Below, piece after piece: positions 1-64,000 of a DNA stretch of 64,000 nucleotides (position 1 is its first letter; the number at the start of each line of letters is the position of its first letter). The position numbers and the translations under genes are program-made. Location: contig JACTVC010000014.1 of assembly GCA_018417955.1 (NCBI GenBank), forward strand, positions 744,001 through 808,000, read 5' to 3'. Source of the stretch: Laccaria trichodermophora (Eukaryota > Basidiomycota > Agaricomycetes > Agaricales > Hydnangiaceae). The notes under the pieces were generated by a model, which saw only the letters and a program-made list of their open reading frames with translations, did no database searches and was not told the origin of the DNA.

Positions 1-2860
1 AAATGCCAAAGCAATGTTCAGTATGACTCACACACTTCAAGAGGTAGAAAACTCACATCCTGAAAAGCAGGAAATGCCACAGCAATGTTCAGTATGACTC
101 ACACACTTCAAGAGGTAGAAAACACACTCTCTGAAAGGCAGGAAATGCCAAAGCAATGGTCAGTATGACTCACACACTTCAAGAGGTAGAAAACACACTT
201 CCTGAAAGGCAGAAAATGCCAAAGCAATGGTCAGTATGACTCACACACTTCAAGAGGTAGAAAACACACCAGCTGCAAGGCAGACAATGCCAAAGCAATG
301 GTCAGAATGACTCACACACTTCAAGAGGTAGAAAACACACATCCTGAAAGGCAGAAAATGCCAAAGCAATGGTCAGTATGACTCACACACTTCAAGAGGT
401 AGAAAACACACCAGCTGCAAGGCAGGAAATGCCAAAGCAATGTTCAGTATGACTCACACACTTCAAGAGGTAGAAAACACACCTTCTGAAAGGCAGGAAA
501 TGCCAAAGCAATGTTCAGTATGACTCACACACTTCAAGAGGTAGAAAACTCACATCCTGAAAAGCAGGAAATGCCACAGCAATGTTCAGTATGACTCACA
601 CACTTCAAGAGGTAGAAAACACACTCTCTGAAAGGCAGGAAATGCCAAAGCAATGGTCAGTATGACTCACACACTTCAAGAGGTAGAAAACACACTTCCT
701 GAAAGGCAGAAAATGCCAAAGCAATGGTCAGTATGACTCACACACTTCAAGAGGTAGAAAACACACCTCCTGAAAGGCAGACAATGCCAAAGCAATGGTT
801 AGTATGACTCACACACTTCAAGACATAGAAAATTCACATCCTGGGAGGCAGGAAATGCCAAAGCAATGGTTAGTATGACTCACACATCAAAAGGTAGAAA
901 ACACACTTCCTGAAAGGCAGAAAATGCCAAAGTAATGGTCAGTATCACTCACACACTTCAGGAGGTAGAAAACACACTCTCTGAAAGGCAGGAAATGCCA
1001 AAGCCATGGTCAGTATGACTCACATACTGAAGGAGGTAGAAAACTCACATCCTGAGAAGCAGAAAATGCCAAAGCAATGGTCAGTCTGACTCACACATGT
1101 CAAAATGTAGAAAACACACTTCCTAAAAGGCAGAAAATGCCAAAGCAATGGTCAGTATGACTCACAGACTTCAAGAGGTAGAAGACACACTCTCTGAAAG
1201 GCAGGAAATGCCAAAGCCATGGTCAGTATGACTCACATACTGAAGGAGGTAGAAAACACACTCTCTGAAAGGCAGGAAATCCCAAAGCAATGGTCAGTAT
1301 GACTTACACACTTCAGGAGGTAGACAACACACTCTCTGAAAGGCAGGAAATCCCAAAGCAATGGTCAGTTGACTCACACACTTCAGCAGGTAGAAAACAC
1401 ACCAGCTGAAAGGCAGAAAATCCCAAAGCAATGGTTAGTATGACTCACACACTTCAGGAGGTAGAAAACACACTCTCTGAAAATGCCAAAGCAATGTTCA
1501 GTATGACTCACACACTTCAGGAGGTAGAAAACACACTCTCTGAAAGGCAGAAAATGCCAAAGCAATGGTCAGTATGACTCACACACTTCAAGAGGTAGAA
1601 AACACACTCTCTGAAAGGCAGAAAATGCCAAAGCAATGGTCAAGCAATGGTCAGCATGACTCACACACTTCAAGGGGTAGAAAACACACCAGCTGCAAGG
1701 CAGACAATGCCAAAGCAATGGTCAGTATGACTCACACATATCAAGAGGTAGAAAACACACTCTCTGAAAGGCAGAAAAGGCCAAAGCAATGGTCAGTATA
1801 ACTCACACATGTCAAGAGGTAGAAAACACACTTCCTGAAAGGCAGAAAATGCCAAAGCAATGGTCAGTATGACTCACAAATGTCAAAAGATAGAAAATGC
1901 ACCAGCTGAAAGGCAAGAAATGCCAAAGCCATGGTCAGTTTGACTCACACATGTCAAGAGGTAGAAAACACACCAGCTGAAAGGCAGAAAATGCCAGGGT
2001 AATGGTAAGCATGATTCAAGCAAATGAAAAGGTAGGAAGACACACAGGCTGAGAGGAAAAAAAGTGCCAAAGTGATGGTCAGTATGGCTCACACACTTCA
2101 AGAGGTGGGAAAACACACAGGCTGAGAGCAAAAAAGTGCCAAAGTAACTGTCAGCATGACTCTCACACTTCAAGAGGTGAGAAAACACACTCTCTGAAAG
2201 GCAGAAAGCACAAACATGACAGTCAGCATGAATCAAACATATCAAAAGGTGGGAAGACATGCTTCCTGAGAGGTAGAAAGTGCCGAAGCAATGATCAGTA
2301 TCAATCAAGCATATCAAAAGGTGGCAAGACGTGCTTCCTGAGAGGCAGAAAGTGTCAAACTGATAGTCAGTATCAATCAAGCACGTCACAAGGTGGCAAG
2401 ACCCACACGCTGAGAGGCAGAAAGAAGGGCGAAAGCGATGGTCAGCATGAATCAAGTACATCATAAAGTGGGAAAGGCCCACACGCTGAGAGGCAGAAAG
2501 TACCGAAGCGATGGTCAACATGCATTGAGCACGTGACAAGGTGGGAGGAAAACGCACACGCTGAGAAGGTATCAAAGTCACGGTCAGCATGAATAGCGCA
2601 CTTGAAAGGGCGGGAAGACGCACTTCCTGAGAGGCAGGAAGTGCCAAAGTGACAATCAGCATGAATCATGCACATCAACAGTTAGCAAGACACACTTTCT
2701 GAGAGGCAGAACATGCCAAAGCAATGCTCAGCACGAATCAAGCGCTTCAAAAGTGGGAAGACGCACCTTCTGCGATGAAGAAAGTGTGAAAGACACGATT
2801 AGCATGAATCAAACCCTGCAAGATGTGGGAAGACACACAGTTTGAGAGGCCATTCAGGAG
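1..2860. repeat. 71-bp tandem satellite array with higher-order structure
   Basis: About 40 head-to-tail copies of a 71-bp unit with the core GACTCACACACTTCAAGAGG, separated by a variable stretch (CACACTCTCTGAAAGGCAG and variants). Units starting at 1, 72 and 143 are repeated nearly base for base at 498, 569 and 640, so part of the array is a 497-bp higher-order repeat of seven units. Copies are homogeneous up to about 1.9 kb and then diverge towards 2.86 kb, where the core becomes GGTGGGAAGACACAC-like. Short open frames on both strands follow the repeat period and are not genes. The array continues past the left edge of the window. Confidence 0.95.
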
Positions 2861-3564
2861 GAGAAAAGGTTGGAGGACGCAAGGAATGGGTGAAAGAGAG
2901 GTTCGCAGATTAGTACGCCACGGTTCGGAACGACAACTGTCAGAAGCCACAGCCTCGCAGCGAGAATAGTTCACACCATCGCCACACGGAGCCGTAGTGT
3001 TATGTGCCCCGGCTTTGGCTTGGTTCCAAAATTGAACGTTGAACATTGAACCCTGAGCAGGTTAACAAGGGCCCGGCTCGGATATCTGTTGACTGACAGG
3101 TCTTCCAGCGACGGGTAGGATTTCGCTCTATTTCGCTGCGCTCATCCTTTTGACGAAGTCAAATTAGATAATCACGTGAGCGCCAACTCAAGGCGGATTT
3201 CGCGGAGGTGTTGTAATCATTACGCATTGCTCAATGGACAAAGATTTTGACCTCGAGTTTCTAATCCACGTTGAACAAACGTCTGCTTCGGGCCTTCTCA
3301 TGCAAAATCAAATTCTGAGCCAATAACCCTCTCTAGTGTCTATAACTCCGGCTTCCAAGATGGCTTTGAGCATGGTCGTATCCACGGTTTAATTGAAGGC
3401 AGGGCCTTAGGCAGAGAAAAAGGATTCGAAATGTGGGAAGAGCTCGGGTATTACGAAGGTTTTGCAGGGTTTTGCATTGACTTGGAGAGCCATACATGAA
3501 AAACAATCAAGACAACAGTTCGTCTCGTCATCTTTTTTATTTCCCTAGCCTGACATGAGTTTAG
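2861..3564. other. No gene recognised
   Basis: Unique sequence after the satellite. I see no exon with family similarity. A possible 3' splice site lies at about 3564, upstream of the next coding fragment. Confidence 0.4.
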
Positions 3565-3883
3565 CCGTTCAATTCCACACATTCGTAACCTCCTCGAGCT
3601 CATCTCCCCATTCCCGACCATCAACTCATCTGCTGCTGATGCGGCATCCGATGTGGACATTTCAAAACTCCTGCGCCAGATTCGATCCAAATACAAGATT
3701 TTATGTTCAAGTCTTGGTGTTCGGCCGAGATTGGCGGCATCAGGACAGACACCATCTCAAGATCATGAAGAGGGGGACATGGATCCTGACCAAACCTCGG
3801 AGCAGAAGAGCCAGTTGCCTGTTTGGAAGACAGAGGAAGGGAATGCCTCACAGCCAGTGACTGGAAAAGATCTCAGCTTTTGA
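3565..3883 (+). CDS. Hypothetical protein, terminal exon (partial)
   Basis: An open frame runs from a TTTAG-type acceptor at 3564 to a TGA at 3881-3883 and codes about 105 residues. The middle is rich in D, L, R and K (DISKLLRQIRSKYKIL, helical in appearance) and the tail is acidic and polar. There is no in-frame ATG near the 5' end, so either an upstream exon was missed or this is a relic. I do not recognise the family. Confidence 0.3.
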
Positions 3884-4658
3884 TGCTCGGCGTGTGTCCT
3901 TCCGTCAGGATTGTCTCTCCCGAATCACAAAGCAACCAGCCCGTTGAGTAACCACGTATTATCACGCAACCCTATTTCTGACATTGACTTTCCAGTGAGC
4001 AGAGCCGTAACTTAGCGGTTTTCACTCATGATTCCCTACGATACCCATGCCTGTGTACGTATCTCCGTTGGGTGACCGGATTGACAATGCATAAAACCAT
4101 TCAACACAACCATACGAAATGGACGGGCTATAGTCGATGGCTGTTATGTCTCCCGAAGAACGCAGTTATCTCAACTCACCCCGCCTCTCTCTTGTCGCAG
4201 ACGGTGCAAACGGGGAAAGTAATCACACCACATACCGCAACTACGCGTTTCGAAGTCCCCATCGACTCCAACAATGAATTGGAGTTCTCTCCGGCTAAAC
4301 TCTTCAACGCCCTCTGGTGATTTTACGGAGTGCACTTAAACGTGTATTATTCAACGTGATTTGCGAAAATTAAATTCTGTAGTTCAGCGAGGAGTGGACG
4401 GAGATTTTGGATATTTCAAACTTTACTACATTGGGACTTGGGTAACCTATCTGCGTACATTGCGTGCGTAGACGCTACAGAAACGCGCATGGACATCTGG
4501 CGAATGCGTTAAGAGCAGACAAGCTCATATATGCAGATTACTTACAGCTCGGAAACCTCATCAAAGAGGGGAAAGAAGCTGACAATCGTCCACGACAACC
4601 TTGGGGAGAAAAACTCAACATATGTTTGAGTACCAAGTCATAATCCTTCAGTCTAACT
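3884..4658. other. Mostly noncoding; possible exon relic at 4199-4320
   Basis: A frame preceded by a CTTGTCGCAG acceptor at about 4200 runs to a TGA at 4318-4320 (about 40 residues, ending FSPAKLFNALW). No start, partner exon or family could be assigned. The rest shows nothing. Confidence 0.25.
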
Positions 4659-5021
4659 TCAATCCACTTTCTGTGCCTTCATAGCAGCCATCTCCTTCTT
4701 CGCCTCCTCCACAACACTGTGGAAGTACTTGTTCGTCTTCGAGGCCGCGACCGCACCAATAACAACCACAGGGATTATTAACCAGATCACAGGAATGATT
4801 GACTCTGGCAGAACACCAAAATACAACGGTTCTAACTTCAAGAAGATGGGAATGACACGAGTGATAGCTTCTGGTGGTGGCGACCTAGCGCGAGGAGTAA
4901 GGACTCCGGTGAACACTAGCTGTATTCGCGCGTACTTCCGACGCGTCTTTTTGGGTTGTTGGTGTAGCGATGCGGGTATGGATGGTGATATGGTAGCTGG
5001 GTCGAATATCTTCATGTACAC
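4659..5021 (-). CDS. Small hypothetical protein with one membrane segment
   Basis: A 120-residue frame starting at an ATG (5021-5019). A basic N-terminal half (KKTRRKYARIQ at about 24-34) is followed by a hydrophobic segment (SIIPVIWLIIPVVVIGAVAA, about 75-94) and a charged tail rich in K, E and A (VVEEAKKEMAAMKAQ). This suggests a small single-pass membrane protein with a helical tail. I do not recognise the family. Codon use and the clean membrane segment favour a real gene, but an upstream exon is possible. It lies 630 bp beyond the 3' end of the copper amine oxidase gene, on the same strand. Confidence 0.5.
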   Translation of the reverse strand: MYMKIFDPATISPSIPASLHQQPKKTRRKYARIQLVFTGVLTPRARSPPPEAITRVIPIFLKLEPLYFGVLPESIIPVIWLIIPVVVIGAVAASKTNKYFHSVVEEAKKEMAAMKAQKVD

Positions 5022-5651
5022 GTCAACTGGGTGCTATGAATGTCCTCAGATAACGAAGGAGTGAACAATCATGAAGAGCTTACGAAGGCCGCCCATGATA
5101 AACGAAGAGTGAACTTTGAAAATGACTTCCACTCGTCGTGATCTGTCTCGAGAACGACCCACAGTTGGTTAGGACACGCCGTTGGCGCGTCTAGACGAGT
5201 ATTCCAGCTCTCTAGATCTGCACATGGGGGCGAATCTTTCGAAATGATGGTTCCCAGGGGTAATGCAGTTACATTCCATCGAAGCAGCGACTCCCCAGGT
5301 CGTAAAACTGGCCTGAAGACGTGTCATTCATAGCAGAAGGCGGAGTAATGATTTGTGTGCTGACCAGTTCGGTACAAAAGCAAGGTCGACATTTTTCTCT
5401 TCTGTCGCTATGAAATTGACGATCTCCGTGTTCCCCAATGCGGAGATCACGTAGACAAAGAGAAGGAAGAGAGATGAGGAGGATATCATTGTCTCGCCGC
5501 TTCACCCCGGGCCGCAGACCGAGCGTAAATAAAGTTCTAGAGAACAGCAAAAATTTACAAAGCTCAAAATATGTATTATCGTAGTGATGGGCTACATAGT
5601 GACAAGGTATACAGAACAGTCCGTTGTCTGTCGAGGGCGTTCCTTTCAAAG
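5022..5651. other. Intergenic, 3' of the amine oxidase gene
   Basis: Short open frames on the minus strand overlap the amine oxidase 3' end and have no family similarity. Nothing else recognised. Confidence 0.4.
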
Positions 5652-8595
5652 TTACAATTGCGATGTCACTGGACCATTTCGCTGACAGCTGCATGTTCCA
5701 TTCGGATTCGACGGAGTTGAGCTTCCAAACGCTGGTGTACTTAGAGGGTCCCTCGTGCCAGGTACATCCATACTCGGATTAGATTTGAAGAAGGATGTGG
5801 GTTTGAACGAGACGCTCAGGTGTTCCACAGGCATACTACAACATACCAATATAAGCATTAGTAAGGATTGGAAGACATAGAAAGCAACGGGAAGAACGTA
5901 CACAGGCCAATCCTCGGGTCTGGGTATGTGGGTAGTGCCTTCAAAAGCGAGCAACTCAATACCATGACAGGTTGGAGGGAAGAGAGAAGTACTGACCAAC
6001 TGTCAAATAAACTAAAATATCCTCATCAACGACAGGCAACTCCCCCTCCACCCATTTTCCAATTGAATCTTCCGGCTCACTCCTTGTTTGCGGAACATAC
6101 TTGCCAGAAGGCCACATCCGCTCGCTGCCCCACTTCCCACCTTCACCTTCGACGTCTCTGCACACCCAAACCGTGTTCTTCAAAAAAGCAGCCCTGATAG
6201 CAGCCCAGCCATCTTCCCTAACCATCAAAGGCGTCGCCCCTCCTTTCACACCGAGCGTATACCCAACGTCTCTGCCCGAACTGTAGTGCTTCTTGGCCGA
6301 GTTGACAATCCTCCACCTGCGTTCTTTAGCATAATCATATGCCCGCCCTGCTTCCTTTTCAATGACTTTGTCCACGGAGATGAAGGCGTTTCCGGCAAAG
6401 TTCGCAGCTGACTTTGTAGGTGCATCAGGCAAGGGCATGATATCCGATTCGATGAGGGTATTGTTGAGCCCGTCGATCATTGGGTCAACACGAATGCTGA
6501 ACATATGTTGATGGTAGTGTGCGTTGATATTGGGAGCCACCAACGTGCCGTGTGGGCTGGGCTCGCCGTTGTTCGCGACGTAGGTCTGCAAAATTCCCGT
6601 AAGTCGGATCTCGAACTCGATGCTACCGTCTTGGTAGAAATAATAATTCCAAATGTATTCTGTCAAGCGCACAAGTGAAGAGAAATCATCAAGGCAGGGA
6701 GATTGACGACAAACCATAATTCGCCAATGTGCACACCATGCTGATCACCAACCTGCGTCTTCGTACAGTATGCGATCTGCCTCCGGGGCGGTAATCTGAG
6801 TGCTTCCAAAGGACGCCAGCGTCTTCTTCGTGTATGCAGATTACATTCTTGATGACAAAGGCACTCCCGTCATGGGCGACGTATGCACCTGGCTATCACT
6901 GACATCGGTTTTCAAGAGTTCACTCACACACAATCCAACATACCAGGTAATGTATCTGCCCTAGGCAATCACAACCAAGTGAAAGCTCGTTTGCCATCGT
7001 TCCCATGCCATATTCCCCCCTATGCAAGACTTGTTAGAAGCAACTAATGGTCTTGCAGAAAGACTCACGAATCGAAGGCAAACTTTCTTGGATGTGGATG
7101 TTCTGGTGCGCCATAAGGTACAACCATCTCCGCCAAAGAGAGTCGGTACATGATGGGCCTCACTTCCCCATGGTCATTGTACGTTATCGTCGACAAGGCA
7201 ATACCTTCTCGATGGCTGAAAGCTGATAGTCTCTCGGTCAGCCTCTAACTAAGGTGATATGGAAGAACTGGCTGACCGACATGCATCTTCCAGTTCTGCC
7301 ACTCTAGCACATGACCGTCGATCTTGAAACTCACACCTTCAGGCTGGACGACATGCAGAGGTTTCACGTCAGTTCTCTGAGTATATCCACCCTCTTCAGT
7401 ATCTGCCATCAAGTCAGGCAGGAAGTCCCACGCTCGTCGGGGAGGTAAAATGCGCTCGCGTCCGGATGCTGCCAATGCATCGACGTCCTTTGGTGGTGCA
7501 GCGGTACTGTCTGCGCTGAGCTTTATGGCACCTTCTGGTGTGCGAACATAGCGTGGGGGAAAGTCTAAAACAAAAAGGCCTATGAGAAACCGATGCAGGA
7601 CCAGCGTTGATCACGACCCACCAATATGAATGCATTCTCTCTTGTGGACGTCGACAATGGGGATGAAGTCCTAGAAAGCGACTCCTTTGAATTTCATGAT
7701 GGAATGATAGGATCAATACTACTATACCATAGGGTGGGCATAAAGGTTATCGTGTTGCGAAAAGCGAGCGAAGACTAGTGCCTGTTGCACCCTTCTACTT
7801 TGAGGGAACCGTTCGTCGTACCCTATTGACCACCCGTCACAAAATATTTGCTCAGGAAGGATGCCTAGACCCGAGGTCAAGCAATGTACGGGTTAGATGG
7901 AGGAGTACGACTTACCGACTTGCTTCGCGAGAGCTTGAACCTTCGGGTCATTCTTCACCACAGCTTCACATGCAAGAAGCTCCTCCACGGAAATTTGTGA
8001 ATGAACTTCTTTTGGAAGAAGAGTAAGAATGTCGATATTCCATGCTTGGTCGCTCAAAGACAAGATTGCGTTATAGGAGCGGCTGTATAAGGAATGAAGA
8101 GAGGCTAGAGCATTTTAACGTCCGAGTCCGTGGCGTACCCATTCACAACATCTATGAACTTTCCAGCAACGAAAGATAAGCCTCCTGTATAACAGAAAAA
8201 CAGAAAAACATACGTCCACTTCGGCCTTTCTGACAATCGGAACGGGCTCCTCGGGTTTTCCCCCGGGTGTCAGAGGAATTCCAAGGTGCGCCAAGACTGC
8301 TCTTTTCGGCGCAGGTAACAAAGAGCAAGTAACGAATTTGATGGCCTTAATCTCTGTCTTCGCAGCAATGTAATGCCGAACGGCGAGCGTTATAACGGGG
8401 ATCTACACACAATTGAGTATTCAACGACTTGAACTCCAGATAATGTATGCAAGATGATACCTCATTGGAAGTTAGGGGGTCCAAAGGGTGATTGAAATCT
8501 TTTCGAAGATGTTTTCCAGGTGAAATTTGAATGGCGGTCGCTGTGCCCGGAATTACAGGACCATCTGGAATCATGTCCTTCACTAGTGATTGCAT
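5652..8595 (-). CDS. Copper amine oxidase (TPQ quinoprotein), 13 exons
   Basis: Oxidative deamination of primary amines to aldehydes with release of H2O2 and ammonia, using copper and a self-made topaquinone. Joining exons across 12 short introns gives roughly 750 residues, a normal fungal length, from MQSLVKDMIPD (ATG at 8595) to a stop at 5652. The N-terminal domains carry KRAVLAHLGIPL, VDFIDVVNG, RRVQQALVFARF and NLYAHPMDFIPIVD. The catalytic domain carries HVVQPEGVSF, FDSGEYGMGTMANELSLG (probable catalytic Asp), the cofactor motif TLANYEY (split after NY by an intron at 6660-6714), the copper ligands HQH in AHYHQHMFSIR, and the third His in TTHIPRPEDWPV. One splice junction is unclear: near 6935 the frame fits only if a GTGAGT donor about 20 bp inside the expected exon end is used. 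No signal peptide is evident. Otherwise the gene looks intact. Confidence 0.95.
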
Positions 8596-10645
8596 TGGTT
8601 GAGTGGGAGGATAGCAGAGACGTCAAAAAGGTACCGTACCTTTATACCTCGATAAACAGGTCTCAGCCTTTTTGGTGCAAGGCTTGGATCCGGACAGTCA
8701 AGGTTCTGATTGGCCTTGTGGCCTTGCAAGTGGATAAGATACCCTGAGATGGTTCTCCTGCAAAGTGAAAGGCCGATCAGGTGACGGACCAGCAGATAAG
8801 ATATGGTCGTGGGCCAGTCATGGGTTGTAAACTTCAACAACCTCAACCTCAATTTTGGTGCAACTACACTAGAGAACATCGCGTGCAGCACTGGTTCAAA
8901 CAACATAAATGATTTCAATCCAAGCCACTGGACATCATCTTACCCATTTCAAGTCGAACAAATGATCAGTTAAGCGCCTGACATACGCTGGAAGACGCGC
9001 CAAGCCTGAGGTGCTGAAGAATGTGGGATTGATAGGAATGGGAATAGGTGAGCGATATCTTTTCCCATAGTCAGGAGGTGTTCTGAGAAGTCCACCAGTG
9101 ACAGTGACAGAACCAAGAAAGCTTGTTAAGTAAAGCGTTCGACGATTACCGGTGTGGAGTTCTATGGTCTCCCTACAGTTTGAGAAGTCTTCTTGCTAAA
9201 CGCTACATTATAAAGCCCCACCACCACGCAGCCCGCCAGATCCTTGAAGATGCGGACATCAGTGTTTATATCCCCCATCCCCTTGAAGTCCTCGAGGGCA
9301 CATCTTTTCCACCCTACAAAAGCTCCTTATCCACCGGCGTGACGATACACGTCAAAGAAGGACACCATGTCCCTCTCGGGTTTCACCAACCGGAGTCTGA
9401 TAAACCCCGATATCGTATCACGTTACACAACGCTTTCTATGCCGCGTTAGGAAACGACTTTCATGAGCCTTTCGTAACCCAGGCTCGAAGTTTGGCCTAG
9501 GCGCTGTGCCATCTTCAATGGCCCTGCCAACTGCCAAACCTACTTTCCGTTCCTCGGAGGTCTGGTAGAACGCTACCACTCAACTTAGATGTTATAATCG
9601 CGCTCCTCAAGTACATCTGGCAAAGAACAGAACTTATCTCCGAAGTATAACACAAGGTTGCAATTTTTGCACTTCTTTTCGGTGTGTTTTCACCGACTTC
9701 AATAGCGCTAATTACACTCATTTATTTTTTCTCACCCCCATAAAACTTTTCAATGGCGACGTAGCCCGAACGTAGCCCTCCTGATCCGGGCTGGTCAACC
9801 ACACGGCGCCGCTGTCTCCGCTTTAACAACTGTTCGAAGTTGACACAGAGATGATAGATCACACCGAGACTCTCGCGTTGTTGGTTTTAGCTTGGATTAC
9901 CTCCGAATGGTTATCGTTCAAACATTGGACTCATTTATTTCTTCCCACCTTCCAAAAATAGGGGAGTTGGCGCCTTTTCGGACCCGTGCTTTTTTGAATG
10001 GTGTTACCGCGACAACATCTCTCTTGAAATTTTTACAACACGCGTTCTCAGCTCTTGAAAGACATAATCGGCTTACTCCGTCTCAAGCCTGTCCTTAAAT
10101 TGACGAAAGGGTCCAGCACCTTTGTTCTGCTCTTACAGCTCCTTTGTCTGTAACAATGAAGCATGCAGTGTTCTCAAGCAAGGAAGGATTTCGGATAATT
10201 AACGCAAATGCCGAGCCTGTGTGGGTTGCTTCTGTTTCCAGCACGACTGTGCGTATCATCATCATGTTCATCCGAATATTGATGACCTCGCTCCCACCTG
10301 CAAGGCAGCTAGAACAGTTTACAACATTACTTTCTGAGCTGGAAATTTTGAAATAAGTTGTACCTAGTTACGGTTGGCCCTGTGGCCTGGCATCTTCTCT
10401 TCCTCCTCCGCCGCATTCCATCTTGTCAAGGGCTGTTCATTTTTTTATCCCTGGAACTCTTTCCCTGAACTAGTGACGTCCTGATAGATTTTTGTGACAT
10501 GATTGATTGGACGCGCTTCACGTGACCAGAAACGCGCTGCACCGCGTGTTGAATTTGGTTTTCATCAAACATCTGTGACATAAATATCAACCTCATTATT
10601 TGCTCATTAGCAGCTCCCCTTTCTCCCCTCCCTCTTTTGCCCCCC
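8596..10645. other. Intergenic; unassigned open frame at 9123-9500
   Basis: Contains the upstream regions of the amine oxidase (-) and homeodomain (+) genes. A + frame at 9123-9500 (about 125 residues, with YIPHPLEVLEGTSFPPYKSS) has acceptable codon use but no recognised family and no clear start; it may be an exon of an unknown or decayed gene. Short frames at 9892-10098 and 10144-10356 are unconvincing. Confidence 0.35.
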
Positions 10646-11579
10646 ATGCAAGCCACCCACCCGTCGCTGTCCCGCACGTCCTCAACCACAAGCATTGACT
10701 CTGCCGACGAGACTATGAGCAATAGCACGGTGACAGCAACCCGAAGGACACGAAAACGGTTCACCCATGCCCAGCTCGTCATGCTAGAAAACCTCTTCCA
10801 CCAAAACTCGCACCCCTCGCGCGAGGACCGCGAAGCAGTCGCGAAAGCCGGGTCAATGTAAACCGTCACACCTGTCTTCTGCGTGTTGTCAGCCGCTAAC
10901 CGCGTCGACTCATTTATCCAGGGAAATAAAATCTGTCACTATCTGGTTTCAGAACAAGAGGCAAACGGAGCGCAAAGTGGCCGCATCTACCGCAGCAGCA
11001 GCTAACAATGCCAACCATGCTGTCCCATCTTCCTCTCCGCCCCCTCTTAGCAGCAGAAGCGGCTCAACGACATGCACAGCGCGTCTTTCTCTGGATCGCG
11101 TCGCGTCACGGTCGGAACTGCGATCCCCAGCAGCCCGCACACCTTCACGGCGCAACCCCAATGGTGCCATTTGGGACAACATGCCCTCTTCTCCACTTGT
11201 GTCGCCCACCAGCCCTCCCTCACGCGAGTACGTCGACTTTGGTAAGAACCCGCGCACACGGCGCACGCTAGAGTGGGCCTGTGCGGCTGCACGTCTAGCA
11301 GAGAGGGACACACCCGTTTCTCATAAAGGAGGCAGGACGACTCGGCGCCAAGGCCTTAGGAAGGAAGCGTCAGCGACAGACCTGGACTTGACGGACGAGG
11401 AGGCTGACGAGGCGATCACACCACCCAGTACGTGGGGGAAGGACGATAGGAGGTGGGCGGAACAGATAGGTGGCGGCGGCGCTGGTGGGAAGCAGCAGCC
11501 CCTTCCCAACGGCGTAGAAGATGACGACATGTTGAAGGCAGCTCTGGCCCTCTGTGGCCTTGGTCGTCGATCGATGTGA
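10646..11579 (+). CDS. Homeodomain transcription factor
   Basis: Exons 10646-10851 and 10922-11579, with a 70-bp intron inside the homeodomain, give 287 residues. The ATG at 10646 gives MQATHPSLSRTSS. The homeodomain spans about 33-88: RRTRKRFTHAQLVMLENLF in helix 1, a PSREDREAVAKAG middle, and recognition helix IKSVTIWFQNKRQTERK with the diagnostic WFQNKR. The rest is low-complexity and Ser/Pro/Arg-rich (a run of alanines after the homeodomain, SSPPPLSSRSGS), with an acidic patch TDLDLTDEEADEA at about 227-239 that could be an activation region. It is expected to bind DNA in the nucleus. It resembles the non-mating-type homeobox regulators of agaricomycetes; it is not flanked by an HD1/HD2 partner, so a mating-type role is unlikely. 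Target genes unknown. Confidence 0.9.
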
Positions 11580-12361
11580 TTTCCTTCTGCTCACGAAATG
11601 CAATGACCCCCGTAATGACAAACTGAGAAGAAGAGAAGATTTTTAAACCCTTGTTTACGGATTATTTTTTTACAGTTATTTCCTTCCTTTCTCAACGTGC
11701 CGCTCCTTCCTCAAAATTCAAGCCCGTTGGGTTTTATCAAGGCCTGCTTTCTGGCTCTTCGTGTGTGCCACGTAGCTGACGAGAACTAGAGTTGGAATTT
11801 GGACTTTCCGTCCGTCTTGCTTTCTTATTCCTTCCTTTGTATCGCCCCTCTATTACACCGCACAACGCTTACACGTTCCTTCATCTTCTGCAGCTTTCTT
11901 TGGCTGGTAACAACGACGACGTGATTAGCTCCAGAGCTAGCCTCTACTGGTTAAGAAGCGATACTCCCAATCTGTCGATGCTTGACACTGCTGCTCTTCG
12001 AGATGGCTCAAGCCTTTCTTTCCTTTTTACGTCCTGCCCTTGTATTTTAATTGTACCTGTCGGGTTAATTTCAACAAACGTGTGCTTCTATCAAATGTCA
12101 TCGGAAGATGAAAACTCTCACTCTATTCTCAAGGATTCCGACGCTGTCATCACGTATGATTAATGAGTGTATTGACGCTGTCAGTGTGCAATCTAGAAAC
12201 TATACACACACAGCTTGAATATATGTAGCGCAAGTTCGTATATGGTTATGTCGGTGTATATACATTGCAATACTGTACAAAACGTAGTGCTCCAAAGAAT
12301 CCCTAAACTAAAGGAAAGGAAAGAGAGCAGGCCACCCAAAAAAATGAGCGACCCGAATTAA
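11580..12361. other. Intergenic between two convergent genes
   Basis: AT-rich 3' flanks of the homeodomain gene (+) and the lipid-transfer gene (-). An open frame at 11792-12163 has no family similarity and irregular codon use, and is probably not a gene. Confidence 0.5.
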
Positions 12362-15300
12362 TCAATCAATAGCATTCAACCCCTCAAACCCAACCAAAGT
12401 CTCTCTAATCGCCTTGACCCTCTGCTCGACCGTGTTCAAAGTATCATGCAAATGCGCAACCTCCTCCATCCAACTCCCAGGAGCGACCGTGTCCGCTGAA
12501 GGGGTTCCATCAATCACACCACCCGCCTCATTCGCACCACCACGTAACATCCCAATCGCCTCCTTCTTCCCCGCGGCCAGCTCATCCCATAAAGCGGTAA
12601 CAATACTCTGCACCCACTTCTCCCTCTCCTCCGCCTTCCTCATCTCCTTCCTCCTCCCCGCCTCCTCCCGACTCCCCATCCTAAACAGGGTATACAAATT
12701 GCTAAACACCAGCACGACAATAACAAAATACAATATCGTCGTGCTCGTGCTCTGCTCCCATGCATCGCTCACAAGCTCCAACGCGCCCTTTGTGCTCCGT
12801 TTCGCGACTTGATATGCACCATCAAAGGTATCCCAAGCCCATTGCAGCCCGCGTTGATTCCGCTCGTGTTCTCGCTGTTTTTCGGAGAGAGGTTCGAGGG
12901 CGGCGGCGGCGGCTGCGTGGATTTCTTCGGTTATGGCGGGTACGGCGACATTCACTAGCGCGATGTCTGGGTCGACACCTTCTGGGATGAATTCGGATTG
13001 GTGTTCTTGGATGTATGCGCGCATGGCTTTTTCTAGGTCGGCGTGGTAGATCCTCTGGCCATCTATAGCTGAGCGTTCGATGATACCTACCCATTGTTTT
13101 CTTCATGAGCACACACACTCTTTGAATGAATAGAAGAAAACTAACCCTTGATAAAACTCCTACCCGTCCACTCCACCGCAGTCGTAACCAGCACCTTCGT
13201 CGATACCGCACTAGCCCAGGTAATGCACGTACGCGTCTTCACCGAAAACACACCACCACTAGGAACATCCGGAGTCCGCGTCGTAGTGAGCGTAGTCACA
13301 TACTGATCAAAATCAACATGCAGCATCTCGTCTTTAATCTCGCATTTGGTCTGTTTGGGCCCAAGACTCCCATTCAAAGGCTTGATGTACGACATGTTCT
13401 TCGTGAGCAGTTTCGAACCTTCAGATACCGGTGTCCAATCCGACATTTGTAGATCTACCCAAAAGGCATCAGCTGGAACACATTGAAGGAAAAAGAAGGA
13501 AAAGAAAACGCACCAAGCAACTTTTGATCAACCGCCAAAAAATCCTTAATAAACCCACTCGCAAACATCAAATTATGTATCCTATCCGGCGTCCCAGGAA
13601 AAATACTCTCCATCATCGTCTCAGAATAATGGTTCCCGTCTTTACTACACGCACACGTCGTCACTTTATGTGCAACAACAGCAGCTGGGCCCGCTCCCGA
13701 TTTACCAGCCACAACAGCCACTGCATTCAACGGAAGACCAGAGGTACTGCCACTGGAAATAGGACCATCAAGGGACCCTCGTCCGCTTGAGCGTATGCTG
13801 CCGTTATCGTCTGGTCGTGCGAGTCGCCAGATGTTGTAGATGACGTCAAAGGTGGTGTCCCGGGAGAGGAAGGAGGCGAATGTGTATTTTGATTGGCGGG
13901 TGGTTATTTGGATGGCGTTGGGGATGACGAAGGCTGTCATTTTCTTTTCTAGGGAGACGATTTCGTATATTGGGATTGAGAGCTGTGCGAAGGTTAGGTT
14001 AGAGGGTGAGGGAGTGAAGGGGAGGAAGGAAACGTACGTTTGTGATCCAGCCAAATATATTGGCGTGAAAGCATATATGATTTTCCGAAATATATATCCG
14101 TCCTTGGATGAGAATCTCTCGTTGTAGAGCACATCCATAATCTACAATTCAGTTCAGTAACCTCCACAAAAAAAAAAAAAGGAACAACGCACCCTCAATA
14201 AGATAATCCCCCTCCGGAATCCCCGAAAAAAGGTCATGAAAATCCGCATTCCTTTTATTACTCGCGACCGCAAATCCCGTAACAGGTATATCATCCTCCC
14301 CAAGGTCCAAATCATCCAAATCATCCGACCCAGACCCATCATCACTGCTACTCTCCAACCCCGAATAATACTCTGGCCGATCCTCACCACCCACATACTC
14401 CGACGCAGCATCGCTGTTCGCCGATATGCTCGTTCGTCTTGCCCCACTATTCACATTCACATTCACAGTCTTACTCTTGCCCTTCCCACCAGCACCACCC
14501 CTCTTCCTCCCAGGCGACACAGACAAATCCGCCGAACGCGATTTCACATGTTTACTCGACGACGCAGGCGAGCGGGACATGTAAGGCGGCGAACCAGGGT
14601 TCGAGGACTTCCTTGAAGTGGGTAAAGGAGACATAATAGGAGGCGGCGGGCTCATCTGCACATAAGTCATCGACGGATTGGCCATCGCCAATCCGGTAGC
14701 AGCGATAGCGCTCGCTAGACCCGTAGGTTTCTTCGTGGTGCTTCGTTTCCAGGGTCGTTTTTTCTCCCCGCCTTTGCTGGAGATGATGGATGCAGAGTCC
14801 GAGTTGTCGCGGTTGACAGTCAGTGTGGATGTGTTGTTGTTGTTGTTGGTTATCATGCTAGGGAACTCGGGCGCTTTGAGCCCGGTTGGAGACTCGACGA
14901 TGGGCGTCATGGTGACTGCACCATTGGCATCCACCACCGCAGCTGAAAACGCATCTGGCGGGGCAGTGGCTGCTCGAGTGGTTATGGGCGCCGGCGCATT
15001 CAGCGACCTGTTCGAAGACTGTTTGCGAATTTGCCCAGAGGAAGGAGAGAGGGTTTTGCCACTGAGCATCGTCGTCGTCGATTCTGGTTGAGCTGCTGCC
15101 TCGCGGAGGTTGGTGGATGACGAGGATGGGGTGACGGCTCGCTGTATGCTAGGTTTAGCAGTAGTAGGAGTGACGACGTCCTCGACGGAAATGGGAGAAG
15201 GCGAGGCAGAAGTCAAACTCGCAGCAGCCACTAATGGTGTAGACGTAGAAGTCGTACGAGCACGAGGGTTGGTGGGACCCGAATAGTCGCCTGCGGTGCC

Positions 15301-15759
15301 TGATTTAGATTTGGACTGAGCACGGTCACTCGCACCGTTTGCGGTTATCTGATTCGGCGCTGCCGCTGTAGGTTCAGTAGGGTGGTAGCGATCGTCGTAA
15401 TCAGATACAGAAGCGATGGAAGCAGTGTAGACAAGCGGAGAGGGTGGGACGACGGTAACGTTTGGTTCGAGCGTGTCATTGCTGCGGTTGATGTCCGTTG
15501 TCATGATACTTGGCACTAGTGCGATTTGAGGCTGCTGCTGCTGTGATCCCCCCTTGGCCCCAACACCAATACTACTCGACTCGGGCGGTGAACGAACATC
15601 TGTACGAGAGGGATTCGTGACGGAGGGCGCACGACTGCGTGATAGGGAAAAGCTGGTGCGCTGGGTGTTGGAATGTGATCGTTCGCGGGTAGCCTGGGTT
15701 TCTGCTGATGACGACGCTGGTGGTCCTTTGGCGAACCTTGACAAGAAATTGGGGGCCAT
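12362..15759 (-). CDS. Lam/Ysp2-type sterol transfer protein (GRAM + VASt + TM)
   Basis: Exons 14193-15759, 14038-14141, 13514-13982, 13146-13454 and 12362-13086 give 1057 residues with all junctions in frame. The N-terminal 480 residues are low-complexity Ser/Thr/Pro/Ala (MAPNFLSRFAKG start). A GRAM domain follows (about 505-610; DFHDLFSGIPEGDYLIEDYG, ISENHICFHANIFGWITN, LSIPIYEIVSLEKK). The VASt (StART-like, sterol-binding) domain spans about 670-840 (ETMMESIFPGTPDRIHNLM, DLQMSDWTPVSEGSKLLT, VEWTGRSFIKG). One membrane helix (TTILYFVIVVLVFSNLYTLF) lies near 930-950 and is followed by a coiled-coil-like tail. This is the architecture of yeast Lam/Ysp2 and animal Aster proteins, which sit in the ER at plasma-membrane contacts and move sterols. 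There is no second VASt domain. The gene looks intact. Confidence 0.93.
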
Positions 15760-16728
15760 TTTCGAGTTGTCGTGTTTCTATTTTGACGCCCGCGCCTGTT
15801 CTGTTTTTTCGCTGATCATGACGTTCATTCATATATTAGTAGTGTAACCGGCAGAAAGACAAGTTTCTCAGATACCTATCAAACTGTTGCAATTATAAGG
15901 TTTTGCTCAGCCAACGGACGAAGATAGATGATGATGGGAGAAGCGTGAATAGGAAGCGCTCCAATGATGTCCAGTGACCAGCAAACGACTCGGAGTCGGA
16001 CACGGACAACGTGTTGTTATCTCTTGACTTGGCGGCAATGCGGCACCGGGTTTTTCTCATAGTACATATTCGAGTAAATACAATCACCCGGCGCTGCGAG
16101 AATTGTTTTTTGTCCCCGCTGCGCATCGAGGCCTCCAATGACCGACGCTTTTCTTTTCTGAACACCGACGGAAAGATCGATCGATCAGATATCGTCCCGA
16201 GCTTTATTTAAATCTCTCCTCTCATCTCCTCTTGATCATGCAAAGATCTCCATCGTTTCTCCACAAAACGGATGGATCTCAGCCTCCTACTCGGTCTTTG
16301 GTATCAACACAATGATCGTCCTATACCATCCAGGCCAGCACGAGGGACGATAACGCGAAGGCTCAAGCACCTCTCTCTATTGTAATCAAAAAAGAAGAAA
16401 TCTGTCTACACTCGTACACATTAAAATGGTTGTACAATTCCCTGGTACAGTTAAATAACAAATTACAATCGGTGCAGTCGACCCGGGATCCACAGGACTC
16501 GGAGTAGACCTGGTAAACGAGGACCGACCTGGCGTGCACGCATAGATAAGGAAAAAAGGAGGGGTATGGGTAGGCTGTAAACGAGCGAAAACGCGAAACC
16601 AAGCAATCAATCTTCAGTCAACAACAACGATCGAATCGAACGGGTAGTCCTTGGGCGAAGAGGCGAGCGAGCATAACAATAGTCCAGCAGGGAACACTCC
16701 ATTTGCGTTCTTGAGTTAGGGCGCCGAA
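15760..16728. other. Intergenic
   Basis: Upstream region of the lipid-transfer gene and 3' flank of the next minus-strand gene. Frames at 15893-16165 and 16363-16602 show no family similarity. Confidence 0.5.
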
Positions 16729-17481
16729 TCACTTGCGACCCGCAGCAGCCGCAATCTTGGCATACGACACAGGCTCTCCACCGTCCGAAGACGAACTGGC
16801 CTCGTCATCATCGTTGTCGAGCGTAACATGCTCCCAAGCCTCGTCCACGTCCATATCGTGCACGTCCGCATTATCGTCGAGGACGATGACAGCCCGGACG
16901 TGTGGTACTACTTCAAAGTCTCCATCTAAATTAAAGGTGAGCGTTGTTGAATCGAGAGCAGAGGCCAACGTACCACGCATCTTCCGACCGCCGGTCTTCT
17001 TCTGCGGGGTCGTAACAACCAAATCCTCCAACTTGACTTCCCTCTTCACAGGCTCGACAGGCGTAGCAACCAGGAGGCTCGAGTCTCGCCTCTTCTTCGA
17101 CCCATTCAACGTCAACGTAGGCGGAAAAACGCCATCAAGCGCATCAACGTCTTCCTCCCTCAACAGTTTCTCCTTCTGCGAAGGCAGGGAGCCGTAGTCC
17201 CTCGAGGACTTGATCACTCGAGAAGAAAAAGAGGGGTCCGTAATACCGGCTTTGCGCGCGCGCATCTTGGCGAGGTCAGCGGCCTTCTTGACGCGTTGCC
17301 TGTCGTGCTCGAAGGCACGGAGGTCCTTTGGGTTCGGGTTGAGGAGGGGGGAGGAAGCGGTGGGTCGGATGGATTCGGCCTCTTCGACTTTGGCTGGGGG
17401 AGGAGAGGGGGAAGGGGAAGGAGTGGAGAGGGGTTTGGTGCTGGCGTGGGAGACGGTGGTCCAGGAGTTCTTCTTGGCCAT
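16729..17481 (-). CDS. Conserved-looking hypothetical protein
   Basis: An ATG at 17481 opens 250 codons (MAKKNSWTTVSHASTKP). The N-terminus is Ser/Pro-rich. The middle is basic (EHDRQRVKKAADLAKMRARK, about 58-77, nuclear-localisation-like). There is a KKRRDSS patch and an acidic C-terminus (DNADVHDMDVDEAWEHV and DNDDDEASSSSDGGE) ending SYAKIAAAAGRK. A 48-bp segment at about 16924-16971 has the form of an intron (GTACGT donor, TTTAG acceptor, CTCAC branch-like site) but is a multiple of three without stop, so the protein is 250 or 234 residues. An AT-rich TATATATATA stretch at about 17525-17536 lies 45-55 bp upstream of the ATG. I do not recognise the family; the charge pattern suggests a nuclear protein. 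Confidence 0.7.
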   Translation of the reverse strand: MAKKNSWTTVSHASTKPLSTPSPSPSPPPAKVEEAESIRPTASSPLLNPNPKDLRAFEHDRQRVKKAADLAKMRARKAGITDPSFSSRVIKSSRDYGSLPSQKEKLLREEDVDALDGVFPPTLTLNGSKKRRDSSLLVATPVEPVKREVKLEDLVVTTPQKKTGGRKMRGTLASALDSTTLTFNLDGDFEVVPHVRAVIVLDDNADVHDMDVDEAWEHVTLDNDDDEASSSSDGGEPVSYAKIAAAAGRK

Positions 17482-18544
17482 GTCTAGGGTGAGTGAGTGG
17501 GTGGGTGATAAGGGTAAGCGGGAGAATATATATATATGGGTTGTGGTTGCGGATAAGAACAGGTTTAGTTGGGGGGACCAAGCAGTGGGTTGTGACTCCT
17601 AAGTAGGACTTAGATAAGATAACAATACAATACGGCAACAGTTGACGTGGTCAATGAACGTTCTTATGGCGGTATCGTGCGTAAAGCGGTGGGAGGTAGC
17701 CCGCATACGACGCATTTAGCTCTTGTTCTTGCGATGACATGCTCAGCGGCAGGTACTCAGCCACCCCCTCGGTGCTATGTGGTGCTGGGCGGCTCCGTCC
17801 GGAGCGCAAAGTCTCCGCTACGCCATTCTTGACGAGATGAAACGTTCATTGTGTGATCATGCATCATTGAACGTGCTTCAAGTCGGGACGGAGAACCAAT
17901 TTGGAACCAATATCGGTATCAGAGTCAACTGACGTCATGCCTGTTTCGTATTTGCGCATGTGTGCCAAGGTCTTTCGCCACCATTGCTTCGAACAACCAA
18001 CACAGGCGACGGCGTCTACTCACTTGGGCACTCTGCATCCACCTCGCATCGTTCGTCAAGTTGGTTGGAATGCGGTGGCTGGGTAGCGTTGTCGGCGATG
18101 AGATTCGCATTTGGCCGAAAACGAACGCAGATGTACCTCCCAAAGACCGACTGAAGCGCGCTCTGCACAACTACGAAAACTTCTACCTCCAAACCCAATC
18201 CTAAACGCTATCACCCTTCCGAACATGCCCCTACTATGAGTCAGCTTTAGCTGCCACCACCAGCCCTCCTTTCCCCTTTCCAAACCATTCAAACCCAGCC
18301 AAATGTCTAACCCACGCTCTCTCCTATTCACCAAAGTGCATAAATAACCCCCTATTGCTCCTTGTAACGAACATAACTGCATCTGCCAAACCACCATCAT
18401 CACACACTTTTTATAACCAAACCAACTGCACTCTATAACCCACTCTAACCTATCCGGTCCGAATATCATCTTATCATCGTGCGTATACATCCCGTTCCTT
18501 TCTCTTCGTTTCGACGACTTATCATCTCCCGTAGGAACTAAACC
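17482..18544. other. Divergent upstream region
   Basis: Lies between the minus-strand hypothetical gene and the first cyclin-like gene. A TATA-like CATAAATAACC occurs at about 18340-18350, and the same block recurs upstream of the second copy (about 20198-20210). No gene recognised. Confidence 0.5.
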
Positions 18545-19399
18545 ATGTCTCTCATCAGTGCTACTATCACCGCTACCACCGAGCAGCGTTCACTTCAAGT
18601 GAGTCTTGCCGTTCAAACCTCTCCCACTTGCTCCTCGCGTCCGAGGGCCTCAACTATCCGTTGGGACTCCAAAGTGGACTGTAAACCTTATTCTTCCTCT
18701 GATAACAAGGGACGGAAAAGCGTTGCTTATCCTGCCCCTTACGGTAACAATTACCGTTCCTCTTCTCGTTCTTCACCCACTCCTCCTCCCGCTAAACCCA
18801 GGGGTTTTTCTCCCCCCTCTCCCCTCCTCACGCCAGAGACGTCAGGACCTCTCTGCGCCAAATACCTCTATAAGTCCATGGGTCCCCTCCTCGTACCCAC
18901 CTACCGCTCTTCTCCTAACAACCCCCTATCTCTCCCCCTCGAGCAATACATCACCCACCTCATCACCTCCACCAACCTCCCCTTCTCCATCATCCCATGT
19001 ACGCTTATCCTCATACACAACGTGCGCAGATCATTCCTGGACAATCCCAAGAGCAGCAAACATTTCTTATGCGTGTTTGATCCACACAAGCTGTGGGCTG
19101 GGTTATTCATCAACGCTGCGCGCGCTTTGTGTTCTTCCAGTTACCCCCAGGTGAAGAATCTGGAGTATTGGAGCGAGGTGGCGGGGATACCGATGGAGGA
19201 GATTGAGGGTGTTGTGAAGGAGTATTTGATGCAGACATGTAGGGATGTTGTTTTTGAAAAAAAGGAGGTTGAGAAGATGGTTGGGAGGTTGGTGAGGGTT
19301 GTGGAGGGTGGGGAATGGAATGCTTCGTTTGGGGAGAAAGTGAAGGGGATTTTTAGGAGGAAAGAAGTGTATTATTCTTTTGATGATGACAGAAAGTGA
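18545..19399 (+). CDS. Cyclin-box-like protein, copy 1
   Basis: Preferred model: exon 1 18545-18598 (MSLISATITATTEQRSLQ), intron 18599-18709 (GTGAGT...AACAAG), exon 2 18710-19399, about 247 residues. The intron is a multiple of three without stop, so an unspliced 284-residue product is also possible; comparison with copy 2, where the same intron must be removed, supports splicing. After a Ser/Pro-rich linker comes an all-alpha domain: LPLEQYITHLI, LPFSIIPCTLILIHNVRRSF, then CVFDPHKLWAGLFINAARAL and LEYWSEVAGIPMEEIEGVVKEYL. The order and spacing resemble the cyclin box of Pcl/PHO80-type cyclins (helix with an HRLF-like start, then WAEVSGI-like and L..E..LL motifs). A kinase-partner role is inference. 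Confidence 0.65.
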   Translation: MSLISATITATTEQRSLQVSLAVQTSPTCSSRPRASTIRWDSKVDCKPYSSSDNKGRKSVAYPAPYGNNYRSSSRSSPTPPPAKPRGFSPPSPLLTPETSGPLCAKYLYKSMGPLLVPTYRSSPNNPLSLPLEQYITHLITSTNLPFSIIPCTLILIHNVRRSFLDNPKSSKHFLCVFDPHKLWAGLFINAARALCSSSYPQVKNLEYWSEVAGIPMEEIEGVVKEYLMQTCRDVVFEKKEVEKMVGRLVRVVEGGEWNASFGEKVKGIFRRKEVYYSFDDDRK

Positions 19400-20398
19400 C
19401 TGGGGCGTTCTTTGCTCGATTGCTTGATACTCTGCATGTTTTATCGGCTACGTACGAATTTATGGTTCCAAGTTTCTGTCTCTTTCTGTCACTCTGAGTG
19501 TCTAAGGTGCTTTATTGCGATAAACATTTTATCTGACTCCCAGACACCTATTTTGCAGGGAAAGCCCATTTCTCGTCTACTACCTCACGCGTAGCTCGGT
19601 GCATATGGCTCTTAGCAGGGTCATCACGCCAACCACTTGTTCAAATACCACACTAGATGATAGATTCCATTTACAAGTTGGTACCATCCTGCCCCTCAGC
19701 TTACGCTCTTTCTTTTCAGGTATACACCCCTTGGCAAGGACATGAACAATCGCCTCTGCTCCGAAGTCAATCTATTGCTGCAATCATTTGGCAATCATTG
19801 AAATGGACTTGGCACGCCCTTCCATAAGCTTCAAACTTTTTCCCTATACTCATTACCCTGCGTCAAGACCTGCCTTCGGAGAAATGGAATGTGGTGGCGG
19901 CCCCAGGATAGCGAAGTTGTTGGCGATGGGTTTCATGACTCCTTAGCCGAAATCGAACGCACCAATGTATGACCGACTGAAGTGCATATATAATCGACGC
20001 TCAAGCTTCAAGCTTCAAGCTTCAAGGTTCAAACGTTCAAGCTGTACGACAACTTCTATCTTCAATCCCAAACGCTATCACGCTTCTGAACCTGCCTCTA
20101 GTCACGAGCTAGCCTTCGCTGCTACCACCAGCTTCCCCCTTTCCAACCCATTCGAACCCAGGCAAATGTCTAACCCACGCTCTCTCCTATTCACCAAAAC
20201 GCATAAATAACCCCCCATTCGTAACGAATATAACTACATTTGCCAAACCACCATCATCACACACACACACTTTTTTTAACCAAACCAACTGCACTCTTTA
20301 ACCTACCCCTATCCGGCCCGAATACCATCTTATCATCGTGAGTATCCATTCCTCCATCTGCGTTTTGAGGACGACTTATCATTTCTCCTAGGAACTGA
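19400..20398. other. Spacer between duplicated genes
   Basis: 3' flank of copy 1 and duplicated promoter of copy 2. A short run of CAAGCTT repeats occurs at about 20000-20040. No gene. Confidence 0.5.
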
Positions 20399-21198
20399 AT
20401 GTCTCTCATCACTGCTAATATCACCGCTACCATCGAGCAGCGTTCATTTCAACTTGTGAGTCTTGCTCTTCAAACCCCTCCAAAGTGCACTGTAAACCTT
20501 ATTCTTCCTCTGATAACAAGGAACGGAAAAGCGCTGCTTATCCTGCTCCTTACGGCAATAATTACCGTTCTTCTTCTCGTTCTTCACCTCCTCCCGTTAA
20601 ACCCAGGGGTTTTTCTCCTCCCTCTCCCCTCCTCACGCCAGAGACGTCAGGACGTCTCTGCGCCAAATTCCTCTACATCTCCATGGGTCCCCTCCTCGTA
20701 CCCACCTTCCGCTTCTCCCCCAACCTCCTATCTTTCCCCCTCGAGCAATACATAACCCACCTCATCACGCACACCCACCTTCCCTTCTCCATCATCCCAT
20801 GCACGCTCATCCTCGTACACAACGTGCGCAGATCTTTCTTGGACAATCCCACGCGAAGCAAACACTTTTTATGCGTGTTTGATCCGCATAAACTGTGGGC
20901 TGGGTTGTTCATCAACGCTGCGCGCGCTTTGTGTCCTTCCATGTCCCAGGTGAAAAACTTGGAGTATTGGAGCGAGGTGGCGGGGATTCCGCTGAAGGAG
21001 ATTGAGGGTGTTGCGAAGGAGTATCTGATGTTGACGTTGCGAGATGTTGTTTTCAGGGCACCTGAGGTTGAGCGGATGGTTGGGAGGTTGATGAAAGTGG
21101 TGGAGGGTGGGGAATGGAATGCTTCGTTTGGGGAGAAACTGAAGAGGATTTTTAGGAGAAAGGAAGTGAATTACTCGTTTGATGATGATAGAAAGTGA
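20399..21198 (+). CDS. Cyclin-box-like protein, copy 2
   Basis: Exon 1 20399-20455 (19 residues, MSLITANITATIEQRSFQL), intron 20456-20520 (65 bp, GTGAGT...AACAAG), exon 2 20521-21198, giving 245 residues. The intron is not a multiple of three here, so splicing is required; it ends at exactly the site inferred in copy 1. The cyclin-like domain is kept (CVFDPHKLWAGLFINAARAL, YWSEVAGIPLKEIEGVAKEY) with scattered substitutions and no stop, so both copies look functional. The same family caveat applies as for copy 1. Confidence 0.65.
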
Positions 21199-21617
21199 AT
21201 AGGGGCGCCCGGCGCGTTCCCCGCTCAATTGCTTGCATATCTTGTTTCTAGTTGTTTGCTACGTACGAATTTATGGTTTCATGTCTCTGTCTCTTCCTAT
21301 CAGTTTGAGTGCAAGCACTCTCAAGGTTTCCTTATGCTTATCACCCTGCTTCTCATGCTCCCTGCATCAAGACCTCTCTCATTCAGCATAGTAACACGAC
21401 TCCTATTGCCCTGCCAACACAATTAGTACTCCCTGCAGTATTTTTTTGTATGATCAGTTGAGGGCTGTTCATCGTTACAAGCTTGAGAAAGCTTCTCTTT
21501 ATCACTTCAGTGAATTCGAAGCTCATGACTGCATCATCTGATCTTGGGGTGGAGTACGTACACCTTACAGACGTATAATATATGAAGTTCAAGCTTGATT
21601 CCCTCCTTATCGTCGCA
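21199..21617. other. Spacer
   Basis: Duplicated 3' flank of copy 2, then the upstream region of the dioxygenase gene. An in-frame ATG at 21582 could extend that gene by 12 residues. Confidence 0.4.
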
Positions 21618-23131
21618 ATGACTATCAACATAGTACCCCTGACTTTTCCCGCCAGCGTAGACAAGGAGAAATTCGTAGCTTTCGGTCGAGAGGTCAAGGG
21701 TGTCCACCCGGGGAACCTCAGCGCAGACGAGTTCAAGGCACTCGAGGAAGGTTTGTACAAGGTGACTCCAACAGTCGAATATATTCGTCCTTGGTAATGA
21801 CAGAAAGACATAGCACGATCTCCTTCGGTTTCGAGATGTTGACTTGTCTCTTGAAGAGCAACTGGCCTTTGTCAAGGTAAGCGTCTATAGAAACCATAAC
21901 AAACAAACAGCTGAAGCGAATCATTCCACTTCAGGCGTTCGACCCGCAAGCAGAGAATTACACGCACAAAACCGACGCGCTAAAAAGAGGGGTCATAGGT
22001 GCATACGTCAACACCATTCCACGGGTCAAGTCATAGGCCACGGAACCATCCACGACCACGAAGGTATCCCAGAAATAACCCTCCTACACGGACACCACGC
22101 AAATTCACATAAAACACGAGTCCCAGTGGAAGATGAGGACGGAAGCCCAGTAGTCACGAGGTTCTTTGGTTGGCATATGGACGCTGCGTTGTATGAACTG
22201 TCTCCACCCAAAGCTACGGCGCTTTATGCAGTTCGGGTTCCGAAGGGCCCAACACAGACGGTCAGGTATGATGACGGCTCCGGGGACGAGCTGAGCGTCA
22301 CTCTAGGAACAACGGCGTTCGCTTCGGGGAAGATTATGTTTGATATTTTGCCGAAGGAGTTGAAGAGCCTTGCAGTGAGGGCTAGAGCTAAGTATGCGCC
22401 TCATCCGTTCGAGTGGATGGCAGCAGCTAAGGGGGTGTCGACTGGGTTGGGGTTGGAGAGTGAGGGATTGGAGAAACCGTTGGACACGTTGACGAGCTGG
22501 GATGAGGAAAAGATCAAGGTGTACCCTTTGGTATGTCGCCCCATTCTTGGACCCATTGTAGGTGGCTCACATCGGTGCTAGGTCTGGAAGAACCCAGTGA
22601 CAGGATCCCTCCATCTTCAAGTCCATCCGTTTGCGATCTCCGAGATATACATCGAGCCAGTACCAGAGAGCTGCCGACCAGTGGCAAATAATCTTGCAGC
22701 ATTATACCCAGACGGCGGGCACATCACGGATCTTCGCCACGTTCGAGAACTTGTTTATAGTATGCAAAGACCTGGAATTGCACCAAATGTCAGTCGTCAA
22801 GCTGTTCGACTTCCTTGGTTGATTTCATTCTTTTTGCCTTCAGCTCGTCTATCCGCATCCATGGGAGGCTAAAGATCTCGTAATATTTAACAACCGCGGC
22901 CTTATTCATACGGTCGTTGGTTTGTTCAAGCCAGACCAGGTTTGGATCTTTCATCAGTGCGGCCTTGCTGGATCGGATGAACCTGCTGGGCCGAGCGAGG
23001 AAGACAAGTTGAAGTGGGTAGGTTGAAGGAGACCATCGGTTGGCATGTATGAAGTATCTCTTGGTGACTATTTTTTAACGCAGGAGAACGGCAACGAGTT
23101 CCATAAGAGCGCAAGTAAAGCTTCACAGTAG
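21618..23131 (+). pseudogene. xanA: XanA-type xanthine/2-oxoglutarate dioxygenase, apparently decayed
   Basis: The family hydroxylates xanthine to urate with Fe(II) and 2-oxoglutarate. Exons can be followed along the whole gene: VPLTFPASVDKEKFVAFG, HDLLRFRDVDLS, AFDPQAENY, VIGHGTIHDHEG, the iron motif HMD in FFGWHMDAALYELSPP, VRYDDGSGDEL, VWKNPVTGSLHLQVHP, RELVYSMQRPGIAP, and the distal His in NNRGLIHTVVGLF. The C-terminus ends KSASKASQ at 23131 after a 3' intron. Two defects are seen. In exon 3 the frame that gives AFDPQAENY runs into TAG at 22034-22036, and the downstream frame resumes after a one-base shift. Second, the position expected to be Arg (VRIFHQ-like, holding 2-oxoglutarate) is Trp (TGG, 22943-22945), one transition from CGG. 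The rest is well kept, so decay is recent, or the shift is an assembly error. Confidence 0.85.
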
Positions 23132-24322
23132 ACGTTCTTTCGATTGAGTGGATGCCTCAAGGCCGCAATGTATACAATTATTTGATGGCGTATGACCATG
23201 AAATAGTCCTTTCAATTGTGTTGAGTGGGAAGTAGCCGTGGTAAGCGGATGGGAGACTTTTTTGTTTTTTTTTGTGCAGACAATGAGGGGGATGGAAAGA
23301 GGTAGGAGGAGAAAACGATATATATCGTTGTCGTTGGGCAGAATCCGTCGCTTGACGGTCAGATACAGATGACTGCGCGGTAGACCATGACTATAGTAGT
23401 ATGTCCAGGGCGAGCGTAGATTTCTGTCTCCAGAATTTCTGCTTCAGCTTCAGAGACGTTTCTATGACTTTTCAGAGCGAGGTTGGGAAACGTCGGAGGG
23501 ATGAATGTGAAGTTGTAGGAGGCTGGAAATTTGGTATGTTTGATTGTTCTCCAGGTTGACAAACGCGACCACCATCCACAAAATTTTGCTTGCAACAACC
23601 CACATCATTCCATTCGAAACAAGGCCTTCAAAAAAATCCGGTGAACTATGGGAATGGAGGGCGTCGATACTGTTGGGTTTAAGATTAGTCGGAATTTGGA
23701 GGTGGTGGCTTTTGCCGTTAGATTTGGCCACACACGAGCATTCTGCGCAACTAGTGCTCAACCAACGACGAATTCATTGCTTGGCGTCAGGCGCTCGAGG
23801 CGTGTCGGCATGTTCTACTTCATGGGACTCAATAGGACGAAAGGTTACCAGACAGTAGACAAGGGGTTGTGGTGAAGGCGATCGGTATCGGCAATGACGA
23901 CGAGGAAGGCTAGGCTGAAGGTCGCCCATACCCCATCGCGTAGACGGTATGTGATTGTTCTTGTTCTTTGTATGTTGGTTCACAAGCTCTCCAGATTTCA
24001 CAAAGCTTGCCAGGCGAGGACCACTGATCTTTCGAGGAGAAATGACAGCAGAACTTCAAGTCATGCATTCCTTGCCACGTTTATGAAAACCTGTCGAATC
24101 TGACTGGCAGTTTCAACGATAACGCGCCATTTCAGCGTCTTTGTCGTCTCCTTCCCTCTCAATTTCGACCAGAAGAAAAGGGGTTGGCGCATAGAACCGC
24201 AAATCTGGATCTCTTGATTATCGACTTCAACTCCGGACCAGATCTTGGTTTTCCCCGCGTCGCCAGCCTACACCGGATACTTTTCCGACTTGCATAATCC
24301 ATAATGAAGTAGAAATCGCCGT
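23132..24322. other. Unassigned; possible decayed minus-strand gene at 23359-23761
   Basis: A minus-strand frame from about 23761 contains a hydrophobic stretch (SNGMMWVVASKILWMVVAFV) followed by an intron-like segment and a plausible last exon (NVSEAEAEILETEIYARPGH, ending near 23362). No family recognised. The rest shows nothing. Confidence 0.25.
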
Positions 24323-25510
24323 TTGGTTGCACATCACCTCCTTCCCCTATGTTGTCACGTGACGGTCTTGGAATTCAATGGTCGAGAGGCGATTGAAGCC
24401 TTTGGGGAACTGTGGAGGTCTCAAAAACCTCTAAAAGTCTTTTATTTCGACCCAAATGAAAGGGCGTCCAATTTTCTATCTGCCGCGATTGTTCGACTTC
24501 GGAGGCGGACGTTCGTGTTCGTCTGCCAAACAGTAGGCGACCGCTCCCGTTCAACATCAAGGGACTATGGTCCAGGGGGCTTCAAGAGTGATTGCGCTCC
24601 TGAGTCTGATCTGCACAGGGCTCGTTCGAGAGCACGCCCTGGATTCTGTCATAGATGGGTTTGCTCACCTGGAGCACTTCCCCCGCCCAGGGAGTCATTG
24701 GACCACAAATTCGGAAACGAGACGATGCCTCTTGCAGCAGAGGTTGAGACACTGCCTTGATTACTGCAGCTGCATAGTGGGCGACGTGTCCCCATGAACG
24801 CTTCCTCGAGGAAGCAGTGGATCCTTTATGACTGTCCTCTGAAACTTCAGTGTCCTTCGGTGGGGCTGCTTGTTCTCCAAAGCACCACCAAACCTTCATG
24901 GATCCGACCAGAGGTGACAGCCGTCTCAAGCATGCTTTGCTTTCAGTTGTTCTTCGGCACGATGTCGAACCTTGGAATCTACTTAAGAAGTCAGCACAGA
25001 CACCTCCTTCACCAGCAGACCTCGAAACGTTGACATGCCTTCATGGAGCTACATTCGTCTTCAGTGGTCATCGAGAATGTGAGGGAGTATCATATCTATG
25101 GTGATTCACGCCCCTCTGAATTTTTAGTGTCCTTGCGTGCTTCCAGTTTGCCGTGGGTTGAGTCGACCCGGCCCCTGGTGAAAGTCTGTTGCATACGATC
25201 CTACTTGAAAATCTGCAAGGCCTGCAGTCGCTGAGCACTATGCAGCTGCGACTTGACTCCTGGGAGGAAAGTACCACCACTTCACCCAACGTAAGAAGCT
25301 TTGGGCTGATGCGGCAATTGTTGGACATTGTGTTTGTCACAACTTTCGGCAGTGCCTTCCCCGTATCTCCTCCTGGGCGCTTGGGCGGAGGATACCGTCG
25401 CCATCTGTTCACTCCTCTCCACTGGTCTTTTCCGGGAAGCCAGCCCTCCTGCCTCCCATCAACTGTATATGGCACCAATTCTACACGAGATCCAATCATT
25501 CCCAGCCTAG
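24323..25510 (+). pseudogene. F-box/LRR-like gene relic (tentative)
   Basis: Several + strand segments in different frames look like one leucine-rich gene broken by stops or unrecognised introns: VTVLEFNGREAIEAFGELW and LKVFYFDPNERASNF (24360-24480), SRLKHALLSVVLRHDVEPW (about 24920-24980), LETLTCLHGATFVF (about 25020-25065), and LQGLQSLSTMQLRLDSW with a following exon to a stop at 25508-25510. The pattern resembles the large F-box/LRR families of agaricomycetes, but no F-box motif is visible. Intact exons may remain; I could not join them in one frame. Confidence 0.3.
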
Positions 25511-25597
25511 AAATCCAGGAACCGAAAATTTAAACTTTGAGTCAAGGAATTCTAAGGTCGCCGCTGTTTTGACGGTTATTTGGACCCCATTTTCCAA

Positions 25598-25612
25598 TAT
25601 AAATGACCCAGT
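25598..25612 (+). promoter_or_regulatory. TATA-like box
   Basis: CCAATATAAATGACC about 120 bp upstream of the ATG at 25731, followed by a CACCACCACC-rich leader and pyrimidine-rich sequence typical of fungal core promoters. Confidence 0.5.
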
Positions 25613-25730
25613 TTCGCTGGTCTCTCTTCCTTATCACGCCCACCACCACCACCACCACCACCCCCGCCCCAACGCTCTTTTTCTGTTCTTCCACAAACTA
25701 AAACATACATCATTTTAGTCTACTTCCACG

Positions 25731-26227
25731 ATGCCTCTTTCGCGACTCGTCCTCCCGTCTTTCACTCTTGTTTTAAGCGAATCGGTAACCCTGCGTGACT
25801 TCCAATATGCTCAAAATCGCGAAATCCACATTCCAGTTCATGGTCCATTGAGCGACGAGGAATTTATGGTACGGCGCGTTCACGACGTAGACTTCCCTGT
25901 GACTGAGGCCACTACGTCCCGCCCACAGCATACGATTGACCTCCGTGACACGGCCCCAGCCTCAGCCTTCATCACGTATAAGTGCACCTATTATCCGGTA
26001 GGCCGCTCTTCCAGTGCATTTGTCAGGCCTTCTTGCTCACTTCATATCTGTTCAGAATCAAGACGCTGCGTCCCTGTTTGGCGACGAGAACTGCGAGGAT
26101 ATTGCTCCAGATGGGCACTTCTGGGTTCGTTTTTTTGGAAGTTGTGATGTGTATTGCGCTCATCATACTGCAGCGACGCTTGTTGACGAAGGTCAAGGGC
26201 TTCGGAGGGAGGCTCTTCGCTGCCTGA
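25731..26227 (+). CDS. Small hypothetical protein
   Basis: ATG at 25731 gives MPLSRLVLPSFTLVLSESV, then LRDFQYAQNREIHIPVHGPL and TIDLRDTAPASAFITYKCTYY. A 58-bp intron (about 25999-26056, GTAGGC...TTCAG) leads to NQDAASLFGDENCEDIAPDG. Two 3' structures are possible: a second intron of about 50 bp (GTTCGT...CTGCAG, about 26124-26173) gives a basic end LLTKVKGFGGRLFAA with the stop at 26225-26227, or reading through extends the frame to 26418. The first is preferred because it keeps the protein compact (about 130 residues). The N-terminus is mildly hydrophobic and could be a weak signal peptide. Family not recognised. Confidence 0.45.
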
Positions 26228-27647
26228 TTTTTCACCCTTCGATGGACTATACTTTCGCTGATAATTGCTTGCTAAGATCTTGCTCTCGCTCCTTCTTGTC
26301 TTCCGTCACTCATCGCATAGTCAATGCTTTATCGCGTCCTGTCTTGTTCCGTTGCACAAACGTCACTTCTCCTTCATTTGTACCATATATAATTCACGCA
26401 GATCTGTTGAATGGTTGATACTCAAGCCCAGAAAAATATAGTTGTCGTACTTTCAGTCCTTGCCATAATTGCTGCACGTCATTTGGAATTTTGGGTGATT
26501 TGTGCTTGATCTCCGTAATTAATTCTTCTCGGCGAGCTTGGAATGTGGCAGATTTGTCGCACAATTTGCCACATTCTGGGATCATGAAATCGTTTCTTTT
26601 TGAGGCCATACTTTCAAATCTCGGCATACTCACTCAAATAATGGCGAGAAGTCTTGACGTTGAGGTTGCGTTACTTTGATCACACATTTGAAGCTTGAAC
26701 TGAATCTGTTGCCTTTGTCTAGGACAAGAGATGGCACTGCTGAGCTTCCACTCACATGAGATTCACGGTCTTGTTCGTCGTCTTGAGGCACACAGTTGAC
26801 CGTCTTGTGATCTTCTGTTGTAACTTGATGGTAGAATTGACGTTGACATTCTTAAGAGATTGGTTCAGTTGAGGTTTTGTGTTCAAAAGCTCGAGCAGAG
26901 TCTAGATGACAAAATATATCATTATCATTGTTCATATCGTTTGTAATGGTTCATATAGTCTCGTCTTGATTGGGGTTCCTTCAACGTGCACCCTCATTCA
27001 AGCGCACGGAGATAGAAGGAGCATGGGGTAAAGCAAGGAACGGGGAAAGAGAGAGAGAGAAGGGAAGATAGAAGGGACGGGAGGGAAAGAGGAAGGTAGA
27101 AGGGAGAAAAGGAGTAAGGGGAAGGACACAGGGAGGGGATCAGCAAAGCGAAAATGAGAGAAGAAAGAAAACAACGGAAACGTCGCCAAATTGACGCCGA
27201 ACTGTGATTTCATTGAAGTTGCTTGCTTGCAGAGCCCGACTTCAAACCTTGAACGCATGCAAGAGACCGATTCCAAGTGGGACACCAAAAGGCATTCGAA
27301 CGGAAAAGAATCAAGCAGAGGGAGGAGAAGCACAGAAGGGCAGCTCCACACTGAGAGAGGCTGGGAAAGGGCTGGGAAAGGCGTGGGCGGGAAAAACGTC
27401 GGGCTTATAAGTGTAGGCTCTGTGGCTGTGCAGACGTGTGGTGACTCCGACAGTGGCGGGAAAGTTCTCAGGCATGTCCGAATGCCCGTTGTTAAAATGA
27501 GGATTGGCGAAACGACCATAGGAGCAGCAACGACGTTGAGTGCAATCTGGGAAACGGCAGCAAAAATAGAAAACATTGATAATGATACGTACAACCAAAT
27601 CCAAAAAATCCGGTACAACCATATAAACGACAAATTAAACAGACAAT
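26228..27647. other. Intergenic with a polypurine tract
   Basis: About 27000-27170 is almost pure A/G on the + strand (GGGAAAGAGAGAGAGAGAAG and similar), a candidate for triplex or nucleosome-poor DNA. Open frames on both strands across it are compositional. No gene recognised. Confidence 0.5.
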
Positions 27648-29513
27648 TCACTCCAGTTCATACCCAGCCGTATGAAGCACAGCGGCAAACTATGAGAAAG
27701 CAATTAGCAAGAACAGTAAGTTTTCATAGAACCACCAGCGTACCTGCACTTTAGCAATAGCATACATCTGGTCAAAATCGTACCCCTCTCTCTCACTCAG
27801 ATCATCTAACAATACCTTTGAAATGTGGGGCTAAGTAAGGGAGGGAGATGATGCTTACGGCTATTATGGTACATCGGGTCCGCGACTTGCCCATGCCGTC
27901 AGCGTTGATCGCGTATATGTGGGAATGGGGAGAGGAGGAACTTACTCCGTCCAACACGTTCGAAAAGCTGCGTTACTGGGTAGCCTTGCTCGATGAACGA
28001 CTGAGAGGTTTATAACTCAGATATCTATAATCTCGCAGAGGGAGAGAGAGTTAGGGTAGACTGACCTGGTGGTCACTGCAGCACACCTACGTCATCACCG
28101 TTATCAGATAATGCATTGGGGATCAGAGAAAATACGTACTGGCGTAAGCCCAAGATGAAGCTCGGGGCTGTAGATTTCAGAGATATTCCATACGAGCTGG
28201 GTAACTTCTGGTGTGCCAATTCTATAGATTGCTTTTGTAAGGAGTTAGCAGGAGCCCACAGAAGGCGTTACGTACCGTTCTGGAAGTCCAAGTTGCATAG
28301 GCTCGTCAGGGGCACGATACGCCGTCATATCCGCCTGAATCATCAAAATAACGCTCGCATTGGCAGCTCTTAATTCCTCTGAACCACCATCAGTGCCCGT
28401 AAAGAAAAAAGAAAAAAGAACGAACATACTAGCATACGCCTTGGACCCCAACAACCCCTGCTCCTCACCAGCAAACGCGACAAGCTCCACGTTAGCGTTT
28501 GTGAATCTGACACCTTTTCGGGCAATGGTGCGCGCAATTGCGAGGACACCTGTGGTTCCGGAACCGTTGTCATTTGCACCTGGAGCGCGTGTGCTTCCGA
28601 AGGATCCACGGCTGTCGTAGTGCCCGCTGATTATAATGGTGTCGTTCGTCGGATTGACGGCAGAGTATCGGCTGAAGAAATCAGTTAATGAAGGAAGGAA
28701 ATTATTGATGTGTTACATACCATACGACGTTAGGCACAAATCCTTCAAGGAATGGTTTGTAATGACATTCAGCACCAGAATTCTCAAACCGCGCCTTCAG
28801 CCATTTCGCGGCGATGACGGCACCCGGAGTGAACGAATGTCTAGAGACAATGCCAGACCTTCCGTCTTCCCCTGTGAGGAACCGGATATCGTTACGCATT
28901 TGAGGGAGGGAGATGTTGTTGACAATAGACGCGACTACGGGGTCAAATTTTAGTTTCTTGAGCGCATTTTTCACGGGTTCTATGGCTGAGGGTGATACGG
29001 CGTGATAGGGAATGGGCTCTCTTGGAAGAAGGGCTGATTTCCAGAATGGGGGCAAGAGCGTGTCAATTGTACGTGCTTGAAAAGGAGGTATTGAAATGAG
29101 GAGTGACGTTGGACTTTGGTGAAAATCGTGGGTGGGGATGGTCGTCGAGAGGGGGTCAAAGCTTCTTGATCCAGCGGTTCTGGTAAGTCTGACAATAGCA
29201 GCGAATTGAGGAAGGAATCTGTGATTCCCGTTGAGCCCTCCAAGAGGCTCTCTTCGACAAAATCCTGGTGAAGCCACACCAGTTGATTAGCCCCCTCGGG
29301 AACCTCCACAAATGGGGTATTCCTAGGGAAATACGCGTCCCACGCGTCGTAACATTCTTGGTCTGGTACATTGAAGATGGTGTAGCCTGGTGTGTGGATG
29401 TCCTGATAGGTTCCGTAAAAGTAATTTGAGAGACATGAATCTTCTGCGACGAATTTTGAGTGAAAAGGCGCGACGAGCAGAAGGCCGAGTGGAAATGCTG
29501 CCTTTGCAGTCAT
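27648..29513 (-). CDS. Secreted M28 family zinc aminopeptidase, one frameshift
   Basis: A zinc exopeptidase that releases N-terminal residues. ATG at 29513 gives MTAKAAFPLGLLLVAPFHSK, a likely signal region. The N-terminal domain contains SNYFYGTYQDIHTPGYTIFN and ECYDAWDAYFPRNTPF. The catalytic domain contains SGHYDSRGSFGSTRAPGAND (zinc ligands H and D), FAGEEQGLLGSKAYA (catalytic Glu), MIQADMTAY, the last ligand in CCSDHQ, then ADPMYHNSHDLSEREGYDF and the end AAVLHTAGYELE. All introns after the first large exon splice cleanly in frame. One break: at the C run complementary to 29151-29155 the upstream frame (LDQEALT) and downstream frame (THDFHQSPTSLL) differ by one base; one more C would join them. 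It is either a true frameshift or a homopolymer error in the assembly. Confidence 0.9.
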
Positions 29514-30341
29514 CGTGTGAGGCAAGGAGCTGAACCGAGACAAGCTGAGCGAAAGATAGGGTGACACCGCCACCGATCACACTCAGATGATGGTCGTCCG
29601 TAGAGCCCAGTCAAAACCCCGACGGTTGAAATCGGCTGAGAGTGGCTGAAATTGGCAAAAAACGATTTTGACAGATGTTCGGACTATAGCAGATGAAAAT
29701 CGGTTGGAATGTGCTGATATCGTGCGATGTGTCATGGTAGAACGATTTATGTGATGATAAAAGATCATTTTCTATTCGATATCGTACGAAACAAGCAGAT
29801 TGTACACCTATGAACCCATGCCCTGCTTCCTCCTCTCCTCCTTCGCCGCGCTGACTAATTCATGTCTGACAGTATAGAATTAGTTATCTTCCCCAGCATC
29901 ATATGATAAAAAGCTTACCTTCCTCTCCTCCGCAAGTTGAACTCATCGGTTGCCTCTTTTCGTGAGACTTTCCGAGCCGAGTCCTTGCAGAAATGATGAC
30001 CAAACAATCTAAAGAGGTTTGCGTTAGACGTGGATATGGTCAATGATAGAGACTGTGCATCAGGCGTGGGGTCGCTCAACGGAAAAGGGGACGCCGGGGT
30101 TTTCGATGCCTAACTCATCTAACGGTCTTTTAGTTGAAGGGTGGGGTGCGAGATTGAAAATGTAACGTACCTGAGACAGAAACAACAGCCGTCCCTCGAA
30201 CAGGTACTGTAGACTTTGATATATGTGCGTCGTCAACGCCTCGCAGGAAGAAGATAACACGGAGTACGTACAATGGATTGATGAGTTTCAACTGGAGTCA
30301 AAGAAGGATGTGAGCAACGAAGGAATGGCATACAATCTGAA
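29514..30341. other. Upstream region of the aminopeptidase; 3' exons of the split minus-strand gene
   Basis: From 29.58 to 30.05 kb nothing is recognised. The minus strand between 30060 and 30320 holds plausible 3' exons of the Pro-rich gene next door: LTTHIYQSLQYLFEGRLLFL, and PLDELGIENPGVPFSVERPH with a stop near 30060, separated by intron-like GTACGT...AAAG segments. Confidence 0.35.
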
Positions 30342-30554
30342 TCACACCTTGATTGTGAGAGGCTTAGCGTTGGTGGCTTGAGTTAAGTCGACAACTGGTG
30401 GTGGTGGAGAGTCATCGGGAACATCCTGGATGGGAGAGAGCCGTGTTATGGAGTTCACCTGTGTGATGATGGGAGAAGGCAGCACTGGCGAGGAAACATC
30501 GCTCGCGTAATTATCAGGGACACCGGCTGTCATCGCCAGGTGGCGGGGACTACT

Positions 30555-31224
30555 AGGACCCCCGAAAATCCTGCTAAATGGTAGATACTAAAATGGCCGA
30601 TTTTCAGATTCTTGTCCGTACCAATTTTGGCGAACTCTGTCCGGATTTTATCTAGCCTAGTCATTATATAAAAATTTTGTCCGGACTACGTATCTAGCCG
30701 TATTTAGGGCCCAAGTTTGTCCGGAATCTAGTATCTGGCCTCCAGAGGACTGGAATTTGAAGGAAAAGTGGAAATCTGGCTAAATTACGCAATGTCCTCG
30801 GCCTTTTGGCGGACTCCAATCCAATCTGATTCTTTGAAAACACCTTCAGCGTCGAGGGCTATAACACTGGAATGCATGGTTTTACTGCACATTTCACGCC
30901 ACATTATTTTCAATATATCATTCGGTACCTGATCGCATGTTGAAAAAACAAAAACAAAAAGTTGACAACAGGGTTCGAACAGCAGACTACATAGATTCAA
31001 CCTATGGTTGATGCACCTACGGTTATCCACTGCACTACGCAACCATACATGTCCAGTTAGGTATCTAGCCTGTCAACCTCCTTGGAAAGCTGTCCGGATT
31101 TTGTATCTAGCATTTTGCTAATTTTGTCGAAAACCTGTCCGGTTTGTCTCTAGCCTAGCACCCCCATTTTCAAAATTTCTGTCCGGATCCGTATCTACCA
31201 TTTAGCAGGATTTTCGGGGGTCCT
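30555..31224. mobile_element. MITE with 8-bp TSD (hAT type)
   Basis: Perfect terminal inverted repeats of about 32 bp (AGGACCCCCGAAAATCCTGC at the left, its complement at the right) are flanked by GGACTACT at 30547-30554 and 31225-31232. The interior repeats TGTCCGG...TATCTAGCC motifs several times near both ends, as in subterminal transposase-binding repeats. There is no coding capacity. It carries a tRNA-like module (see 30961-31047). Confidence 0.93.
30961..31047 (-). ncRNA. tRNA-like module inside the MITE
   Basis: The minus strand has an A-box-like TAGTGCAGTGGATAACCG, a perfect 5-bp anticodon-like stem (CATAG/CTATG) with a 7-nt loop GTTGAAT (T33 kept; apparent anticodon TGA) and a B-box GTTCGAACCC, followed by TTTTTGTTTTTG, a Pol III terminator. 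Acceptor and T stems do not pair properly, so it is a tRNA-derived, SINE-like segment rather than a working tRNA. Confidence 0.6.
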
Positions 31225-31879
31225 GGACTACTGGAGTGCCGTGTGACGTGGGTGAGAAGGTTGTTGACAGGGATGAGCGGCGATGTGATGGAAGTAGCTG
31301 AGGTGGGTGTCGATGGAACCGTTGGTGGTATGCCGGGAGAAACTGGGATCGTGACTTCAGTAAGGGACGAGGTCACCGTTAATGGTGAGATCGGAGGTGC
31401 AACCGTGATGGGTGTCGATGGGATTGAAACTGTCGTAGTGATTGGAGTTGGTGTCGAGGAAACTGTCGATGAAGTGTAGAGAAGGTGTCCATGTCAGTCC
31501 CGAGAAACGACATGATGGTGGAGTGAAAACAAGATGGAAAGAGTCGGAAGGAGAAAATTTCTTGGGACGATGGAGGACGATGTGGTACGACGGAAACGTT
31601 TAGGCGCACATTTAGGAGCGGTCGGAGTTTGAACTGACTTGGTGCGCGTTTGAGAGCCTGTTGGGAGTTAGCTAAACGCGTCAATGCAAACATGCGCGCG
31701 AATTCTCAAGCCACACATAATTTATATGCATAATTAGATGTGTGTTTATGTTGTAGATACAATGTGAACATTTAAAATCTGCTCTCTCATGTTTGATTGG
31801 AAATTGAAATGATCTGAACCGATTTGATTGTGTCAGGTCGGATCGCTCCGCTCACAGCTGATTTGAGTCAACCTGAACC

Positions 31880-34606
31880 ATCGGGGTTTTCACTGGGCGT
31901 AGAGGTCGTAACCCTCCTGCTCACCATGAGCGACAGTCGTATGCCAAGAAGCTCAAGAAGCAACGTACAGAGCAGGTCTCCGCGGCGTCGACTTCAAGAG
32001 TCACTCAATCTCATACTGCTGGCAGCAACAAAGAATCACCAGCTCCACGCGTCTCCTTGACCCTCCTCTGGTTTTCAGTCCTTACCGCAACGTTGATCCT
32101 TGCGTATCTGGTTAGAAAACGCGTCAATTTCTTTTGAAGAGAACGCTTATCGTATTTTGAATCATAGAACCCAACTGTCGTTATCAATTTCTTGGACTCG
32201 TGGATCGGGTTCTCTGAGCACTACGATGGAGCTCCGGCAGCTTCCTCAACAACAGAGACGTTTACTTACCTGTCTGCCGATATACCGAAGCGCGATGCGG
32301 TGGTAAAGGCGTTCAAAGTGCGTGCCTCATATTCAATCATCCAGAGGGTAAAGACTGATCTTGCAACAGAACGCTTGGCACGCATATGGTGACCTCCTAC
32401 TGCTTTATTTTCCCTCTAAGTATCTGAATACGCTCATCAGAGAGAGATGCTATGGGGGATGACGAATACCACCCCATAGAACAAAAAGGAAGCAACCTGA
32501 CCAAAGCAGGAGGGATCGGCTACATGGTAATCGACGCGCTCGACACCATGCAACTGATGGGTCTCAAAGAAGAATACGCTAGATCCAGAAACTGGGTACA
32601 ATCCAAGCTATCCTTTGACCGTGATGACCGATTCAGCACATTCGAGGTAGGCACCATTTGTCGCTTCTCCCCTCCAACTCATCGTAACGCTTTCCTCCCG
32701 CAACCAGACAACCATCCGTGTCCTCGGCGGCCTCCTCTCCGCATACCACCTATCCAACCACGACCCACTCTACCTCGAAAAAGCAGTTGAACTGGCAGAC
32801 AGGATCTTACCCGTTTTCGACACACCTTTAGGGCTCCCCTTGCCCGTTATTAATCTAGCGACGATGGAGCCGAGTCACATGGACGACTTCCCGGGACTCG
32901 TCAGCGTTGCAGAAGCTGGGACTTTGCAGTTGGAGTTCAGGTATTTGAGCCATTTGACGGGGAACGATGTGTATTGGCGCAAAGTTGAAAATGTGAGATT
33001 GGTTCAGTGATGAATGAATAGTATCTGAAGGAGAGGACAGGTCATGCGAATTATCAAAGACGCGCGGTTGCCTCACGGCTTGGCGTCCATCTTTTTGAAG
33101 TGCGTTCTTTTCCGTTTTGTTTTCTTGCCAGCATTGTTGAAAGCTTATCTTAGTATTGACCGAGGGCAGTATGAACCGTCTGCCATTCGACTTGGTGCGC
33201 GAGCAGACTCGTTTTACGAGTATCTGTTGTTCGTAACTTCCACTCTTCGTGAAATACGTCAGGCTCATAAACCTCAACAGAAAACAATACCTTCAAACGG
33301 TACGCCGTCGGCAACATATTTTCGTCCTTTTCTCATAGAACACACAGAATAAATCTGAAGTGGTCTACCGTGACGTATGTTCGCCTTCGTCGCTTCCTTC
33401 GTGTCTCATACTCCTTCCATCACAGATGTACGACGATGCCATGACCGCCATACACTCATACCTTATCCAAGAGAGCAAAGACGCTAAAATGACGTACACG
33501 TCTGAGCTCATCCCCGAACATCACGAGGACGGTGAAATGTTCGTTTCCTTCTCTTCTCATTTCCACTACCACTCAAACGACGGTGACAGATCATGGCGAC
33601 TGACACCAAAGCAAGACCACCTAGTGTGCTTCCTTGGGGGTTCGCTCATGCTTGGGGCAACACACACAGGGACAGGCACTCGACAGCCCGTTTCAATACC
33701 CCCCCCGACCAGAAGCGTTCACGGAAAATGGACGAAGAGATTGGAAGACAGGAGTTGAGCTCATCAAGACGTGTATGAATACCCATGATACTGCCAAGTG
33801 CGTCTCCTCGATGTTAGTTGAGTTGCTTGCGGTTAATGAAAGAGGAACTTAGTGGATTGTCGCCTGAGATTGTATACTTTAGAGTGCCAAGTGATGAGAT
33901 GGACGGATACGATATCGCCCCTTCTGATTGGTATATCCGTGGTGCTCAGTATGTATCTCTCAAAAAAGACTTGACATTCCTCCAATTGACCGTATACAAT
34001 CTCATTATAGGAAAGGCGAATTTCCACCATATAACGCCCGTTACATGCTCCGGTATCTGCTTATCTCCTCCGTCCTTCCTTCCCAATTAGCCAACTCACG
34101 AAACAAAGGCCAGAAACCGTCGAATCTCTGTTCCTCGCATGTCGACTGACAGGCGATCCCATATACCGAGACCATGCATGGGTGATCTTTCAATCCATCG
34201 AGAAGCACTGCCGTGTCCCTACGGGCGGGTACGCGACGATTATCAATGTAGATGAGAATCCGGCAAGGCAGGAGGATAAGATGGAGACGTTCTTTTTGGT
34301 GCGTCTTTTTCCTTTGAACTTGTGATTGATTGGATGTTTACTGGGTGAAGCTTCAGAGTGAGACGCTGAAGTATCTTTATCTGTTGTTCTCAGATTCGGA
34401 TGTGGTCCCGTTGGACAGTAGGTTTTTTTATGTTTTGCGACCTTGAAGTGTGTGGCTGATCATGTGTTTGTAGAGTATGTGTTCAATACAGAGGTAAGCT
34501 TGTCTCTAGCTGAAATACAACTGTAATTGAGACTGATGACCCTTCCTTTGCATAGGCCCATCCTCTGCCAGTCTTTACTTCAAAAATGTCAACCGGCTTC
34601 ACATAG
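31880..34606 (+). CDS. GH47 alpha-1,2-mannosidase (class I), one frameshift
   Basis: Trims mannose from N-glycans in the ER/Golgi; type II membrane protein. The start is unresolved: the coding frame can be followed from about 31880 (SYAKKLKKQRTEQ) without an ATG. A membrane anchor follows (LTLLWFSVLTATLILAYLV, about 32054-32115), then NFLDSWIGFSEHYDGAPA, EQKGSNLTKAGGIGYMVIDA, LDTMQLMGL, TIRVLGGLLSAYHLS, SHMDDFPGLVSVAEAGTLQL, RLPHGLASIFL, RGQYEPSAIRLGARADSFYE, LVCFLGGSLMLGA, GRRDWKTGVELIKTCM, RQEDKMETFFLSETLKYLYL and the calcium-site motif NTEAHPLP, ending at 34606. About a dozen introns splice in frame. One break: a run of eight C at 33699-33706 shifts the frame; seven would restore it. Catalytic-domain motifs are otherwise complete. 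Confidence 0.9.
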
Positions 34607-34699
34607 CATACATATACTATAGCAAGCTGCAGTATTCTCTAATCCTTATCACTCCAACTTATATTGAAGAGTAGATACAACTTCAATAACACATCTGCT
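34607..34699. other. Boundary between gene space and mobile DNA
   Basis: Short AT-rich spacer; from here to the right edge base composition and repeat content change. Confidence 0.5.
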
Positions 34700-35217
34700 G
34701 GTAAAAGTGTGTATATCCAGATTTTTTTTCCGTGCATCAATATCTGCCCTGTTCTCCACCAGCAGCTTCACAACTGCCTCATGATGTCTGCCTCATTGCC
34801 CTTTAATGGTGCTGCTTGAAGAGCACATCTCTACTGTGCCCTATTCTCCACTAACAGCTTCACAACTGCCTCATGACCTTCAGATGCTGCTGCTGCAAGA
34901 GCAGTTCCATATCCTCCCTATAGATTCACATCTGCCCCATTCCCCATCAGCAGCTTCACAACTGCCTCATGACCTCCATATGCTGCTGCTTTAAGAGCAG
35001 TTCCATATTGTCCTCCCCATGCATTAACATCTGCCTTGTTCTCTATCAGCAGCTTCACAACTGCCTCATGACCTCTGGATGATGCTGCCTGAAGAGCTTT
35101 CCCTTCCTGTGCATTAAGGTCTTCCCCCTTCTCTATCATCAGCTTTATGATTCTTTCATAACCCCCCAATGATACTGCCCAATGTGCTTTTTCTTGTAAA
35201 TAAACAGTGCCTAGCAA
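34700..35217 (-). pseudogene. Ankyrin-repeat gene fragment
   Basis: The minus strand reads several ankyrin repeats with the usual consensus: RGHEAVVKLLIENKADVN, GTALKAAAYGGHEAVVKLLM, then, after a stop (TAG at about 34920), GTALAAAASEGHEAVVKLL. Further stops follow. No start or N-terminal domain is present. It is a relic, perhaps of an NLR or transposon-borne gene. Confidence 0.8.
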
Positions 35218-35263
35218 TAATCATCAAACTCATTAATATCATATATGTCATGCTTTAATTATA

Positions 35264-35894
35264 CAGTTGAGTGCAAAAAGAATGAAGGTTGGTTCATTTT
35301 TCTGGTTCTTTCTAAGAATCTATTGTACCTCAAATGTATTTGTGTTACACTTCCCTTGGTATGGACTAATTTCAGTGAAAGCTGGAGCCTTGAGAAGGTT
35401 TTTATTCTGGAGGCCATTTTTGGCATCTGAAAAAAAAAATATGTGCTAACTGGGGAGGTGGCCAGAACATACCTATGGTCAACCTGAATGAGCTTATCAA
35501 AGAATTAGTTAAAAATACTGAGCGGTTATGCTTGTAGAGCCTCCAGAAAATGGTCATTTTGTGCCATTTTGGTCATTTTTGGCCTGTTTTAGACAAAACA
35601 AGCCATTTTCTAAAGCCTCTACAGACATAATTGCTCAGTATTTTTGCCTGATTCTTTGATAGGCTCATTCAGGTTGACCAGAGGTATGTTCTGGCTACTT
35701 CCCCAGTTAGCGCATATTTTTTTTTTTTCAGATGCCAAAAATGGCCTCCAGAATAAAAACCTTCTCAAGGCTCCAGCTTTCACTGAAATTAGTCCATACC
35801 AAGGGAAGTGTAACACAAATACATTTGAGGTACAATAGATTCTTAGAAAGAACCAGAAAAATGAACCAACCTTCATTCTTTTTGCACTCAACTG
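35264..35894. mobile_element. Foldback MITE of Tc1/mariner type
   Basis: The 631-bp element is almost wholly palindromic: the left arm from CAGTTGAGTGCAAAAAG returns as its complement ending CTTTTTGCACTCAACTG, with the turn near 35575. It is flanked by TA on both sides, and CAG termini next to TA are the Tc1/mariner signature. Mirror-image open frames on the two arms are by-products of the palindrome. Confidence 0.88.
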
Positions 35895-35896
35895 TA

Positions 35897-36522
35897 GAAT
35901 TCACCATTCTCATCTTCAATTATGTCAAATGCTTCTTGTATTCAATTTGGAAGGTCTTGACAGGTAATTAACCAGCTTCTATCCTAGGTGGTACACTTTT
36001 ACATTTCCAGATTACTCATTGATATTTAGTGCTTGGAAGTCCAGTCTCAAGACTACAAAAAGACTGCAACTGGACTGGACCAAGACTGCAAAAGACCAGA
36101 CCTGCAGTCTTGGTCTTTCAGATTTGAGATCACAAGACTGCAAAAAGACTGGTTAACATGGACTGGATAAGATAACTTGTACTGTGTGAAAAGGGAGTGA
36201 ACAAATGTACAAGGAATTCGTGTGGACAAATTCCTTGGTTGTGCAAAAATCTCGCTCAGACTCAAGAAGGTGCTGTTATGATACAGCTTGTAATCTTTGG
36301 TGTACTCCTATGAGTATACAAGTAGTCAGTAGCAATTGAGTAAAAAGAAATAACTACCTGGGTTACCAAAGAAGATGTGAGCAGGACCATGAGGTTCCGT
36401 AAGTATCTTCGAAATAAAAGGAGACTTGAAACCAAGTAAGGAACCTGAGTACCAGACTGCCAAATGATCAGAGCAAGTTGATGATCAAATGTGATGTTAG
36501 TGTGAAGCATAATGATCTTAGG
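35897..36522. other. AT-rich repeats, no gene
   Basis: At 36030-36160 there are several copies of AAGACTGCAAAAAGACTGG-like sequence on both strands, probably a decayed inverted-repeat element. Nothing else. Confidence 0.4.
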
Positions 36523-37078
36523 TAGTGTTCAAAAGCCTGGTTAGGTCCGGTTATTGGGTGCCCAGGGGCTCTAATCAAGACTGAGACCAGTTAGCCTTTG
36601 TCCCGAAACCTAAAATAACCTAACTGGACTGCAACTAACCAGTTACAGTCGGTTATTTGCAGTTACTAACCAGTTAGGACTGAAAAATAAAGAATCGGTT
36701 ATAACAAGGCAAATATGTATCTTGATAGATATTATTTCTGCATATTCTAGCTTTAAAACGAGCCCAAGCATGCTAAAATCGGTGAAGAATTGACATATTT
36801 ATGCAATTATCCTTGAAAGTCTACACATTTGAGTGATATTTGAGAGATTTGACCATAAATTAGTCAAATTTTAAGTGTTTTCGATGTTCTCAAGTGCGTT
36901 TTGAAGGTGTATAACAGGGCTGGTTATAACCAGCTATGACCGGTTATTTAATGGTTAGTTAACTGCAAAATAACTGGTTATTCCATTTTCAAAATCAACT
37001 AACCCTAACTGCAGTTAGGTCAGTGTTGCAGTTAGGTCTGGTTATTTTCTGGTTAACTAACCTAACTTTCAAACACTA
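36523..37078. mobile_element. hAT-type MITE
   Basis: The 556-bp element starts TAGTGTTCAAAAGCC and ends TTTCAAACACTA, flanked by ATCTTAGG at 36515-36522 and 37079-37086. The interior is built of GGTTATT/CTAACC motifs near both ends. There is no open frame. The 8-bp target duplication and TAGTGTT terminus fit hAT. Confidence 0.93.
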
Positions 37079-37086
37079 ATCTTAGG

Positions 37087-37565
37087 ACAGGTTCAGACTT
37101 TGTAGCGCTAAGCCTTATGTCAGGAAAATCAATATTAGGATATATGTAGAGACATGAAGAAATCAGCACATATCAGTCCATCACCTTTTTGGGGGGAAAA
37201 TATGGCTCAGTAATCATTTATATTGTATTATGAGAATGATTACCATGATGTCTATTGATGAGAAAAACCACAGTGATTATTACTGACAAGGGTGATTACT
37301 GTGGTGAAAATGATTGATAACTGTCCATACTGCTGGCCATTGACAGGGAGGTCAGTACTGATAAAATTGGTCCATAGTCACAGCTGTGTTCAGCAGGATA
37401 ACCGTTGATCATGCTCCTTGGCACAAATATTGCCATCTTAGTTACCCATGGCAAAATAGGGTCATATGTTATCCAATCAATAATGGCAGTCATGCATAAT
37501 GGATAATAACAGTGCAGAGAATAGTTTTGTAATGATACATTTACAAGATCAATATCTACATGCTA
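37087..37565. other. AT-rich, no gene
   Basis: GATTACTGTGGTGA-like short repeats at 37255-37310. No coding signal. Confidence 0.4.
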
Positions 37566-38200
37566 CTAGGGTCCAGGTAATTCTTGAACATACACAAGAA
37601 CCTCTTCCAGCTTGCAATCCACATCTCCTCGCAAATGCTCTGCAATTTCTTTCACACCCTCTTTGATATCGCCCATCTCATGCTTGATCCAGTCCATATT
37701 GTCTTCATTGGCATACATGATGTGCTTCTTTTTGAACAGGCACTTGTCTGCAGCATCCAGAACATCTACACCTCGCTTCGACGAGGATCTAGGAACGTTC
37801 TGGCATAATGTCAACGATTAGTATAATTGCTTTCAGGCCAGAGTCTGATATCTCACCTTGCTGCGCTGTGCTGATGTGCTAGCCCCCATTGTGTTGATAC
37901 GATTCCTGGTCCCAAGTCTGGTGTTTGGCAGGTGGCATCATGATTGAGAGGGCCTTGGATCTTCGCTGGATGAGGAGCATTGTTTGGAGTGTCTCCGTAA
38001 TACTGGAGAACAGCAATGAGGATGAGGACAGTTACATGGAGGAGAAGGAGAAATGTTGGGTGTGCTCCTGAGTATTCGGATGGGAGGAAAGTCTGGGTCG
38101 GTCTGCTCATCATATCCTGACCCAATGTGGGTCTGATGAGAGAGTGGTGGGTGAGGATAAAGTGGGATGGGACGATGCTGAAGATTCATGGCAGAATTGA
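37566..38200 (-). CDS. Hypothetical protein, two-exon fragment
   Basis: The 3' exon (37566 to about 37799) codes SSSKRGVDVLDAADKCLFKK, MDWIKHEMGDIKEGVKEIAE and a C-terminus EVLVYVQELPGP. An intron of about 57 bp (GTGAGA...TGCCAG) joins it to MGASTSAQRSK, whose ATG (about 37890) is a possible start, giving about 94 residues. Pro/Ser-rich frames further upstream (PPLSHQTHIGSGYDEQTDPD) may be earlier exons with stops between. The C-terminal part looks helical and charged. Family not recognised; it may be transposon-derived given its surroundings. Confidence 0.4.
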
Positions 38201-38399
38201 CTCACCAGCTTTGCACCTTATATGTGTTTGGGGGCAACAGAGTCAATGTTGGAGCATGATGACTGCCATGCCGAGGATGTGGAGTATATTCTCTCCAACA
38301 CATTCCTGAGCTCCACAGAAATTATGGCACTTGGACACCAAATAAGCACAGGTGGTGGATTGAAAGTGAGGGTAGCGCCACAAGGATGATGTTCCTGCA

Positions 38400-38700
38400 T
38401 TGGAGGTCTTTACCATCCCCCATGAGTTCTGGCAGAATCCGGTGGATTCCAAGTGGAATGTCAGAATTCCATGGAATTCCAATGGAAACCAGTTGGCTGG
38501 AGTCTCAGCCATTCTGGTTTCCAATTCTGTGGAAATTCCAATGGAATCCGACGGAATCCAGTGGAAATGGTTGGAATCTGGGAGCCTCCCAGAACAGTTT
38601 CCATTGGAATCCATTGGAATTCCAACCAGATTCCATGGAATTCCAATGGAAAGTATATTCCAGTCAAATTCCAACAGATTCCAATGAATTCCAATATTTG
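38400..38700. repeat. GGAATTCCA/TTGGAAT degenerate repeat
   Basis: About 300 bp of variants of GGAATTCCATTGGAA. Because the motif is self-complementary, three or more frames on both strands stay open, but none is a gene. A second patch lies at about 60914-60990. Confidence 0.85.
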
Positions 38701-38825
38701 TTGTTGTTATTATAATATATATATATAAAATTACATGAACAAGGATTGAACCATAGCCTCAGGAGACATTGCGGGAACTGGGAGGAGCAATATTACCACT
38801 GAGCTATACAACCGTTACAAGGGAT
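38701..38825 (-). mobile_element. tRNA-derived SINE head
   Basis: On the minus strand GTTGTATAGCTCAGTGGTAA (A box) and GGTTCAATCC (B box) lie about 40 bp apart, followed by a (TA)n-rich tail towards 38710 and then the GGAATTCC repeats. This is a SINE promoter rather than a tRNA gene, as the stems are incomplete. Confidence 0.7.
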
Positions 38826-39266
38826 AGAACTATCAATTAATATATGTCGTGTTCACATTCACCTTCCCAAACAAGTGTCGGCAAACGCTGACGCATGATT
38901 TGGTGCCATCAATGACCAGGACAACGACAACATGTCAACGACCAGGATGAGGACGACACATCAATGGCAAGCATGAGTGGTGGGACACCATGTGAGTACC
39001 CATCACTGTAGTGTTGCCACAGCTTGGCTAGCCGCAAGCCAGCTCACTGAACCGGCGGCTTTTGCCGGTTCTGGTTTGTGGATCGCTTGAGAGCTGATCA
39101 AATCCGGTTCGGCTCGGCTTAGTCGGTGGCTTTGAACCGGTTATAGCTGGTAAATGTTGCAGCAATTGAAGACTTGCACGTTAAGTAGAATGAAGGTAAA
39201 TGTGTGATAGAATTCGAGAAAAATGTACATTGTGATAGCAAGTATATTAAACAAAGAATATCTCTA

Positions 39267-39391
39267 TCAATCCTCGTCATCCTGTCCAACAACGTGAATG
39301 ACCTCATCAATATCTATACCACCCTCTGTAATTTCTGAAGTTAGCTTCCCTAACAAATCCGCTGCATCTTCGTCATCATCTGCGTAGTACT
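39267..39391 (-). pseudogene. hAT transposase, C-terminal tail
   Basis: The minus strand reads an acidic tail (YADDDEDAADLLGKLTSEIT, then IDIDEVIHVV) to a TGA at 39269-39267. It is the missing end of the transposase at 53220-56004: both sides share the target copy TAGTACT, and removing the insert keeps the frame through it (DELKY joined to YADDD). Confidence 0.85.
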
Positions 39392-39679
39392 CACCAGTGG
39401 GAACCAATATTTATGATAAAACAATGGCAATGCCAATGGTCATCTCAAACGAACTGTCACAAAGTTTATGAGAGGCATCTCATTAGGATGTCCTATCTAT
39501 TTCATTCATATAATTGTCAGAACTTTTCATAAAGTATGGGGAAGTTTTGAGATATATTTCATAAGTCTTCCTGCTGATTTCATTGTCAATTTCATAACCC
39601 TTCCATGGCAACTTCATTGTGCTTTCATTAAAACCTAAGGCTCTTTCATTATTAGTGTATGGGTTATTTCATTATTGAT

Positions 39680-40370
39680 CTCATTGGATATTTCATTAAT
39701 ATCTCATGTGATTTCATTGTGCTTTCAATAGATATTTCATTAGAAATGTTGGGGCCTCTCATTGTGATTTTTCATTAATAATTCAGGTGATTTCATTGCA
39801 CTTTCATAACTAATGCTCTGCACTTTCAATAGATATTTCATTAGAAATGTTGGGGTGTCTCATTGTGATTTTTCATTAATAATTCAGGTGATTTCATTGT
39901 GCTTTTCATAACTAATGCCTTGCGCTTTCAATAGATATTTCATTAGAAATGTTGGGGCCTCTCATTGTGATTTTTCATTAATAATTCAGGTGATTTCATT
40001 GTGCTTTCATAACTAATGCCCTGCGCTTTCAATAGATATTTCATTAGAAATGTTGGGCACTCTTATTGTGATTTTTCATTACTATTTCAAGCAATTTCAT
40101 TGCTTTTCATAACTAATGCCCTGCGCTTTCAATAGATATTTCATTAGAAATGTTGGGGCCTTTCATTGTGATTTTTCATTAATAATTCAGGTGATTTCAT
40201 TGCACTTTTCATAATTAATGCCCTGCACTTTCAATAGATATTTCATTAGAAATGTTGGGGCCTCTCATTGCGATATTTCATTAATAATTCAGGCAATTTC
40301 ATTGCACTTTTCATAACTAATGCCCTGCGCTTTCAATAGATATTTCATTCTTATCCCCAGAATATTTCAT
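39680..40370. repeat. Tandem repeats in the foldback arms (left copy)
   Basis: About seven copies of a ~100-bp unit containing TTTCATTAGAAATGTTGGGG, TTTTTCATTAATAATTCAGG and ATAACTAATGCCCTGCGCTT. The right arm carries the complement at about 42600-43290. Nearer the centre (40880-41100 and 41800-42060) a ~43-bp unit with TAGTAGTGTCYGCTTTTT repeats five or six times. Confidence 0.88.
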
Positions 40371-40399
40371 TATATGGATCTCTGGTGCTTTCATTTTAC

Positions 40400-42580
40400 C
40401 TGTCAGGGTCCATCCAATCAGATGTTGACATGATGGTCACATGACCCATTACCCCAAATGGTCAAAAAACAAAAGTTGAAGCCCTGCACTGTAGCTTCCA
40501 GAATCTGTTTGAATTATGTCCTAGAGTGCTCCCATTGTGAAGATATGAGGTTAGAGATTTTTTCCACCCCTGGCTTTTTTTTTTTTTTTTTTTGTGTTTT
40601 TCTCCATAAAAACAACACCAAACAATGAGATTTCAACACATTTAGAGAGCTATGAGAAGGGGCTACAATTATTGTATTGTGGGAAATTTGACCAAAAAAG
40701 GAAGGTGCATACCCAAAAACAAAAACTGACACTGACAGACTACAAAAGATTTCTGGTAGACTACCAAAGTCTGTGATAGACTACAATGTTTACTAACAGA
40801 CTACCAAAGACTACAAAAAGTCAGACATAGACTACAATGTTTACTAATAGACCACAAAAGACTACAACAATTGGATGCAGACTATATAGAAAAGTTTGTG
40901 GTGTTACCTTTTTGGACAAGAAAAGTTAGTAGTGTCTGCTTTTTTAAACTACAAATGTTTGTAATGTCCACTTTTTCAGACTACAGAAGTTAGTAGTGTC
41001 CGCTTTTTTCACTACAAAAGTTAGTAATGTCTGCTTTCTCAGACTACACAATTTAGTAGTGTCTGCTTTTTTAGGCTACAAAAGTTTGTATACTGCTTTT
41101 CTGATATATAGTTTATACAGTTCTTCACTATGAATAGGTTCATGGGAATATGATTTAGATTTGACATTTTACCATTACTACCTCATTGGTTTTGATATCA
41201 TACCCAAGTTTGTCTGTTTTTCACATCAATGGAGGCTGTACTATATTTTCATATTATTAGCTACCATCCTAGCTCTAACAATAGTCAACTTTGAAGTGAG
41301 TTACAATACTGGATGGATGATAAGTTGAGTGGTCCTTGTAGATTTTATGACATTTCACCCCAAAGTCAGGTCATGATAGAAAATGTCAGCCATGTTCCAC
41401 CCTGTCTTCAACATGAATCCTAGATGAAGATTGCCAAAGAGAAGACCAAACTGCCCTCTATCATTAACTCTTGCTACCTGTGATACTTACTGTGATGAGG
41501 GCATAAAAAGTGACAGCTAATCATGATATTTAAAGAGAGGATAGGCTGCACTGGTGTGACAGAATTTATACCTTTGAAATGATAGTCAAAGATGTCTATA
41601 GTCAGACATAAAACATTGGCTGCTCATATGGATAGAAGGTTGACTGATGTCAGAGATGGGATTGTGGGTTCTGAGATGAAAAGAGATGAAAGACAACCTT
41701 GGGCATGATGTCAAAACCAATGATGGAGTAATGATAAGATCCATGCACAGTCAAGGACACTACAAATTATATTTTAGAAAAGCAGTCTACAAACTTTTCT
41801 AGTCTAAAAAAGTGGAAACTACAAAGTGTTGTAATGAAAAAAAGTGGACACTATTGACTGTTGTAATGGAAAAGTGGACACTACTGACTTTTGTAGTCTG
41901 AAAAAGCAGACACTACTAAATTGTGTAGTCTGAGAAAGCAGACATTACTAACTTTTGTAGTGAAAAAAGCGGACACTACTAACTTCTGTAGTCTGAAAAA
42001 GTGGACATTACAAACATTTGTAGTTTAAAAAAGCAGACACTACTAACTTTTCTTGTCCAAAAAGGTAACACCACAAACTTTTCTATATAGTCTGCATCCA
42101 ATTGTTGTAGTCTTTTGTGGTCTATTAGTAAACATTGTAGTCTATGTCTGACTTTTTGTAGTCTTTGGTAGTCTGTTAGTAAACATTGTAGTCTATCACA
42201 GACTTTGGTAGTCTACCAGAAATCTTTTGTAGTCTGTCAGTGTCAGTTTTTGTTTTTGGGTATGCACCTTCCTTTTTTGGTCAAATTTCCCACAATACAA
42301 TAATTGTAGCCCCTTCTCATAGCTCTCTAAATGTGTTGAAATCTCATTGTTTGGTGTTGTTTTTATGGAGAAAAACACAAAAAAAAAAAAAAAAAAAGCC
42401 AGGGGTGGAAAAAATCTCTAACCTCATATCTTCACAATGGGAGCACTCTAGGACATAATTCAAACAGATTCTGGAAGCTACAGTGCAGGGCTTCAACTTT
42501 TGTTTTTTGACCATTTGGGGTAATGGGTCATGTGACCATCATGTCAACATCTGATTGGATGGACCCTGACAGGTAAAATG
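40400..42580. repeat. Core of the palindrome, no gene
   Basis: Mirror-image frames at 40514-40732 and 42240-42458 are identical in translation because the arms are complementary. A T run of about 20 (40567-40592) and its A-run mirror (42378-42400) border them. No coding evidence. Confidence 0.85.
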
Positions 42581-43701
42581 AAAGCACCAGAGATCCATAT
42601 AATGAAATATTCTGGGGATAAGAATGAAATATCTATTGAAAGCGCAGGGCATTAGTTATGAAAAGTGCAATGAAATTGCCTGAATTATTAATGAAATATC
42701 GCAATGAGAGGCCCCAACATTTCTAATGAAATATCTATTGAAAGTGCAGGGCATTAATTATGAAAAGTGCAATGAAATCACCTGAATTATTAATGAAAAA
42801 TCACAATGAAAGGCCCCAACATTTCTAATGAAATATCTATTGAAAGCGCAGGGCATTAGTTATGAAAAGCAATGAAATTGCTTGAAATAGTAATGAAAAA
42901 TCACAATAAGAGTGCCCAACATTTCTAATGAAATATCTATTGAAAGCGCAGGGCATTAGTTATGAAAGCACAATGAAATCACCTGAATTATTAATGAAAA
43001 ATCACAATGAGAGGCCCCAACATTTCTAATGAAATATCTATTGAAAGCGCAAGGCATTAGTTATGAAAAGCACAATGAAATCACCTGAATTATTAATGAA
43101 AAATCACAATGAGACACCCCAACATTTCTAATGAAATATCTATTGAAAGTGCAGAGCATTAGTTATGAAAGTGCAATGAAATCACCTGAATTATTAATGA
43201 AAAATCACAATGAGAGGCCCCAACATTTCTAATGAAATATCTATTGAAAGCACAATGAAATCACATGAGATATTAATGAAATATCCAATGAAAGTGTTGG
43301 GTATTTAAAGCTGATTCCGAAAACCTTGTCACTACGCGATTTTTCGCAACACATCAGCAATATAATATATGAGTGATATATGAGCTGAGTAACCAGGGAC
43401 AGGGCTAAATCGGCGATTTCGAAGATTTCAGATCGATTACTAATCTAATCAAATGTTGCGGGGAAATAGTATTTTCAACTTTTATCATAGGGGGAAATAG
43501 CTTGAAGATACAATCTTGGTACCTACGGAATCCCTTCAATTTACTCTACCTTATCATGCAAAAATCCAGAGCACCGGTCATTTCTGACTTGCAATATGGT
43601 AGAAAGTGAAGCTTGTCACACATGTCACGCCGCTGTCGGATGGATCAGATAACATTGAACATCTGCTCATTTCCTCTCCCCTCTAGTGCCACACTTCAGC
43701 T

Positions 43702-44821
43702 ATGGTGTTTCGGCACATTAGTCAAGATCTAAAGGAGCGCGTTCTGTGGCTCCTTGAAAATGACTTCATTCCTGATGATGTTGCAGACATATTTGGTGTT
43801 TCATGACGCAGCATCTACCGTTGGCAGGCAAATGTCGAAAATTATGGCAACGTCATCCGCCCTCGTAATCCTCTACAGGGTCGCCCACGCACGCTCAATG
43901 CTGATCAGACTCATGATCTCTTCACCTTACTGGACGACGCACCTGAAATGTATCTTGATGAGATTCAGGAATGGGTGGCCATTACCCAAGATCTGTCAAT
44001 CTCGAAAACAGCGCTACACATCCTCATCCGGGATGCTGGAGTCACATATAAAGTTCTTCATAAGGCTGCATCTGAACGTGATGAGGAGGCTTGGGAGAGG
44101 TTTCGTGATTTTGCAAGGAATCACCTTGTTGCTTCAATGATTATTACAGTTGATGAATCCAGCAAAGATGATCGGACCATTTTTCGTAGACGTGGGCGGG
44201 CTCCTAGTGGGCATCGAGCAGAAATTGATGCAGATTTTGTTCGTGGAGAAAGATACAGTATCCTGGCTGCGATGGCGGTGGAAGGATTTGTTGGAACGAG
44301 GGTTGTTGCAGGCTCCGTTGATTCAGATGAGTTCTTTGATTTTATTGTTGAGGATATTGTTTGTATCTCTTTCACACTAATCGATTGGTTATCCACTCAC
44401 AGTTTTTTTGTTATAGCTCCCACAAATGAACCCATACCCACAGGATCATAGTGTTCTGATCCTTGATAATTGTGCAATTCACAAAAGCGCATTGCTGCGA
44501 GAAATGGTTGAAGCAAAAAGTAAGCTCCATTGCTGCTTGACGGAACTCATAATTTATTGCCTGTAGACTGTCGCTTGATTTTCCTGCCCGCTTATTCACC
44601 CGATATGAACCCCATTGAGGAGAGCTTCAGTTCAAGTACACTTTTTCTCCCTCTTCCAGACCTGCCATTGCTGATTATCATTCACAGTCAAAGCTTGGAT
44701 TCGTCGGCACTGGCGCCGGATGATGAATAGTGAGCACCCAGAGCTTGACTTGCTGGAGGCTTGTGGTCATGTAACTGCCGAGATGGCAAGAGGATGGTTT
44801 GCACACTCTGGCTATGTATAA
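43702..44821 (+). pseudogene. Tc1/mariner DDE transposase with one nonsense codon
   Basis: ATG at 43702 (MVFRHISQDLKERVLWLLEN). Helix-turn-helix DNA-binding region: DDVADIFGVS then RSIYRWQANVENYG. GRPRTLN linker. DDE domain: first Asp in ASMIITVDESSKDDRT, second in VLILDNCAIHKSALLREM, third acidic residue in FLPAYSPDMNPIEESFSS. C-terminus IRRHWRRMMNSEHPELDLLE, ending GWFAHSGYV at about 44821. Introns at about 44360-44417, 44520-44567 and 44636-44690 splice in frame. A single TGA at 43804-43806 interrupts the helix-turn-helix at a place where CGA (Arg) would fit. No other defect seen. Confidence 0.9.
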
Positions 44822-45013
44822 CTCGCAATCCATCCAGACATCATACAGCGAAAGAGAATTTATTAGAATAGAAAGAATGTTCCACTAATTATATGGCTGT
44901 CACTCTATCTACAAATATAACACACAGAGGGGAATAAGCAAGTTATGGGAGGGAGGAGCCATTTACGTGAGGTGAAAAGTCAAAAAGCAGATGGGAAAGG
45001 GAGGAAACAAAAC
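44822..45013. other. Convergent 3' ends
   Basis: AT-rich spacer between the stop of the transposase and that of the proline-rich gene; no gene. Confidence 0.5.
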
Positions 45014-45427
45014 CTAGTTACCATCGAGCAAGAACTTCTTATACTTACTATATGCTTTGATAATGCGATTGACTGCGAGTGGGCGGATAGAAGCATGCTC
45101 CCACTGGGAATCCTTCAAAGCTGAGAGATCGTCGCCAATCTCAAAGCCCATCTCAGTTAGCGAGTCACAGATGGACGCTGGAAAATTATACTTCATGCAA
45201 AATTCCTCGACTGAGCCCCCAGGTATGGGAGGAGAGGATCTCCCATCACCAGATTGGTGTCGAGAACCATGTGGTGGTGAGGAGTTTCCATGTCGGTGAC
45301 GAGAGGGAGAGGGCAATGAGTGGGGAGGTCCATGACCAAAGTATGGTGGATAACCAGGAGGATAGCCATAGTGTGGATGTGATATAGGATTGGAAGGGAA
45401 TGCCCAGAGGCCATAGTCAAACAGTGG
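45014..45427 (-). pseudogene. Proline-rich/SAM-like protein, C-terminal part
   Basis: The minus strand reads FDYGLWAFPSN, a Pro/Tyr/Gly stretch (GYPPGYPPYFGHGPPHSLPS), then a folded end: VEEFCMKYNFPASICDSLTE, MGFEIGDDLSALKDSQW, IRPLAVNRIIKAYSKYKKFL, stop at 45014. The end resembles a SAM-type helical bundle (short helices, a GF.. turn, a basic last helix). It is split from its N-terminal part (50904-52790) by the LTR-type element; joining across the CAGTGG target keeps the frame (PPPAPL then FDYGL). I know similar Pro-rich/SAM-tail hypothetical proteins from agaricomycetes but no function. Confidence 0.65.
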
Positions 45428-45688
45428 TATATAGCTAGATTTGGATATCTTACATAATATATTGATCTTTTGTCTTGAACCACCATCTTGTCAGCAGTCT
45501 TGCCATCCTCTTGCACTACATGTAGTGCTTTGTATATCTGTACTTCCTACAGTATGCATAATCATGTTGGGCCAGCTGAGTATCTTGTAACTGCTCATTG
45601 CTCACTCATGGGTGTTGATCCCAGATCCACCCATTCTTGCCTCCTCCTTCCCTCTTGGCTTCAGCTATGCGAGAAGTTCAGAGTGAAC

Positions 45689-46489
45689 CAAGGGGGTGGC
45701 GGAACATGGATCCCAAACACTGGCTGGGAGGGGGGGGGATCCTGCCGAAGGCCGAAAAAAAAATAGTGACCTGATCGATTTTTGTCGCAAATTGAGCCTG
45801 AGCATCAGCCAATTGTCTGTTCTTCTTTCCTGAATGTGACTTACCACCTTAGCGCTTCATACCTCGTACTACTCCTGACTCCACCTTCAATGCCCTCATA
45901 CACCATCAACGATGACGCCAGCCAGGTAATTCCGACATCTGCAATTGTGAAGAAAGTGTAGGCCGTCAGAACGCCCATTGAGGCCAGTGACTCGACGTGT
46001 AAATGATGAGGCGAGGGGCGATGGAACCTTTTTTCTCATTAAGTACTCGCAGCATCTAGGCCGAATTTGAGGCTCCAAACAAGCTTCTGAAGCTTGTTCA
46101 AGGTCAATTTGAGGCTCTTGATGGCGAAAGCGTTGACAAAACCTCTTGATACACCATGAATGAATTTTTCTACGTGACAATTTTGCAAGTAAATACGCTG
46201 TTAACAGTCTGGGAAACTCACTGCGTTTGCTCAGGTATGTTCCTCCGTGAAAACCAGAGTATCTTCAATTGTTATTTGAAAGTCACGGCCCGGGTTTGTG
46301 AGTTCTCGGTTTAGGTACGGTGCAGGATTTTTGAAATGCCGGATCGTGGGACAAAATAACATTTAATAAAACATCGGAACTTGGAAAACATACCTTATAT
46401 AGTAAGAGGTGGAGGGGGGGAGGTCAGCCAAATCCCCGAGAAAAAAATAGGGAGTGTTGGTACATTTTCCATGTTCCGCCACCCCCTTG
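45689..46489. mobile_element. MITE with 8-bp TSD inside the left LTR
   Basis: 801 bp with inverted ends CAAGGGGGTGGCGGAACATG and complement, flanked by GAGTGAAC at 45681-45688 and 46490-46497. The right LTR shows the uninterrupted sequence GAGTGAACGCTTCA, which proves the insertion point. No coding frame. Confidence 0.93.
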
Positions 46490-46524
46490 GAGTGAACGCT
46501 TCACAATGGTGGGGGCACCGCGGA

Positions 46525-48400
46525 CTTCACCAAAGCATGGTTGAAGTCTGCATTTCTTGGTAGAGGGAGAGCTGGAGAGTTGTGGGAATGCGCCAGCTCA
46601 TCACAGGAGGAACCTTAGCATGGATGGTAGCTGCTGCTCGCGCACTTCGCGGCGGGCTTACTACTTCATGTGAAAGGGCTCATCCATCCTTCAGTTGGAT
46701 GAACCATTGACTTTAGCTTGTGCTTGCACAGCTGGTTGAGGTTTGTTCGATTGGGTTGCTGCGCTGACTCTGAGCAGCTGGGCTTTGGGATTTCGCGACT
46801 ACGCGGCCTGAAGTCTACTGTGAGGAGAGTTCCTACTCACCTATGTCTGGATTCCGCGACTACGCGACCATTGACTTGGTGAGGAGGTTGCCCACAACCA
46901 GTGTCGCCTGCTGCTTTGCGCTGCTTCACTGTCTCTCAGACTCCACCTGTTCCTCAACCATCTCCCTTGTCTTTTAGCATCTAGGCCTCTCAAGAACAGC
47001 CAGATGTTCATTGACATCCCTCCAGTTCAGTCTACTGCTCTGGAAATTATGTGCTATGCCCTACTATGCTTCTCTCCCAATCTTTGCTGTTTTCCTGCTT
47101 GAGGAATGAGTGTTCTCATCCTCCTTACTTCTCTATGAGCTCCCTGGAATGGCTCTTCTTGGTTTCTGAATGGTTAGAAGGATTTGGAGTGGTTTTGGGT
47201 TGGATGGGGTCATCAGCAAACCGGTGAATTCCTTATATGACCTTTTATTTCTCACGAGATATTTGTCAGATGATGGCAGATCACAATTCCTCACAATCCG
47301 TCGCAATCCTTGTGTGCTCCTCGCGAGGATACATGCAGATTACTCCAGTCTCGTAGCTGGATAAAATTATATATATATCATTTTTTACAATTATGAGATA
47401 GTGTAATGGGGAAAAGCATTCCCATATCATAGTCTTCTCAGCTCTTGACGAACGCAAACACTTCTGGACCATATCGCAAGTAACCGAGAGATGAAACTTG
47501 AATAAAACCGACGTCACCAATGGGTGTTGTGACTTTGGGTGTCGGAAGAGTGTCATGTGACCATCGGATACGTTCGGCTGAGGTCAGAACATCATGCCAT
47601 GTGACTGATGTTGAACTTCGCTAGTTTGAATTTCGGGACTTTGTCTTCGTAACCACCACCCACTTCCCCACCATCGCTCCCTGAGTCTGCACATACACCC
47701 GCTCACCGATGTTGGCCACATCCGTGAGTTGGTGTATGTGCTGCTCTAGTCTGGCCTTATGCTCTCGTTACAGTGAGTCATGCGTTTGCGTGGTCAAAGC
47801 CCCTTCAATTTAACGGATTTCATCTAGAATTATGATGAGTTGGCATGCGCCTCCACTCCGTCAGTCCTCCTGCTCGGATTAAGCGGGTTCGCCACTTATC
47901 CATCATCTTCTCTGCTCCCCCCATCGGCTCATGACGGACCCTCAGAATACACGATGGATCTTATGTGTTCTGGGGGTCAGTGGGTAACTTTGCCTCCTGT
48001 TCAGCCGTCTTTCTCCCTGTTCCCCTTTTCCTTAGCTCAGGCATTCTATAGTAGCTTGTAGTCCTTCATTCTTGTACCCTGTAGCTGTAATACATATGTT
48101 TCAATCCTACAAACCATAATTGAAAGGAATGGACAGTCTAAAATGTGAGAAAATCCCTCAAAAGCTATCAAAATGGATCACAACGTCACAAAAGAATGTA
48201 TAGCAGCATGATATTGTGAAATCTTGCTTTATATTGTGAGAGATTGTCTAGAAGCGCAGCGATGATGAGGCCTCATCAGACGTTGTGAGGAGGGTCAAAA
48301 TCTTATAGTAAATTGTGATGATTTCAGCAAATTGTGATCAATTTCGTACCTTATGATGGATCATCGTATTTCCCATGATTTGCTGATGGTTGATGGGACA
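46525..48400. other. Interior of the LTR-type element, no gene
   Basis: Contains blocks with CGCGACTACGCG-like motifs (46795-46880) and AT-rich stretches. No polymerase motif in any frame. Confidence 0.5.
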
Positions 48401-48410
48401 TCAACATGGG

Positions 48411-49690
48411 ACTTATTCATGTTATATCTCGCCAACCGATGCCCCGATTGCTCTCGTCTCTTTTGCGCTGGGAGGCCCTCGTTCATACCTTTCTTTGGAC
48501 CCCCTGAACTCGCCAAACGGTCGCGTATTGGCTGCGCTTCACCTACTTCAGCCTGGTATGACCAAAATGAACATATCTCGTCCGTTCTCGGCGAGATCCT
48601 CGTCGTTCCTTTTGTTCTTTGGCTCGTTTTGAAGCCACGGTCAATGCGCTTCTGGGAAGCCCTCATACGCGTCAAACGGACGAGCGGATCCTGTGTTACA
48701 GCACCATCCCTCCAACAACCACTTACATGTGACTTGTTCATGTCGTATCTCGCCAACCGATGCCCCGATTGCGCTCATCCTTTTTGCGTTGGAAATCCCT
48801 CATTCACACCTTTCTGTGGACTCCCTGAACTCGCCAAACGGTCGCCTATTGGCGGTGCTTCGCCTAGTTCAGCCTGGTATGACCAAGATGAGCATGTTTC
48901 ATTCATTCTCGGCGAGATCTTCGTCGTCCCTTTCGTTCTTTGGTCCGTTTTAAAGCCGCGGTCAATGCGCTTCTGGGAAGCCCTCATACGCGTCAAACGG
49001 ACGAGCGGTTCTCATGTCACAGCACCATCCCTCCAACAACCATTTGCATGTGACTTGTTCATGTCATATCTCGCCAACCGATGCCCCGATTGCGCTCATC
49101 CTTTTTGCGTTGGAAAGCCCTTATTCACACCTTTCTGTGGACTCCATGAACTCGCCAAACGGTCACCTATTGGCGGTGCTTCGCCTAGTTCAGCCTGGTA
49201 TGACCAAGATGAGCATGTTTCATCCATTCTCGGCGAGATCTTCGTCGTCCCTTTCGTTCTTTGGTTCGTTTTAAAGCCACGGTCAATGCGCTTCTGGGAA
49301 GCCCTCATACGCGTCAAACGGACGAGCGGTTCTCGTGTCACAGCACCATCCCTCCAACAACCATTTGCATGTGACTTGTTCATGTCATATCTCGCCGACC
49401 AACACCCCGATTGCTCTCGTCTCTTTTGCGCTGGGAAGCTCTCGTTCATACCTTTCTTTGGACCCCATGAACTCGCCAAACGGTCACATATTTGGCTGCG
49501 CTTCGCCTAGTTCAGCCTGGCATGGCCAAAATGAACATATTCGTCCGTTCTCGACGAGATCCTCGTCGTTCCTTATGTTCTTTGGCTTGTTTTGAAGCCA
49601 CGGTCAATGCGATCTTCTGGGAAGCCCTTATACGCGCCAAACGGACGAGCGGTCCTTGTGTTACAGTGCCATCTCTTCAACAACCATTTC
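48411..49690. repeat. 321-bp tandem repeat, four copies
   Basis: Four units starting near 48411, 48732, 49053 and 49374 with cores CTCGCCAACCGATGCCCCGA and AGCCTGGTATGACCAAGATG. The unit is a multiple of three, so a 385-codon frame stays open on the + strand (48353-49510) and shorter ones stay open on the minus strand. The last copy has a frame-breaking difference near 49490. I treat it as a repeat, not a gene. Confidence 0.88.
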
Positions 49691-50059
49691 CCCCTTCCTA
49701 TTGTCATAACCTGCTCGCATCGGACGCTCTATAGCCGTTTGAAACGCCTGAATCGTACCTTTCCGACGCACCTATTCATGTCGATAACGGACAACAGCCT
49801 GGTCTGCAGTATGGCATTTACTCCAGAAACTGCAGTTTCTGGGTATTACCTCTCTATCTCGACAACCACGGCTCGTCACGATACGCGAATTATACCGTTG
49901 GAAAGGCGTCGTTCGTAGCTTTGAACGGGTATTTGATCCCAGGAACGGGCCAGAAATCACTACACTATGCTCAAACACATTTTTGGCTACCCCCAGGATC
50001 TCCCCTATTTGGGGTGTTAAGACTTGATTGGAGGACTCTTATGGACAGGGGAAACACCT

Positions 50060-50460
50060 CAACTGGTTGAGAGTTGCTGCTCGCGCATTACGCGGCGGAC
50101 TCTTCTTCAGTCATGGTAACCTTCTGGCTCTCTCAGAAGGCTGATTGCTGCTTGTGCATTTCGCAGCAGATCAGTGTGGAGGAGTTGCAGCTCGCGCATT
50201 ACGCGCGGACTCTTCTTCATCATGGTAACCTTTCTGAGTCCCCAGAAGTACTGATTGCTGCTCGCGTGTTTACGTGGCGGATCATGTTGTGAGGAGTTGC
50301 AGCTCGCGCATTACGCGGTGGACTCTTCTTCAATCATGGTAACCTTCTGGCTCCTGATTGCAGCTCGCATGTTTTGCAGCGGATCAGTGTTGAGGAGTTG
50401 CTGCGCACATTATGCGGCGGACTCTTCTTCAATCATGGTAACCTTATAGATTGCTGCTTG
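50060..50460. repeat. ~120-bp tandem repeat, about four copies
   Basis: Units contain GAGGAGTTGCAGCTCGCGCA, TTACGCGGCGGACTCTTCTT and CAATCATGGTAAC. Frames across it are by-products. A T run (about 22) follows at 50508-50530. Confidence 0.85.
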
Positions 50461-50903
50461 TGTGTTGCATGGCCTGTGTCCACTCTGGGGGGCAAGATTT
50501 ATGACAACATTTTTTTTTTTTTTTTTTTTCTCCCCCTTTCCTTCAACCTCTTATCATTCCTACCCAACTGGTACCACCTCTACCTACTCTGACACCAACT
50601 TAGGATCACGGCTTGTAATTTTCCACTGCACAGTGGTATATAGCTAGATTTGGATATCTTACATAATATATTGATCTTTTGTCTTGAACCACCATCTTGT
50701 CAGCAGTCTTGCCATCCTCTTGCACTACATGTAGTGCTTTGTATATCTGTACTTCCTACAGTATGCATAATCATGTTGGGCCAGCTGAGTATCTTGTAAC
50801 TGCTCATTGCTCACTCATGGGTGTTGATCCCAGATCCACCCATTCTTGCCTCCTCCTTCCCTCTTGGCTTCAGCTATGCGAGAAGTTCAGAGTGAACGCT
50901 TCA

Positions 50904-52790
50904 CAGTGGAGCTGGAGGTGGCATCGGGAAAGGGTAAGGATAGGGCATTGGAGGTTGAGTGTATGGATATGGGAACATGTGGGGATGAGGAGCAGAAGGA
51001 GTGATAGAGGAGTGAGAATCAGGTGGAGATATGGGAGTAGATGGGCCTGCTACTGGGGTCTTTGGAACCTTCATGCCTTTCTTTGCAAAGTGATTTGAGG
51101 CTAGAGGGGGACACATGAGTGAAGCGTCCCTTTCCGCTACATGAATATGAGTCAATAAACATGTGTTTAATTAAGTAATCATTGACGACGCACAATGTGA
51201 GCAGCCCACGCAACCTTGGTTATCCGCGTAAGCTCAAAATGGCAATCCGTTGGGCGGTGGTGGAAGCACTCGACATCGGGGTGGACAACACAAGTACCAG
51301 CTGGGTACTTCGCTTCGATTTGCTGAACCAAGTCATCTACCTGGTCGTCGAACTGAGGCTGGCACAGTTAATGAAAATGTCAGCTTCAAAATAAACTTAA
51401 CTTACTTTTTTTCGAGGAAGACCATCGTCGACATCAGACAGGCTATCCTCCTCAACAGGAGCAGCTCCCCGAGTTGGAGGAATTCCAGGGCTGTTGCAGG
51501 ATTAGATTGTGCAAAGCGTTGAACATGGGCAACTCACCTTGGTCCGATCAACTGGTTTCTTAACAGGTTCATCCATGCGAACAATAATGTAACTACCTGA
51601 GACATTCTTCGGAGGAGCCTTGAGCTGCTTTATCATTGAAACATAGGCTAATCGGGAACGCAGAGGCAAGAACATAGAGTTGGCTGCTTAACCCAGCGCC
51701 ACTCCATGCTGTCAACAAAAAGGAAAGTTGGTCCGTCTCGAGAACATCAGCAATAACCTCCAAAAAAGACTCCCACTCCATACCAACATCAGCCAGCCCA
51801 GGCCGAGACCATGGGGGTCCACCCTGGCAGCAGGCTTCTTAGTGCGACCAGCGCCGGCAGGCCTTTCGAGTTGGTTTGTGACAGGCCAAACCATGATCTC
51901 GTACTCGGGGCAGGCGGTTTCAATGGTGTTGTCCTCGACTGGTGCAAGAGGTTGAGAAGGAAGAGGTGCGCGAGGCGTTGATGTTCGCGTTGTTGGGGTA
52001 ATGACACGCGGCGCTGTTGTGATCTCGTACTCGGCAGGCGGGGTTTCAATGGTGTTGTCCTCGACTGGTGCAAGAGGTTGAGAAGGAAGAGGTGCGCGAG
52101 GCGTTGATGTTCGCGTTGTTGGGGTAATGACACGCGGCGCTGTTGTTCGAGTCCGCTTTGGTTGAGGTGTTGGCGTGGGGGGACCAATCGGGGTTGTTGG
52201 GATGGGTATACGTTCCCGAGAGGGAATGGTGGGTATCTGAGAGGTGACAGTGTGTCCGTGTGAACGAACGATGGGGCGTCAAAAGGATTGGGCGCTTCAC
52301 GCAAAGGAATGATGGGCGTGCTGGAGCGGATGATGGGAGTCGAGGACCGAGGGGGAATAATGGGTATATGGGAAGGGACTGTGTGTGTGTGTGAAGGAAT
52401 GATGGGCATTTCAAAAGTAGAGCGCGCTTCGTGCAAAGGAATGACAGGTGTTGAGGGACGAGAAAGACTGGAATAGGGAGTGTGGGGTGTGTGAACTGGT
52501 GCGATTGGGCGGCCTGGAAGTCTTTTAGCGCTATAACGGCTGGAGAGAAGAAACCGACTCACCAAAAATTTGAACTTCCATCTCACTTACGGATGGTGAA
52601 GGAGGCTCCACAATCTCCACCTCGTCACCTTGAGTTGGTGGAAAATAGAAAGGTGGTGGCGGCGATGCACGGCTATATGCAGGAGGAGGAGTCCCAGGAG
52701 GAACACGAGGAAACATACGAGAAATACGGTCAAGTCGGAAAGGGGGAGGATAACGCATATGGAGTACTTGATGCAAATAAATGCGGAAGT
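50904..52790 (-). pseudogene. Proline-rich/SAM-like protein, N-terminal part (second mariner gene)
   Basis: Exon-like minus-strand frames follow each other: MRYPPPFRLDRISRMFPRVP and GDEVEIVEPPSPSVSEMEV (52.78-52.55 kb), a Pro/Thr/His-rich region (52.53-51.9 kb), YIIVRMDEPVKKPVDRTKV (about 51.6-51.5 kb), GAAPVEEDSLSDVDDGLP (about 51.45 kb), VEEALDECFHHR-type frames near 51.27 kb, then PHPHMFPYPYTQPPMPYPYP and FPMPPPAPL (50.99-50.91 kb). An in-frame direct duplication of 126 bp (42 codons) occurs at 51895-52146. The start is not certain. Function unknown; the repeated Pro-rich segments and SAM-like end suggest a scaffold or DNA/protein-binding accessory. Confidence 0.55.
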
Positions 52791-53219
52791 ACTCACAGAT
52801 CGGGAAGAACCCTGGCGTGGACCTGATTACTCAGCTAATATATCACTCATATATTATATTGCTGATGTGTTGCGAAAAATCGCGTAGTGACAAGGTTTTC
52901 GGAATCAGCTGTAAATGAAATTGCCAATGAGATCAATAATGAAATAACCCATACACTAATAATGAAAGAGCCTTAGGTTTTAATGAAAGCACAATGAAGT
53001 TGCCATGGAAGGGTTATGAAATTGACAATGAAATCAGCAGGAAGACTTATGAAATATATCTCAAAACTTCCCCATACTTTATGAAAAGTTCTGACAATTA
53101 TATGAATGAAATAGATAGGACATCCTAATGAGATGCCTCTCATAAACTTTGTGACAGTTCGTTTGAGATGACCATTGGCATTGCCATTGATTAATCATAA
53201 AAAGTGGTAGCCACCAGTC

Positions 53220-56004
53220 TAGTACTTGAGTTCGTCTTCTGTGACAGCCCATCCCTCCGTAAAAGTTTAGCCATTGCTGCTTAAGCAAAAATTTCAGCAT
53301 TTGAAGTGCCTCCATTAGAACAGGGTGGATTCGATTTGCCTCTTTGTATCAGTTTCAGCACTGGATGAAAAAATGCGCTTGGAAGGAACCGAGGATGCTT
53401 GAATGGGCAAATAATCTAATGCCATCGCGTATAATATTGGATGAGTTTTCTCGCCTATCTGCAAACAAATCAGTGACGCAAATAGGAAAATACTGAGACA
53501 TTGTACTCACCACCCAAAACCCTACAATATCTGTGCCATGCAGTGAGAGCGGCCCATTTTCGTACGACTCAAACTGTTCTTCAACTCCTTGGACCTGCTG
53601 CGAAGAAGCACCCGAAACGTCCATCATATCTTCGAGCCCATATTGTCCAGCTAAATCATGCCAGCTTCGCCTCTGTTGCTGCAAGGCCACTGTACCAGGT
53701 ATAGGTTGTTGAACTTGTCCATGAAGACGGTCATGGTATTTTCGCATCTGCAACAAGTATGTTAGTGTACTGTCACCATGACGAACTGAGACACTTACAG
53801 TATTCTTTATAATTACAGTAGCCCTGGCAACGTAATTAGGCTCCCAGTGTTGTCGAATCCATGATAATCGTATTGAGGGATTGAGAACTGATGATGTCAA
53901 GTTATTAAACGATCTATGAATTTGAACCTTGACTCACACATGGCAATAACGTAGGCAGGCGAATCATCCATTTTCTTGTAGTAAGTTGTCGCCCAGTCAA
54001 TGCCAATATCCGTCCACCAGGCCAAGCAAGGGTGTTCTCTCCCAAGTTGCTCCCATGCCGTCATGAACATTTCGAATGCGGGAATTGCGCCTGATAAAAC
54101 AGGAGTCTGCTCTTTCGACATGATTTTCTGCACTTGATGGGGTACCTAAGAAAAAGACTTAGCCTCGAACAGGTATCAATATTAGAGACATACACCCAGC
54201 ATGATCTCAAAATCCTGGAGTACAGTCCACTCCATATCAGTAAGTTTAAGTTTCGCAAGCTCTCTATTGACAGGCAAAGAAAGAAAATACTCGACAGCCT
54301 ATTTTTATAAGTATACACCGATAGAATGATGAAGTTCAAACATACTGGGTGTAGATTACAAAACTGATTGATCATGAAGTAAAGAGAGTCCCACTAAACC
54401 TTCATGTCACGTATAAGTTGTGCCTGCTTAACCTGTATAGTCATGGTCGGATCCCTGGTCGACTTGAACCACCCTTTCTTGTTTCCATCCTCTATTACTT
54501 CTGCCAGGTGGTCACGTCGTTGACCTGAGGCGCATACTGCTCATACGGTACTCCGGCACAATGCAATTGGGTCACGAGCAACCGCTTCTTCGTAGCTCTG
54601 ATTATCGGGATCGCTTGGAGGGCCTGATACAGATGCGACAAATCCCCCTGTATCATCTACCAGGGTGATATCAGTAAATGCATCAATGACGTGATTTGAA
54701 CATATGTTGGTGACATGTGGGAAGCATCTTATATGATTTTCCTTGTGATTAAACTCAACGTCGCGAGGGTGTAAAAGTAACTCAAGTTCTCTGAGGAAAG
54801 CATTGTTGAGTGAGCAGTTATCAAGAGTCCAATGGCCTCCCTGTGCACGTAAGCATAAAGTAGAAAAGGGAAAGAAAATTTAGACGTGCCTTGACTGTGA
54901 TCCCAACTCGATCCAAGAGATGGAGGACAACCCTGGCTAGCCTCTTCCCGTTGTGGCTTCCCCGAAGACGGTGAAATGCGATGAGTGTAGAATGCAACCG
55001 AAGACCCCTGGTAGACTTGTCTCTATGTATCCAATGTGCGGTAATGGCCAGGTATGGGTACCGAGCTTTTGTTGACCAGATATCCGCTGTGTAGGAAATG
55101 TGTCCTGGCGCATCCTAGAGCGATCAGTGAATACAAGGAAACAAAGCAGTCAATCGAAACAACATACTGCTAATTCCTGTTTTAGGACCTTGAAATACAC
55201 ATGCCATGCCTTGATAATGGATTCGCGCATCTTCATTCGGCAGGGAATGTCTTTGTCCTCGAGGTCCTCATGTAAAAGCAAGAGGAGCTGTCGAAATTCT
55301 GGGCATTCAACAACATTTATAGACTATGAACAAGGTCAGGCTAATATCGAACATTAAAAGTGCTTTACCAACCTGATCATCTGCAACGATGAAATTCAGA
55401 AGATGTTGTATCAATGCCTCCTGGGAAAATGGCAGACATTGTGTTCCATGTCCGGGGGGCGCAGGGGCTGTTCCAGTTTCGCTCGCGAGTGCAGGGACTT
55501 TCCATCTTGTTTCACGACACTTCTGGAGATATATATCCTTGTGGCAGCTTAGGAGGTGGCTGCGCAATGGACCATTTGAGGTGCTCGCTGAGAAGCTGCC
55601 TACACCCTGGTGCAAGTCTATCCCATTCACCCTACATAACAATCCTTGTCAGTACAATGTATAAAATTATGGAGGATCACGTACTTGCATAGCTTACATA
55701 GAGTTCTGCTTACTGGAGGCGCCTTGGATCTGTGTTCAAAGAAAAAATCAATATCTGGGGCTGTTCGGCTCTGTGAGGGTTCTGAGGCTTGCTCAGAAGG
55801 CGTGACAGGTCTGGTGGAGGCAGCAGAGCCAGCTACAGGCTCGACACTCGCAGGAGAGATTGGTCATTGTACGTGCTGTACATCTTCATCGGTAGAATGT
55901 TCGTCCAAGCGAGTGAAGTCGAATTCTTCTCCAGAACCGGTATCTTTATGAAAGTTGACTGGCGCTGGCTGCTGTGTCAGTTTCTTGACTCTACCTCAGG
56001 CCAT
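53220..56004 (-). pseudogene. hAT transposase, main part
   Basis: ATG at 56004 (MA, then TGA, then GRVKKLTQQPAP). A BED-type zinc finger: LCKLCK, an intron, then GPLRSHLLSCHKDIY. RNase-H-like core: ADIWSTKARYPYLAITAHWI (first Asp), GHWTLDNCSLNNAFLREL (second Asp), HIRCFPHVTNICSNHV. Then PAFEMFMTAWEQLGREHPCL, WWTDIGIDWATTYYKKMDDS and RQHWEPNYVARATVIIKNT. hATC dimerisation region: FWVVSTMSQYFPI, THPILYAMALDYLPIQASSV, RIFSSSAETDTKR and MEALQMLKFLLKQQWLNF. Defects: TGA at 55998-55996 and 55866-55864 (both where CGA would fit), a one-base shift near 53310 after AETDTKR, and loss of the last ~40 residues to the foldback insertion (see 39267-39391). Confidence 0.9.
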
Positions 56005-56599
56005 TACGGGAGCTGGGTGAATTACAGGGATAGAGATATTGTTTGGTATTTTATACAGAACCATAGCACCTCAATGCCGTTAGTGCATGTTTCTATTGTA
56101 ATTAATGTAACAGTTGATTCAATTGATGTCTAATTGAATGTCTCATCTACTAAGGCGTTACAGATAACTAACTTGAGGCTTTACAGCCTAAAATGTCGAA
56201 CATAATTAGAATAAGACAAGTACAACTCTCGATCAGGGAGTGGTTGATGAGTAGCTTTATCCAGCTCAGCAGGGTCCTTGACGTTATTGATGAAATCCTT
56301 TACACAAATGTTAAACACCACAGAAATAATTTGAGGAATGATCGACGTACTGAATCTATCATCCTCCAATCCTCCACCCACATTGTCGTCGCATTGTCCA
56401 CACCAGCCTCAATTGAGAAACATGTAAAGGGCACGAGGAATCTGCCAAGAAAGCAAAATTAACACGAGGTTAATAGCAATGAGTAAGGCTGACCTTTATT
56501 CATAATGAAGAATGCAGGAGAAGGCTTCTTCGGCGTGATCGATAGAGATCATAGAGTATTCCAATGCCATACCAATGCTTTGGGTCCACGGATGAATGC

Positions 56600-56745
56600 G
56601 CATTATCCACCAGGCATCGTGCATCCAGGCACATTATCCATCACATATCTGGGCGTGTCACCCATCGCGTGTCCGGGTGCATTATCCATCGTGTGTCCAG
56701 ACGCATTGATAATTGTGTGTTCAGGCACATCATGTATCTGACCGC
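56600..56745. repeat. Degenerate ~30-bp minisatellite
   Basis: About five copies of GCATTATCCATCGTGTGTCC variants; the + frame therefore reads a 10-residue period (PGALSIVCPD and similar). Not a gene. Confidence 0.75.
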
Positions 56746-56940
56746 GTTTCTCTATCCATCGTGTATCCACACACACTAACTGGGATGTTCTATTACAGCT
56801 TGTACTTCTTTTCACGGCTATTCAAACACTATTTACTGGGCGTAGCTACAGCGTATCTATTGAGACATAACTACTACAACGTATTTAAGGTGGAAGGAGG
56901 GATGAGGAAAGGAAAAGAAAAGAAAAGCGAACAACGTTCC

Positions 56941-57118
56941 AGCACTATATATCCCAGGCACTTTAGGGCCGCTTTTGATTTAGGGCAGGCATGGAACGTT
57001 AAGGGCAGGCATAGAAACATTCTTCTACACCTGCCCTTAACGTTTCATGCCTGCCCTCAACATTCTATGCCTGCCCTAAATCAAAAGCAGCCCTAAAGTG
57101 CCTGGGATATATAGTGCT
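56941..57118. mobile_element. Short foldback MITE
   Basis: Inverted ends AGCACTATATATCCCAGGCA and complement enclose inverted copies of TTTAGGGCAGGCATGRAACG. 178 bp. No clear target duplication. Confidence 0.7.
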
Positions 57119-57686
57119 TCAGTGTCCTTCGCATTTCTTTTCCTTTCTTCTCCACTCCCCCAACCCTCGCCATATGTAGTAAACCCTAGATAGCCCATCC
57201 TGTATGTAGACCCCCCTGCCATATGTAAACCCCGTCGTATGTACGACTTCTCGTATGTAGGACGTGTTACGTTCATATAATAAATTGTTGTACTAATATA
57301 ATTAAAATGCGTCATGACAAATACAAAACACAATAAGTCCCCCTTCCCATTTATTATGTGTAGAATATAGTCATTCATTACAACAAGGATAACAGGTACA
57401 CCTTCAATGCGTATCTCATTGTAACTAAACTAATAACTTTCTTTATTCAGCAATGGAATGCTGCCATGGCTGTCCCTTTCGGTGAACAGCGGTGCCCACG
57501 TGATGGAAAGCAACTGGCCCTAAAGTCAACGAAACATAAACAGCCCACAAACCATTTCTAGCTTCTTTCCCATCTTCGTGCAACATCCGTGTAGTTTGTA
57601 GAGTATATAGCTTTTAGAAATGTTTGTGCATGCTAGTAAATGAATTCTAGATGACTCTAATGTAATATAAATACCAGGAAATCGTC

Positions 57687-60220
57687 ATGGAAGCAGAATA
57701 CACTAAGAGACCAACGAAACATAGAAAACTCGAGGCAAGTTCTCTTTATTGTTGTGAGATTTCTTAGCAAGCTAATCACACAATAGATGCCGCAAGCTCT
57801 TCAATTCTTAGATCTCGAAGCTGAAGTATCAGAGGCGGAAACTGATGATGAGAATGACAGCAACAAAGGTGTGTATCATACATTGTAATGATAGTACACT
57901 TCTAATTCTTTTCAAGGTGATCTTATCGACGACAATGAAGACATTGATGAGTCGATCTCAGGAGATGCGCACCGCAACCTTCTTCGCGAAGCGTTGATGC
58001 CATCCAATGACGACACATTTTGGGAAAGCTTTCTCGAGCGCGTCACGTCTCATCAATGTATTGCAGAAGAAGACGTTCAAGATATTGGAAAGGCGTCTTT
58101 ATGTATGGTGCTTGTCAAGGTAACACTAATCTAATCTTTGAAGCTCATGTTTGTAATGACTTTCTACTTAGCCTGGATATGAGGAGTGGATAGTCTGTCG
58201 AATCCATCAGCAGATCATGGACCCTAGGTTTCCTGCTCGATTTCGACCCCCAGTGGTCTTCAGCTGGAAAGCTCTACCTGGTAGAGTGTTTTTCGAAGGT
58301 GGTTCGGAGGAAATGATTCGACAAGTCTGTAATGGCATACCCAACATGATGCTCTTGAAGACTTTCCACATACCCAATCCCAACCCCTCCATCTTCAATG
58401 TTCCGGATACCTTTCGGCCAAAGCCTCATTCATGGGTTCGACTGCACCGTGGGATCTACAAAGGAGATCTTGCCTTCATTCGGGAGGTTCACCCCTATCC
58501 CACCTTACTCATCAACCTCCTTGTGGTACCACACATCGATTATGACCCACCTGCTGCCAAAGTCAAAGGAAGCCGGCTTATCACATATGAGGAAAGAAAT
58601 GATGAGACAGACAACGAGTTTGCAGCGACCTACAAGCCCGATCGCGAGCTAAATAGAAGGGCTTCAGCACCAGGGCGGCCTCGCCAAGCCCTCTTCAATC
58701 CAATGTTGGCGAAGCAACGGTTTCATTGGGCCTTTCAACAGCGCAACAGCTTGTCTTTATTCTGCGGAGTATTGTATGATGCTGACAGATATGCATATTT
58801 CTCGGAAGTCGACACAGATTGGTACACCGCAGAAGATGTAGTACCAACATCGAGGGAATTCGAACTTTTTAGCGCCTGCTTGGACATTCCTCTTAACATC
58901 CGACAGCACACAATGGCAAGAATGTCAGCCAGGATAGGTGATGGGGTGAAAATCACTCACGGAGATTCGAGGGGGCTTTTTGGAATGATTGAGGATATAA
59001 CGGAAAACAAAGCCATTGTCTCTTTAACGATGGAGGATGTAACAACTACCGTACCCTTTTTGTCCCTTTGAAAAGATCTCAAAGTAGGGGACAAAGTCCG
59101 CATTCTTTCGGGAGACCACGAGGGTGTTATGGGTTGGGTAGTGAATGGAGACGACGACTATGTGTGCATCTTTAATGACAGGACCAGTACAGAGGTAAAT
59201 GTCTTGCTTTTTATTATATTATACTTCTTCTAACATTCTGTCATCCTTTAGATAGAGGTATCTCTGGGGATTGTCCAGTTCTTCACCTCCCCCTTTGTCT
59301 TCGGAACAGAGTCCTCGGATTTAAAAGCTCCCTTCACAGATGCACAAAAGCGTGTCATGAAGGGGGACTCCAATAGTCATCTTGTAGGAAAACAAGTAAT
59401 GGTCACCAAGGGGGATTTTAGAGGTTACCGAGGCAGAATAAAAAGCACGGTTGGTGAAAAAAGGGTCTTCGTTGAGCTCGAGGCACACCTCCAAAGCCCA
59501 CAAGTTTTTGACATCAGTTCTCTATGCATCATGCAAGTCCCTTATCTTATTTTTTGAAATCGATGCTAATCAACTTCCAGCACTGACGAAAAGCTTCAGG
59601 CCCCCAGGCCTTGAGAGGTTCTCACCGATTTTACTTACCCACTTGAACCAGCACCTCTGCCTGGTACTCTGGCAGGCTTTTTGTTCCCTGGTTACCCCTT
59701 GCCAGATCCACAACTCTCAGTCACATATCCTGCTCCTTTCCTTCCACAGACTCTGGCCAACACAGGGTCATCTACTCCGCTTCCTAACTCGGAAGATATC
59801 CCGATGACCCCAGCTTGGAACCCAAGCTCACAAACCCCCCGCCGTGGTGATGATGGTAATTATGTTTCTGATTCTGATTCAAAATCAATAGATACTGACG
59901 CAATTGTGGCAGCCTCTTCTCCATATTGGCTCAAAGACAGCTGCTTTGCCAACATGAGACTGAGCCTTCATCTCATCAATACCAACCCTAATTTTCAAAA
60001 TGGCCAGCATGAAGATAAGTGCGGGGAGTTCAAGGGAGTTGTCGGAGATGCGGTCAAGGTTCAACTCGGTTACAAAGTGGTTGAAGTGCCATTTCCATAC
60101 TTAATACCTGAACAGCTGGAGTGCAAAGGCCAAGTCGTTACTGCATTTGACGGCCACATAGGGGGACACAGTTTAGGATTAAGGAGTTTGGTGAAGAGGT
60201 CTGCAGCTGCTCAATTTTGA
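57687..60220 (+). pseudogene. Spt5-like NGN/KOW protein, cargo of the hAT element
   Basis: ATG at 57687 (MEAEYTKRPTKHRKLE), a GC-AG intron, then an acidic N-terminus (VSEAETDDENDSNKGDLIDD) as in Spt5. NGN-like domain about residues 110-200 (CMVLVKPGYEEWIVCRIHQQ, LPGRVFFEGGSEEMIRQVCN). Several KOW modules: SWVRLHRGIYKGDLAFI, IGDGVKITHGDSRGLFGMIE, LKVGDKVRILSGDHEGVMGW, VGKQVMVTKGDFRGYRGRIK and EFKGVVGDAVKVQLGYKVVE. A Pro/Ser/Asp-rich linker (about 59.65-59.92 kb) precedes the last one. Spt5 binds RNA polymerase II and RNA during elongation. Two in-frame TGA codons (59069-59071 before KDLKVGD, 59612-59614 before EVLTDF) stand where CGA would fit. A second GC-AG intron at about 59533-59580 is likely. 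It is probably a host-derived copy captured by the element, not the essential host Spt5. Confidence 0.8.
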
Positions 60221-60614
60221 AATCAACAACGCTTTTGAGAAAGGTTGATGTCAAAATTGCCACCAATCTACTGGTAGTGACCCAAGACACCCAGCGATAA
60301 AATATCTTAGATAAAATTTAACTACCTTAGGGAGACTTTTCTTGTCCATTTTATGCATATCTCAATGGCAAGGCATATGCTATTGACCTTAATGCAAGAC
60401 CCGTGAGTTTTGAGATGACTGAATGAATGAACTTAGACAATCACTATTTATGACTGGCTTAGCCAGCTCCCAGCCGGCTTCTTAGCCGGAGCTGGAATTA
60501 GCTGAGCTGTGGGAGTCATCACTCGGCAGTTCTGGCTGGGCTTCGGCTAAACTCGGCTCAGCTCCTGGCTTCAGCCGACTTTGAGCCGGAGCCGCGGCAA
60601 CACTACATCACTGT

Positions 60615-60765
60615 CTCCCCCTCCATCACACCACAGCACTCCCTCCCTCCCTCCCTCCATCACTCCCTCCCCCCTCACTCCCTCCCTCCATTACTCCCTC
60701 CCTCCATTACTCCCTCCCCCCCCTCCATCACTCCACTGGCTCCCTCTCCCTCACTCACTCCCCAC
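60615..60765. repeat. (CTCC)n microsatellite
   Basis: Long CTCCCTCCCTCC runs with CATCACTCC interruptions directly right of the hAT target site; the long + frame here is compositional. Confidence 0.85.
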
Positions 60766-61388
60766 CATATTAGTTCAATACTTTTTGTACATAGTTATCA
60801 ATACAATATGTATTTTCAATCATCACTTTTGTATGAAATTCTAAGGTCTAAGTTACAAAAAGTGGTTAGGTAATGGGTGGAGGAGTGATAAGTATTAGTT
60901 ATTCAGAGAATGAAGTTGGAATCTGTTGGAATTCCACTTGGAATCCCCAACACTCCACTGGATTCCACCAGAATCCGCCGGAACTCATGTGGGAAGGTAA
61001 AGTACAGGGTGGTGTAATGTGTTAGGTAAGAAAAGAAGGCATGGAACAAAACAAATGGTGAGCGGGCAATGGAATGTAGAATGTACATGACAAAGACCTG
61101 GTGGAGATGCTCAACAACGTCAAGGCTGACTGACTGACCAATGTCTCATAACAGATGATGTTGGTGCCCATCTTGACTTCAAGCCTCTGCTACAACTAGC
61201 CTAGAACTCTTTACATAGTGAACAGGACTCCAACGTCGACGTTTGGCATGCCGGATCTGCCAGTCCGCCATACAGCCGGAATTGTGAAGTGTGTGCGTGA
61301 AGTTGGACTTCCTTGAAGTTGTGTCCCAGACAATAGGGACACATGACCATGGTACCTGGATGAACAATGAAAGGATAGTGAACAGATA
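60766..61388. other. No intact gene
   Basis: A GGAATTCC patch (60914-60990) and, at 61160-61370, + strand sequence with coding flavour (GAHLDFKPLLQ, SNVDVWHAGSA) broken by TAG and TGA: perhaps lost 5' exons of the next gene. Confidence 0.4.
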
Positions 61389-62155
61389 ATGTTTCCCCTT
61401 ACCCATCGAGTCGTCGATTTCAAACAACAAGTGGCATATGTGTCTAGCAGGATATGTGCCACTGTGAAGGCTTGGTACACAAGAAAGCCAGTTAGCAAAG
61501 AGATTGAGGAGGTGTTTGTGCAGGGGATTGAAACAGAGTTGGTAAGTCTCTGCTTGCCAGTGATAGGTGAAACATTTGAGATCTGGCCACTTAGATGGCA
61601 TGCTCTGCGATTGTTGGCTGGAGCGTCATGGGGAGTCGTCCGTGTGGTTTACCAACTTTTGCACACCGGTTGCTACTCCAGCGACATTTTGAAATTGAGT
61701 CTTGCGTGGGCCATGGAGACATACATGGAGTCTGGATTTGGCCTATGGAGCAGGCAGAGGAACTCTGCCATGCAAAACCCACAGACATGGACTTCGAACT
61801 CGCACATTACACTTACGCGTGGTGGTGGTTGGATTTTCCCCCCGCTGTGGAAACCCACCTCATCTACTCTGCATATGACGAAGACAGTCACCAGATGCGA
61901 CCCATCAATTCCCTACCAATCCCAACTGACATGGTGTTGCCTCAGCTGGAAAACATGCTACACTATACCAAAACGGCGCTCCAGTTCATCAACAATCAGA
62001 TTGAGGAGGACGAGGGCATATTGAAAAAATTGGAACAGAGGGCCTGGGTGGTAGAAAACATGGCGAGGTGGAGTGAGAAGCTGGATCTCCGAATTGAAGA
62101 GGGAATGGAGAGCGTGTTGCTAGTGTTTCCATCTTATATGCACTGTGCCCCTTGA
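61389..62155 (+). CDS. Hypothetical protein, two exons
   Basis: Exon 1 61389-61541 (MFPLTHRVVDFKQQVAYVSS, KAWYTRKPVSKEIEEVFVQG), intron 61542-61594 (GTAAGT...CTTAG), exon 2 61595-62155 (FAHRLLLQRHFEIESCVGHG, MDFELAHYTYAWWWLDFPPA, ALQFINNQIEEDEGILKKLE, end YMHCAP); about 237 residues. The C-terminal third is a likely coiled coil. Broken coding sequence upstream suggests the N-terminus may be lost. Family not recognised. It converges on the TET/JBP gene, the two stops being about 55 bp apart. Confidence 0.5.
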
Positions 62156-62210
62156 CTCCAGGGGATATGTATTTCATAAGTTCACATTTCCCTCTAAAAT
62201 CTTTCATGGT

Positions 62211-63308
62211 TCATTTACGTTTGGTGACATTGATAAAATGACTTCTGAAATCCTCCCGTGTGGTATATCCACTCTCATGCATCCCAATCCTCTCCATCAC
62301 CTTTTCTCGGAAGAAACTTGCAATGCATATTTGATCTCTGGAGACCAACCCAACTCCGTGCAAAAGGATCTTGCCTGAGATTCCGATGAGAGTTCCTGGG
62401 TTGTAAACAAACTGCAACCCTAATGCTGGAACTTCGAAGCATCCATCATTGTAGGATCCAAATGTGGCGAGTAGGTCATAATTGGATAGCATGCCTTGAA
62501 CATCACGATGAGGAACGGTCTGTCTGTTGCTGATGACTGAAAAGGCATTGAAGGGCAATGGCCATAACTTCATGACTTCCTTGACAAGTTGAGGCTCTTT
62601 GCAAGTGACTAGACCTGCTGCCATTTTGGCCATGGCATTCATACCAGCAGCAAATAGGCTTGGATGGATGAGAGCCAAGGTGGCTCCCATCAGTGCAAAT
62701 GACTCAGTCATGTTAAGAAGAAATTGATGACCAGCATCAGCAGTCCTACCAGATTTGAGGGTAGCAGAGACCTCAGGTAAATACTCTGGCGACTGCCCGT
62801 GTCGGTCAAAAATTATATAGATCTGAGTTGAGTGAAGTGCTTACACTGTGCCCAATTTGAAACCAGCCCGGAGAGAAACTAATATTCCTGGGGACATGTT
62901 TGTACTCTGGGCAGACTGGTTTGCGGAAAGCTGCGTCATTGTTGTGCCATGTGGAGTTGCTGGAATTTTTGCACAATGCTTGCAACATGCCATTGAGAAG
63001 CTTTAATTGGGTGGTAATGAGTTTCTAATGTATGATAACTCGAACATTAGTCAGAAATTGTATGCAATATTGGCATTGCCTCACCTGCTGCTTGGAACTC
63101 AATGCATTGGAGAGATACCATAGGAGAATAACACCATCCTGATCATCCACAGTGGCGGGCTCATTTTCATATGGGAGTGTATTGTGTGAAGATGGAAAAA
63201 ATGGTAGGGGATAGTGGTCGAGCAATTCACTTTCTTTTTCTTGGTTGGACCCATCCTGGCGGCTACTCAATTGCTGTGTGTAGTCAGCAATGGTCCAATT
63301 CAACTGGT
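62211..63308 (-). CDS. TET/JBP-family 2-oxoglutarate Fe(II) dioxygenase (5' end not resolved)
   Basis: Known members oxidise 5-methylcytosine (TET) or thymine (JBP) in DNA. Exons 63085-63308, 62845-63024 and 62211-62792 join in frame (328 residues visible; the first exon starts at an acceptor, so more 5' sequence exists). Family features: FSPGWFQIGHS, a helical insert (MGATLALIHPSLFAAGMNAM), WPLPFNAFSVISNRQTVPHR and D, where HRD (62510-62502) is the iron motif, YDLLATFGSYNDGCFEVPAL, YNPGTLIGISGKILLHGVG with the distal His at 62360-62358, and ICIASFFREKVMERIG. The place nine residues after that His, where I expect the 2-oxoglutarate Arg, is Gln (CAA, 62333-62331). No stops or shifts. A MITE (63337-63923) lies in what is probably the intron before the first visible exon. 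Other 2OG dioxygenases are excluded by the NRQT.PHRD block. Confidence 0.82.
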
Positions 63309-63336
63309 CTGCAACAATGAAATTGAGCTCGATTCA

Positions 63337-63923
63337 TTCAAAGCTGGGCGCAGCTCGCATACGCATCTCGTAGCTTGCATTTGATGGGCTTAGTCAGGGT
63401 GCGATTTCAAGTTCCACTCGGCCTCCCAGAATACCAGCAACTGAACTTGATTCCCATCAATTCGTACATTAGGTGTACGATAACTCCTCAACCTAAATTC
63501 ATCATGTATTTGTGTTGCTTTTAGGCACATCAGATCAGTAAATGGCCTATCTTATATTTTCAAAACGAAGAAAATGAGTTTACAATGCTTAATCATATTT
63601 TGGTTGACTTTTCAGTTAAATTGATTTGCTGGATGACTAATAAATTAACATATTCCATATATAGGTCAATTTTAATGCCAGGACTGCCATTTTCGAAACT
63701 ATGTTCTTCAGAAATTGGACATACATCTTCTTTGTGTAAGTTGTAAATTACCCAGCCAAAATCCATGGCATATCCTTATAACAGGCAGACAGCACTAGAA
63801 CATATTTAATTTTCATCATCACCAGATGTTGTGGGAGCGTTGGCGGAACTTGAAATTGCACCCTGACTAAGCCCATCAAATGCGAGCTATGAGATGCGTA
63901 TGCGAGCTGCACCCAGCTTTGAA
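63337..63923. mobile_element. MITE with long inverted ends
   Basis: Inverted repeats of about 85 bp (TTCAAAGCTGGGCGCAGCTC, then GCATACGCATCTCGTAGCTT and GATGGGCTTAGTCAGGGTGC; complement at the right) enclose 400 bp of AT-rich sequence. No clear target duplication. No coding frame. Confidence 0.85.
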
Positions 63924-64000
63924 CGTCCCTAATGTTTAAACAAGGTACTTGCGTTGCTTTGGAATGCCTTCACAACAACATTTGTGATTTGTGAGTTGTT
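63924..64000. other. Possible upstream exon of the TET/JBP gene
   Basis: On the minus strand an open stretch (NVVVKAFQSNA-like) ends before GTACCT at about 63948, a possible donor that would put the MITE in an intron. Too short to prove. Confidence 0.2.

Follow-up and report, generated by a model that had tools for sequence, protein, structure and literature searches.

Within a 64,000-nucleotide stretch of Laccaria trichodermophora DNA (hereafter the window), repeats of several kinds lie one inside another, and the question is whether they arrived by successive insertions and, if so, in which order. A preliminary description of the locus had proposed five nested mobile elements, each with its own target duplication and all in a fixed order. 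Our analysis supports, with a probability of roughly 95%, six stacked repeats: an older dispersed repeat received a hAT element, and a foldback element, a Tc1/mariner element, an LTR element and a MITE then followed in succession, each landing in the one before it (Table 1). The nest is larger than first described: a sixth layer encloses the hAT, and the LTR element harbours a second guest.

Nested insertions and their order

The older layers are repeat families of which uninterrupted copies survive elsewhere in the genome, and paralogous empty sites were found in the same genome for all five insertions. Since such sites exist at all five junctions, five nested insertions in the proposed order are supported, with the hAT as the earliest and the MITE as the latest. 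These empty sites, on which the nest was to be checked, are paralogous throughout and none is allelic; the other version of the locus (contig C74) also carries all five layers. From the outermost element to the innermost the target duplications measure 8 (hAT), 7 (foldback), 2 (mariner), 5 (LTR element) and 8 bp (MITE), and each directly adjoins the end of its element; random pairs of 8-mers from the window match by chance at about 8e-5, and 7-mer pairs at about 1.5e-4. Four of the proposed duplications were found where they had been placed, and that of the LTR element had to be replaced, as described below. Each layer represents an ordinary transposition event that left its own duplication. 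The elements presumably moved with the enzymes typical of their families; for the LTR element and the small elements, partners elsewhere probably supplied them.

The outermost repeat is interrupted by the hAT; once its flanks are joined, they find uninterrupted matches spanning the hAT site on C6, C1 and C67. Two of these three copies, L090 and L091, were read and are identical to the joined flanks, with a single CATCACTG, the sequence which stands at both borders of the hAT in the window, as had been claimed. The 8-bp duplication, the terminal inverted repeats TAGTGTTGCC at both ends and a hAT transposase with relatives in Laccaria bicolor place the element in the hAT superfamily.

Foldback elements have long inverted arms, and the element inserted in the hAT has, in addition to a pair of perfectly complementary inner arms, 311-nt arms that are 96% complementary, with CACCAGTGG at its left end and CCACCAGTC at its right. 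Its site is uninterrupted in 15 of 19 hAT left-end loci, and nine of these 15 have TAGTACT letter for letter; of the other four, two belong to the nest (one in the window, one on C74) and two are fragments that end short of the site. The claim that the hAT transposase frame is restored once the insert is removed at TAGTACT was borne out, the frame being open in the joined flanks. In the foldback family, left and right ends could be paired in 10 cases, counting the nest and its C74 copy, and 8 of these pairs have exact 7-bp duplications, the exceptions being C56:816937, which has none, and a copy on C8 that matches at 6 of 7 positions; a copy on C25 has two right-type ends and unlike flanks. 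A whole-genome profile search placed the KDZ transposase domain PF18758 at C34:2821792 and C34:2588826, inside two 10.5-kb relatives of the element, and none of the matches listed fell inside the window's own copy; C-terminal-looking frames in L077 and L085 had no match in a Pfam search. Mutator- or P-type membership had been considered as well, but the long relatives contain KDZ domains. A KDZ-type transposase supplied by the 10.5-kb relatives probably mobilises the element. We describe it as KDZ-related and not as Kyakuja, because the termini by which the available part of PMC12730594 defines the latter (CA..TG, without inverted repeats) are not those found here.

The Tc1/mariner element was recognised by its TA duplication and inverted ends (43303-43397 and 52822-52916, 97%). 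The empty TA is found in 14 of 30 foldback arm loci; these 14 are uninterrupted and come from seven elements, and two of the loci (L060, L067) are identical over the 90 bases shown. The second, proline-rich gene of this element is also present within mariner copies on C77, C34 and C67, and its frame is open across the joined flanks of the LTR element that interrupts it.

Table 1. Positions of the nested repeats, their target duplications and their genes in the window
Feature	Position	Strand	Remarks
Layer 0, dispersed repeat with inverted ends	~38408..61002		Ends 38408-38482 and 60926-61002, 81% inverted match
Left hAT target duplication CATCACTG	39001..39008		Single copy in L090, L091
Layer 1, hAT element	39009..60605		7762 bp of own DNA without inserts; ends TAGTGTTGCC
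Left foldback target duplication TAGTACT	39385..39391		Uninterrupted hAT copies
Layer 2, foldback element, KDZ-related family	39392..53219		4222 bp of own DNA; arms, 7-bp duplications of family
Foldback left inner arm	39681..41090		1410 nt, 100% complementary to 41882-43291
Foldback right inner arm	41882..43291		Complement of 39681-41090
Layer 3, Tc1/mariner	43308..52911		TA duplications 43306-43307 and 52912-52913; 4071 bp of own DNA
Mariner transposase remnant, approximate extent	43700..44820	+	In-frame stops; DDE_3 4.5e-5 and HTH_33 8e-4, both below cut-off
Proline-rich second gene of mariner, approximate extent	45014..52776	-	Interrupted by LTR element
Left LTR-element target duplication GTGGA	45373..45377		L089 empty site, solo LTRs
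Layer 4, LTR element	45378..50905	+	Apparently without own enzymes
Left MITE target duplication GAGTGAAC	45681..45688		Sequence match, family
Layer 5, MITE	45689..46489		801 bp, CAAGGGGGTGGCGGAACATG ends
Right MITE target duplication GAGTGAAC	46490..46497		Sequence match, family
Second guest of LTR element, beside MITE	47211..48388		1178 bp, ends CATCAGCAAA..TTTGCTGATG, Plavaka-like
Right LTR-element target duplication GTGGA	50906..50910		L089 empty site
Right foldback target duplication TAGTACT	53220..53226		Uninterrupted hAT copies
hAT transposase exons, approximate extent	53227..56000	-	3' tail continues 39009-39391; Dimer_Tnp_hAT 1.3e-5, above cut-off
Inverted repeat between the two divergent hAT genes	56899..57160		114-nt arms; present at other SPT5-like loci
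SPT5-like gene in hAT	57787..60220	+	Approximate exons 57787-57867, 57916-58119, 58172-59194, 59252-59540 and beyond
Right hAT target duplication CATCACTG	60606..60613		Sequence match

The LTR element and its guests

The preliminary description had the LTR-type unit inserted at CAGTGG, and this sequence does stand at both places (45422-45427 and 50904-50909), with the proline-rich frame open across the resulting join. Solo LTRs elsewhere (L003, L004, L006) begin with TGTGATATAGG, finish with CTTCACA and measure 319 bp, so that the repeat runs 44 bases further left than had been read and CAGTGG lies inside it; all three are flanked by 5-bp duplications (AGCCC, GGATA and GCTAG). Because of this extent and these duplications, we place the start of the LTR at 45378 and take GTGGA as the target duplication. 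Three mariner copies are in one piece without the LTR element, and the one read on C77 (L089) consists of left flank, one GTGGA and right flank, matching the joined flanks letter for letter over 71 bases and lacking 50 bases that had first been taken for part of the gene. The restored frame, which had been offered in support of CAGTGG, is open across the GTGGA join too, and since the two joins differ by 51 bases the frame test is blind between them. An insertion at CAGTGG is therefore ruled out by the solo LTRs and the empty site, and we give it next to no chance. A truncated repeat can evidently produce a convincing false target duplication, open reading frame included.

The unit bounded by GTGGA has the TG..CA repeats and the 4-6 bp duplication of an LTR element. 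Its 5' LTR (45378-46505) is split by the MITE, its 3' LTR (50631-50905) is without its first 44 bases in the window contig, and a PBS-like TGGTGGGGGCACC (a TGG stretch) lies one base past the 5' LTR. A GGGGGG tract stands ahead of the 3' LTR in L001 and L005 and is absent from the window. Five frames from the interior of the element were examined, including one that belongs to the second guest; none reached a Pfam cut-off or resembled pol, and because no gag/pol match was found we describe the element as LARD-like and non-autonomous and not as a complete retrotransposon.

The innermost insertion has the marks of a MITE, being short, in many copies and with inverted ends, no transposase and a constant duplication length; both ends were available for 27 copies, among them the nest and its C74 copy, and 25 of these have exact 8-bp duplications, and a 94-amino-acid frame had no Pfam match. 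Its insertion was said to be proved by the intact second LTR. The window's own second LTR is truncated, but LTRs that lack the MITE and have a single GAGTGAAC do exist, namely L003-L006 and the 3' LTRs of the nest itself (L001, L007), and the duplication that had been proposed stands.

The second guest is bounded by a GT duplication (47209-47210 and 48389-48390) and has the CATCA..TGATG ends and 2-3 bp duplication which the available part of PMC12730594 gives for PlavakaB; one frame inside it, at 47284-47556, had no Pfam match. C74 lacks this guest, and over 80 bases its copy L010 is identical to the flanks once joined. That the 1.18 kb missing from C74 reflected a difference in a 321-bp tandem array was considered and rejected, the difference being this insert. 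That only one of the two contigs of the locus contains the second guest suggests that transposition here is recent.

Assembly of the locus

Could the stack be an assembly chimera of unrelated repeat copies? The region at 49.8-52.3 kb has many one-base indels relative to C74 and the window's 3' LTR is truncated, 667 bases being missing there. Because of these indels and missing bases, one of the two contigs must have a poor assembly over part of layer 4. On the other hand, C74 carries the five layers at every junction, all of which were sampled, its first 4400 bases equal the window, and exact duplications at five junctions together with letter-identical empty sites would not be expected of chimeras, which makes this explanation extremely unlikely. 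C74 may represent another haplotype, a second nucleus or a redundant contig, and the exact absence of the second guest speaks for a real second version of the locus. Successive insertion is thus retained. At base resolution the nest documents a series of transposition events by different sorts of element, with an empty copy to verify every one, and software for resolving nested repeats could be calibrated on it.

The SPT5-like gene of the hAT element

Beside its transposase the hAT contains a gene whose product matches the profiles KOW5_SPT5 (3.3e-15), KOW2_Spt5 (1.1e-13) and KOW, all above cut-off, and solved SPT5 at 1.9e-20 (phmmer; alignment from query residue 128, or from residue 6 in 7nky). 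The nearest folds to the structure predicted for one exon are SPT5 chains. The NGN profile had no match in the window's copy, which has an in-frame TGA at 59069-59071, and is present in the relatives P0005 and P0009.

Since the genome has many SPT5-like loci, some of them without a detectable hAT transposase alongside, the gene might be host DNA caught by chance between the hAT ends. This is very unlikely, as the hAT family carries the divergent gene at at least eight other loci, and at eight of these transposase, spacer with inverted repeat and SPT5-like gene keep the same order, although some are truncated or interrupted; on C21, the whole part that lies to the right of the foldback site is matched without a break, adjoining the hAT left end. 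The gene is thus better regarded as part of the element. Among 27 long matches, 18 are open over the exon tested. For a neutral test 20 of the 27 were used, the copies of the window and C74 being left out together with two partial copies and three whose scores equalled that of C11. Under a strong transition bias 18 of the 20 exceeded the neutral range and under a weak one all 20 did, the DNA identities used being rounded and possibly including gaps. Protein identity therefore points to purifying selection on the gene.

Seven further loci share the gene block and have no near-identical transposase. At three of these the adjoining hAT transposases are only 33-35% identical, and for this reason the cargo has apparently moved between hAT lineages; at the other four (C10:871501, C16:361231, C67:1328545, C56:284115) a distant transposase match was sought and none was found. 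Inheritance by both lineages from a common ancestor, without exchange, would agree with the same gene order and orientation in both and with a distant match at only three of seven loci. It appears unlikely nonetheless, given that the SPT5-like proteins at the three loci are 85-86% identical and the spacer repeat DNA 79-80% at best, and a spacer would not be expected to stay so similar over so long. Exchange between lineages is the reading we prefer.

Judged from sequence, the element may have captured an RNA polymerase II elongation factor and retained it for the benefit that it brings. It would likely help such elements, in a putative role that may consist in assisting transcription of silenced or chromatin-packed copies. 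We propose tentatively, and at somewhat less than even odds, that the hAT carries a working SPT5-type elongation factor as a putative anti-silencing cargo, which would have been traded together with a hairpin-bearing promoter between distant transposase lineages. If functional, such a cargo would give transposons a way to act on the transcription machinery itself, and its spread across dozens of loci opens the role to test. No report of SPT5-bearing transposons was found by title or abstract in the literature searched, which reached few subscription journals.

Comparison with known systems

Nested elements are already known in Laccaria bicolor, whose proteins are the closest named relatives of the SPT5-like and hAT proteins; the sixth layer and the second guest of the LTR element are new here. 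Root-knot nematodes have Foldback/Mutator elements, Tm1 among them (PMC3169594); the foldback element described here differs in superfamily, since its relatives encode a KDZ transposase. In the 60-Mb genome of L. bicolor, elements of the LTR, LARD, TIR and MITE classes were described as tightly nested or clustered (PMC3411680); in its available part the layers are not ordered base by base against empty sites, and its main text contains neither the word hAT nor the word mariner.

A hAT of Pseudocercospora fijiensis was shown to have taken up and amplified a host histone H3 gene, its copies being inactivated by RIP (PMC6710886). As far as the available part of that report goes, the two cases share a fungal hAT with 8-bp duplications, the host gene there coding for a chromatin protein; in contrast, the cargo here is SPT5-like, is open in most of its long matches and has a protein identity that points to purifying selection.

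TET/JBP genes on fungal DNA transposons, including hAT7, Kyakuja and Plavaka, were described as accessory genes passed between transposon lineages (PMC12730594), as the SPT5-like gene apparently was. According to the available part of that paper, Kyakuja of L. bicolor has 7-bp duplications like the foldback element, but lacks the terminal inverted repeats corresponding to its long arms, PlavakaB resembles the second guest in its ends and duplications, and the hAT7 families have 7-bp duplications as opposed to the 8 bp seen here. The accessory gene there encodes a dioxygenase and not an SPT5-like protein, the words SPT5 and KOW being absent from the available text. Were the SPT5-like cargo functional, it would have its counterpart in the TET/JBP dioxygenases known on fungal transposons.

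The nested elements and their empty sites

The preliminary description read this locus as five mobile elements nested one inside another, each with its own target duplication. Empty-site paralogues that match the joined flanks bear out both the five-element stack and the order of insertion, and four of the five duplications also stand; only the CAGTGG assigned to the LTR element was wrong, the solo LTRs and the empty site L089 giving GTGGA in its place. Two additions to these five layers were recognized: a sixth that encloses the hAT and a second guest housed in the LTR element. The comparisons were made in a genome of 59 Mb in 77 contigs, in which the window is C6:744001-808000 and for which the nearest named proteins are those of Laccaria bicolor.

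Positions in the window of features in and around the nest
Feature	Position	Setting	Remarks
Tandem array	1-2838		71-bp unit repeated about 32 times, with decay toward the right
Self-complementary stretch	35257-35901	A+T-rich part left of the nest	645 bp, 90% alike to its own reverse complement
Layer 0 inverted ends	38408-38482 and 60926-61002		81% alike
Mariner element	43308-52911	foldback element	carries a proline-rich second gene
5' LTR, first base	45378	after GTGGA
Second guest	47211-48388	LTR element, beside the MITE	1178 bp; begins CATCAGCAAA, ends TTTGCTGATG; GT at either flank
GTGGA	50906	directly after the 3' LTR
SPT5-like gene, divergent	57787-60220 (+)	between the transposase and the hAT right end	SPT5 KOW domains; in-frame TGA at 59069

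The hAT has the termini TAGTGTTGCC and is bordered at left and right by CATCACTG. Its joined host flanks match C6:820807-821211 at 95%, C1:1935448-1935850 at 90% and C67:972719-973157 at 79%, each time unbroken across the junction, and two of these three one-piece matches, when read (L090 and L091), were the same as the joined flanks at 61 of 61 bases, with a single CATCACTG. These unbroken copies show that the hAT resides in an older dispersed repeat (layer 0) that had not been reported and whose mobility is putative. The left part of layer 0 recurs at more than 30 places among the matches listed, and the window's copy is without 879 and 856 bases near 38911 that its two nearest paralogues hold.

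For the foldback insertion, the hAT left end has 19 matching loci, 15 of which run unbroken through the TAGTACT site (exact in nine, with substitutions in six); the other four are the nest itself, present in the window and on the contig C74, and two fragments that stop short of the site. A 7.8-kb hAT copy on C21 (88%) carries neither the foldback nor the inner layers. In the foldback family, exact 7-bp duplications were seen in eight of the ten left-right end pairs that could be made, the nest and its C74 copy counted, while the remaining loci gave single ends; the exceptions are C56:816937, which has no duplication, and a C8 copy with a 6/7 match. The copy on C25 has two right-type ends and unlike flanks. 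The inner arms (1410 nt) are 100% complementary and the outer 311 nt 96%, and the left and right termini are unlike over the first 25 or so bases, in the same pattern from copy to copy. At L074 (C15:379057 area), a foldback copy adjoins an SPT5-like-looking frame, and the weak SPT5-like matches include C15:377318.

The TA site of the mariner element is unbroken in 14 of 30 foldback loci, from seven elements; L060 and L067 are the same as the joined foldback arms over the 90 bases shown, and four further unbroken loci have an 11-base insertion near the site. The other 16 comprise the nest's own left arm (two loci, without 33 bases at the TA site), the interrupted arm (two loci) and 12 loci whose divergence prevents a judgement. 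A proline-rich second gene is carried by the mariner family, including the copies at C77:1234051-1237998 and C34:2185582-2189446, and the pieces of it that were tested gave no Pfam match over the cut-off.

The LTR element, the MITE and a probable second version of the locus

Solo LTRs (L003, L004 and L006) are 319 bp long, run from TGTGATATAGG to CTTCACA and are flanked by the duplications AGCCC, GGATA and GCTAG. The joined flanks of the LTR element match C77, C67 and C34 unbroken at 98, 84 and 83%, and the empty site on C77 (L089) is identical to them over 71 bases. CAGTGG was therefore rejected as the duplication: it is LTR sequence 44 bases inside, and L089 fits the GTGGA join. The resemblance of CAGTGG to a border arose from the 3' LTR of the window, which is without exactly its first 44 bases. 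In C74 the 3' LTR keeps these bases, and the internal 3' end is longer by 624 bases, among them a GGGGGG tract. Between 49.8 and 52.3 kb, single-base indels between the window and C74 are numerous and substitutions few, the other compared stretches being near-identical, and this segment with its shortened 3' LTR is probably an unpolished assembly patch. The window's 5' LTR and the C74 3' LTR are identical over 319 bp, so the insertion is young. None of the frames tested inside the element reached the Pfam cut-off.

A single GAGTGAAC without the MITE is found in the LTR copies L003-L006 and in the two 3' LTRs of the nest itself (L001 and L007). In the MITE family, exact 8-bp duplications flank 25 of the 27 copies with both ends (L022 has 6/8 and L026 3/8), these being drawn from 30 loci after exclusion of those with an end missing or a repeated copy.

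The contig C74 (26 kb) repeats the five-layer order of the window, its first 4400 bases being identical to window 34615-39014. It is without the 1178-bp guest and at that site (L010) has one GT and is the same as the joined flanks over 80 bases, which makes the guest the sole nest insertion with an empty site in another version of the same locus. So exact an absence points to C74 being a genuine second version (another haplotype, for example) more than a mere assembly duplicate. Since the guest lies side by side with the MITE and not in it, the relative order of these two is not fixed.

The SPT5-like cargo

The SPT5-like gene matched solved SPT5 at 1.9e-20. For one exon a fold was predicted at modest confidence (pLDDT 72, pTM 0.53); it was closest to SPT5 chains from Pol II complexes, the query TM-scores being only 0.3-0.4. 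Transposase, spacer and SPT5-like gene follow one another in this way at eight further loci (C21, C25, C6:39.5k, C8:661k, C38, C1:1.83M, C6:203k and C12:691k), some of them truncated or interrupted. The genome holds at least 73 SPT5-like matches of all lengths and at least 27 that span 255 or more of 299 residues with an identity of no less than 66%; of the 27, 18 are free of stops over the matched stretch and the other nine contain one to four. When protein identity was judged against DNA identity by neutral simulation (n = 20 copies), it exceeded the 99.5th percentile in all 20 copies when the transition bias was weak and in 18 when it was strong; identity above the neutral range points to purifying selection on the SPT5-like gene family. 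The copies on C11, C29, C37 and C73 have equal scores at 66% identity and are possibly one recent spread.

Seven loci share the gene block without a near-identical transposase. At C5:1129568, C8:582574 and C23:896318, identity is 85-86% for the SPT5-like protein and at best 79-80% in DNA for the spacer repeat, whereas the hAT transposases at the matching places (C5:1134764, C8:579590 and C23:902013) are only 33-35% identical (E-values 3e-5 to 1e-3), each stretch with two stops; the remaining four loci gave no transposase match. From the similar gene and spacer beside distant transposases at three loci, we infer that the SPT5-like gene has passed, together with its promoter region, from one hAT lineage to another. 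The 114-nt inverted repeat of the spacer is predicted to form a very stable RNA fold (z -21).

Comparison with known elements

Two 10.5-kb relatives of the foldback on C34 have 7-bp duplications and a KDZ domain inside each (at C34:2821792 and C34:2588826), and the foldback itself would appear to work like a KDZ derivative. At L077 (C34:2581125), a 10.5-kb KDZ-type element starts where an open frame of similar C-terminal character ends, which may be a further instance of nesting. According to PMC12730594, the 7-bp duplications are shared by Kyakuja of Laccaria bicolor, whose ends are CA..TG and lack inverted repeats; as the foldback has inverted arms instead, it was not filed as Kyakuja. The same source gives PlavakaB the ends CATCA..TGATG and a 2 or 3 bp duplication, and the 1178-bp guest, a putative Plavaka-like element, agrees with it in ends and duplication. 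To a specialist, the unexpected part would be the SPT5-bearing hAT family. Nested elements in Laccaria have previously been described (PMC3411680), and the stack is thus a familiar kind of arrangement in an unusually clean form.
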